A stretch of 54,641 bases of DNA from Heterotrichella gracilis. Its lineage: Eukaryota; Sar; Xanthophyceae; Tribonematales; Xanthonemataceae. The position numbers and the translations under genes are program-made. Positions 1 to 54,641 of this stretch are shown in pieces (within the stretch, counting starts at the first letter, position 1; each line of letters begins with the position of its first letter). The DNA lies in NCBI GenBank assembly GCA_032358255.1, contig JAULBX010025886.1:1-54641 (forward strand). Reading direction: 5' to 3'. The notes beneath the pieces were generated by a model. The model saw nothing but the letters and a program-made list of their open reading frames with translations. It ran no database searches and was not told where the DNA came from.

Positions 1-300
1 CCCCCACCCCCGCCCCCCCACCAGCCCCCGCCCCCGCCCCTCCCCCCCCCCCGGCACCATCCCCCCCACCCCCCCCCTCGCCACCCCCCCCACCACCCTC
101 GCCATCCCCACCCCCACCCCCGTCTCCATCCCCACCACCACCACCATCTCCACCCCCACCACCACCATCTCCATCCCCACCACCACCCCCGTCTCCATCC
201 CCACCACCCCCACCATCTCCATCCCCACCACCACCACCATCCCCACCGGCTGCGGCACCATCGCAGCAGGAGGCACAGCCACCACCACCACCCGCAGGCT
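1..300 (+). repeat. Pro/Ser-rich coding repeat (spacer of surface protein)
   Basis: Nearly pure C/A tract of CCACCC/CCATCTCC units. In the frame of the surface-protein exon it reads as Pro runs broken by Ser, the type expected for extensin or pherophorin-like rods. Similar shorter spacers occur at about 1870-2060 and 3280-3480. The mirror Gly-rich ORFs on the other strand are artefacts of this composition. Confidence 0.85.
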
Positions 301-3300
301 GCCCCACGCCCGCCCCCGCCCCACCAATCACCTCCGATTGCTTCCCCTGGATGGATGATTGGGGCACATTGCTGCGGGGCCCCTGCGATGACTGCAATGT
401 CACAGTCAGTATACCCCCCTGCATGCAATTCCAGGGCCAGCCAATCGTCGACTCTCAGGTAAGCATGCATGCCATATATAAATATAATTTATAATAATTT
501 ATGATCATTTGATCATAATCGATTATGATCAAATTCCCGTGATGCACCAACCAGGAATACCTGCCACCAAACAGGACTACCTGCTCACATTCCTGGGCTG
601 CAAACATTAAACACCCTAAACCCTAAGCATTCCCCTCACAGGCCGGCAAACCCAACAACCTACACTCTATTCCCTAAATTTCCTTTCTTTCCTTGACAGG
701 TTGGCCTGTCCTCCAATGGCCAGCTGTTCTTCCCAGCCGCCTGCACCAACCAGGACTACCTGCCCACATTCCTGGGCTGCGGACGTCAAACCCTAACCCT
801 AAACCCCAACCCTCCCCTTACAGGTCGACAAACCTGTAGGCAAGCCCAGCACACTGTACTCTCTACCATAAAACCTAAAACCACTTTCCTGCCCTCGCAG
901 GTTGGCCTGTCCTCCAAATGGCCAGCTGTTCTTCAATGCCGCCTGCACCAACCAGGACTACCTGCCCACTGAGCCCACGTTCCTTGGCTGCAAACCCTAA
1001 ACCCTAAACCCTCAGCCTTGCCCTCCACATGCCGGCACACCCAAAACACTACACTCCATACCCTCAACTCTAAAACCCCTTTCCTCCCATTACAGATTGG
1101 CCTGTCCTCCAATGGCCAGCTGTTCTTCTCCGCCGCCTGCACCAACCAGGACTACCTGCCCACTGAGCCCACGTTCCTGGCCTGCGGTGCGCGCATGGCC
1201 CCCGCTTGGACTGACACCGACGACACCAGGGTGTACTACAGGAGGGTCAGCGATTCCCTGCTGCTGTTTACGTGGGAGGCAGGTAGGTTGACAAACTTTG
1301 AACATCGTTTCAAGTTCATGTATTATTATTTCAGTTAAGGGGGAGGCAGGTAGAGCGCCAGAAACCTTTGAGTATTCTGAATATTAATTGTACATTTATG
1401 AATGTCTTTAATGTACATAATGTACATATTCTTTTTGACGGCATAATCAGTAGTCCCTGAGCCCCATGATTTGTCTATAATTCAATTTTTTACAATGTGT
1501 TTATATCCCTGTCGTCATGCTGCAGGGTATTTCGACAGGGATGGCGGCCTGGTGATGCAAGTGCTGTGGTGGGCTGACGGCACAGTCCAATCCAGCTACC
1601 GCCAGGTGGACCCATACACCCACAGGGGAAAAATTGTAGGATTTGCCCCCTGGGGGAGTAGGAACGCCTCAGAAATACCCCCAATGGCGGCCGCCCCCTG
1701 GGTGGGGGTGACCTCCCCTGTAAATTTCACCTTCTCTACTGCCCCTTGGATCTACCTGGGGAGGGGCGATGCTGCTTGGGCGCAGCTGGGGGGCAAATAC
1801 CTACGGGTGGAATCTCCCCAAAATGTGGAGGATTTCTGGGTGCTCACGGCCGGCGAATTGTGCCCCTTGCCATCCCCGCCACCCTTGCCACCAGCCCCAC
1901 CGGCTGTGGCGCCATCCCAACAAGAGGCATCCCCCCCACCCCCACCGTATGGGTACCATTCTCCCCCTCCACCAGATGGCGTCAGCCCCCCTCCTGTGAC
2001 CCCACCACCACCACCATCACCCCCCCCGGCTTGTCCAATTCCCGACCCTGCCCCTCCGGTCCCCTCTGATTGCTTCCCCTGGGTGGATGATGACTGGGGC
2101 ACATTGTTGCGGCCCCCCTGCGATGACTGCAATGTCACGGTGGAAATCCCAGACTGCATGCACTTCCAGGGGCGGCCAGTCACAGACGCTGGGGTAGGCA
2201 GGAGACACAGTGGGGTTTGGCACATAGTGGAGCAGGGTGTTTGGCTATCAGGAGGTCATGGGTATTGATGGGCACCCCATTATGTAAAACATGTGTTCAC
2301 TTTCTACTATTTGTTTATGAATTACTAATGAAAACAAAATGTAAAATAAGAGCAATGCTGATTGTGTTTTCCTTTGCTTCCAGGTTGGTTTCACCTCCAA
2401 TGGCCAGCTGTTCCTCAACGCCACCTGCACCGACCCCTCCTTCCAACTCACCGAGGCATCCTGGCTGGGCTGTGGCGCACGCACCTCCTTGAACCCTAAA
2501 CCATAAAGCAAAACCCTTTGCCATCAACCATATGATGTAATTGAAATGAACACTCATTCTTCCCCCTCAGGTTGGCTTCACCTCCAATGGCCAGCTATTC
2601 CTCAACGCCTCCTGCACCGACCCATCCTTCCAACTCACTGAAGCATCCTGGCTGGGCTGTGGCGCGCGCATCGCCCCCGCATGGACTGACCTGGATCTAG
2701 TGCGCATGTACTATCGGAGGATCAACGACTCCCTGCTTTTGTTCACGTGGGAGGCGGGGTATTTTGAGCAAGAGGGGACGCTGTTGATGCAGGTGCGGTG
2801 AGGAATGTATCATTTGATAGTGGACAGAAACTTCCTGGCTCAGGGAATGCCCATTGTCTTGGTGATGCAGGTGCTGTGTGGGCAAGCGGCAAAACATTAT
2901 CCAGGCGGACCCACACACCAATCACTTCAGGACTTCACTTGCTTGATTGTTGATGTGTTTGTTTGATGCAGGTGCTGTGGTGGGCTGACGGCACAGTCCA
3001 ATCCAGCTACCGCCAGGTGGACCCTTACACCTACAGCGGCATGGTGGTAGGGTTTGCACCCTGGGGTAATGCCACAATCGGCGACGTGCCCCCCATGTCA
3101 ACCGCCATATGGTGGGGGGTGACCTCCCCAGCCAGCGAGTTGTATGATAACGCCCCTTGGGGGTACGTGGAGGAGACAGGGGAGGCGTGGGCGCAGCTTC
3201 AGGGGAAGTATCTGCGCCTGCAGACCCCCTGGAATGCGGGGGATCCCTGGGTGCTCACCGCCGGTGAATTGTGCCCCTCGCCATCGCCGTCGCAGCCTGA

Positions 3301-4690
3301 TGCATTCTCACCACCGCCACCACCGCCACCATCACCACCACCACCACCACCGCCATCACCACCGCCGGTGCCACTGTCACCGCCACCATCTCCACCATTC
3401 CCAGCAACCCAATCCCCACCGACGGCGCCACCGTCGCCGCCACCATCCCCACCACCACCGCCTTCACCACCGCCAGTTGTTGCAGGTAGGTGTGGCCGCT
3501 GCATGCGCCAGCGCGCCAACAAGGGCAGATAAAATGCGACAATTTAAGAAGAATGCAATCCTTTCTAAACTGTCATACTTCCTCATGACAAGCTGTGCAC
3601 ATACTGTGGTCCATTAGCACCGCCAGCATGGTCTGCCTATCGCCTCTGCATCATGATGCGCTGGAACGTGAAGCCATGGCCCTATGAGCATTTGGCTCCA
3701 CAAACCTGCTCCTTGCAAACAGCAGAACCAGCACCTTCATCCATTGGTGCACCAACAAATTGCTGCTCACTGCAGCTTGAGCCTACACCAGGCGCCAAAT
3801 CCTTAGACTAACAACCACGCTCTCCAACCCCGCAGGCTGCCTCTTTGGCAGTGACATGCAATTTGATGCCAGCGCAAATCGGCTGCAGATGGCGGGCACC
3901 CCCGCCCAGCTCATTTTGGCCCTTTCATCGCCTCAATCAGTGGTGGGCTCTGACATTGAGGTGCTGATCGGCGGTGACCCTGGTGCGCCTGTCAGCGTTT
4001 TCCCCTATGCTGATAGCAAGAACATCTTCCTCATCAAGGTAGGCGATCATCATCGGATGGAATAGAAATAAAATGCTGGACGGTCCCACCATGCCAGTAA
4101 TGCTTTTAACATTCGACTAGGCCAAGTACATGTATACCTTTCTAGATATTTAGAGCTGGGTTTTGTCAAGCAAACCTGGTGCGCCTGGCCGGTGAGCGGT
4201 CCCCCTATGCTAACACCTTTCTTGAGGCTGGCCTTTTCCAGTGCTCAGCAGTGCCCGCCATGCCAGAATCGCTTTTTAATAATTAAACAAGTTAGCAATG
4301 CCAGATAAGCATGCATGGTTATATGCCGATACCCTCAACCTTAGCAACCTGTTGAAATCTGAACCCATTGCTCACATGATTCCTCTCCCCATTGCAGGTG
4401 TACCACCCTGAGGACTACTGTCAACCTTCTCTACTTTCAAAACCACAAAATTGTAATTCAAACTGTTTCCCTCCCCGTTGCAGGTGTACCACTCCGAGGA
4501 CTACAGCGGCCTGGTCACTGTGCACCTGCCCGCCAGCCCGCTTGTGCGCACCCTCACCTACGCGGTGGTACCCCTGCAGACCCTGGCAGTGACTGACCCC
4601 CTCAGCAATGTGGAGCACATGTGCGCGGCAGACCCGGGGCTGGGGATGAGCGATGGTGGCTTCCCTAGCCCACCACCGCCAGAGGCCTAG
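1..4690 (+). CDS. Modular Pro-rich surface protein with NIDO-like units (5' partial)
   Basis: Exons: <1-458, 1096-1282, 1526-2193, 2571-2792, 2972-3485, 3836-4038, 4484-4690; phase closes at every junction. The protein repeats one unit at least twice: a Pro/Ser spacer (PPPPSPPPP type), a Cys-rich stretch (SDCFPW..DDW, CDDCNV), then a fold with 'SNGQLF', 'APAWTDxD', 'YYRR', 'LLLFTWEAG' and 'MQVLWWADGTVQSSYRQVD'. That order (edge strand, APxWxD, VYYR, WE, LxxDGT) resembles the NIDO (nidogen extracellular) domain; this is a family guess by motif only. A different C-terminal domain follows (3836-4690). Pro-rich spacers suggest a secreted, probably hydroxyproline-glycosylated cell-wall or matrix protein. 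The N terminus and signal peptide lie before the window. Introns hold several decayed copies of the adjacent exons, so earlier acceptors (700, 901, 2384) could be used in alternative splicing; the 901 copy has a one-base frameshift. Confidence 0.8.
700..991 (+). repeat. Two exon-edge echoes before exon 2 of the surface-protein gene
   Basis: Copies at about 700-781 and 901-991 repeat the start of the exon at 1096 (VGLSSNGQLFF..ACTNQDYLPT), each preceded by its own CAG acceptor and followed by CCCTAAA-type runs (about 787-805 and 991-1012). The second copy has an extra A in 'tccaaatgg' that breaks the frame. Both are read as intronic duplicates; use of the 700 acceptor cannot be excluded. Confidence 0.85.
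2384..2492 (+). repeat. Exon-edge echo of the exon at 2571
   Basis: Repeats the acceptor and first ~110 bases of the next exon (VGFTSNGQLF..), then runs into 'gaaccctaaaccataaa'. It is almost identical to 2571-2675 by eye, so the duplication looks recent. Confidence 0.85.
2861..2919 (+). repeat. Exon-edge echo inside the 2793-2971 intron
   Basis: 'gtgatgcaggtgctgtg' followed by a gapped match to 'ccaggtggacccatacacc' of the exon starting at 2972. The donor side (2786-2797, gatgcag|gtgc) and acceptor side (2965-2976, gatgcag|gtgc) carry the same bases, so this intron holds three copies of its own junction sequence. Confidence 0.75.
4168..4426 (+). repeat. Echoes of both flanking exons in the last intron of the surface-protein gene
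   Basis: About 4168-4230 is a decayed copy of 3979-4040 (CCTGGTGCGCCTG...CCCTATGCT...), ending near a donor-like GTGAG/GAGG. About 4395-4426 copies the acceptor and start of the last exon (GCAGGTGTACCAC..GAGGACTAC). A shared 'accatgccag..tgcttttaa' motif also occurs at about 4089 and 4258, suggesting a longer tandem duplication. Confidence 0.7.
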
Positions 4691-5920
4691 CCTGTGAGAC
4701 GTGCACCATGAGACTGTAATCGAGATCCAGAGTCCAGGCTCCAGGAGCATGAATACGCCCTAGCCCAAGGCCTAGATAGTATACATTGCTAGGCATTATG
4801 CATGGACTCTAGACCCTAGTCTAAGGCTACAATCATGGCATAAGACCTAGACCATGAGCCCACGCTATGAGCTGGCGTGTTGAGTCATGTTAGGTAGACC
4901 CATTGACCAAAGGTGTGAGCAAAACCGCCTGCAGGCGGGATGCCGCTATTATGAAAGGTTTATGTCACAACGCATTAACCAACACATTCAATGGCTTTCC
5001 CTGAAAGGATTGTTTCGTAAATGAACACTTGCAGCACTTAACTTGCACAGGCATACCTGTGCACCCCAGACCTTTTTACTGCTGCCATCGTCCTATATTT
5101 TTTAATGGTAATTTCCAAAGTGGCTGTGCTTGAATGCTATCAATTTATTCCGGGGCGAATCATGCAGTGCATCCTGGTTTACCTGGTTGCGTATTAGGTA
5201 CGCATAATTTCCTGAAATTTGCAGAATTGATCAGCGGACAGTTATACCTACTACGTTAGCAGAGTTGCAGTGTGAACACCAGTCCACAGGTGCTAGTGAT
5301 TTGCCCCTGTTTGTGGACCCATGATTTTCTCACCTATGGAGGCTACACACATGGCTGCAGCGGGTCTTGACAATGCTGATGGATCTCTGACACTTGGCTA
5401 TTTTTAGGGGGAACAATGTCATCGTTAAATCTTCACCAGCAGCTCTTGGTAACGTCTGACATTGCCTTGGGCGTTCTTGTCAGTTGCTTTGGGGTCTATT
5501 TGTCATTATTGTTAGTCGTCCATCGCCATGGTCTGCGTTTGGGCGTTTTACTTGTACCAGGTTTCTGCAGCCTGAAACCTCAAATAAGAACCAAAAGCTG
5601 TGCTGCAACTCATCAGTGACTTTGGATTTGGCCATTTGGCCAAACTGATCAGCTCTCTAGAAATTTAATGCAAATTAATTAAGAACGTACCCCCCGCGTT
5701 TTCGTGCATCAACCCCTTGGTCACCAAGTTGGTGACGTGCACTTGCATCGTTTGGGGCATTGATAAACACGCGAGCCTAGCAGCTGAGGTTGCAGAATAA
5801 CCCTGAACGCAAGCCTGTTGTTTGGCTGACAACCTCGAGGTCCAAAGGGCAGCAGCCACGCGGCGCTGAACGGGAGCACCCCCAAACAGGGTTTCACAGA
5901 AGCTGTTCCTGTAGGCAACT
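4691..5920. other. Intergenic region between genes A and B
   Basis: About 1.2 kb with no ORF that looks coding and no clear TATA box. It should hold the 3' end of the surface-protein gene and the promoter of the small mitochondrial-type gene. I see no repeat family in it. Confidence 0.5.
4715..4719 (+). promoter_or_regulatory. TGTAA polyadenylation motif after gene A
   Basis: TGTAA, the usual chlorophyte near-upstream poly(A) element, 25 bases past the stop codon. Confidence 0.45.
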
Positions 5921-6712
5921 ATGTCGTCAAACGCTGTGCGGAAAGCTGTCTTGCAGCTCGCTGGCAAGGGAGCACGTAACTTCCACAGCAGCAAGCCTTC
6001 ACTGGGCGGCCATGGCGAGGTATGTGATGGGCATATCCTGATATGCATGCATTGCGCCAGGTCTGCAAGCCCTGGAAAACTCTGGGTTCTGTGCACAGAA
6101 TGGCGTGAGTTAGCTTGCACCTTCGAACTTGGTCACCTGCTGCCGTAAGGCGGTCTTCTGCCTCATTCCATTGTTACTTGGGGGTGGTCAATTGTTGGCC
6201 TGTACAGGCGTGGGGAGAGTTGGGTTGGCCTCTGTTCAGGTCTTGTGCGGTGTGTGCTCACCAAACCAGACTGCAGTTTTCAGTATCGAAAAGAAGGCTG
6301 CGTGTGTTCTGCAGGGTGGCTATGACTACATCCACGGGCCACACATGTACAACCTCACAGAGGTAAGTGCAGGTCACTGGTTGCTCACACCAGGCTTGAG
6401 CTTGCCTGTCAAACTGTTCCTTAAACACTGTGAAGTGCACACACTCAATGAGCCAGTTGCAGGCATTCTAGCAGTGCAGCCAAATGAGCAGTCAGCCTTT
6501 CACAAGCGTGCCCCACTCAGCTCTGTCCTGGCACTTTATCCAACTCCCTCTGCCCCGCACTGTGCACTGCTTTTCACTCAGAAGGCGTCGTGGCACTGCA
6601 GATGAAGAACCGCAAATTCAAGATGGCTACAGCCATCATTGCTGTCATTGCGGGAGGCACGGGCATCCCCGTGGTGGCTGTAGCCTGGCAACAGAAGAAG
6701 GCGCAAGGGTAA
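5921..6712 (+). CDS. Small single-span inner-membrane protein, COX VIIc-like
   Basis: Three exons: 5921-6019, 6315-6362, 6602-6712; 85 residues, all junctions phase 0. The N terminus (MSSNAVRKAVLQLAGKGARN) is Arg/Lys/Ala/Ser-rich without acids, typical of a mitochondrial presequence. The middle has a HMYNL..MKNRK segment, followed by one membrane helix (about residues 57-77) ending in GIPVVAVAWQQKK. The pattern N-K/R..helix with G.P..V...Q..KK matches cytochrome c oxidase subunit VIIc and its plant/algal relatives, which sit as one helix in complex IV. The gene model is firm; the family call rests on this short pattern only. Confidence 0.6.
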
Positions 6713-7049
6713 AATACCTGGCAGCCAGAGAGGAGAGACAAACCTTGGCTCAAGGGTTAACTTGGCAGCCACAGAAATGGGTTCTTCAGCCTGCTCAACG
6801 TAGACCTGGGTATCAGGGAACGGGTCCCCGATTTTCTACTAGAATTGCCGCGCTATTAGGCTTTGCCTTGTCCATGGTTGACGTGGCTGCAAGGCCGGTC
6901 AGCGCTCCTTGTTATTATCCAGTGATATCACGCCCTTGTGTGCTCGTGCACAGCAGCAATTTACTCCTCTAATACTGCCAGTGCCCTGCCATCTCCATTG
7001 CTAGAACTTAGGTCAAGGCTGTAGTGGGTTCTGTCTACTTGGCTAAGAT

Positions 7050-7079
7050 TGTAACAACAAGAACCGCCATTCGCTGTAA
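7050..7079 (+). promoter_or_regulatory. Two TGTAA polyadenylation motifs after gene B
   Basis: TGTAA at 7050-7054 and 7075-7079, about 340-370 bases past the stop codon, a plausible 3' UTR length for green algae. Confidence 0.5.
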
Positions 7080-8054
7080 CAGCCCAGCTTGCACGCGCGG
7101 CGTCCTGCACCCAAGGCTTTTACTTGCCTGGCTTGCATACCCTCAACAGACAGCGGCAGCCTTGCCTACAGCACATATGGGGGGGTCTTGTCCACCCCCC
7201 CGTGTCTGATTGACAAGGTTGCACTGGCACTGGAGCGAGGTGAACAATGCGTTTGCAGGAGGGTGCCAAGCCAGCCTGCCTGCGTTTAAGGTCTGCAGCC
7301 TACAGGGGTGCTGGCACCAGCCACCCGGCCAGTGGTGGGTACCTTTGATACCCTTCAACATGTGTTGTACAGTAAGCATTGGTTGCTTATTCCTATTCTA
7401 TTGGTTTTGTGTGAGCACCGTTTGGGCTGTGAGGTGTACAATTCTTCACGGCGGAGGCAAATTCAAGCCTTTAACAGCTGGGTGCAAAGGCCAAGGCAGT
7501 GGGCAATGCCACCATCATCAGGTGTGCGACAAGCGGGCAAGTGATGGATATTTTGACGCCCTGGTTGGGAGGCGCTGAGCAGATGTTTCCGGCGTTGTGC
7601 CCAAAGTGTGCCCCAACGAGCTGTTAGGATAAAATATTTGAGTCTATGCAGGTCTATGGCAACACATTTGATGATAAGACTGGTTAAGGCCTTGTTATCC
7701 AAAGTGCACAACACCCGTGGGTTACGGGGGTTGTCTCTGCTAACTTTACAACAAGTGGCCAGTATAGAGAGAGATACCAGTGGTGCATTGCAAAAGCAGT
7801 TGATGAACAGAAGTAGAGACAAGGTGCTTGGTGTGTGTGCCGGTTATATACCTCCCATAGGCACGATGCTTCGCCTGGATTTGGTAATAAAGCAGCCCAG
7901 AAGGCCCTCTGCCACTGGCCACTGGCAGAGTGCCAGCCGTCATCTGTGCGGGCCTCCGTACTGCAGTCTTACTTAAGCCCCTGCTTGTGCATGATGAGCT
8001 CAGACGGCAGTGCACCAACTTCCATGCACTTGTGCTTGTGCCCTACCCAAGGGC

Positions 8055-8452
8055 TGCCACACAGCCCCTCTTGCAGTCTTCATGCCCCTGCTTGGGTACA
8101 AGGCAAACTGTGGCTATGCCTGCAGCTAGGCCGTGAGCAAGCAGGGCCATAATTAAGAATGGAAGAGTGCGGCTGTTTGGCATCCCCTTAGTGGTTCTTG
8201 ATCCACAGGCTGTTTGACTAGGACAAAAGTGGGGAGTGGGTCGTGGCATAGCAGTAAAGCCGTTCCTGCTGGTGTGGAGTTGTTGAGGCGAGTAATATAA
8301 ACGATATCAGGCTTGATAGTGCCACACAGCCCCTCTTGCAGTCTTCATCAAGCCCCTGCTTGGGTACAAGGCAAACTGTGGCCTATGCCTGCAGCTAGGC
8401 CGTGAGCAAGCAGGGCCATAATTAAGAATGCGAGAGTGTGGCTGTTTGGCAC
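8055..8452 (+). repeat. ~130-bp direct repeat, two copies
   Basis: Copy 1 about 8055-8182 and copy 2 about 8320-8452 share 'gccacacagcccctcttgca', 'cttgggtacaaggcaaactg', 'ggccataattaagaatg' and 'gtggctgtttggca' in the same order with few differences. They are about 137 bases apart. No coding content; a local duplication in intergenic DNA. Confidence 0.85.
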
Positions 8453-8800
8453 TAAACTATGGCACATAACAACTCACTTGACCTGCCTACAGCTCCTTAA
8501 ACTTCATGTTGAAGCCAGCCCAAAAGGAAGCATGAAGTGTGCGCCCGTACTACGGGCCGTAGCTTAAAAGGCTGGTGCTGGACTGGTGTGCATTCAGAGC
8601 TCTCAGCGAGTCGTCACCTTGAGTGAGTCTTACTCAGCATGAGTCATCACCTTTCCCGCGCTTTCCGCTGGTGCTTCCTGTAGACAACACACCTTTTATC
8701 AGCAAGGGCCAAGCCAAGGCACCCACTTCCACGAGTATTTGAGTCCCTTTGGAGCAGCTGTGTCCAATGCGCACCTGCTGGTCACAGTGTTCTTGTCACC

Positions 8801-11800
8801 ATGCTTGCCCTGCGAGCAGCTCAGCAGGCCTATGGTCAGTGGCCTGTGGCGCAGCCTGCTGCAGCGTTTGTCCTGCTACAACGAGTGATGGGCCAGGTAG
8901 GGAGGCATTGTCGGTGTTTCGAGTGTCGTTGCCCTGTTTTCTGAACCACCCTTGTGGCATCGCCCACATGCATGCGTGACCAAGCCATACATGCATTGTG
9001 GGTGGTGCAGGAGGGGACGCTGGCTACCATGGCAACGCCACAGAACCCTGTGCAGCCCGTTCCATACTGGCACCAGATCACCAACTCCAGAGCCTTCTGT
9101 TCCACACCACCGAACATAAACGGAGACAAAGACCAAACATCTCACCCATCGCAACCTGGCCATGCCAAACCAGAGACACCCAGCGACACAGATGGAGACA
9201 CCAGCCAGCTGGCTGTGCCTGGCAAGTCTCACAGCAACGACCCGGACTGTGTCCTGCCTCGCCAGCGGTGGGGGTCCAGCACGCTGGCAGCGTGGCGAGA
9301 ACACATACACGACAACTCCTACCTCCTGGCAGTCACTGCTAGCTCCATGGTGATGAGCATGTGCCACACGGGTAAGGACTCCCTGAATACCTGAGAACCT
9401 AAACACTAGACAGCTGTCATTGCTAGCTCCATTGGGATGAGCGTGTGTTACACGGGTGAGGGCTCCCTAAAACCCTAGAGGGCATATTGAGCTCAGAGGC
9501 ATAAACCTCCTTGTTTGGAGTTATAAAGCTCAGGCCGAACGACCAACTGGGGCTTGTGACCACCACTCGTGCTGGAATGCATTGTGCGTCATAACGATAA
9601 CATGGAACGAACCATGCGCCTCGGGTGCCGGGTGCCGGAGCTGCCCTTGTGCTGCCCCTTTCAACCTGAGGATTCTGCATGGATTGTGTTGATCATTATC
9701 ATTTACGTGCATTTGATTGCATTGATTTATTTTACCGATCACTCTATCTGCGTTTTTGAGTGGATTGGTTTATTCACCAGTATTGTGTTTAAATCATGTG
9801 CAATGCAGCGCTGGAGCCCGTGCTGTCGCTGTTCACCAAGGTTCCTTTCTCCAACTTAGGGGTTTGGGTTTGCATGGTGTCTGCTCAGGTATACATCTTT
9901 GTGCCACGCAGCGCTGGGGCCCGTGCTGCCGCTGTTCACCCAGGAATTTGGGGTGGTGGTTTTTGTCATAACCGATTATTTGATCTATTGATCATCATTT
10001 GAGCAATTATTTTGTGATGTGTGCCACGCAGCGCTGGGCCCCGTGCTGCCGCTGTTCACCCAGGAATTCGGTGTGGGTGCTGGCGCCATCGGCACCACCA
10101 TCTCGGCGTTTGCGGCAGCGCGCCTGCTGCTAAATGTGCCTGCGGGTATCATGGCAGAGCGCTACGGCAGGAGGCCGCTGCTCATATGGGGGCCCTTCAT
10201 CACGGGAGCTGGTGGGTACTAGCGTGTTAAATCTGCTCAAAACTGTGACATGCCAACTTGGCGTTTGTGGGTGGGTGGGATTGAACGCGCTACTACAACA
10301 CTTACAATTACATGTCCCCAGAGGGATGCATTCACCGGCAGTAGCCACACTCCGTGCATCCCTCCGGGAAACGCACCCGCAACATGCCCTTGCCAAAAGG
10401 AACACATGCCATCCATGCCCCTCCATCCATGTCCACTTGTCGCAGGCATGCTTGGCAGCGGCATGTCTGGCAGCTTTCATGAGCTGCTGGCGTGGAGGTG
10501 CCTCACGGGGGCAGGGTCTGCACTGCAGATGGGCGGGGCGCAGCTGTTTTTGGCGGACATCAGCACGCCAGCCAACCGGGGGCGGACCATGGGCGCCAAC
10601 CAGGTACCGATATGCATTCAATGTATGGGGAATGGAATTGAAATTCAGGATGCTGATCAAACAGCAAATAATGTAGTGGCTAGGATCAAAGTCAATAGCA
10701 ATAAGAAAGCAATTATCTACATGGAAATGGCAACAGTTGCGTAGAAGCTACTGGATTAAGCTGAAGCTCGAAACTCAAATCCGGCATTCGTGAGCATGTT
10801 ACCAATCACCAACCACCAATCATCATGTCTAACTGTAACCACGCTCCGTTGCCAGGCTGCGTCACTGCTGGGCGTGTCGATTGGCCCTGCTGTGGGGGGC
10901 ATGCTTGCTGAGACGGGAGGCCTGCGTGCCCCCTTCACAGTGACAGGGGGGGCGGCTGTGCTGGCGGGGCTGTACGGGTGGTGGCGCCTGCCAGAGACCA
11001 AACCTCCGGGGGACGCTCAGCCGGATGGCTCGGTGCAGGCATCCACGCCACGGTAGGGAGTGCAATTCGAGAAAAACTGATCAATTTTGGTCGCAATACC
11101 ATCATGCATTCACCAAGGCATGATGGTGCTTACCCTTTTACCCTTTCATTTATATTCTGCATGTCATGGTCATGACATCATCATATCAACATAGATTTGA
11201 AGTACCTTCACATTCATCAAGGCATGGTTGCGGTTGCAAGTACCTGTTGCACTCACCAGGAGGGCGGCTGGGGGGGCTGTGTTGTCGACAATCAACAAAT
11301 TGTTCTATTCTCATTAATCAACTCTTTTTCAGTGATTAATTTGTTTTATCACCCCCTGCCACGCGCACATGCAGGGGCTCCAAGATGGACGCCTGGCGCA
11401 GCATGATGTCCAACCGAGACTTCCGCGCTATTGCCCTGGTCAACGCCATGCTGTTCACGTCAGTCACTGGCAGCAGAGCGGTGCTCATGCCGCTGCTGGC
11501 AATCAACACCTTTGGATTCACCGCAGCGTCGCTGGGTAAGAACTGACTGCATGCGTTCACATTGCACTCACTGTGTGTAGGCTGGATGCCCAATCCCCCA
11601 TCATGAATACGGTAGCCACGATTTGGAATGGGCGTCATGGTTGTGGTCAATGCTCATTAATTAAAAGTTAGAATACTAACAAATAATATAAATTCATTTG
11701 CTGGTCACATCTGTTACCGGCATCCTCGCAGTGCTCGTGCCCTCTCCTGGCTGTCAGTGTGTTGACATTTGGCCTCACGGCAGCATCACTGGGCAAGCAT

Positions 11801-13162
11801 GGCACTGGAAGATATAAGCCATCCACCCCCACACACTGTATGTCTGCCGGCACCCGTCTCAATACCCACCCCACCCCCACCCCCACCCCCTGTCCTCCCA
11901 CGCAGGTGCCATATATGCCAGCATGACGCTGGTCAACCTGCTGCTGGACCCCCCCCCCCCTTTTGGGTCATTGTATGGTCATGGAAATTGGGTTGGTATG
12001 GAAATTAGTAATTTCAAATTACACATCATCTAGCAATTTCAAATTACACATCAGTTAGGAATCTGATCCAGATTCCCATGATCCATCCAACATCATCCAA
12101 CAATGTAGCAAAGGAAAATAGGTATTGTCTGTTCCCCTCACAGTGTTTCCGGCCCTCCATGACCTCCCTCTATCTCTTCTCCACAGGTGCCATGTTCGCC
12201 AGCATGGCGCTGGTCAACCTTGTGGCAGTCATACCCGCATCGCTGGCGGCAGATCGCTTTGGCCGCAAGCGGACCATCGTGCCCAGCGGCCTGGTCATGT
12301 GCGCGGCACTTGGGCTGATGGCGGCGGCAGGTGCGGAATGGATTTGCAATGCGTTAACAATCGTTTCTGTTTAAAGTACGATGACAATGACAGCAACGGT
12401 TACAATCACAATTACAGCCACACATGCAGCTGAAGTTGTGCCCAGCAGTGTGGTCATTTGTGCGATCCTGGGCCTGATTACTTCCAATCTACACGTCGCA
12501 ATCCAATCTGATCCCACACACTCACCATCCTTAACCTCTGACCACCCCCCATTGCAGACAGCGTGCACCTCTTCATGGCAGCAGCCGGCCTGTTTGTGCT
12601 CAGCAATGCATTCATCGGGCCTTCGCCAGCGGCCTACGCAGCGGACGTGGTGCCGGCCCACCAGCGGGGCATAGGGCTGGGCATGTACCGCACTGCGGGT
12701 GATCTGGGGCTGCTCATCGGGCCCGCCTGCCTGGGCTTGCTGGCAGATGCAAGCTCTGTGCAGATGGCGCTGCAGGTGGGGGTATATCCTTTTGCGCCGC
12801 TCTTGGAGGTTTTAGGGTTTGTTGTAGGGTTGGGCATGTACCGCATATGAAGGGCTATGCCCAACTGCTAGTCGGGCTTGCTTGCCTGGGTTTGCTAGGG
12901 GATGCCGCCATTGCAGATGGCTGTTGGTGAGGCCTCGTTGGGGTCCATGAAGTTAGCAATATAGAGGAGTAGGTCCCTGTTTAGGGTGCTGCAAAACAGT
13001 TAAGACTAATCAAATCACCGAGCTTTGCCTTACAACGTACTCCTTTCACAGGTGAATGCGGGGGCCATGATGGTCACCATGGCCTACTTTGCGCTGCGAG
13101 CCAAGGAGAGCGGCCCCGCTGCGGAGGCGGTTGGCAGCGATCAACACGACAAGACCTCGTGA
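8801..13162 (+). CDS. Major facilitator superfamily transporter (MFS_1 type)
   Basis: Exons: 8801-8896, 9011-9371, 10032-10211, 10446-10603, 10856-11052, 11375-11535, 12187-12330, 12558-12775, 13052-13162; 541 residues, phase closes throughout. The first exon is a guess: an Ala/Arg-rich leader (MLALRAAQQAYGQ..). Without it, ATG 9029 gives 503 residues. Twelve hydrophobic spans in two halves of six. Each half carries MFS motif A after its second span: GIMAERYGRRPL (about residues 191-202) and LAADRFGRKRTI. 'LGPVLPLFTQEFGVGAGAIG' and 'RGRTMGANQAASLLGVSIGP' are typical of drug/H+ antiporter-like MFS. Substrate unknown. The leader could target an organelle. Nearly every intron carries echoes of its neighbouring exons. 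Confidence 0.85.
9412..9468 (+). repeat. Echo of the donor end of the MFS leader exon
   Basis: Repeats 'gctagctcc..tggatgagc..tgt..cacgggt' from 9332-9376, donor included, just inside the intron. Confidence 0.85.
9792..9955 (+). repeat. Two echoes of the acceptor edge of the exon at 10032
   Basis: Copies at about 9792-9860 and 9899-9955 repeat 'tgtgccacgcagcgctggg' and 'cgtgctgccgctgttcaccc' of 10018-10075. The nearer copy is closer in sequence than the farther one. The 10032 acceptor is the one that keeps a long open exon. Confidence 0.9.
11712..11946 (+). repeat. Echoes of both flanking exons in the 11536-12186 intron
   Basis: About 11712-11796 is a diverged copy of the upstream exon end 11474-11538 (GTGCTC..CC..CTGGC..CA..ACATTTGG..TCAC.GCAGC.TC.CTGGG). 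About 11902-11946 copies the acceptor and start of the downstream exon (CAGGTGCCAT.T..GCCAGCATG.CGCTGGTCAACC from 12183). A C-rich tract separates them. Confidence 0.85.
12433..12481 (+). repeat. Echo of the exon 12187-12330
   Basis: 'gtgcccagcagtgtggtcat' and 'cctgggcctgatta' repeat 12274-12326 in order, lying about 100 bases inside the following intron. Confidence 0.75.
12826..12935 (+). repeat. Echo of the exon 12558-12775
   Basis: 'gggttgggcatgtaccgca', 'gggcttgcttgcctgggttt' and 'ttgcagatggc' match 12671-12777 with small deletions. It follows a 'gttttagggtttgttgtagg' run right after the donor. Confidence 0.8.
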
Positions 13163-15991
13163 TTGGCTTCCATTATCCCGTGCTTGGTGTGGGATCATTT
13201 GGAGTTTTCAGTGCCTTTGGGGTGCGACATGCTGGTTGCAGACGTGGAGGAGTTGGTTGAGGAAAACGGGCATACATTTGTTCAGGGTACGGGGGTTGCC
13301 TGGTATTGAACCCAGCTTGTAGGGTTTAGGGTTTAGAGATATGCGCAACGTGTGCATCGCCTGGGGGAGTTGGTTACTGAGCACACTATTCAGCTTGTAC
13401 AATGATCAGCCAGTGGCAGCAATGCATGCAGCATCTGCTTTTAGGTTCTAGGGTTTAAGATTTAGGGTTTAGGATTGGGCCATTTCTGATCAGTGGACAA
13501 CAGTCTGACAAAAATACTGTTTGTGGGTGAACCCATACCTGGTATTCAAGTTTAGTGATTTTTCAATCTCAGTTTGTAGGTACTGCAGGCAATTGGTGTA
13601 TATTATACAGGATCCTTTTCCGGATTGGAAGCTGTTGAGTCAAGGGTGGAGTGTGGAGGTGGGGGGTGGGTTGGGCTGGGGGAGAGGCCTCTGTTGGGGA
13701 AGCTACGGGGAGAGGGGTCCAAGTTTTGGCTATTTTAAAAGCCACCGCGATAGTTTGCAGTGCTACCTTGTGCATGGGTCCACATGGGTTCTTGCCGAGC
13801 GGCCGAGTGCTGGTTTCAGTACATGTACACAGCCAGTGCAGCTAGGAATGTTTTCTCAGAATACCTAGGCAAGGGGCTCAGCCCTGTTACTACCTACTGG
13901 TTCACCCTGTGTTTGGGTGGTTGCTGCCTGCCTGTCCGTCCACTCCTGGTGTTCACTGCTGGTTTGCTGGATGTGGTTCTGAGGTGTGCCCCACATGCAA
14001 TGGGGAACCCTGGTTGCGCTACTGCTGCTTGCTGTTCTTGCCAAGTGTATGTCAGGACTCAAGTTGGCCTGCAAGTGGCACTGTTGCAAAGCACTTGGAA
14101 AGGCAAACCTGGTGGCAGATTTCCAGCAATACCGGCGTCGCCCAGATGCAGTGCAGCTGGCAACTAGGGCTATGTACACGGCAGCTGCTGACTCTATGAC
14201 AGTCCTCGCTGCATGCTTCTCATGATTTTATTATGTGCACGAACTGGACTTGAAAGCCTGTCACGGGTTTACATTGCTGGCTGTGGCTCTTCAAGGACGC
14301 AGGCCTTTTAGACCACAGCACTTTTGCAGAAACCAGGGACCAGGCTGTTGCCTACCGGAACCACTATTTAGGATACCAGCTGCAGCTCGCTCTGAAGTAG
14401 CAAAGAAAGAGGCAAAACAAGAAGCAAAAAAAAACACAGCGCCACACTCGTGTGCCTCACCATCTTTGGCCACCAGTGGACATATATGCCTATAGGCAAC
14501 AGGGGGTTCCTTTTGTGTTCAGGAAACCCGTCTGCACGACGCACGCATGCATATAAATATTTGGGTGGTGCGCGCTGTGCCTGCAGGGCTTACGCGGCAG
14601 TGGCGATGCTTTGCGCGGGTACCCAAGTCTCATAAGCCGGGAAAAATGGCTTGTTGTGCACGTGTGCGCTTGCGCCTCGGTTCTACCTAGTGGCCAACTT
14701 GGTCGGGTTGGTCGGGATGGGGGCCCCAAATGAAGTCGGTACTTTCCACGTCGGTACGAAATTTGGGCCCAAAATCGGGGGCTGGCCTGTGGCCTGGATG
14801 TGAAGGGCCCTTTACAGTGTCCAGTCCCCGGGGTGCGGGCCTGTGGCCCTGGGCCCTTACAGTGTCCCGCACCCGCCCCCTTTTTTTTGCTTTTTTTATT
14901 GCACAGCAGTGATCCTTGTAGTACGGTGCTAAATAAGGTACACAGGTTCGGTGGTGCATCCAGCCACAGTTCTGGGGATGCCAATAGATTGGCAGAGCGG
15001 AACTGTTGCTTTCAGACGATGCTAGGAGGTTCAAAAGTAGCTGCAGTCGTAGCTGCAGTAGCCGAATAATAATACTTTCTGCCTTAAGCACCCCAAGCCA
15101 CAGTGTCAGCGGATGGTGCAGCATTAAACCATAGGGCACAAGACAACCGCTGGTAACGTTGTATGTGGGACAACAATCTTTATTGCAGCTCAAAGCATCA
15201 GTCCTGTCTGCCTCTTTTTACAATGCAGTAGCTAGGATACTGCCAGCCAGCCATCCTGCTTCTTCATCTTCCAAGTTGAGGAATACAACTAAACTCCACT
15301 TGTCTGACACTGCACGCCATCAGTTATGTGTCCACACACATGTCAACCCCTCCAACGTGTACCAGCAATCCCGACAGTGTGTCTCAGCGAACCCCCTAAA
15401 ATGCTGCCAATCCCACCAAAAATCCCAGATGTGCACTTCACTCTCGCCAAGCTGCACCCGCCACGCCTGACCCGTCTGCACATTGGGGTACTACCCTCCA
15501 CCACTGAGTTGCTGCGACCCCAAGGAGCACATTCGAACCCTAAACCCTAATCATTCCACCTTGCCCTGGCAGTGCCAAGTTGAGCACAGTGGCCGCGCTG
15601 CCCACTGCTGGCACCTAGCTAGAATGATTAGGGTTTAGGATTCGGAGAGGCCAGTATTAATGTGTTGGCCTCGCTGCTCGCTGCTGGCACCTAACTGGAC
15701 CCCACTCGCATCTGTCAGCTGGCGCCCAACTGTTTGTAGCTTGCCGCATAGCTGTCGGCAGTATCCACAATGATGCATAGCTGTCCTCTTACATGTACAG
15801 CGCTGATCCCACAACTGGCTGTCCGATGCTACTTGTGGCTGCAAGCACCACTGTCTGGTGCTATCTCAAGGGGGTTCAACCCCCATGCCCGCTCTCTGTC
15901 AGGACCGATGTCCACTCCCATGTTGCCCCAGGAACGCAGCCATCCTGCCGCTCGCGTTGCTGCGCTCCTCAATGCGCTCCCCAGTTGGTGC
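13163..15991. other. Intergenic region between genes C and D, no firm gene
   Basis: About 2.8 kb including both 3' UTRs. It holds TTTAGGG-type runs at about 13318-13336, 13442-13475 and 15536-15551. Two + strand stretches look protein-like but cannot be joined into a gene: 13986-14225 (hydrophobic start, then 'FQQYRRRPDAVQLATRAMYT') and about 14302-14401 ('FAETRDQAVAYRNHYLGYQL', ending in a stop). They may be exons of an unrecognised small gene or relics. About 14780-14870 has an internal repeat of 'gggccc(tt)tacagtgtcc'. Confidence 0.45.
15789..15793 (-). promoter_or_regulatory. TGTAA polyadenylation motif after gene D
   Basis: TTACA on the plus strand, i.e. TGTAA for the minus-strand gene, about 200 bases past its stop codon. 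Confidence 0.5.
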
Positions 15992-17806
15992 TTAGTACTT
16001 GGGCACGCAGGGGGTGAGGAAATCCTTGAAGGGCACGAAATCCTCGGGGAAGCCCTCGCCCTTCTTGGGCACATATTGCCAGATGGCCTGCACATGGGGC
16101 GCGCCATAGTCAGCACGCAAGTGGTAATGGTTATATGGCATGGCGTGGCAGAGGCACTAGGCATGGCATCCCTTGCTTAGTGGGATGGGAGCAACGGGCT
16201 GAGCGTGAGCAGGATAACCTGAACCCAAACATCCTGGGCACCTAAAATTGTGATGCATGGGCTGCAGGCACTCATAGTATGTGTGATGTCGTCGTGGCAG
16301 GTAGTCTTATATTGCAACCAGGGGATGCATGTCCGGGTGGCATGGCTTGCCGCCAGGGAGGGCCTATGCCTGCCTAGTTTGTGGATGGTGCATGTGACCG
16401 CATTCTGCAGTGCGATAGGTTCAACCAGCATGGGGTTGCAATCTTTGAGACAGGGAATGTGCTGGCATGTCACAGGCATGGGTGGGACTGTCCAATCCGC
16501 ACGTGAGTGCATGCAGCTCCCTACCAGTGGCAGATGGCTCCTGCGGGCCTCTGGGCTCAGGTTGTATGCCTCCCACTCGGGGATGGTCTCCCACCTGCAA
16601 GGAGCATAATTCAAACTGGTAAGTGGAAAATCAAAGAATTTAGATCAGTAGTTAGTTGGATTCAATTAATTACCGATGGGCTCCCACCTGCAGAGAGCAT
16701 ACCCATGTCAATCACACACGCGCACCTGTCAATCCCATCAAGAATTAATCTAAGTGTTTAATGCAATGCTGACTTGATGGAATCAAATCCTGTCAAATCG
16801 GCAACATCGACGGATCAGTCCAGCCACCAACATGCACCTGCCATGCACCCCACCGTGCGGGGTGGGCATGCTCATGTGCATCCACATCAATTGCACGCAT
16901 TCCAGAGATGAAGCCACAACACCCCTTGCCCATGCACACAGAATCAGAGTTTCTGCATTTGCTCAGGATGAATTTACACCACCCCGCCATTTCCAACCCA
17001 ATACTGCCACCGGTTGCCGCCACCCTCTAAATCCCAGGTCAGTCCCGAAAACAACCTAGGAGGCAATAGGGCACCATGCATGAACGTACTTGCTTGTGCA
17101 GATGTACTCCCCGCCCTTCTTCTCCATGGCAAAGCCCAAAAAGCCCTCGAATTTCTTCATCACCTCCTCGCGTGCCTGCCACTCTGCCTCAAAGGCTGGC
17201 AGCGCCTCAGAGGAGACAAGAAACCTGGCACAAACCACAAACCCTTATCATCAACAAGGAAGGCCTCCAACTCAAGCAGCAGCGCATGCCATGCCATTGT
17301 GGATTGAATATGGCAACCCCAACCAGGTGTGCTTGCAGCAAGGCAAGACGCATGGGTGTCCGCAGGTGGGGGTTACCTTTGGATGTTGTGGAAGCCCTTG
17401 GGCTTGGATGGTCCAGTGGGAGCCTTGGCAGCAGGCTTTGGCACATCCTGCACATAAAATGCAATGTCAAAGGTGTAGGGTTTAGGGCGTTAGGGCCCAA
17501 GTTGTGGCGGCAGGTTCCGGCAGGCTTGCGAGTGAGCTACATACACCGCTCCACCAGCGAATGCTGACACAATGAGACCCCCATATCTCCCAAGCTTACC
17601 GGTGAAGCCGACCCGTTTGCAAGGCCGTTGGCAGAGCCGTTGGCCATGCCGTTGACGTGCGCCACCACAGTGGCTGACTCAGCAAACTTTACAGTCACTG
17701 CAGTGCCGTTCTCCTTCACACCCTGTGCCTGGGACTTAGAGCGGGCTGCTCTTTGCCTGACCAGCTTCTGCGGTTGCGGGCTGGCCTGCTGGTTGTGGTG
17801 GAGCAT
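15992..17806 (-). CDS. ABM/IsdG-family heme oxygenase-like protein (LFO1-like)
   Basis: Exons read on the minus strand: 17806-17600, 17447-17377, 17224-17090, 16594-16525, 16087-15992; 192 residues, phase closes throughout. After an acid-poor, Gln/Arg/Ser-rich leader (likely transit peptide, ~70 residues) comes an antibiotic-biosynthesis-monooxygenase-type ferredoxin-like fold: 'RFLVSSEALPAFEAEWQARE', 'FEGFLGFAM', then 'YICTSKWETIPEWEAYNLSP'. This xF.GF.GF...W.s...W.aw order is that of IsdG-type heme-degrading enzymes. The C terminus 'YVPKKGEGFPEDFVPFKDF' extends it. From memory, Chlamydomonas LFO1, an iron-deficiency-induced protein, belongs to this family; likely role heme breakdown or iron recycling in the plastid. 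Function is inferred from family, not shown here. Confidence 0.75.
16674..16703 (-). repeat. Echo of the exon 4 acceptor of gene D
   Basis: 'gatgggctcccacctgcaga' repeats the acceptor/exon edge at 16582-16609 ('gatggtctcccacctgcaag') about 90 bases further into the intron. Short but includes the acceptor. Confidence 0.65.
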
Positions 17807-18847
17807 GAATCAGTCCAGATAACGCTGCTGATCCATGCCCAAAGTACTTGGTATAGCAACAGCTTTGTTGCAACTTTTGGACAACCCAAAAACGCTTTCT
17901 AGCGGTTGTAGTGAGCCACTGTCACTGCAAGTGTGTTAGCCTTGGTACCCACAAGCTAAAGTCAAGGTTGGATGGTGGGTGGATGCGGCGTACCGTGGCT
18001 GATCGCCTTGGGCCTGGTGCGCTCGTGCTGGCCAATGTAACCGAGTGTGTCGTTGCGTGTGCCTACAGAAGAAGGCTTTCTCTCAGGCTGTGTGCAACAA
18101 GGGCCGAGCAGGGCGCAGAGAGCAACGTTGCCTATAGCATGTCACAGGGGGGCAAGTTGGGTTGGGGGGTGACAGACACACACCTGCATCGTGCTGACGG
18201 TTGATGTGACGATGAGGCAGTATAAGGTGTACTCTAAACGGTCTAAGGAAGCTGGTAAGCAGTACTAGAGCTTCGAGGCGTTGCGGTACAGTTGGAACAA
18301 GTGGAACGGATGTTGTTGGGCGATTTCAGCTAGATTACCAGAATGGACGGTGTAAACGCTTCTAACTGTAGTGGCAAGCGCACGGTTGCTTTAAATGTGG
18401 CTACTACCGTAGTACCAAGACTGCCTCTGCTACAGAGCTTTGGGTCCAATAAAACAGGTTTGGTCGACATGCCTCACGTTGCCAATGGGTCCACTATTAT
18501 CATACCCCTTGGTAAAACGCCGCCCTGGGTGCCCATTGCATGCATGCATGAGCGTAGCGAGCCCTATCGCCTGCACAAAACACAGGCAGCAAGTGCTTGA
18601 CGGTGGATAAACAACCCAGCTTTTGCAACCTTGTTATTGTGCAAGTGCTGGGTAGGAATTGACTCCCTCCGGCATCCGCGCCCATGCCACAGAGTCACAT
18701 GGCTTCTCCTGCCTAGCTGACTTGCCTTTACAACCCAACGCTCAGCATATATAAGCAACACGTGCTGCAGTGTAGTTACATCAAACCATGGTTGTGTAGT
18801 TGCCCAGCGATGCTGCGGTTTTGAGGCAGCAACACAACTTGCCTAGC
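17807..18847. other. Divergent promoter region between genes D and E
   Basis: About 1 kb between two start codons facing away from each other. It probably holds both promoters. A TATA-like box for gene E lies at 18748-18754. No gene is visible; the open stretch 18343-18600 has no recognisable content. Confidence 0.55.
18748..18754 (+). promoter_or_regulatory. TATA box candidate for gene E
   Basis: TATATAA in 'cagcatatataagcaac', 94 bases before the chosen ATG at 18848, leaving a 5' UTR of roughly 60-70 bases. Confidence 0.5.
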
Positions 18848-21800
18848 ATGGCGTGGCGCAGCGCAGCCCCTCAAGCCACTTTCCCACCTTCCACCAGCCT
18901 CGCAGCAGCAGCAAACCCATTTCCAAGTCTGGTACGGCGCTCAAGGGCGGTGCATGGGGCTGCACTTCAGTGCCAATCCTATGCGCTGCCACCACAACAT
19001 GCCGTGCCTGCAGCGGTGATACAGGAGTCGGTACCAGGGCACCAGCACGGATATCTAACGGTGAGAATTAAATTTGTGGGTTCCATAACACATTCGCCAC
19101 ACGACACCGTATGACTGGTTTGAAGCCATATGCATGCATGCCACATGCCCATGCTATCAGGCCCATTGCTATTTGCTGCACCACTGACACAGCAAGGTTG
19201 ACGGTTCACAAATGCCCCCAACACTAATGCAATAGTCTTCTGATCACTTTGAACTTGTCTACGGTATACCCAGTAGACCATTTGGTGGCACAAACCCTTA
19301 CCTCGGGGTTTTGGCTTTGTCAGGACTCTCAAGGCGCAGGCCATGCACCCGGCCTGCTGGATGCCTGTGAGCATTTAGTGTATGCTGAAGTGGACTGCGG
19401 CAACGTGCTGACGCCCACCGAGGTGCACAACTCCTTTGACGCCAAACTCACGCGGTTGTGCGTACCCTAAACCCTGCACCATAAACCCTAAGCAGTACGA
19501 CTCTTGTGGGTATCAGTTCAAAGGAGCTGTGCGCACCCTAAGCCCTGACTTTTTCACTGTCTTGTCTGCGCAGGTGTGTGCATCCTGCACCGCATCCTTT
19601 GTACTGCATTTACCCTATGTTATCTAATTTTTTGCTCACACCCACCCACCCACTGCAGCCTGTCCAGATTGGAAGCCTACCGGTACCAATTTGGCCACTA
19701 CGGAGTGGCACGCCACATGTGGGAAGACCTCCACCTGTGGTTCTTCGTGGTCTGCGCCGGGACGGTGCTCAGGCGTGGCCACGTGTCTGACTGGCATGGG
19801 CAGGAGCTGGAGGGATTGGAGCTGGCAAGGGCAGTGCCGGAGGTAGGGTTGAATGTAGGGTTTGGGGAGGTATGTTCCGCAGTAGGTCAGGGTTTTCTGT
19901 GGGGTTTGTGGGGTTGCGGTGGGCATGCCGGAGACTAGGAATTGCGTAGGGTTCAGAGGATATGGGGTTTGCTGGTGGTATGCTAGGGTTTTGGTGAGGT
20001 CTCCGGGGACCTTTCATCACAAGTTTTAGGGTGGTGTGCGCGCTGTTGAAGTTTTTCCGCATGTCTGACTGGCATGCGCAGGAGGTGGAGTGGGCGGTGT
20101 AGGAGATAGGGTTTGTGTGGTTTTGAGGTGGGGCGGAGGTAGGCTAGGGTCCTTTTCGTGCCCAAATTGTTGAGGAGGGCGTGTTAGATAGCATATTATG
20201 GTTTTGCGGTGCAAATCATGTACTCCTTGGCTTCCCCTGTTACAGCCAGTTGGACACCAATGCGTTGACAACCACCACCACTGCCATGGGGTTGTCCTCT
20301 TCAAAGTTCCTCTGAGAACCTTGAATGTGGTTCTCAGAGGTATTTTTTAGCCTTGTTCAGAGTCTGCTTTGTTGGGTGTTTTATTCAGCCTAGCAACTGA
20401 ACACCAATTGTAGGCCGAAAGGAATAAGACAATAAATCCGACAGGAATTAGCTGGGGTTTGTTTTTTCGGTACGTCCGGGATCGTGTTGGTCCCTGAACA
20501 TCGAGTGAAGAAAATTTCGCAAATTTTCGGCAGGGGGTTTTGCGAGGTCCGCAAATCGCCACATTTTGTACACCCCGTCTCAGGGGTCAAAAATGTTCCC
20601 TCGAGGTCGATGGTTCGAAACCGTTTTTTTGTTTGATCTGGTCTGTTCAGCTTTTGGTACAGTATTTGCAGCTTGGGATGCACGGTAACAACAGTCCGTG
20701 GTACTTCGCGGGCAGCATTGGACAATCCAGGCTTCGTTTCGTGCGCCGCAACGTGCTATTGATATCAACCCACAGCTTGGGCTGGACGTGCGCACGACTC
20801 GAGATGCACCCCGAAAGATGTCCTTGACCATGTGTGATACATTGTGGGTGCCACATGGTCAAGTACAACTTTCGGGTGTTGTAGAAAACACTCCACCCAG
20901 CCCCTTTTGAAGCGTAAGCTACACGCTGCAGCCCGCCGGGGGAGACCTCGCCACCCCGCGGGCGGACAGCCATGGTGTCGCAAAACCCTAAACCCTAAAG
21001 TCGAAACCCTGGACTCTTGACTCTTGACCCTGACCCGTAATACGTACAGGGCCCACATCCTATCATGCCTCCTTGTTCCTGAAAGTTTCGAGGCTGAGGG
21101 CCAAACTACCACCCATATGGCCCCACCCACCCCACCTCCCAGAGTGTAGCCTCAGGCTAGAACCGACCCGCCTCCGACCCCATTAATCCTGGGTGTTGCA
21201 GTGGATTCCACTACAAGGCTAGACACCAATGCAGCGCTATCCCGTCCCATACCACCTCGCCTCTCTACCCCCCGCAGGTGCAGCCCCTGGCCGCACTAGG
21301 CTACAACCCTCTGCAAGGTGTCACAAAACCCTAAACCCAAAAACAAAACCCTGGACTCTGAACGGTGCCGGGCCTAGATCTCATCCTGCCTCCTTGGTCC
21401 TGAAAGTTATGAGGCTGGGCACCAATCTACCACCAAAGCCCACTCCCCACCCCCACAGGTGCAGCCCCTGGCCGCCCTAGGCTGTGACAGCCAGTCTGCC
21501 ACCCAGTCTGACTCCGTTGCGCCCGAGGCTGAGCGCCAGCCTGAAGTCAAGCTTGAGAAGTCCAGTGACGAGTTCGAGGTCATGTTTGAACAGCTGGTGC
21601 AGTGGAGGGCGGTGTACTACAACTGCCACGTGCCAAAGGAGGTGTGTAGGGGGGTGGGAGGGGGGGCGGGAGGGGAGGGCTACCTGGAAAGGGATGTGTT
21701 GAAGGCTGGTAGGTGGCAGTGGTGGGTGGGTAGGTGGTTTAAGGAGACAGTGGCTATTTAAGGTCATGTTTTATGAGCTGGGTGCAATGGAAGATCACAT

Positions 21801-23701
21801 ACTATTACTACTATGTGCCAGAGGAGGTGGGTGGGGGATGGCGTGGGTGGTCGGGATGCCCTTTATTGCATTGTGGTGGTGTTTTTCCCACAGCTTGTTA
21901 CAATGGTTGTGTCAAATTGCTCCCCTCCCTCTTTTGGGCGCACCACCAGCGCAGTATGCCCAACATGGGTCTGTAATCAAGCCCTCCCCACTCCCTCCCC
22001 TCCCCCCCAGGTGTACGACAACCCCCTGCTTGGCCACTGGGTGCACCTCCTGCGCCAGCGCCGCAAGAAGGGCTTACTGCCCCCGGACCAGATCCAGCGC
22101 CTGGACAGCATTGGTTTTGTGTGGAATGTGGATGTGGTCGACGCAAAATGGTGAGGATGGGTGGCAGGAAGGGGGTTGGGGAGGGCATGTAGACGGGGGG
22201 GCAAGACAGCCCAGGGCCAGAGCTTGTTGACGCAACAGGGGGTGGTGGTGAAGAGGGGTGTGCTGCAGAAATTGTGATGCATTGGTTTAAACACAATGTA
22301 GTGCAGGGGTTATGGTGCAGAGATATTTTTTTAAATTTTAAAACCAAACAATTAATTTCCTCATGCCTCCCCAGGTATGTGAATGTGCACGAGCTGCGGC
22401 GCTACAAGGACAATAACGGCACCGCCGATATCCCTGCCTCCTACACCGACGTGGACAACCCGCGCTGGGTGGAGTGTGCGCGGTGGCTCAAGCGCCAGAA
22501 GGAGCTGTATGGCAAGCAGAAGCTGACCAACATCAAGCTGAGGGTGCTCAAGGATGTGCTGGGTAAGGCTTTTGGGTTTGTGGTTTGCGGTGTAGGGTGT
22601 AGGGTTTAGGGTTCTAGCTGGGTTTTGGGAGGTCCAGGGTGTGGGGTTTCCTGGAGCTGTACGGCAAGCAGAAGCTCATCAACATCAAGCTGAGGGTGCT
22701 CAAGGACGTGCTGGGTAAACTTTTAGGGTTTAGGGTTTGGGGTTCTGGTGGGTTTTGGGAGGGTCTAGGGATTGGGGTGTAGGATTTTTGGCAGCTGCGG
22801 GTGATCAAGGACGTATTGGGTAAGAGGTGGGCTCCACATATTGCAACATGCATGTTTTGCTTGTTGGGAGGTTTGGGGGGTTTGGGGAATAGGGTTTAGG
22901 GTTTCCTGCAGCAGATGGTGCTGAAGGATGTGCTGGGTGTCCAGGCGGGCTTGATTAGTTTTGTAGACTTTTACTTTTTGTAGAGTTCAGGGTTAGGGTT
23001 ACCCGCACTTGTGTGAGTCGCTGGTTGTGCAAAAGGCGGCCCTTCACTTGAAATTTCTCAGCTTTTCAAGGACCCTTTGCGCACTGCAGGCATCAAGCTC
23101 AAGCGGGACTACGCGCCGCCCAAGCGCAACATGCACGCCATCCTCAAGGAGAAGGTGAGCAAGGCGGGGGGAAGCGCATGCAGCCAGGATAACTAGACAG
23201 CTGCGCCCCGGCCGTCTAGAACTGGTGCAGCCCAGGGATCAGGAGGTGCTCTCAACCCATCCCAGGGCACCTGTGAAGAGGCACACCCCAGGCGTCATTG
23301 GCAGGTCTTTGCGGGTCGAGGCCTGCACACAGCGGTCAAAGGCAGCCCGAGGTCCCCACTCGAGGCGTCATGGCCTGCGCTTGACGGGTCGAGAGCTAGC
23401 TGCCCCACATGGGTCGAGACCTGTGGCCCCTGGGATTAAGACCTGCTCGCCATGGGTCGTCATGGGCACCGTAGTGGGTCAAAAGCTGCTCCTCAGGTTG
23501 ACTCGGATGTCACCAAACTACCAGCCAGAGTGGAGGGCATCCAAACCCACCCGCTAGGCGCGCATAGTGGGTTGTCCGGAACGCTGGTGCCAATTCATAA
23601 CCGAAGGCAAGGGACAAGCCTTGGTGTTGCTCACATGAGGGATGTTTGTCGGTTTTCCCCTCAATTTGCAGCTGTCCCAGGTCTTCTTTGGCCAGCCGTA
23701 G
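18848..23701 (+). CDS. Helicase-associated (HA) repeat protein, probably organellar
   Basis: Exons: 18848-19060, 19324-19454, 19668-19842, 21459-21641, 22011-22150, 22375-22562, 23090-23154, 23672-23701; 374 residues, phase closes throughout (the 19454 donor is weak, GTTGTG). The first ~70 residues are Ala/Ser/Arg-rich (MAWRSAAPQATFPPSTSL) like a chloroplast transit peptide. Then come three HA-type helical units: FDAKLTR..LEAYRYQFGHYGV (about 109-165), FEVMFEQLVQWRAVYYNCHV..LLGHWVHLLRQRRKKGLL (about 212-271) and WYVNVHELRRYKDN (about 281-343). HA domains (PF03457) usually sit beside helicases or occur alone in algae and bacteria and probably bind nucleic acid. No helicase motifs are present here. 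Role unknown; organelle DNA or RNA binding is a guess. Confidence 0.8.
20028..20110 (+). repeat. Echo of exon 3 of the HA-protein gene
   Basis: 'gtctgactggcatg.gcagga' and surrounding bases copy 19745-19847, with many substitutions and small gaps, ending in a GTAGG donor-like site. The stretch before it is rich in TAGGGTTT runs. Confidence 0.75.
20309..20341. repeat. 12-bp perfect hairpin
   Basis: 'cctctgagaacc' followed by an 8-base loop and its exact reverse complement 'ggttctcagagg', then a T-rich run. Lies in the long third intron of gene E. Confidence 0.8.
20612..20630 (+). promoter_or_regulatory. Pol III B-box-like site followed by T-run
   Basis: GGTTCGAAACC fits the tRNA/SINE internal B box exactly and is followed two bases later by a run of seven T, a Pol III terminator. 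I find no good A box upstream and no foldable tRNA, so this may be a decayed tRNA-derived SINE. Confidence 0.35.
20804..20881. repeat. Long imperfect hairpin (possible MITE or small-RNA precursor)
   Basis: Two arms of about 31 bases: 'caccccgaaagatgtccttg' continuing 'accatgtg', and 'cacatggtcaagtacaactt' continuing 'tcgggtgttg'. The inner 12 bases (cttgaccatgtg/cacatggtcaag) pair perfectly, and the outer part pairs with a few mismatches around a ~16-base loop. Confidence 0.75.
20983..21313 (+). repeat. Tandemly duplicated intron-exon block before exon 4 of gene E
   Basis: The order CCCTAAA run, 'aaaccctggactct', 'gcctccttg.tcctgaaagt', 'gaggctg', 'accaa', Pyr-rich tract, CAG|GTGCAGCCCCTGGCCGC(A/C)CTAGGCT is present twice: about 20983-21313 and about 21320-21490. 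Only the second copy continues as an open exon. The first includes a complete decoy acceptor at about 21278. Confidence 0.85.
21757..21835 (+). repeat. Echo of the donor end of exon 4 of gene E
   Basis: 'aggtcatgtttt' through 'tactatgtgccagaggaggt' copies 21571-21648, donor included, with clear divergence and stop codons in frame. Confidence 0.8.
22650..22940 (+). repeat. Four-step series of decaying exon-end copies in gene E
   Basis: The end of the exon at 22498-22568 is repeated at about 22650-22718 (nearly intact), 22790-22826 (short, 'gtgatcaaggacgtattggg') and 22906-22940 (shorter, 'gtgctgaaggatgtgctggg'). Each copy ends at the donor (CTGGGTAA or CTGGGTGT) and each is followed or preceded by TTTAGGG-like runs (22598-22612, 22721-22740, 22890-22903). 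Copies shorten from their 5' side. Confidence 0.9.
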
Positions 23702-23924
23702 ATTTGTGCTCAGTTATGTACCATAATACAGGGTTTTCAGGTAGGGTTCAGAGCAGTAGAGCAGCATGTGGTGGGGTTTCAGCAAGGACCACCGGCACGT
23801 CAATATTTTCGCAGACTAATGACAACAGCAGCCTTTTTTCAGAGTTGTCAAACAGAATAGCAGCTCACTCCATGCAGGACAGTTTCCCAGCTTTTGCCCA
23901 AAACACAACTATAGTTGCTGTGAC

Positions 23925-23929
23925 TGTAA
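23925..23929 (+). promoter_or_regulatory. TGTAA polyadenylation motif after gene E
   Basis: TGTAA about 225 bases past the stop codon at 23701. Confidence 0.5.
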
Positions 23930-24170
23930 TATTTCCCCCTTGATAAGACCCCCTGTCATGCATCGATAGCCACAAGGTGGGAGGAGTTGTTTCGAGATAC
24001 TGTTTCGTATCGAATTAGGCTGTATTTAAGCAAGCAGTACACTGCGTGCGGGACATGTGGGCTCGAGTTTTGACACAATTGGTCAGCGCATGGCACATGC
24101 CACGACTCGCTGCATCCTCTCTCAGCTGCTTGGCAAGGCTGTCGTGACTGCATAGGCGTATCGTTCACCG

Positions 24171-24177
24171 TATAAAA
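24171..24177 (+). promoter_or_regulatory. TATA box candidate for gene F
   Basis: TATAAAA in 'caccgtataaaatatcc', 115 bases before the start codon at 24292. Confidence 0.5.
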
Positions 24178-24291
24178 TATCCAAATCGACGCAGCTGCGT
24201 ACATTTGAGTGTCTGGGCTGTGATTCCAGCGTACCATCTCCAGCATGGTTGGGTCGTGACACAACTACCATACAGTGGCAACCCAGTCACG

Positions 24292-27200
24292 ATGTCGGTG
24301 GACGGAGAAGCGGAGACCTTCCCCACGTTTGACCTCAACAACAAGGAAAATGCACGTGACAGGCTGCTCTCCAGCGTGCCTCATCAGGTATAAAAAACCC
24401 CTTCTATCCTGGTTGAGTGGGCTACAGTTTGCTGTTGCTTATTGTGCACTCACTGTGACACAGACTCACTGCTTGTGGAAACAACTCCGTTCCAGGCAGC
24501 ACAGAGAGCCCGTGCAAGCAACAGGCTCCGGGTCCGTTTGTTTGGAGAGGCGGGGAACACCAGTCCAGAGGGCCCCAAGGGCCTGCTTCCTGCCACAGAG
24601 AAAGCGCTGGGCGAACCTGGCTGCAGCCCAGAGGTGCCACAGCTGATGTGGCTGCTGGAGCCCAAGGTGGTGTGGAACCACTCTCAGGTGAGTGAGTCAC
24701 CAGTACAGCATACACACAGCTGCATTGAATTGCTTTCGTACATCCACACACCTTACATGGCGCTTGTTTCTGTCGCCAAGTGGGAACATTTCAGGGCGCC
24801 CACACACACACAAGTACTTGTTCAACATCTAAAACGCACCATCCACAGCCAACCCATTAATTCAAGGACTCAGCCACCTCTCTTGCCCGTTTCAGGAGAC
24901 GGACCCTGTGACCAACAGGAGCTCCGAAGCTGTGCACGGCAGCAACGAGTTCTTTGAAGGGTTCCACCAAGGGGGACGCAGGGCAAGTGCCTTGCAACTG
25001 GAACTGACTTTGCTTGTGCAAACATGCCCGCGTGCTAGCAAACAGTTGGCTCTACTCCATCTTGGGTTCCTTGCTCAATCCATCTTGCTCTATATAATGG
25101 GGTTGGCCACCAAACCCTCAACCCTGAACCCTCCACAGGCACGAGGCGTGTATGAGGGAAGCTATAACGAGCTCCTGGGCAACCTAGATGACTTGGTGGA
25201 TGTGCTGCAAGGGCTTGCAGACGCACCTCCACTGCTGGAGGAGCCTGCGCTGGAGCTGCCTGCACAGCCTGAGCTCCCTGCCTGGGAGGACTATGAACCG
25301 GAGTTGCAGCCCATGCCCAGCCACCCACCGGTAAATATCTGAGTAGGATTTAAAGTCTTAAGGTTTGCAGCCCATGCTCAGTTAACTGCCAGTAGGTGTC
25401 TGTTTAGGATTTGGGTTTGGGGTTTACGGTTTGCAACACACACCTAGTCGTCTACCATTAGGGTTTAGGGTTTGTAACCCACGCCAAGTCATCGCTCACA
25501 GCGGTAGATAACTCAGCATCGGCAGGATAGTGTAGGAACCTTATCCCTTCAGTTGTAGTAGTAATTTATCTGCATACCAGAAACTGCTTTGCAGAATACG
25601 AAGACGGAAAATAGACGCAGTAGATAGAAATTAGATTTCACTGCAGGAGGACACGTTTGAGCTGCCCACGTTCAAGCCTCCCAAGCTGAAGCCAGACCCA
25701 GTACTCCACCAACCTGAGCTTCTGCCTGAGCCCGAGCTCAAGGTGCTGCAGGTAATGGATCACCGATGACCCTCCATGCAAACCCGTGAGCTATACTCTT
25801 TACCTGTGTTGCAAAAAACTGGGGGACGTAGCTTCCACTGCGGCTACTATTGCTTGATGAAATCCCATTCCTTGCGTTGGTGAATGTACGGTTAGTGCAT
25901 CATTTTATGTCCTTGTTAATCATGCGCTCCCCGCTGCACCAGGAGCAACCCATCCCAGCCTTCGAACCACCACAACCCCTGCCCCTCCCTCCACTGGAGC
26001 AACCCACCTTCAAGGTTCCTGATGCGCCCGCCCTCCCACCCCCACCTGAGCAGCCCCCAGTGCAGACACCAAAGCATGGCGCAGACTGGACTGACAAGAA
26101 TGCGCTTTTGGTAAGTTGCCTGTGTGATTAATATCTGTTGAGTAGCTTTTGCATCTGCTTGTGCATCCTATGACATGGCTACAAATAAATAGTTTGCATA
26201 GTAACACGATATCATTTTTATAATAACTTCCATTGCCGTAAAGCTCACACTGAATTAATTTCATTATAACAAAAATAACGGTATTTTGCCTTGTTCAGTT
26301 GGCTGAGCCGCAAGGACCAGACGTGCCCCCAGAGGTGCTGACTGCTTGGCAGAAGGCATCACCCGAGCTGGTCAGCAGCAGATCCAGTGCCAGGAGCAGC
26401 CCAGCAAACAGCAGGCCTGGCACACCGGGCAGCCCCCACAAGGGTGTGGGTCGCAACCAGCTGCTGGCGAGGACCGCCAGCAGCCGCCACGTCAGCGCGC
26501 GCAATCTTGATGGTGCGATTGGTTTGAATATCTCACTGATATAATATTTAATTAAATTAATTTCATTTGGTTTGACGGTAAGATGGTTGCATAACACGCC
26601 CCCATAATGCCAGCGTCATTGTCAGTCTGTAGTGTATGTGATCCCTGGCTATCGTTTATCGTGCTGCTTTAAAACAGAATTAAGTGCCCTGCATTATTCT
26701 AGAATTAAATAACTGGATTTCCTTGTGCGTATCGACAGCTAATGCACGAGGCCCCACTGGCGCTAAGCCCAAGCCTGGGGCCTCACCCTCCATGCGGCAA
26801 AGGGCTGAAGGGTCAGAGGCCGAGCACAGCGGTTTGAAGAAGCATGGCAGCTCAAGCAGCCTGAGCCGGCCGCAGACAGGTGACAAGCAATGTGTATCAT
26901 ATTTTCATTTTGCTGAAGATAATGATAATTGATATCAAATCCATTTATACGCAGTCTGTTGTTGAACAGGCGCGTTGATTACGCAAGAGAGAGGCATGGC
27001 CTCATGTTCACTTTTAAAAACTTTGAACCTTGTGATGACAGGTGACAAGCACATGCAAGAGGCCTACGGGTCGATAGAGGAGGAGGGGGAGGAGGCAGGA
27101 GAAGGGCTTGATGAGGGGGCTGTGCCAGGGCCAGGGGAGAAACAATATGCAGAGGATGATGAGTACCAAGGGGAGGAGGGTGGCAGCAATGCTGCCCGCC

Positions 27201-30200
27201 TGGTAAGTCACCTGTGCAGGTAGTTTGTCTGCATAACTGCACTCTGTTCGAAGTACATGGGTCGTTTTGTGGAATACGCTGTACTAGGAGTGAAGTAAGA
27301 CTGGTTTGCCACTGTAAACGTTATCCTGGATAGGACTATTTTTTGAAGTGGCACCACTTGTGCAATGCTGCCTGCTCATCCGTGTGAGAAGCTTGCTGGA
27401 TTGCATGTACGTGATTGAACAGACTGTTGTTGGTGCACGTGAACGTGAACCTAGCTCCAGCCACTTTGTAGTGTTGGTACTCTGTGTCCCAATCTGCTGC
27501 CCTGTGTGTTCTGCAGTTCAAGATTTATCATAACGCGCAGCTCCTTGATGAACCACGAGGTTGCTCCCCTGCATAAACCCTTGAACCCTAACGATGCTGC
27601 CCTGACCCCTTTCGATGTGTTTTTTTGCAGTTCAAGATGACCACCACGCGCAGCTCCCTGATGAACCACGAGGTTGCTCCCATGCGCAGAGCGCGGTCAA
27701 GCATCATGGTGGACTCAATCACCGCATCCGCCCTTGCAGCCGGCATCTTTGACGATGCTCGCCAGCCACGCTCCAGCATCCCCAGCGCCTCCAACACCCC
27801 CAGGGACCCACCAACAGAGCCAGCGCTACAATCCATACAATCTGACAGCGCGGAGATTGAGGTTATCCAGGAGGAGCGGTCCTATGACAGTGAGTTGGAT
27901 CGCGCTGGATCTGATTATGAGGATGAAGAGGAGGAGGAGGAAGAGGGTTTCGATGAGACGCAGGGGGGTGGGCTGCTTACCATTCCTGAGGCTGATGAGC
28001 CAGATGCTGTGTCAAGAGCCAGTAGCCAAGCCGCTCGTTCAAGGCCACTCAGCTCTAAGAGTGAGGTTAGAGCCAGGTAGGGATATGTTAGAGAATAAGT
28101 AGCCAGGCTTGGAGTCCCTCCAATGCTGGCCCTTTCTCCCTCTGCTTCATTTGTAATCGACGTATCCATAATGTGAATAAGGAGCGTCGTTCTTTTGTAA
28201 GAAAATACATGTTGTTGTTTATTCATCCATTGTTTGCATGTCTCAGGTCCAGGCTGGAAACCAGTGCAACCACTGACTCAGAAGGGGCGGATGCAGCTAT
28301 GGCAGATCAGGCGGATGGCAGCCATCCAGGGCATGCGGGGCCCAAGCGCAGGCCAGCCAGTGCAGCAGTGCGCAGGCAGAGACCAGACAGTGCTGCCTTG
28401 GGGGCTAGGCCAGGAAGTGCAAGGTAAGATACTGCAATCAAAGCAAAACTTGGCGGTACCTCGTCATACTTTGGACATTGTTGAAGGTGTTGCCTACATG
28501 GCCTGTTGGCAGGGAATCATGGGAAATGGAGGTGACTGAGAATTTCTTTCAAAGTCGATTGACTATCACAAATCTTCTCTATTCCTTGCGTAATTAATTC
28601 ACACCAATTCGGTATAGCACAACAGCATTCGTTTTGGCCGCTTGCAGGCATGTTGCAAACCCAGCCCAAGCAAGCAACCCCTGCCCAAGGTCAGCCACCT
28701 CTGCAGCAGCTGCACAGTCACTCCAACCCCGGGCACCGGCTGATATGGGCTTTGTTACCAATGACGACGCTAAGTGTTCTCAGCAAGCAGCATATGCTGG
28801 CCAGCTGGACGCATCATGTGACTTCATCCGCAATGCGCCGATTGGAGACACATTCTCGGGGCACCAGGATGGCGGTAATCAAGCAGGAGCCAGCTTGGAA
28901 TCCCACACACAAGGGAGCGCCACTGGGCAGCTCTCCCAGCATGGTGCACTAGCATATGAACCTGCCGCAGGTCTGGCTGATGAAGGACAGCAAGTGGTGG
29001 GTGGTGAAGCAGGTTCACCTTCAGAACATGCAGCTCATGAGCAAACCCCGGGACAGCTCAGCCGCGCAGATGCCTCTGCAACGGATGCTATGGCGTCAGC
29101 TGACATGCAGTCCCGCTCCACCCAGCCGGTGGCAGATGCTGCGCTTGCTGGGGGTCAGCACTCCTCAAGCCGCCCTCCTTCAGGAATCCCCCATGCCTCC
29201 TCCGCTCAGCAAGGCGCCCCGCCATCCTCCGCTGGTACAGCGAGCAGTGTTGGCAGCAGTCCCATTGAGGGTATTTCCAGTGCTGACCCCAATTCCGTGC
29301 CGCGTGGGGCGCAGGCAGCCGTTCAGTCTCATGGCCCTGCAGTGGCTCCCGGCAGCGCACCACTGGTGGCACCTCAATCGTTGGGACCTGCAGGTGGGGT
29401 TTAGCTTAAGTTCACAGACCACTGGGAGTGTAGGGTTTAGGGTTTTGTTCTACTGACTAGTGGGTGCCAGCACACCGCTCACATCGATACAGGTGACTTC
29501 AGCATCCATTCCTTTCGAAACTCCTCAATTGTGTTGTTGCAGGCGGTATGGAACAGGGTCCTTATAGTCATGAGGATCACCTACAAGGAACTTCTGTACA
29601 GCCTCCAGTCCATGCTGCAATGGCTGGCTCACACCACCTGCCATCAGGCACAGAGATTCCATCAGCTGCTGCAGCTGTGGCTGATGGCACAGCTGAACCT
29701 GGTGCTCTCCAACACCATGCGTCCCCATACCCAGGAGCAAGCGCACCACCACCTGGATTGCAGCCACGGGATGCACCTGGAGCAGCGGCCACCAAGGGAG
29801 CACCTGGTACACAGCAAGCCAAGCAATCTGCCCACCCACAGACAGGCGTGCTGCAGCCTGGAGTGCATTCATTGGCCAGCAGGGATGCGCCACATGACAA
29901 CCAGTGGATGGAGGCTGCTAATGAACATGGTGGTGGAGAAAGTTTGCTACATGATGGGATGGACCCAGCGCAGGAACTTGCAGATGCAGCTGTCGATGTG
30001 CATGGCCAGTCCAGCTTCCTGCCAGCACAGCAGCCGCTTGCCCACAATGGCTTCCCCTCAGGCGCTGAAGGGTCAGCCCAGCAGGAGCCAACCCAGCATG
30101 CACCCCTTGCAGGCGCACACCCTCACCCTGCACACACTGCGCACCAGCTAACACGCCCACCAGCCAACCAGTCTCCCTCCGATGGCCACCCCAGCGATGG

Positions 30201-33200
30201 GCAATGGGGTCCTGAGGCAGCCCCCGGGCAGCTACCCCTTGCTGGCCACCCCAGCAATGGGCAAGGGAGCCAAGGGTCAGCACCGCCCCGCGCCACCCGA
30301 TCCAGCGTGCCTGCCCATGCCCCAGCAGAGGACATGCATGTGTCGGCCACCGCCATTGGCCAGCGCAGGAGCGTCCCCACACTGGACCTGCACAGGCAGA
30401 GCGGGTCGCTCAGTGGGCTGCCGCGCATGTCTCAGGGGGAGGCTTCTTGGGCAGGTGGGTTAACCCCGCACACCTGCACTCCTGTTGTACAGTATTCTCA
30501 TTATGAAAGAGTGCATAACAGCAAGAATGTAGAAACACAGTGCGCGGGAGGTCAATGCCCTCAGTCCTCGTTCTAAACCAACACAACTATACAAGGACAG
30601 CGCACTTATACTACAATTGGAGAAATAAGTAATAAATAGTGAATAAGAAACAAAAGACTGGAATAACGTATACCGTTTCTGGGTTTTTGTTTAGCTTTAT
30701 CTTACTTGTATTAAAAAAATATGGACAGGTGGTGATGTGCGCGCATCGGTGTCATCCAGCCAAGGGGAGCCTGGCCGCCAGCACCACTCCTCCTCCATCT
30801 CAGAGCTGGCGAAGCCCAAGCAGGTCATCCTCACACACCCAGGCGTGCTGCCCTCCAATGTGGTTCTCGACATGGGAGATGAAGAGGGAGGGGATGAATC
30901 TGGGGGAGGTATGGTTGGCCAGGGCGCACTGAAGCAACTGATATCCCCACGCCAGTCAAAGGATTTCACACGAGATGGCCTATCTGTTGTCGGCCGCTCC
31001 CCGAATGGGAGTCCCAGGGGCATGCATGAGCCACATGGGTCCCCCATGGGGTCGCCCAAGTCTGCGGGTCTTCAGCAGAAGCAGCAACCTGCACGCACAC
31101 GGTCACCTGGGCAAGACTACAGAGGCAAGGGGAAGCCTGATGTCAGACAAAAGCTTGATGCCGGTGTGGTGTCGCCGACAGTGGGTGGACAGAATGCAGT
31201 GGCTGTGAAGGAGAGGGACAGGCAAGATCCTGGGGGAGTCACGGAGCATGCAGCTGGTGCTAGCAAGAGGTCTTTGCAAGCAATTGTAGAGGTAGGTGTG
31301 GGGTTGGTGCACAACCAATCATGATGCCATGCATTATCCAGTCTGAGATATGGAGATTTTGTGCACATGGCAAGTACATATGGTTATAGAGTAGCGTCAT
31401 GCCGCCTCTAAAGTCGCATTTGCTCCCCAGTGCCAGTGTTTGTGTCAAGTATAACAACCCTTTTTCCTCTGACTCCTCCCTCACACGCACGTTAGTGCAC
31501 AGGCTGCCCAGCTTTCATTGTGGGGTAGTTTGTTGCTAATTTGCTTATTTTACGAAATGAAATAATGAATGACTGTTTTTAAATTTCCTGTTGAATAAAA
31601 GTGGTGAAATGACGATGGTAATAAAATGAAGATTACATGGTAATGGTAACTTACGCAATTGATTCGCTTTTATGTGCAGGAGGACCCAGCACTGCAGCCA
31701 CTGCAGTACCAAGAGCCAGAGCTGTTGGTGATCCCTGACTTTGTGGATGAACCAGACGAGCAATTACCAGCTTGGAAAGAGCCTGAGTTGCACAACCCGC
31801 AGTGGATTGATCCCTGCGCGCCCACGCCAATAGGTGGGTGTGCCTGTGGCGCTGGTGGTGCAGAAATTGTTATCCAGTTCCACTCTTGCCCAAGGATTCA
31901 GCCCTCGATGATATTACACAGTCCCTCTGTTGGTGGTGGGATGGCAAAGGGGTCAGTCCCTGTGAACACAACCCACATGCGCATGCACATAGCGCCGTGC
32001 CCAGATTTTGGTTATCCTTGCAGACTGACCGACGCAACCTGTGCACACTCAACAACAGGTTACATGCAAGGCGGCCCCACGCTCCTGATCATGGACGTGA
32101 GTGGCACCATGCATGAAGTGAGGAGGGGCAAGTTTGAGAAGGTCAAGCGCTGCGTGACCAGGCTGCTGGAGCAGGATGGGGAGCTGATCACCGCGTGTGA
32201 CAAGTTTGAGATCCTGGCATTCTCGTAAGTTCAATCTTTGTTGATGAGGTTGGGGGTGGAATCATTGGTCATTGGCATGATTCATGGCATGTAAATTTGT
32301 TTCTGTAGCACACCTGCAATATTGATGGCTTCACAGTTGACATACAAAAATATTGCTTGATGTGGCAGCAATACTGTACACATCACCAGGATGATGGGAC
32401 CTGGATGTGCATATACCTGACCAGCAGTTTGTATTCTCACAGGACAACAATTTTCAGCTGGTCAATCACCCACGCCAGGAAAACGTACCTACTAGAAACC
32501 TCAAAGTACGCTCATGAAGGGCGCCAGACAGGAGCCGACCCCTTTGCCATCCCAGCCTTCACCCTCAACATTGGGGACCTGCACCTGGTGCCAACAGACG
32601 AAAGTGTTGTCAATGATGCTCAGCAATGGGTTTCTGCCTGGCCTGAGGTATGATCTGAACAGAAATTGTTTTACTAATTGTTGTCTGGCCTGCCTCATGC
32701 AACTTCAATGCGCACTCTAATTTATTGTCAACTTTGCGTGTAATAGTTACATGATCCCCTTTATATGCTCCCAAGGTGAACAATCCCCTGTTGAACATAA
32801 ATTTGTTTTTCAGGCTGCTGGACAGACAAACCTGACAGCTGTGCTGAAGGTTTCTGAGGTGCTGTGGTCCCAAGTGGACAACATCTATGTGTTCTCTGAT
32901 GGGCTGTCGGATGAGCCCAACAACGTGCTGGGCTACCTCCAAGACCACATCAAGCAGGCAAGCCTTGCATTCGGGGAATTGGTCGCTTGTTTGTTGTTTC
33001 TTGCTTGTGGTTCTGGTCACCTTGCTTGTGGTTCAGGTCACCCATCACGAGTCACACTCCACAAAACGTATCGGAATTCTGAATGACTTCAGTTTTGATC
33101 AATTATCATAGTATGTTGTGGTTCACGTCGTATATTGGAGCAACTACGGCGCCATGTCAACAGATCTGACTTCTGATTCATTCTGAAACCATTCACCCAT

Positions 33201-36200
33201 ATCACACAGGGTACCCGTGTGCCTGCCATCCACACAGTAGGGTTCTTCCCCGAGGACAAGGGCGATGGCCGAGGGGAGCGCTTCCTGAAGCAGGTGTCTG
33301 ACCTCAGAGGGGGCACAACCTGGGTGAGTAGCAAGGCAGTTGGATCAACTTGTGTGCATTCCATGGTGGGCTACGATGATTATTAGGTTGTGCTGCTTGC
33401 TGCCTTGTAAAGTCGCAGCTGGAAAGAAAGCCTGAATGAACTACTGTCCATCATTTTTCTATAGATGTTATTTTACATTTTGCTATAACACATATTCCAG
33501 TGTTTATTTACTGGGGTACATTTCTCTGTACGTAAACCCTTGCAGGTTATAAGTATTGCAAGGTCAAGTGATCGGTTCCATCTGAGCATACTAACGCACT
33601 GCAAGTGCGGCAGCTAGGTCCAACAGACTTGACATTGATAATTCTGTTCACGTAGGGATACACAGAGACCGGGAGGTACAAGCTGGTTGATGGCCAGTAT
33701 GTTCCCTTTGATGAGGCACAAGAGCCTGCTGATGCACGCAAAGAGCGCCTGTGGGCAGAGAGCCAGCTGCAAATGGAGCGCCTGAATGCAACGAGGTAGT
33801 AGTTGTAGTTACATGCATTCCAGCAATACAGGCAGATTAGCAGTCGGTCTTGCATATGCAAGGTACGAACATTGATTTCTATTATAGCGAAATGATCCCC
33901 TCAGACTGAGGAAGTCAAGCAACTCGTGTATCAGCATCGTACCCTGGTCAATGATGGAACCCTTACACAAAGATATCTTTTAATTTTATGCACATGATAT
34001 TTACAAACTTATAATCAAATAATTTCCTCTCCATCTATTTCATGATTACATATGCCTACCAATGTTGCTGCAGGGGGCAGCAACCAAACAACCAGCAGGC
34101 AATAATGCCCCAGTTGAAGCAACTACATGCAGCGACCCGATACCCTGAAGCTTTGCAAGAGCAAAAGGAGTTGAGGGCACGACTTCGCCAGCAGTTTGAT
34201 CAGCTCTGTGCTATTATCAACCTCCGCAACCAGCAAAGACAAGAGTAGGTCTTATTTCTCTCGTTACAAGTTGTACTTACACATGGCAACCTGTAAAATA
34301 GTTGCTGGGAGCAATGTGCCGCTGCCTGCAGGTGGCCTATTTTTAAAGCTGCACATTTTCCATTGCGCAATTGATTATAAAATACAATGCATTTTTAATT
34401 CCAAAATCCCTGAAACAAAAAAGCATTGTGAATTTGGGTGATGGCAGCATATACCCACTTCATACATTGTTATACAGGGCTCGAGCAAGGCACCATCAGT
34501 TGGTGGCAGAGATAGAGTATGAGAACAGCCTCCGTAGGAAGAAGGCCCAAGAGCTGCACAGTGTGCGGGTGGCCGCTTTGCGCGCCCAGCAGCACAAAGG
34601 GCGCCAGACTCAGAAGGCAGCAAGGGAAGAACACATGCATTCCCAGGTATTGAATCTCTACACCCTATAAGTATCTATCTACCTGATCCTAAAGTCCTGG
34701 AGAAAATACAGTGCCAGGTGGTGAACATGTCCGTGTGGATTATCCTGATACCAACACCCAATGAATCTAGCCTTCCTCCTGCACCAGGTCATTGTCGCGG
34801 ACAAGGCATTCCTTCCATGAACTGTATCTGGTCACAATCACTGGTGACAACAAGAGTCCATTAACATTGCACTGAATTGCTTTGTTCCTTGGCGCAGGTT
34901 GCTGCAAGTAGCGACGGCGAAGGCGACGTGGACGGGGTCAGCCCTGTGCTGATCAGGGCAGTGAGGCTGAATAGCAGATACGAAGCAACACACAGCATGG
35001 ATGAGCTGCTATCTCCAGGCACAGACCAGCCTGGCAAATGGCACCTCCCTACCTTTGCCAAATCACCTACGGCAAATAAAGACGCTGAGCGGATTCAAGT
35101 GGCCAGGTCATCCTTGTCCCTTGAGGGCCACCGCGCATTTGGGGATCCCCGGCAGGCCCCACCTGGGTTTTCAGACGCACAAGGCAAGGCGAGGTCAAAC
35201 AGCGTGGCGCCATCAAGCCCTTCCAACCCTCGCGCCCCAGGATCACCGTCACCAATGCTGCAGAACCCTCCTGGCAGCCCCTGCATTGTGCCGGTTGGTT
35301 ACGCTGCACTGGTGCAGCACCGCAGCAAGTCGCCTCCAGCAGATGGCTCCCCACGCCCTCGGCAGGGCAGCCCCAATGGGGCACCATACCACAACAGGTT
35401 GCCAGCAGCAGATGGCTCACCACCCAGCCCGCAAGCGCATGACGGCAATACAGGGCCATTTGCTGCAGGTACGCCTGTGGGAGGGGGCATCGTGATGGGC
35501 GATACTGTTCATCACACAAGGGCAGGAGGGCATTACCTTCAATACAAAAAACAATCCTCTTTTAACACACGCTGATTTACGATCACGCAGTGCAGAAAAT
35601 ACAGTTTTATATTTATTTTTTATACATGGATTTCGTTTTTTATTCATTTATTTTCATTTTTTGCAGGTGTGACGGGTAGCCACCCCGAGATGATCCTGGT
35701 GCATCAAGTGCTGCCAGGCAGCAGAACAGCCTCACCCACCAGGCCAGGGCAGCAACAGCCAGGTGAAACAGCGCACCAACTGGGGGGCGAGCATGGCACC
35801 GCCCAGCCACTCGACCCCGCTGCGGCTGCAATGGTGAAACCCTCCGCAGGGGATGGGTCACTGGCTGCATCACCAAGGCTGGAGGGCACAGTGGCTATGA
35901 TTCAAGCAGCGGCCAAGCCAGGGCTGCACCCGCTGCTGGAGATGGGTGTGGTGGCTGGGGCAAGCAAGGTCCAGGCAGAGCCTGGCCCTGGCAGGGCAAG
36001 GTCTCCACCCCGGAAAGGTGGGGACCACTGCCAACCATATTTTGCTCACCAGTTGTTGATAGGTGAAATTGTGGACAACTAGTAGTGCTGTTGCCGTTTG
36101 CTAACTGCTTGCTCTTGACCAATGTGCCTGTTTGAAGACAGGCCTATGTACGGCTTGGTAAAAGATAAAATGTAATTACATGCGTTCCTGGTCAAAGGCA

Positions 36201-39200
36201 AGATTAGCAGTCAACCCCTGTACGGTACATGCGAAGCCAGGCAGTACTTTTCCTATTCATAATGATTTTTTGGATTACATCTGGTTTAACCTTTTATCAA
36301 CATTTGCAGGTCCCCAGCCTGCTGCCACCCATTCTCAACCACACCCGGGACAAGACATCGCATTTGGCCCTCCCCTCCTGACAGGCATGGCCAAACCTAT
36401 TGTGGACAAGCGCACACGCTTTGAGGCCCCTCCAGCTCCCCTGTACCCAGAGTCCCTGCCTCCAGCAGCTATGTCAGTCAGGTGCGATTTATCATCGACT
36501 CATTAAATTTATTCCAATGCAGTGAAGTGAGGTTAGATCAATTTAGTTTAATATAGTTGAACTCACATTATTCAACACCATTTAAATCCATTATAACAGC
36601 TTGATGAGCTGACCTTCGTGCCAAAATGGCTTGTAATATAAATCATTACAGTCGCTTATCATTCTGGCTGTGCGCTTGTTTGAAAACCTGCTACTTCCTC
36701 CTGCTTGCGTCCTGTAGATTGTCAATGGCCCTGTTGAAGGATAGCCTGCATATGTAAATTGAAGTTGAAGCGTGCTAAGCTGCTCATTTCTGCCCTTCAG
36801 GTTTGACTCGGACACCCTCTCAGCCCTGCACGCCCAAGCCCCGCACATCCAGGCCATGACCCCACACCTGGCAGTTGCCACACACCAGCCGGTGCAGCAT
36901 GTCAAGTTTTCAAGCGGCCTCCTGCGAGCCCCAAAGCAGGCAAAGCAGGCGCCTGCACCCCCCCTCAACCAGCGCAGGGGCACCATGCCTGCTCTGGCGG
37001 TGATGCAGCAGGCGCCCTGGGTGCCTTCTCGGGTGTCCATGCTGGCTAGCATCATGAGCGAGGAACAGGTGGGGATGTGAAGAAGTACCGGCCTGGCTCT
37101 CATGTACCCTGTCTCTTCCTGACAGGCTTTTGGTAAAACAAACCGAACAGTTGCATTATGTATTACTATTTTCTATTGAAATGATAAAAAAATTCACACC
37201 AAAATGTTTATTCAGGTGATTATACTCATCTGATTAACTGTGCTATCAACAGGGGGATCAACTTGGCGATGCCGCGTCCTCCATGCGCCAGGTTGGCACT
37301 GAGGAGGTTGATATAGTTGGTGACAGCATGTTTGACCAAGGCGCAGCTCCTGGAGATCATGGCCAAGGTGCAGCGCGTGTGATGTATGGTGAAGACGCAG
37401 CTGCTGCAGAGTACGACCAAGGCGCAGATCCTGACCTCAATGCCCAGGGTGCAGAGCCTGGAGTGTATGGTGAGGGCACAGACCCTGAAGTACATGCCCA
37501 AGGTGGAACCCCTGGGGTACTTCAACAGCCCGCGGCACCTCATCCCATGGCTTCAAGCAGCGCTGCACCAGCTTCACACGCAGTTGATAGCAAGGATGGG
37601 ATGCATGATGAGCTGGCTAGTGATGATGCGCAGTATCAAGCACTTGACAGCCATGCACCGTTTGGTGCTTCAGCTATGGGACAGGAACTTCCTGAGGCAT
37701 CCAGGGGTCCATCCAGGGGCGCAGCGTCTCCCAATGAGAGTGTACCACATGCACCACACAGTGCTGGCGGTGGTGCAGCCATTGCAGGCGCCAGCCGCCA
37801 GTCCCCCTCCCTTGCTTCATCAAATCCTTCCGCAATCCAAGCAGGCCTACCAGACACAAATGCGCCAGCACTGGGAGGGATCGATGGAGAAATATCATCT
37901 GGTACTTCAGCAGTCCAGCCTAGAGTGTTGATGAGCCAGCCAGGAAGCTCCTCAGAGAATTTAGAGGCCACCAGCACCCGCAACCAGCTGCAGTGGCAAG
38001 GCGCAGCCCAGCAAAATGCTGCCATTGACCCACAAGCATCCACCATGGCTGTGGCTGGTACCGAGCAGCTGCAAAGGGGTATGGTGGCGACTCCCCCCTC
38101 AGCGCAGCCTAGTAGCCAGTCCTCGTCCCGGGTGACGCCAGTGCCTACGGGGGACCAACTTACTACGGATACACTCCCTGAGTCCATGTCCCAGCGGCAG
38201 AACAGCACTGGGGTATTGGACCCATCTGCCCATCCCCGGGATGTAGATGGCATGCAGCCAGGCATGCCTGAGCAAGACCCCTCGGAGTACAGCCGGTCCC
38301 GGGCGGGCAGTCTCACACAGGCACCAGGGCATGGCCTTGGGCAGGGGTTGAGTCCCTCTACTGGCGGCCATCAGCTGCCACGGCCCACTACGGCAAAGAA
38401 GGTGGCCTTTAATGAAGTGCAAAGCGCTGCTCCCCAAGTACGTGGCTGGGAACCCATTACAGCAATGAGAACCCAGTATGTTTGAAATGCAACCTAGTTG
38501 ATGCACTTACTTGACCATTCAAACTTTTTGAACGAGAAAGGAAACGCATTCATGTAAACTCTGAATAATGCCATGCCACATAGAATACTGCTGCCATTGT
38601 TTCAATAAATTGACCACACTTGCAATCACAATCCACTGCAGTGGAAAAATGCAGCGGGTCATATTATCCATCAATTTCATCAGTACCTTGCAACCACCAA
38701 AACCCTTGATATCACCTATTTCCCTGCTAACCCAGCCTGTAATGTGTCATTATTGCAGGATGGCAATGTTGTTGGCGCAAATCATGTTGACACCAGCGGC
38801 ACTCAGGAGGCTGGAGCACCCCAGGGCAGTACTTCAAAACCCCGTTCACGAGTGACCAGTCCCAATGGTGGTGAACCTGGGGCGGGCAGGACAGTGACCA
38901 CACATGGCAATATGGCTTCCCGTCCCTCCACCGGGAGAACGTCCCCTCACAGGTAAATTCTTGATAGTATGTAGAAACACAAAATGGGACAGCTAAGCAA
39001 ATTTTTTACTTTTTGCATTTTTTCTTCCAGTTTCCTGTTTTTACCTGTTCGAGAACATGTCTTGCAGGCAGCATGCTGTTTTTGTTTTTTCCCCAAATAT
39101 TTACTTATCATTTTAAATTTCCATTTTGTACATACTTATTCCATGTGTGTCCACCGCACAGCCTGAGGCCAGCATCCAGTGAGAGGCCCGTCACCGCTGG

Positions 39201-42200
39201 GAGTAGCCACAGCCACCAGATGCAGGGGCGCAGCACAGCCACACCGCCGCTGGAGGGTGACGACGCGCTCATGGGGCAACCAAAGGAGCAAGTGCGGCGC
39301 CCCACCCCCAAGGCTGCATACACACCTGACTTCACCCAGGATGCACCCATCCGAGGTGCATCCCCCAGCGGTGCAGCAGCGACTGACAGACCAGATCCTA
39401 ATGGCCCTGTTGTGGCACAAGCTGAAGTGCTTTCTGTAGTGGCTGGGAATGCTGGACCTGCAAAGGGGTCGCTCACCCCAGCCTTGCCCAATGCCAGGAA
39501 GGCTCGCCCGTCTGCAGCGGCTGCAGGGAGTAAACCTGCAGCCAAGGCCTCCCCACGTGGCCCTGCCGGCCAGTCAATGCCAGTCAAGCCTTCGATCAGC
39601 AGCCCTGGCTCAGCAGCCCCTACATCTTCATCTGGTGCCAAACCCCAACAGCCAGCCAACAGCAAGCAGGCTCAGGTTGGGAGGGGATCAGTGGCAGCAA
39701 ACCAGCGCCCCACAGCCCAACCCAAGCAAGCTGGGCCGCCTACAGGTCCAGGCGCAGTGACTGCAGCAAAAGATGACAAGGCTGGGGTGAACAAGCAGCG
39801 TCAGTCCAGCCCCCAAAAGCAGCAGCAGCCCAAACCCAGCCCTAGGACACCCGCTGCGGTATCTGCCAAACCCAAGCAAGCGCCAGCACCCGCCAAACCG
39901 GCTGCCAACGCAGGCAAACCGGCAAAGGCAAACAAGCCAAGCCCACAGGTTCCAAGCAAATCTGCGCAGCCAAACCTGTCTGCCAACCTGCCAGCCCTGG
40001 TTGCAAAGCGGAAGGCTGCGGCTCCCAAGGCTGAATCCACTGACCAGGCGCCTTCAGAGGGCACTGCCTTGCAAGACAACAAGGTGCAGGACCTATCTAG
40101 CAACGTGGAAACCAGTGGCGCAGTTGCAGAGGCAAGCTTGGCTCCTGCAGAGGGTGGTTCCAGGCCTGCATCTTCCAGATCCAATGTGGAGCTGGCCAAG
40201 GGCGGTTCAGTCCACGTGCATGCAATGAGCGAGGACCAGCAGGCGCAGTATCATGCGTGGCTACAGGTGGGTTACTGGCAGATTTACGTCTTCTTGTGGA
40301 ATTGATAAAATACATGATCACATGGCTACAGGTGGGAGCCTGTTAGAGTAAAATTTTCTCCTTCTTGTAAAAATGCAAAACATGTCGCTCTTAATAGAAG
40401 CTTATAAAGTCTGAGATGGAGTTCACTAACTGAGACAAATGTGCTCCTTTTAAATGATTATTTGTTGACTGAAACTTTCTTAGCAATGCTTTGGGGACTG
40501 GACGACGTTTCACTACGGCATTTTCGTGGTGTTATGCAGGTAAAGGAGGAGCTGGAAAGGGTCCGAGCTGAGAATGAGGTCAGGCGGAGGCTCCATGCAG
40601 AAGAGGTGGCTATCAAGCTGGCTGAGGACAACTTGTTCCAGCAGCAAGTGCAACAGTGGGAGGAAGAAAAGATGCAGATTGTGGCTGGTACGTGGAAGTG
40701 GCGCAGAATAATACTATTCATTTCAGCTGCTTTGAGGGAATATTGCTTTGGCCACACACCCACCTACTTTGCATGTTACTCTATAAGGCGCAGAATGCTT
40801 GCATGTTGCCAACCGGGTGGAAAATAAACATTGACAATCCTTTTGCGCTTTGAATTGATGCACAATTGCATGTCTTTCACAGAACATCAGAGGTTGATAG
40901 ATGTTGCCCAGAAAGAGCACCAAGTAACCTCGGAAAACCTCAAAAAGGAGTGGGAGAGGAAATGCCAGGTGAGTCAGGCTTTTGCAAATATTACACTTCA
41001 AGTCTTGTCAAATGCACCATGCTAACAGCCATGTAATAAGACTCATTTTATAGTGATGTCACGACAAGCTTGGAAAATTGACGGTTACCCTGCCAGCTGT
41101 TTTATTGAAGGTTTCATAATTTTGACTCTGCGGTTGCACTGGGTACAGGAGATCAGCCAAGCTAATGAAAGGTCGATGGCAGAGGCTCAGGAATCCCATC
41201 ACAAGCACTGCAAGCACGTTGAGAAATGCAACAGGTATGCTGCCTTGCCAAACACAATTTCCGTTGCTATTTTATATCAATCTGGTACAAAGCAAGGTTG
41301 AAATTAACTTGAACATCATACGAATGAAGATGATTTGTCCATTTTTCACATATTGACCCAAAGTTCTTGTTACACCAGCTTGATTATTATGCATTCCAAT
41401 TTCATCATCATGATGCCATCTGCAGGGAGGCACGCGAAGCTGTCGCCATGCTTCGGGAAGAGATCAGAGTCATCAAGCTGATGAATAATGCTGTGCTTCA
41501 AAAAGCATTGGGCGAGTACAATGAAGCCAAGGCTGCAGTCGAGGTACGGTTGCCATTTTCATCGATAAACAATGTGTGGCCTCATAGTATGGTGGGTCGT
41601 GTTGAGACTGGGCATTCAGCTTGTAATTCCGTTTTATGTTGATAGGATACAAACAGCGACGTTCTAATTAAGTGTGATGATCAGACCAGCATCTCTAATT
41701 TGCTTAGGGTGCAGCGGCTTCGATGGTTTGGACACATGATGCGCATGTCTGACACTAGGCTGCCTAGGCAGATTTTTCATTCCAAGATCCAAGGGAACCC
41801 TTAGGGCAGGGTTGGCAACCCTGGTATGCAGTATCAGCGTTGCATTAAGGGGGACCTTATTGCTAGAGGTCTCTTTGGGCTGGCACCTGGCAGCGTATTG
41901 TGTTGGTCAGGAGTGCATGGCGTTTGGCTATTTTCAATGGATGCATACCTTTGGGGTCAAGCATGTAATGTATGTCGATAGGATAGCAGATATGCAGGTA
42001 CAACAATGCGGAAAGAGTTGCTATAAATTTGAACTGAAATGTTACCAAGGGGCACAGGCCCTATCAAGGTCAACACCAACTATCGTATTGTACACTGTGT
42101 GCATTACCAGCCACGCACAGCATTTACCTGCATTTACTAATTGCTTCAGGTGTTCAACCAGCGGCGCATCGAGGAAGCCAAGCAGCGGTTTGATGAGGCC

Positions 42201-43820
42201 TGCAAGAAGCTCCAAGAGGATCACATGAATAACCTGGAGAAGAGTAGGCGCCACTATGAAGAGTTGAAGGCAAGTTCTGACCATACTGCTCCTATATGGT
42301 TGACAACAGAGCTCCTCACTCAATGCTGTCCACATGCACACAATTAGGAGGGCAGAGAAAATTGCCGCATGTTACCCAGAGATCATGATATACAAGATTT
42401 ACAAGATTTTATTCGACAGTCACATATGTAAATGATATGGTCTGACAGCTCATATTTTTTGTGCAGCAAAGCATTGCGCACCTGAATGAGAAAGCTCTGG
42501 AGGAGGCGCACGCAAAGCATGATGAGGCAGTGGCTGCAGGTAGGGAAACAACAAGAGACAGCTTATTGGTGGATCCTTTTCCACTTTGTACAACGCACTT
42601 ACCTTTGAATGTTATTCGCTTTTTTTTAATCATTAGTAAATTGTTGGTTAAGTTTTGTTTCTTTTCCATTGAAATGACATTGTACTTAATTCAAAATGTA
42701 CCCTTTAATAAAAAATGATTTATTTTTGTGCCTACTGCAGTTGTTGCTGAGCACGAGGAGAAGGTGGCATCTGCACAAGCTGAGCACGCTGCAGAGCTCG
42801 AGAGGATCCAGCAGCACAATACTGCTGCGTGGCCAGCTGTGCAGGTGGCGCGGGTGGCTGGGGCTGAGCTGGAGCGGGTGGTGCGCTTTGTGGAGCACAT
42901 AAGGTGTGGACTCAGTGTCACTTCAGCACAATCAGGAGGCAAATGTGGGGCATTTGTGCCACATTGGGGCAGCCACCGCCAACGCATGTGAAGCGCTCGG
43001 GATGGATATCTCCACCGTGCTATGTTACCCGCACAGGTCACTGGAAACCAATTGGTACTCACCGTACGCAACTGTGACAAGCCATATTTTACTTATTTCA
43101 GGCTCTGCTCCCAGAAGGCGGCCATCGGCACCAAATTCAAACACGGGGCATCCAACCTGGCCTGCACGGGTAGAGACACGCACACTCACACAGACCCAGA
43201 TTCCAACCAGAAAACCTAAACCCTAAAACCGCAAGCCCTGAAACCTCACGTGGGCGTGTTGTCGCAGGTTCTGCTCCCAGAAGGCGGCCATCGGCGCCAA
43301 CTTCAAGCAGGGCGCACCCAACCTGGCCCGCGTGGTTGAGATGCGTGCGCTCACCGAGGCTCTGGCCAAGGCATACCCCGAGCTAGGGTCCACAGAGTAC
43401 CCCTGGCCTGACGCGCACATGGGGGGCCAGGTGGGGTACGGGTGGCACAAGGCGCCTGTGCCGCAGCCGCTGCCTTCTCCCAACAAGATCATGGACAAGA
43501 TCCGCAGGATCATTCGGGGCAAGCCCAAGAACGAGAACGTGCCACAGGTATGGAATTGCACTTTCCTGCCGCCCCACTTTTAATATGTATGCAAGCACAT
43601 GGAAAACACTCAAATTGCATGGAATGACGGCATTAGTACGCAGATAGCACATCACATAAAATGTATGTCCTTTACGATTCGTCCAACATGATGCGTGTTC
43701 CTGCAGGAGGATGCCACTGGGCGCGTTCAGTCCCTGTCTCCCAAGCGCCGGCGCCAGGGCTCGTCACCCGTGCTATCTGCATGGGACTATGCCATCCAGC
43801 GCCACGCAGAGAGGCAGTGA
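24292..43820 (+). CDS. Giant VWA-domain / disordered / coiled-coil protein (~3,498 aa)
   Basis: 38 exons, phase exact throughout: 24292-24387, 24496-24687, 24896-24982, 25139-25330, 25647-25751, 25943-26110, 26299-26512, 26739-26879, 27042-27202, 27631-28076, 28247-28423, 28648-29393, 29543-30454, 30729-31291, 31680-31833, 32059-32224, 32443-32647, 32814-32957, 33210-33323, 33656-33795, 34074-34244, 34478-34646, 34898-35468, 35667-36017, 36310-36481, 36801-37068, 37253-38437, 38759-38952, 39162-40266, 40540-40687, 40883-40968, 41149-41234, 41426-41543, 42150-42269, 42467-42539, 42741-42903, 43268-43547, 43707-43820. Layout: a Pro/Glu-rich N-terminal region of EPELxxP type (1-280), disordered stretch with an acidic run (280-1400), vWA domain (about 1452-1661), short helical part (to ~1820), very long Ser/Pro/Gln/Ala disorder (to ~3100), coiled coil (3104-3368), conserved-looking basic C terminus. 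The vWA is closest in style to VWA3A/VWA3B, so a cytoskeletal or ciliary scaffold is possible. Three introns use GC donors. A split into two genes cannot be excluded. Confidence 0.8.
25364..25510 (+). repeat. Three echoes of the donor end of exon 4 of gene F
   Basis: Copies of 'gttgcagcccatgcccagcc' (25302-25338) at about 25364-25403 (ttgcagcccatgctcagtta), 25432-25462 (ttgcaacacacacctagtcg) and 25468-25510 (tgtaacccacgccaagtcat). Each is preceded by a TTTAGG/GGTTT run, giving a ~75-base higher-order repeat. Confidence 0.8.
26873..27056 (+). repeat. Duplicated junction flanking the 26880-27041 intron
   Basis: The donor side reads gacag|gtgacaagca and the acceptor side reads gacag|gtgacaagca: 15 identical bases, each containing AG|GT. 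This is the footprint expected if the intron arose from a tandem duplication of an exon segment holding AGGT. Confidence 0.7.
27512..27578 (+). repeat. Echo of the acceptor edge of exon 10 of gene F
   Basis: 'tgcagttcaagat' through 'cgcgcagctccttgatgaac' and 'cacgaggttgctcccctgca' copy 27627-27686, acceptor included, then run into 'ttgaaccctaacgatgctgc'. Only the frame-breaking differences and the position mark it as a decoy. Confidence 0.9.
32059..33323 (+). other. von Willebrand A domain encoded in gene F (exons 16-19)
   Basis: 'LLIMDVSGTM' gives the first MIDAS loop (DxSxT instead of the usual DxSxS), 'GQTNLTAVL' supplies the MIDAS Thr and 'IYVFSDGLSD' the Asp. It ends with 'AIHTVGFFPEDK..GERFLKQVSDLRGGTTW', the strand-helix ending seen in VWA3-type proteins. 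Metal binding is therefore likely. The segment 'YETSKYAHEG..VPTDESVVND' is an insertion between the second strand and the MIDAS Thr. Confidence 0.85.
37253..38437 (+). other. Decapeptide repeat in disordered exon 27 of gene F
   Basis: From about 37330 to 37520 the exon encodes a degenerate ~10-residue repeat of the type DQGAxPGxxGQG (YGEDAAA, YDQGADPDLNAQGAEPGVYG, EGTDPEVHAQGGTPGV), i.e. a ~30-nt coding minisatellite. The rest of the exon is Ser/Gln/Pro-rich low complexity with no domain. Confidence 0.7.
40318..40340 (+). repeat. Short echo of the donor end of exon 29
   Basis: 'catggctacaggtgggagcc' repeats 'cgtggctacaggtgggttac' (40254-40276), donor included. Confidence 0.6.
40540..42903 (+). 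other. Coiled-coil-coding exons 30-36 of gene F
   Basis: Seven short exons encode about 265 residues rich in Glu, Lys, Ala and Leu with heptad spacing and no Pro until 'AAWPAVQ' (VKEELERVRAENEVRRRL, ENLKKEWERKCQEISQANER, NQRRIEEAKQRFDEACKKLQ, EHEEKVASAQAEHAAELERI). A long parallel coiled coil, probably dimerising, is likely. Confidence 0.8.
41660..41804 (+). mobile_element. LINE (non-LTR retrotransposon) 3' end fragment
   Basis: In the intron 41544-42149, one frame encodes 'LIKCDDQTSISNLLRVQRLR' then 'WFGHMMRMSDTRLPRQIF' and a stop at 41802-41804. The WFGHxxRM..RLP ending is the classic tail of the reverse-transcriptase ORF of L1/RTE-like elements. Only the last ~45 residues remain; no endonuclease or catalytic RT motif is present, so it is a 5'-truncated dead copy. 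Confidence 0.75.
43101..43176 (+). repeat. Echo of the acceptor edge of exon 37 of gene F
   Basis: 'ctgctcccagaaggcggcca' and 'aacctggcc' copy 43263-43341 almost exactly, preceded by its own CAGG. It is followed by 'aaacctaaaccctaaaacc' (about 43214-43232). Confidence 0.9.
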
Positions 43821-44207
43821 GCAATTCATCGCCTGTTGTGTTCAATATGCAATTTGCCAAAGCTCACAGTAATTGGAGATCTTTCATGCACATTCTTCCC
43901 AATATGTACTCCATCAAAATATAACAAGGCAATCCAGTGCTAGCAATAACGTTGGGAACCCCACTGGCAGTCAATAATGATGGGTTACGCTTTTGCCCAG
44001 CTACGGAAGGTTGATGGACCCAGTTGAGAGTATGCTAGGACAAGACCAGTTTTGATTTGTGTGTTTTACCAGATTTGTTATAGTAGTTGAGGGTACTGGT
44101 CTGCAATGTGTGCAGAAAATATGCTTTGTATTCACGTAAATAAGTGGTTGCTGATCCTCAATATATTGGTGTGTTGTATGTGTTGCTGCAATTTGATGTT
44201 GTTATCT

Positions 44208-44212
44208 TGTAA
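44208..44212 (+). promoter_or_regulatory. TGTAA polyadenylation motif after gene F
   Basis: TGTAA in 'gttatcttgtaattttgc', about 390 bases past the stop codon at 43820. Confidence 0.45.
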
Positions 44213-44423
44213 TTTTGCGACATCATGCCCCCCAGTCACATCTAAATCTCTGTTGGAGTGTCCAGTCCTACTGCCAATCATGAGCATATTCCAAGGTTAA
44301 AAAATAGTACTGCAATGTACTGATCTGTCCCCCACTGCTCCATTGTGTTATTCTGCCCCATTGCCGCCATGCCGAAATGGGACCTGTCCTCCTTGCAAGC
44401 TTGCTGCAGCGAGCAGGCACCGC

Positions 44424-44480
44424 TGTCACGTCTTGCTGCTTGCCAGGCACTTGTTGACCATCTCAGCAGGCTGGCTTTCT
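44424..44480 (-). repeat. Partial copy of the 3' end of the MIP18 gene
   Basis: 'gtcacgtcttgctgcttgcc' and 'aggcacttgttgaccatctc' repeat 44632-44688, the stop codon region of gene G, about 200 bases downstream of it. A terminal-exon version of the echo pattern. Confidence 0.85.
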
Positions 44481-44632
44481 AGTTAATGCAGCCGCTTCAG
44501 GTTTGCTCCAAATTCATCAAAAACGATCGCCGCGGCCTCCTGTTCTCAATCTGGATCCCCAGATGCCGCCCCACGCACTGTTTTCAAACCCCATCCCCAG
44601 GAGCCCTTGAACAACGTTGACCCAGCCAGGAG

Positions 44633-46146
44633 TCACGTCTCGCTGCTTGCCAGGCACTTGTTGACCATCTCCAGCAGGTTGGGGTTCTCCAGCGCAGCCG
44701 CCACCCGCTCCTTGTCGTTCAGCTGCTTGTTCACAGCTGCCTCGCTGGAGTGCGCCCCCTCCGCTATGCTCACGTCCACCTTGAACCGCGGGGGCAGCGC
44801 ACGCAGCAGCTTGACCCTGGACAGCAATCGTGAGATTCTTCAAGGGTCCCAGTAGGGTTTTACCTAATTTTAGGGTGTGGTAGTGTAATATCGAAGATCG
44901 CGGCCGGGTAATTACTAGGGTCCTGCTAGGGTAATCATAAGAGTTGTAGTAGGCAGCCCTGACGGCAGAACAGGGGTCTGCATGTGTGTACGACAGGATA
45001 CCTCATGCGTTGTACAGCATTGTCAGCCTGCAGAGATGGGTTGTAAAAAGAGCGCCGCTGGCATGCCGTGTGGTCACTGAGGCTGGGTGCAGTGAGGCGG
45101 GGGGCAGCTGGGGCAAGGTGGGTTGAGCAAGTAGGCTGCAAGAGAACCAACCCCTACCGTATGCACAGTCCTATGAGCGTGGCCATGCTGCACTTAAACA
45201 CCCTAAAGAACTGTGTCACAGACTCCCAGGCAAGGGTAGGTTAGGGTTTGCGGTCCCTACCGTATGCACAGCCCTATGAGCGTGGCCATGCTGCAGTGCT
45301 GCACTGTGGGTGTGAACTCCACGCTCACCGCCCCCCCCGCGTCGTCCACTCGGATGAAGTCCTCGCCCACCACATTGAGCTGCTCCAGTGTGTACGGGTG
45401 CTCGGGGTCGGTGATGTCGCGGATGTGCTGCAACAGGGCCAGGCGGATGGTGTGAGGTGTAATGCATATGTATGTTGCGGTGGCATGTATACATATGCCG
45501 CGGTGTTAGGCCGGGTGTCATGCAAACATGCTCCAATTGTGCTGCAGCAGAATGTGCAGAGGCAGGGGCAGAGGGGCGGGTGAGTGTAACCCAACAGGGT
45601 AGAGGAGCGTGTGGAGTACAATGCAAGAGGGTAGAGGAGAGTGTGAGGTTGTGAGTCCAACAGGCGGAGTTGTGTGTTGGGTGTAGTGCATGCATGACCG
45701 TTGTCCCGGGTGTGCTGAAGCAGGGGTAGTGGAGGGTGTCAAGCAACAGGGCGTAGGGTTCTAAATGTGCAACAGCAGGGTGTTTGGACGTTATGCTTCA
45801 ACAAGACAGAGGAGTTGAGACAGGAGCTGTGAGGTAATGCATGCATATTGCAGTCGACGCAAACAGGTTACTTTTGGCTACCCAGTTGCCACTGGGTATA
45901 GGAATTTTAATTGAAGTATACCACGGTACTCAATTGCACCTTGGAACATATGTATGCGCGGGCGTATGGTGGTGAAGAAAACGTGCACGATGCATGCATG
46001 CAGATAACTAGCTGCTATGTTGCGCATACCTCGAAAATCTCCCAGGCGTCTATCAGTTCTCGCCCTGACGTGCTTACTTCGCTTTTCTCTGCCTTCCTCG
46101 TCTTCCGGGTGTACAGTACCGGGTCGGGGTTGATCAGGTCAGCCAT
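44633..46146 (-). CDS. CIAO2B: MIP18-family Fe-S cluster targeting factor (AE7/CIAO2B type)
   Basis: Exons on the minus strand: 46146-46030, 45427-45261, 44816-44633; 155 residues, the usual length for the family. [17 protein letters not shown] opens the protein. The DUF59/MIP18 core follows: '[20 protein letters not shown]', '[20 protein letters not shown]', '[20 protein letters not shown]' and '[20 protein letters not shown]'. The Cys in [10 protein letters not shown] is the conserved reactive residue. In the cytosolic iron-sulfur assembly pathway this protein works with MMS19 and CIAO1 to deliver 4Fe-4S clusters to DNA polymerases, helicases and other nuclear enzymes. All expected motifs are present, and both splice junctions fall in conserved sequence, which confirms the model. 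Confidence 0.95.
45150..45196 (-). repeat. Echo of the donor end of MIP18 exon 2
   Basis: 'cctaccgtatgcacagtcct' and 'atgagcgtggccatgctgca' copy 45250-45298 with one or two changes, ~100 bases inside the intron, donor included. A 'gtaggttagggtttgcgg' run lies between source and copy. Confidence 0.9.
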
Positions 46147-46707
46147 AGTGGCTCCGGATGCTGCACTGATGTTGTGGCCACTGTGTTGTGTTGCTATTAC
46201 AAACCCTTGGCCCTAATAAAGCGCTTGACTCGACAAAATGACAGAAAGCTGTGAAAATAAACTCTCCTTGGCCGCCACAGCACTTCCACTGTATGTAGGA
46301 TTTGAGCTGTGGCTGGCTTGGATTTTAGGGTTTCCATCCTGCGTCACTGACAACCCTAAGAAGCCACCTCAATTCTTGCCATTTGCCCAGTGCCTGAAAC
46401 TGCTGATCAACGCCTGCAACTACACCTGGCATAGTGGTCTAAAGCCTGGAAGGTACTTCTCAAGCTTCATTTGTACCCTGAACTGATCTGTGCACTGCGC
46501 AGCCTTGGAACAAGAAAAAAGAAGAAGAAAAAAGCCCCAACCCCACCGGCCAAACGGCCCGCTTTAAACGGTTCAATACATAGTATCACAGCTCACACCC
46601 AGCGCCAGTAAATGCGCAGCATAGGCTGCATATAAACCAGGCAAAACCACCCATTCAATTGAAATTAAGCAGGTGGCACCCCCCACCCTCCCACACACAC
46701 GCGACCA
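46147..46707. other. Short region between the MIP18 and methyltransferase genes
   Basis: About 560 bases between the start of gene G and the stop of gene H, both on the minus strand. It must contain the promoter of G and the 3' UTR of H. No clear TATA or TGTAA motif was found. Confidence 0.5.
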
Positions 46708-49215
46708 TCAAGCTGTGCCCTCCCCTTGGGCCGCAAACTCATCCACCACCCTGCGCACCCCCGCAATGTGCTCCGGCCCCACAGCACAGCACCCACCCAC
46801 CACACTCGCCCCCAGCGCCAGCCACCGCGCAGCGTGCGCCGCATATGCACCAGGCAAGATCACCCCCTCCGAGTCATACTCCTCCTCTGGGTTGGAGGGG
46901 GTTTCGTCTGCACGTGGAGCTGAGGAAGAGGTTTCGTCTGAATGTGGTGGGGAGGAGGCGGTTTTGTCTGGATGTGGAGTGGAGGAGGTTTCGTCTGCAC
47001 GTGGGGTGGCGGCGCGCAGCCATTGGCTGGTGGTGGTTTTGAAGCCGTTGGCGTAGCCGCCCATCCGCACATGTGGGGGCGCCACCTGGCGCAGCACCCG
47101 AATGCCCGCTTCTACAGCCTGCGGGTGACCAGATACTCAAATTAATCTTCATATGGCGTGTGTAGTTTCAAATGGCAGATATGATTCATGCACATGTGGC
47201 GCAACTCAAATGCGCATGAACATATGCATCGTCCATGCGCATGAACAGATTCAGTTCCGCAGAGATGTCAGGGCCAGGCAGTCGTTCATCATTGACCTCT
47301 GTGTAAATGTCAATGGCTCCATGCGATGCAACGCATCTGAAGTCTACATTGGTAAATGCCATGAAATGCCACCCATGCAGTCCAGTCACACTCATACCAT
47401 GGAGATTGAGTCTCAAACTCAATTTAAACTAAAACGATAAAATTGACACCAACCGTAAAAAGCCAAATGCGGTGTACCTGCGGTGCGCTGCAGTTGATGA
47501 TCATTGCCTCAACCCCAGGGAAGGGTCCCAGCGCCAACACAGCATCAGTCAGCGCCTCCCCACTGCGCAGCACTGCACGGGTGCTGTCTTCCAGGGTCCA
47601 GGAGACCCAGATGGGCTTGCCTGCATGGGGTGCAAAGTATGCATCTGTAACAGATTTGATAAAGAGCGGCGTACTTTGCTCTCGGAAAGATATTGAACTA
47701 CCAGCATATGCTGCATTTACTTCTATTCAAGTTGCTGCAATTGAATGCATTTCCCAGAGCGCAGCACCGCACGGGGTCGTCTTCCAGTGCCCTAAACCCT
47801 ACCCTGAAAAGTGGCTAGGAGAGCCAGAGGAGGTGGTCTGCATGGTGGTTGAAATGGCATGTGTGGCCCAGGCCAGTGATTTGCATGTCAATGCCTATAT
47901 GGCATGCAATTCTGTGAAAAGGAAAGAGAAAAAAAACAAACGCCTGCAATGAGTTGCAATTGCCCAGTGGAACAACGCGCCGTGATTTACAAATATGCCT
48001 CGCACCTGTCGCGCTGGCCGCACTGACTGCAGCCTGCGTCTCAGTCACAGTTGCCATTGTCTCACACAGCAGCAGGTCCACGTGTGGGGCCAGGCAGGCA
48101 GCCAGTGCCATGTACACAGGCTGCAGGGCTTCAAAGGCGGGTAGACCTGCCACCCGATGGTCTCCAGGCCGGTAGCTGGATAGGAATGGGTAAGGAGGGT
48201 GAGTAAAGCACATTTGGGAATTGTGGGTGGTGGGTGGATGCACATGGAATTGGTAGGTTTAGGGTCTGGTAGGTTTAGGGTTTAAGGTTTGTTCAGACAG
48301 CACGGTGAGGGTTGCGCTATGATGCTTGTCAGGGTCGGGTATGGGTGATTGATGCTGTTAAAGTGGAACAATTGTACGATGGGTGGGAGCTGGGGGAGGA
48401 GGCGCATGCAAAGTATGGAGCAGTGCCATCGATGTAGTGTACGCACCCAGTGAGCATGTGAGAATGTGTTGCATTCAATTGGCGCATGCGTGCACGTACC
48501 ATTCATCCAGGGGAGGGAGGCACCCTGCCACCAGCACTGGCCTCTCACTTGAGTCTGCTGCTTCCCTCGCCAGGAGTGCAGCACACTGCCCAGCACAGAG
48601 GCATATGAGTCACAAGCTTACATAGGTGGTGCCACGGGAATAATATGGATGAAGCAGTGCATTTGACCCGAACAGAGGACAGGGCAGCACACCAGTAGAG
48701 ACGATGACTTGACAAGGCACGTTTCCCGCCACAACATGGTTTGAGCGAGTGCAAAGACGTCACCAGGAAAGCCGTCCAAACCAAACAATGGCGCACAAGG
48801 ATACTGGGTTGATGTGTTTTAATGTTTTATAAGGGTATTGAAGCATTGTATCCACCACCTCGCAAGTATATATCGAGGGGGAACTGCATGCAATGCATGC
48901 ATAAGGACCTTCCCGCCATCAGGGCATTGGCAGTCCGGAACGAACCTCGGTCAGCTCCTCCACCTCGCCCGCCTTGCCAATCTTCTCCAGATGCCACGGA
49001 GTGGCAGCAAAGTTGTTGGTTGTGATAACATCCGCTCCGGCTGCTATGTACTCCCTGTGCACGCTTCGAACCAAGTCTGGATGGTCCCTGTTTGCCAGAA
49101 CGCCAGCTATAAAGCCCTGGTCGAAAGCCAAGCCACCCAGTGGCAACCCTCGCTGCTTCAAGAGGTGGCCGGTGCCTCCATCGAGGACCAGAACCTTCTT
49201 TGCAGCCTGTGCCAT
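46708..49215 (-). CDS. HMT: Homocysteine S-methyltransferase
   Basis: Exons on the minus strand: 49215-48946, 48585-48500, 48175-48006, 47620-47478, 47118-46708; 359 residues, phase closes throughout. It transfers a methyl group from S-methylmethionine (or SAM) to homocysteine, making methionine. Visible motifs: 'VLDGGTGHLLKQRG' at the start, 'EYIAAGADVITTNNFAATP', 'LLLCETMATVTETQAAV', 'IINCS' (first zinc Cys) and 'VVGGCCAVGPEHIAGVRR' (GGCC, the other two zinc Cys). Everything needed for activity is present. An upstream in-frame ATG at 49257 would add 14 residues. The last exon carries a ~40-residue acidic/Ser/Pro insert made of four decapeptide repeats, not normal for the family. The exon 1 donor (GTTCGT) is weak. 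Confidence 0.93.
46890..47012 (-). repeat. In-frame 30-nt minisatellite in the methyltransferase gene
   Basis: About four tandem 30-base units ('ggaggtttcgtctgcacgtg' type on the plus strand) encode ADETSSTPHP, DKTASSPPHS, DETSSSAPRA and DETPSNPEEE. The insert lies between 'WLRAATPR' and 'EGVILPGAYAAHAARW', so before the GGCC zinc loop. Units keep the frame. Confidence 0.85.
47757..47798 (-). repeat. Echo of methyltransferase exon 4 sequence
   Basis: 'agcgcagcaccgcacggggt' and 'cgtcttccagtgccctaaac' match 47567-47605 ('gcgcagcactgcacgggtgc', 'tgtcttccagggtcc') inside the upstream intron, followed by 'ccctaaaccctaccct'. Confidence 0.75.
48241..48295. repeat. TTTAGGG-type run in a methyltransferase intron
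   Basis: 'ggtaggtttagggtctggta' followed by 'ggtttagggtttaaggtttg': four telomere-type heptamers, some degenerate. Confidence 0.8.
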
Positions 49216-49782
49216 CGGGGTGTGCAGGCAGCGTTGGGCGAGCCAAGAATAGTGCATGTGAAAGGAACGGACTTGCACTTGTTGCTATAGTGCACTAGCT
49301 GTTTTACCACTTTCGGTATCTACTGCACTGTACTGGTGTAAGTATTCTTCAAAAACCTGAATTCGTTTCAGTCAGGGCCTCCCCGCTGGCCGAAATTGCC
49401 CCCCTTCGTGTGCACAACACCATGTTGCTTTTGACACCCTGTTCACTAAAACGACCCAACCCTGGATAGAGTGCAGCACAAAGAAGCCTTTCATGCAGCC
49501 CATCAACTGCCGGTTCTGTGGGTTTTAGTAGTTCCACCAGTGGGTGCTCCAATCGCATGCCCGCAGCACCGTGCTTCAGTGCTTTCGTGAACTGGCCAAA
49601 TCGGCCCTATGTACGAGGTACTAGGAGACAACCCCAATGCTCCGCCGTAGACCACCTCAGCACACGCCTTTAGACCAAGCACGCTTGTCTAACCCTTGAA
49701 CCGTTAGCTGCTCGGTCTCTCCGACTGGGCGTGTGTCACTGTGGCAAAGTCAACACGGCCTCGGCCGAGGCAAGGGATAGCC
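49216..49782. other. Divergent promoter region between genes H and I
   Basis: About 570 bases between two oppositely directed start codons. No TATA box is obvious on either strand. 'cttttgacaccctgttcact' and other single-copy sequence only. Confidence 0.5.
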
Positions 49783-52700
49783 ATGGCAGCGACAGGCGCC
49801 AAACTTGCCACCACCGTGCTCCTGAACGTGGCCAGCATCGTGGAAAAGGCGGACGAGGCGGTCCTGCCGGCGGTGTACGCGTTCATCAGCGCCTCGTTCA
49901 AGGCTAGCCCCTCACAGCTAGGCGCACTGACGCTATGTCGGGCGATGGTACAGGTAAGCCCCTGACTGCACACCCTACAACAGCTCTCACGGCGTCGTTG
50001 CATGCTGTTTTGGAGCTCAACCGTGGTGTATCCACACCGTTTTCTCTGAGTCGCGCTTTCATGGGGATATGCATGCATTGTATGCAGCACCCACCATGCA
50101 CCCACCATGCCCTAGCCGTATACCACCCCGACCCGTAAAAACACCTCGCACCACTGCTCATCAGTACCGGTCCCTTCAAACCAGCCTGGCCACCCACCAG
50201 CCATAACCACCAATTTTCATGTCCTCCCCTGTTTCATCCACAGACCATCGCCTCCCCTGTGAGTGGGTTTCTTGGGGACCAGCGGGACCGAGCGGGGATC
50301 GTTGCCTTTGGCTGCATGCTGTGGGGCATCATGACATCGTTCATCGGCATCTCGTCAACCCTAGAGCAGGTGAGGGTGGCGCACAATACCCTACAGGATC
50401 CTTCAAAACCCTAATGCGAGTGAGAGTGGGGCACAATACCCTAGAGCACCTCCGCAACCCTAGGGCAGGCGAGGGTGGTCACACGGGTACCTAGGGCGCC
50501 GGCTAGTGCACATGCACACCTGGTTAACACGGGTTGGCTGCACAATAGACCCCTGGACATTGCTCCTGGCCAGCAGGGAGTCACGTGGACTCAACCCTGC
50601 TAGGGTTTAGGGCCAGATTGGTTGCCGCACCATGTGTCGTAGCCAGGCAAACGAAAGAATATAGAATAAATAGATGCCAAAAGCGTAAATGGATTGTGAC
50701 TACAGTCTTGCAAATTATACACCTTTTCCTCCATTTGCAGGCCATGGTATGGGCGGCGGTGAATGGCATTGGCTTGGCCCTGGTCATCCCCTGCATACAG
50801 AGCCTGCTTGCGGATTATTACCCCGCGGAGAGCAGGGGGCGCGCTTTTGGGATGATGTCGCTCACATCGACGTTTGGTAGGGCGGCGCAGTGATGAAGCA
50901 CCCTGCAATTGAGCACACTCAGAACTGGTGCAAGGACATAGTTAGTCACATGCATGTCAGCGCTTCAGCCGGCTTAGCAATCAGCCTCGCAAATATGGCG
51001 CAAAGCAATTCTACCCTGGCGTTTTGACCGACAACAATTTTGTGGCATCTGCTGTGTGACTTGGCCCATGTGGCCCTAGGCTTTGCCTCTCGTACCTAAT
51101 TAAACGTCATGCATTTGGGTACGCGTTTGTCCTGTATCTATCCTATAGTATCTGAGGTTCTCAACTATGCTTTGTTACCAGCGCCTACATTGCAGATCAA
51201 GAATATGCCATAAGCTTTGGCAAGCCCTAAAGCCTACATCCATTCACCTGCAGGCGCAATGGGCGCGGCTCTGTTTGCCACCAACATCGGTGCCTACCGG
51301 CCGCTGGGCATAGAGGGCTGGCGCTTTGCCTTCCACTGCATCGCTGTAGCTAGCCTGGTCACCGGGCTACTGGTTCGGGTGTATGCTGTCGATCCCCGGC
51401 ACAGCCACCAAGGGAGCGGGGGGGGTCCCACCTATGCGCTGGTGGGTCCCCTGCAAGAGGGGGGGCACGGCCACCTGGCCACAAAGGGGAGGTAATAATA
51501 GCTCGCTGATTCAGTATACATGTGACTTTAGAAAGTAGCCATCATTGTTATGTCTGTTATTCATTATAGGACTTATGATAAAGATTGGTAAGAGCAGTGC
51601 AGAAATAAAAAGTGCTTGTCGATACATGTGGCATTTGAAGTGTTCGCTCTAAGTTCTAGATCTACAGTCCAAACCCCAAAACCCTCGACAAATTTACCAC
51701 CCTAAATCCTGCACCTGCAGGGGCCTGTGGGAGCAGATCAAGGAGATGTGGGACGACGTGCGGGGGGTGCTTCGCGTGCGCACCTTCCAGGTCATCATCT
51801 TGCAGGGGGTGTTTGGTTCCATCCCCTGGTCTGCGCTTGCCTTTTTCACCTGGTGGCTGCAGCTCATGGGCATGTCTGACTTCACTGCAGCTGCCCTCAA
51901 GGCGGTGTTTGACATGGGCTGTGGGCTGGGAAGCCTGCTGGGGGGCCACCTAGGTGAGCGCTGATGTAGCCTTACTTTTCAGGGTATAAGGGTTTGTGAT
52001 GGTAGTAAAACCCTAAGGGTGGGCACCTCGCGTTGCCACCTGGTGGCTGCAGTGCATGGGCATGTCTGATATCACTGCAGCTGCTCTCAAGGCGGTGTTT
52101 GACATGGGGGGTGTGCTGGGCAGCCTGCTGGGTGGACACCTAGATAAGTTTTTTGGGCAGTAGGCCTGCAGGTGCGCTCATCTGACACACGTGGAAGCCA
52201 CGGTTGGGGCTCAGGCGGTAGGGGGACCGGATGGGAGTGATAAAGGGTATTGGTCGTGGTTGGGTAGGGGGTTAGGGTTGCCCAGCCTGCACCCCATGTG
52301 CAGCGTGCTCATGGGCCTGTCGGCGCAGCCCCCCCTCCCCCCCCCCTTCAACGCACCCCTAGCCCGCCGGCGCACCCCACACCTGCAGGCAATATGACCT
52401 CGCGCCGCAGGCCCAATTGATCACCTTATCTACTCCTCGCCCCCCCTCCTGCAGGCGACTGGGCCTCCCGCCTGAGCCCCGACCATGGCCGCATTTATGT
52501 GTGCCAGATGAGCGTCACAGCAGGCCTGCCGCTCACAGTGCTGCTGCTGCGGGGCCTGCCGGCGCACCCCGGGCTGACACCTGGCGTGTACGCGGGCCTC
52601 ATGTTTGTCATGGGGCTGACAATCAGCTGGTGAGGGGGCTTGATGTCAGAAGCTTGTAAACCCTAAACCCTACATGCATACCAAATTCTATCAGACGATC

Positions 52701-54069
52701 GGCTTCCTAAATGTATGGTGTTTGGTAGGGTAGAGGGGGCAAAGGGGGTAGGTAAACCTAGGGCCACGTGGGCTGACCTACTCCAGCAGGACCTCAAGTC
52801 GCATGGGATCAATAGATGGTTCAAACAGTGCCAGGAAAGAGTTGCGCCGCATGTGCAAGACTGACTGCTAATCTGGCTGTTTTGCTGGAATGCATGTAAC
52901 TAACTAACTAACTAATACCAAATTCTAAACTGCAAACCCTGGCAACGCACCCCAGGCTGACACCTGGCGTCTATGTGAGGTTCAAGTTGATGTGGCTGGC
53001 CATCAGTTGGTGAAGGGGCTAATTGTAGTAGTTGAAGAGGTTGCAAACCTTGTACATCCGTATGCACACCCTAGATCCAATCGTAACCCCTGGCGGCCAA
53101 TCCTGGGCTGACACCTAACTTGCTGGGCGGCTGTTTTTGATGGGGCTGACAACCAGCTGGCGAGTCAACCCTCCATTTCACGAATGCCCATATCCACAGA
53201 ACACCTCAGGTCAATGTAACAACGCTTAGGGTCAACACAATGCTTGGCCGCGCACCCTTTATTCCCTCTTTACACCCACGCCACTACGCTTTCCCACAGG
53301 TGTGGCGTCAACAATAGCGCCATGTTCGCCGATGTAGTCCCCCAGGCCAAGCGCAGCAAGGTGTATGCCTTTGACCGCTCATTTGAGGGCGCCATCGCAG
53401 CATGCGCAGCCCCCGTGGTGGGCATTGTGGCGGAGCGCGTCTTTGGGTTCGATCGGGGGCTGCTGGATGGGGTGGGGATAGACCCCAACCACAAGAATGC
53501 AAGTGCGCTGGGGTCGAGCCTGATGTACTGCCTGCTCAGCACGTGGGTCCTGTGCCTGGTGTCGTACACAGGTGGGTGGTGGGGTGTGGGGGGGGGGGTG
53601 CGGGGGGTGGGGGAATCATGCGCATGAGAAGGGTGGACCGGCCTTCAGGGTGAAATTCATGCTGTTGGATGGGTGTGTGGTGATCTCAGCCTGAGATGCG
53701 CGTGCGCTCGGGTCGAGTATGGACCTGCCGCCTGTTTACCACCTGAGCACAGTACTTGGTGTCGTATATCGAGGGTAGTGCTGGTGGTGGTGGTGGTACA
53801 TGTGGACAATGGGGTAGAGGTACAGCCCCAGCCCACAAATATGTGCTGCAGCCCAGTCGCCCAGCCCACTGCCGTATGACACGCGGCCATTGCCGCCTAT
53901 CCCACCCATGACGGCTTATCCCCATCCATGGCCGCCTATCCCCACCCATCCCACCCATGGCCGCCTATCCCCGCCCACCCTTTCCTTGCATGCACACCTT
54001 GCAGGCCTGCACCGGTGCTACCATCGCGACAAGGGAATGATTGAACTAGTGGACAAGGCGGAGCACTGA
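49783..54069 (+). CDS. Plant-type MFS carrier (spinster-like, At4g36790 group)
   Basis: Exons: 49783-49953, 50244-50369, 50741-50876, 51254-51491, 51721-51953, 52455-52629, 53300-53571, 54005-54069; 471 residues, phase closes throughout. Twelve predicted spans. Signature segments: 'NVASIVEKADEAVLPAVYAF' in span 1, 'LALVIPCIQSLLADYYPAES' with 'RGRAFGMMSLTSTFGAMGAA' in the first half, 'FGSIPWSALAFFTWWLQLMG' after the central loop, and 'AMFADVVPQAKRSKVYAFDR' with 'SFEGAIAACAAPVVGIVAER' near the end. These match, from memory, the land-plant group of At4g36790, whose substrates are not settled. The His/Gly-rich central loop (DPRHSHQGSGGG) is variable. Several introns contain echoes of neighbouring exons, and a possible alternative last exon lies at 54301-54422. 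Confidence 0.9.
50372..50490 (+). repeat. Two echoes of the donor after exon 2 of gene I
   Basis: 'aaccctagagcaggtgaggg' (50358-50377) is followed by 'aaccctaatgcgagtgagag' (about 50408) and 'aaccctagggcaggcgaggg' (about 50456), each followed by 'tgg(g)(cg)cacaatacccta' or its remnant. A ~50-base tandem repeat unit that contains the splice donor. Confidence 0.85.
52033..52150 (+). repeat. Near-intact echo of exon 5 of gene I
   Basis: 'tgccacctggtggctgcagt' through 'gctgctctcaaggcggtgtt' and 'ctgctgggtggacacctaga' copies 51848-51960 with few changes. It would still translate (WWLQCMGMSDITAAALKAVF) but lacks a clean acceptor. The youngest-looking echo in the window. Confidence 0.9.
52938..53165 (+). 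repeat. Two echoes of the end of exon 6 of gene I
   Basis: Copies of 52558-52634 (GGCGCACCCCGGGCTGACACCTGGCGT...CAATCAGCTGGTGAGG) at about 52938-53016 ('ggctgacacctggcgtctat', 'catcagttggtgaaggggct') and 53094-53165 ('ctgggctgacacctaacttg', 'atggggctgacaaccagctg'). Both end at donor-like sites; CCCTAAACCCTA occurs at about 52658-52672. Confidence 0.85.
53697..53776 (+). repeat. Echo of the end of exon 7 of gene I
   Basis: 'gcgtgcgctcgggtcgagta' and 'tacttggtgtcgtatatcga' with intervening matches copy 53501-53577. Diverged, donor side decayed. Confidence 0.75.
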
Positions 54070-54300
54070 TGCAGCCCACCACAAAGTAGGGTAATCATAG
54101 GGATTATTGATGCATTCCATTTAGGGTAATAGTAGGGTTTTGCCTGGTTAGGGTAATACCGGCCCACCACGAGAGATTAAATGCCAGGGGGTTAGGGTAG
54201 CACTTGGTGATGGGGGTTGAAGCAATCAACCCACCACGTGTAGGGTCATGCCAGGGTTCGGTGTTGGTCATTAAGCTGAGATGTACCCTACCACGTGCAG

Positions 54301-54422
54301 TGCTTCACCACATGTACGGTGGCGACCGGCGCACAGCCCTTGTGTCCAACAAGCGCCATGAGGAGCTGGTGGTGATGCAGGGGGGATGCGAAAGGGGGAG
54401 GGGGGGGGATTCCACACCTTGA
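54301..54422 (+). other. Possible alternative last exon of gene I
   Basis: After an acceptor (ccacgtgcag) an open frame in the correct phase reads VLHHMYGGDRRTALVSNKRH then EELVVMQ and a Gly/Arg tail to a stop at 54420-54422. It resembles the annotated last exon (GLHRCYHRDKGMIELVDKAE) in LH..Y..D. It could be an alternative terminal exon or an old exon duplicate. Confidence 0.35.
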
Positions 54423-54641
54423 AGGGGGGTGATGTGAAGGGACAGCCTGACAGAGGAGAGGAGCGGAGTGGGGAGTGTGGGTGGGGATGGAAGGATCGCT
54501 ATACAGAGGAGAGGAGGAGGGTGGGGTGGGGTGGGGTGGGGTGGGGTGGGGTGGGGTGGGGGGGGGTGGGGTGGGGTGGGGTGGGGTGAGGGGGGGTGGG
54601 CGCTGGGTGGTGGGTGGGGGCGTGCCGGGCGGGGGGGTGGG
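54390..54641 (+). repeat. G-rich GGGGT tandem tract
   Basis: About 15 pentamers of GGGGT from 54521 to 54595, flanked by other G-runs on both sides up to the window end. Strong G-quadruplex potential on the plus strand. Not the telomere-type heptamer found elsewhere. Confidence 0.85.

Follow-up and report, generated by a model that had tools for sequence, protein, structure and literature searches.

Introns of the alga Heterotrichella gracilis carry direct repeats of the edges of adjacent exons, here called echoes, and many of these repeats are separated from their exon by the alga's own telomere repeat. The echoes are probably direct repeats left by the repair of staggered breaks, with telomere repeats often added as filler. 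This suggests that breaks were patched with telomere repeats and that the genes survived because the patch doubled a splice site. The origin and growth of introns is an old question for which direct footprints are scarce. If the sample is fair, scaling up from the 225 kb examined, with its 54 edge echoes and 95 tract clusters, to 68.5 Mb predicts over 10,000 of either kind.

Exon-edge echoes and their decay

A self-trained gene model gave 339 exons and 289 introns in the window (the whole 54,641-nt stretch analysed) and 17 sampled 10-kb stretches; L002, L010 and L014 (35-38% GC) were excluded before training and counting, and L001 lies inside the window. Same-strand matches of at least 32 bits were found in 56 of 578 adjacent exon-intron pairs, compared with 12 of 97,393 non-adjacent pairs and, on the opposite strand, 2 of the 578 adjacent pairs. 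At this threshold 49 of the 289 introns held an echo. Comparing real with mismatched pairs is in essence the test proposed by the initial annotation of this DNA, and it confirms that the echoes are real. They also extend beyond the window: 37 of the 54 edge echoes lie in other loci, as expected from the earlier claim that the pattern belongs to the genome and not to one gene family, though they are unevenly spread (9 of the 17 other stretches had no edge echo at the threshold used). The copies diverge by 0-29%, which argues against simple assembly error.

Lowering the threshold to 30 bits gave 81 matches, 54 of them no more than 6 bp from a splice site (the edge echoes) and 27 farther away. 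GT is retained in 22 of 27 donor echoes and AG in 23 of 27 acceptor echoes, about the level expected from overall identity. The earlier count of about 35 copies in the window was too high, as it contains 17 edge echoes and 25 matches of at least 30 bits in all. The four intervals singled out by the initial annotation do all contain exon-edge direct repeats: 52033-52150 (repeat 51847-51953/52037-52143, 107 bp, 90% identity), 43101-43176 (43099-43165/43265-43331, 67 bp, 88%), 45150-45196 (45152-45192/45255-45295, 41 bp, 98%) and 12433-12481, where the repeat is faint and borderline (12279-12319/12438-12478, 41 bp, 76%, 30.1 bits). The echoes and telomere-like tracts in the window are:

613..678, minus: telomere-like tract, CCCTAAA sense on the plus strand, low purity
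700..766, plus: 5'-edge echo of exon 1096-1282, AG included (97%, 67 bp)
788..813, minus: telomere-like tract between adjoining copies
901..990, plus: second 5'-edge echo of exon 1096-1282, AG included (93%, 90 bp)
992..1078, minus: telomere-like tract in the spacer before exon 1096-1282
2384..2483, plus: 5'-edge echo of exon 2571-2792, AG included (93%, 100 bp)
2492..2532, minus: telomere-like tract in the spacer before exon 2571-2792
4398..4418, plus: short 5'-edge echo of exon 4484-4690, AG included (90%, 21 bp); spacer without tract
9413..9455, plus: 3'-edge echo of predicted exon 9011-9371, GT included (84%, 43 bp)
9809..9841, plus: echo of the 5' edge of predicted exon 9912-9955; third copy at 10020-10076
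11906..11939, plus: 5'-edge echo of exon 12187-12330, AG included (88%, 34 bp); spacer without tract
21278..21302, plus: 5'-edge echo of exon 21459-21725, AG included (96%, 25 bp)
21326..21363, minus: telomere-like tract in the spacer before exon 21459-21725
22561..22649, plus: telomere-like tract, TTTAGGG sense, after exon 22375-22562
22653..22714, plus: 3'-edge echo of exon 22375-22562, GT included (94%, 62 bp)
22722..22787, plus: telomere-like tract between copies of the same edge
22793..22823, plus: further copy of the donor edge of exon 22375-22562
22878..22904, plus: telomere-like tract between copies of the same edge
22910..22938, plus: fourth donor-edge copy from exon 22375-22562, GT included
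22981-23000: one more tract, past the last copy of this edge
27517..27572, plus: 5'-edge echo of exon 27631-27967, AG included (88%, 56 bp)
27574..27591, minus: telomere-like tract starting 1 bp past the preceding echo
43102..43163, plus: 5'-edge echo of exon 43268-43547, AG included (89%, 62 bp)
43205..43245, minus: telomere-like tract in the spacer before exon 43268-43547
45158..45192, minus: 3'-edge echo of exon 45261-45427 on the minus strand (FeS_assembly_P gene), GT included (97%, 35 bp)
52037..52143, plus: echo of the 3' edge of MFS exon 51721-51953, GT lost (AT) (90%, 107 bp)
52657..52672, minus: telomere-like tract after MFS exon 52455-52629
52935..53009, plus: old 3'-edge echo of exon 52455-52629, GT included (75%)
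53085..53159, plus: second old echo of the same edge, GC replacing GT (73%)
53701..53771, plus: faint echo of the 3' edge of exon 53300-53571 (72%, 35.6 bits)

The spacer of the MFS echo at 52037..52143 holds telomere-like pieces and that of the echo at 45158..45192 a short one.

Judged by their substitutions, the echoes appear to decay without constraint. Mismatches at codon positions 1, 2 and 3 number 105, 84 and 180 of about 990 each, and 16 of 53 echoes are broken (12 frameshifts and 10 stops, some with both). If the echoes were real alternative or mutually exclusive exons, the excess of third-position changes, the 37 of 53 that are still open and in frame (though short) and the GT or AG kept by most would be understandable. 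However, positions 1 and 2 have changed by 10.6% and 8.5%, the broken copies would have to be explained, and the MFS and SSU72 protein homologues have a single copy. We consider this reading very improbable, and set functional exons aside because of the changes at all codon positions, the frameshifts and the stops. The earlier suggestion of alternative exons and decoy splice sites is not supported as stated, since the echoes diverge like unconstrained sequence.

Telomere repeats between the copies

Arrays at contig ends identify the telomere repeat of the alga as TTTAGGG, the repeat that also makes up the insert between the copies, and a TERT RNA-binding domain was found in the genome. TTTAGGG 7-mers occur 848 times in 108 kb of introns, against 84 in shuffles, and are the most enriched intron 7-mers. 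There are 79 tract clusters in these introns, 16 in 51 kb of unassigned sequence and none in 65.5 kb of predicted exons, the zero being partly circular because the gene finder avoids stops. Tracts are present in 29 of 40 introns that have an edge echo, versus 54 of 249 without.

The counts around nearest echoes used 43 of the 54 echoes, 35 of them in single-echo introns. In 18 of these 35 the spacer separating exon and echo contains a tract, compared with 63 of 860 random segments of echo-free introns, so that spacers hold one about seven times as often. Searching from the tracts instead, direct repeats with a score of at least 18 flank 33 of 93 clusters; the corresponding figures are 0 of 93 for inverted repeats and 21 of 465 for random intron points. 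The duplicated stretches measure 17-134 bp. Among 25 cases, 11 have the tract no more than 6 bp from the end of the echo that corresponds to the exon interior and 3 have it that close to the splice side; the tract is nearer the interior end in 16 of 25, with one tie. Its mean distances to the two spacer ends show no difference (26.1 and 27.1 bp, expected 26.6).

Simple tandem duplication was our first reading. Units of 60-400 bp at exon borders would have been duplicated, with copies that keep the splice site silent and the rest lost, and the telomere-like sequence would be an incidental intron microsatellite. The spacer has residual homology to the outer flank in 32 of 53 echoes (rank 5 or better among 100 controls), which is tandem-duplication-like, although telomere-like sequence on both sides can inflate the score. 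The 17 of 35 single-echo spacers without a recognisable tract also fit, and passages of PMC8355091 describe small tandem duplications at staggered breaks. Plain duplication does not explain the excess of tracts in the spacers, the direct repeats recovered by the tract-first search or the pure tracts that abut their repeats at L051, L058 and L059, and on its own it is rather unlikely.

Tail-only copies of a retroelement whose 3' end is the telomere repeat, with long target-site duplications, seem extremely improbable. Target-primed insertion would fit direct repeats of variable length around a simple-repeat insert, but our search for shared non-telomeric sequence found no 10-mer next to the tracts in more than four places, and the 16 intact loci, over the short stretches read, contain no longer insert with a shared body.

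Intact sites and the proposed repair of staggered breaks

We read 16 interior sites with an intact (TTTAGGG)5. The contig ends L024, L035 and L041 were set aside; C460, C556, C607, C660, C701 and C872 were left out; L025-L029, L032, L034, L036-L040 and L042-L050, overlapping windows of arrays already counted, were dropped. Among the sites read, L022 is only 143 bp away from a contig end. Direct repeats of 17-64 bp flank five of the 16 at a score of at least 16 (L051, L053, L058, L059 and L060), and L056 is a sixth, weak case (score 14.5). The pure tract touches both copies without a gap at L051, where the repeat is 64 bp long with 95% identity, L058 and L059. At the presumed priming end 1-3 bases are in register with the repeat in five of the six repeat-flanked sites, which are few cases, and the opposite end has 4-7 matching bases in three of the six.

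The remaining 10 of the 16 sites have no direct repeat at the main tract. This would fit telomeric tracts that were inserted earlier without duplication and, being fragile, later broke or slipped and so duplicated neighbouring sequence across themselves. Such tracts are reported in PMC11626172 to be breakage-prone, and outer flanks of single-echo introns are enriched too, 9 of 35 having a tract. As a dating test, tract purity and repeat identity showed no correlation (rho 0.007, n=50; rho -0.08 for the 38 tracts of at least 25 bp), which also fits; a split chosen after the data were seen, with 5 pure long tracts, gave p 0.014. Later copying across a tract would, however, hardly produce the gapless junctions with both copies at the young sites L051, L058 and L059, and we consider this order of events unlikely. 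The outer-flank tracts, together with the one past the last array copy at 22981-23000, show that a single step is insufficient for all cases.

Repair of staggered breaks with telomeric filler could proceed as follows. Offset nicks would leave the intervening stretch, E, on both ends; both copies of E would be filled in and TTTAGGG put on an end, most likely by telomerase priming on a 3' end, before end joining produced E, a telomeric tract and E'. A tract of a few units in a coding exon would bring stop codons in every frame and in either orientation, and such an insertion would probably survive only if the duplication took in the splice site. Where E spanned an exon-intron border the splice site would be doubled, and the tract and one edge copy would be spliced out with the intron. 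That edge copy would be the echo, free to decay. Repeated breakage or unequal exchange could then build arrays of up to four copies.

The same repair would also occur in introns and between genes. Repeat-flanked tracts do lie in intron interiors (L051, L053, L058 and L059) and outside predicted exons (L060), so the process does not seem aimed at borders, and the edge bias is better read as survivorship. The proposal of a frequent process duplicating DNA around exon-intron borders was right in that short local direct duplications are common; it overlooked the telomeric tract, and targeting of borders is not supported. Where opposite tracts are fused, the order is G-then-C in 4 of 4 pairs within 20 bp, 5 of 7 within 60 and 10 of 17 within 150, which is suggestive only.

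Known systems and intron gain

According to passages of PMC2246262 and PMC7215372, mammalian short interstitial telomeric sequences are insertions of the cell's own telomere repeat at double-strand breaks, with ends altered as in end joining, bases in register and sometimes a target duplication, ascribed to staggered breaks; no human tract is in an exon. The algal sites are similar in having the organism's own repeat inserted at one site, end-joining-type changes with target duplication in part of the cases, and in-register bases. Target duplication is a minority outcome in these mammalian inserts (4.6% in rodents, 16% in primates, 4.5% in horse), whereas the alga has direct repeats of up to 134 bp at about a third of its tract clusters. 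Its clusters, unlike those of mammals, reach about 0.4 per kb in the sample, and many involve an exon edge whose splice site is doubled. In Arabidopsis and rice, telo boxes are likewise short telomere motifs, with a proposed origin from telomerase on free 3' ends; they are most frequent in 5' UTRs and show no excess in introns, and the passages of PMC3022908 compared mention no direct repeats.

Staggered-break neointrons of Daphnia share direct repeats at introns, repeated breakage and growth by repair. Their exon-intron repeats are 4-12 bp long and the relevant passages of PMC4202315 do not mention telomeres, in contrast to the 17-134 bp, telomeric filler and mostly pre-existing introns of the alga. 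Direct repeats near splice sites in many taxa, ascribed to insertion with error-prone repair, also sit at intron-exon borders; in passages of PMC11782384 they are 4-30 bp (mean 11.4) and lie between the two intron ends, whereas the algal copies are long, come from one edge and lie in the intron with telomeric sequence between. Introners, which occur in green algae among others, are also insertions that interact with splicing; on the two features compared from passages of PMC9860276, they are families of related transposon-like introns with 3-9 bp duplications and the alga has a telomere-repeat insert with 17-134 bp duplications.

Among the titles and beginnings of abstracts of open-licence papers, we found no work tying telomeric inserts to intron growth or splice-site duplication. 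The mammalian study PMC7215372 itself raises whether intronic telomeric repeats affect splicing. Mammalian telomeric inserts at breaks and short Daphnia intron repeats are already known; the density, the repeat length and the splice-site rescue look new. If true, this repair would tie telomere repeats at internal breaks to splicing, show how exon insertions become tolerable, and make overhang length, filler and outcome readable from sequence in a natural system.

A broader proposal, for which we judge the chances to be even, is that telomerase-healed staggered breaks rank among the main sources of intron DNA and occasionally produce entire introns: genes would break repeatedly and have their ends sealed by telomere repeats, a long overhang would make the break harmless by doubling the splice site, the spliceosome would remove the scar, and introns would buffer telomerase activity at internal breaks. 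L056 would then have been born in one step. Its 87-bp candidate intron (976-1062) is built from a telomeric tract (41 bp, pure), short filler and both copies of a 22-bp exon stretch that was duplicated; predicted splicing joins CAG|GT of copy 1 to CAG| of copy 2 and restores the coding frame. On this sequence evidence, it may have arisen through a telomere-filled staggered break. Pfam, PDB and one protein search with the fragment, whose length limits that search, returned no homologue for the junction.

Intron gain by tandem genomic duplication (PMC3443670 and PMC2891723) similarly involves local duplication of exon sequence with splice sites, and L056 would use the copy-1 donor and copy-2 acceptor; unlike such gains, the typical echo keeps its parent's site type and sits inside an existing intron. 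A donor in copy 1 with an acceptor in copy 2, at 15 or more of 24 matching columns, was found in one of 322 introns (L056) versus 2 of 20,000 mismatched pairs, and at 12 or more columns in 8 of 322 versus 193 of 20,000. With site type kept and the topology, L056 apart, near chance, intron gain by the AGGT model is not a general rule, and the echoes' supposed role as raw material for new introns comes down to one candidate, L056.

Echoes of exon edges

The genome comprises 68.5 Mb in 903 contigs, with the window at C338:1-54641, and we sampled 20 further 10-kb stretches. Three of these (L002, L010 and L014, 35-38% GC) were excluded from gene models and counts; the tract scan found no telomeric tract in them. 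They have hardly any local direct repeats (L002 is C1:20001-30000, on a contig of 894 kb) and perhaps come from another organism or an organelle within the assembly. A gene finder trained on the genome's own sequence predicted all exon borders used here, which delimit 339 exons and 289 introns (donor AG/GTRRG, acceptor TGCAG/G). It recovered all seven exons read by hand in the MFS transporter gene near the window's end, whose protein aligned with a Myrmecia homologue over residues 8-450 without an additional copy at echo positions; three more models from the window were assigned by Pfam to homocysteine S-methyltransferase, FeS_assembly_P and MFS_1. In a protein search the spliced transporter's best matches (52-55% identity) included Myrmecia, Parachlorella and Apatococcus, which we take to be trebouxiophytes. 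The source thus appears, from these matches, to be a trebouxiophyte-like green alga.

The initial annotation had proposed that introns carry decayed same-strand copies (echoes) of the adjacent exon's splice-site edge. These exceed chance: same-strand matches of at least 32 bits occur in 56 of 578 adjacent exon-intron pairs versus 12 of 97,393 non-adjacent pairs, and opposite-strand matches in 2 of the 578. Echoes lie in 49 of 289 introns, unevenly across loci. The count of about 35 copies in the window was too high, as 17 edge echoes are present. Among 81 matches of at least 30 bits, 54 end within 6 bp of a splice site, and edge echoes retain GT in 22/27 donor and AG in 23/27 acceptor cases. 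Local repeat pairs are mostly direct (52 versus 5 inverted at up to 1.5 kb in the window; 151 versus 33 at up to 500 bp in the window and all 20 stretches).

One of the window's five local inverted repeats (52154-52222 / 52464-52535, ~70 bp, 75%) has one of its arms at the beginning of exon 52455-52629. A 130-bp direct repeat (8055-8182 / 8320-8451, 95%) lies outside predicted exons, and none of the listed telomeric clusters falls between its copies. Separate from the echoes, a gene with proline-rich stretches has an internal duplication (1553-1878 / 2964-3289, 73%).

Telomeric tracts and direct repeats

The most enriched intron 7-mers are rotations of TTTAGGG on both strands (848 in 108 kb versus 84 shuffled); exons hold 33 in 65.5 kb versus 15 shuffled. 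This is the genome's own telomere repeat: arrays open contigs C70, C140, C609 and others, and C173 ends in one. The palindromic-core 7-mer CATGCAT is also enriched in introns of the sampled loci (94 versus 28 shuffled). Near a contig end, stretch L022 holds two arrays (929-987 and 1500-1556), one of which is built of the variant TTTTAGG. An identical non-telomeric sequence, perhaps a subtelomeric repeat, comes after both.

Exact telomeric 7-mers cover 6.0% of echo introns versus 1.6% of the remaining introns, and telomere-like tracts occur in 29/40 introns with an edge echo versus 54/249 without. Where there is a single echo, the spacer between it and the exon edge holds a tract in 18 of 35 cases, versus 63 of 860 segments drawn at random from introns that lack an echo; outer flanks of equal or lesser length hold one in 9 of 35. 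The tract lies within 6 bp of the echo's exon-interior end in 11 of 25 spacers and of the splice side in 3, and the interior end is the nearer in 16, with one tie. Mean distances to the two spacer ends did not differ (26.1 versus 27.1 bp; 26.6 expected).

Starting from tracts (95 clusters in 225 kb, ~0.4 per kb), we found a direct repeat on both sides (at most 250 bp, score at least 18) at 33 of 93 clusters, versus 0/93 in inverted orientation and 21/465 at random intron points. Repeats of at least 17 bp span 17-134 bp over 50 tract rows, some of which share one repeat; tract purity and repeat identity were uncorrelated across these (rho 0.007, n=50). Sixteen interior sites contain five perfect units, and direct repeats scoring at least 16 flank 5 of them.

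Direct repeats at intact interior telomeric sites (score at least 16 except L056)
L051: 64 bp, abutting the tract on either side; intron
L053: 31 bp; intron
L058: 21 bp, abutting the tract on either side; intron
L059: 25 bp, abutting the tract on either side; intron
L060: 17 bp; outside predicted exons
L056: 22 bp; score 14.5, below the cut-off

As the gene finder places tracts with repeats within introns or outside predicted exons, such events are not confined to the borders of exons. The presumed priming end has 1-3 bases in register with the telomere repeat in five of these six sites, and the other end 4-7 matching bases in three, as expected from priming and microhomology joining. Telomere-register bases are described in mammals too (PMC7215372).

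A proposed repair route, splicing and a candidate new intron

In mouse and human cells, long 3' overhangs are filled in and joined into tandem duplications via CST and polymerase alpha, which likewise fill in telomere ends (PMC8355091). Telomeric repeats put onto the 3' end ahead of joining would give a duplicated stretch, telomeric filler and a second copy. The tract may instead come from telomeric DNA that was captured or from a copy of telomeric RNA; telomerase is the likely agent, and two exons on C626 encode its RNA-binding domain. Tracts also separate neighbouring copies in multi-copy arrays, a layout suggestive of either unequal exchange or several successive rounds.

Multi-copy arrays with a tract between neighbouring copies
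Window 560-1185
Window 22501-22938
L017 586-1007
L005 8137-8510

Several observations count against telomeric filling at repair. A tract is missing from nearly half of single-echo spacers, while tracts in outer flanks exceed the background level; no flanking direct repeat was found at 10 of the 16 intact interior sites, and tract 22981-23000 sits past the final copy of its array. The lack of correlation between tract purity and repeat identity, and the uneven spread of echoes among loci, also weigh against it.

A few TTTAGGG units contain stop codons in all frames and both orientations. A telomeric insert should therefore disrupt a gene if in an exon, unless spliced out; the stops are likewise noted in PMC7215372. 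A duplication across an exon-intron border would supply two splice sites, so that the tract and one copy would be removed with the intron. We infer selection on this doubling, which would account for the border bias. It would also account for an excess of the CCCTAAA orientation in acceptor spacers (18 versus 4, p 0.004), as TTTAG would place acceptor-like sites immediately upstream; donor spacers showed no orientation bias (10 and 12).

A candidate for an intron made whole by one insertion and a 22-bp duplication, judged by its shape, came to light incidentally at site L056. The predicted 87-bp intron (976-1062) contains a telomeric tract of 41 bp that is pure; the end of the exon preceding the donor, AGTTTATGTTCTTCTCAG, recurs preceding the acceptor as AGTGTATGTTCTCCTCAG, with two changes, and the two open frames fuse without a stop. 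At its score this topology occurs in 1/322 introns versus 2/20,000 mismatched pairs, and at a looser score in 8/322 versus 193/20,000. It is a single case whose two exons score modestly (5.9 and 5.6), and Pfam, PDB and a protein search with the fragment, limited by the short query, found no homologue.

Mammalian genomes also carry telomeric inserts at breaks, a minority with duplication and, among the human inserts described, none within an exon (PMC2246262, PMC7215372). We class the present case with them, as a variant in which telomeric filler at staggered breaks would be accompanied by very long duplications and splicing rescue. Daphnia neointrons have staggered-break repeats of 4-12 bp (PMC4202315), short direct repeats at intron borders are catalogued across many taxa (PMC11782384), and plant telo boxes, which peak in 5' UTRs, are attributed to telomerase at free 3' ends (PMC3022908).

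Fate of the copies

Judged by sequence, the echoes have the look of non-functional copies. Relative to the exon, mismatches at codon positions 1/2/3 number 105/84/180 (~990 sites each), and of 53 echoes 12 are frameshifted, 10 have a stop and 37 are still open. A neutral copy set against an exon variable solely at third positions would give this mismatch pattern; some constraint on both copies would likewise raise third-position changes.

Outside the window, the SSU72 gene (L016 2110-5126, minus strand) has its N-terminal exon in four copies with telomere-like spacers; edges of further exons are copied too. The gene model includes three of the N-terminal copies, of which a solved SSU72 chain aligns to a single one, and the protein with each doubled exon used once, picked by hand, matches Pfam Ssu72 over 1-189 of 189.
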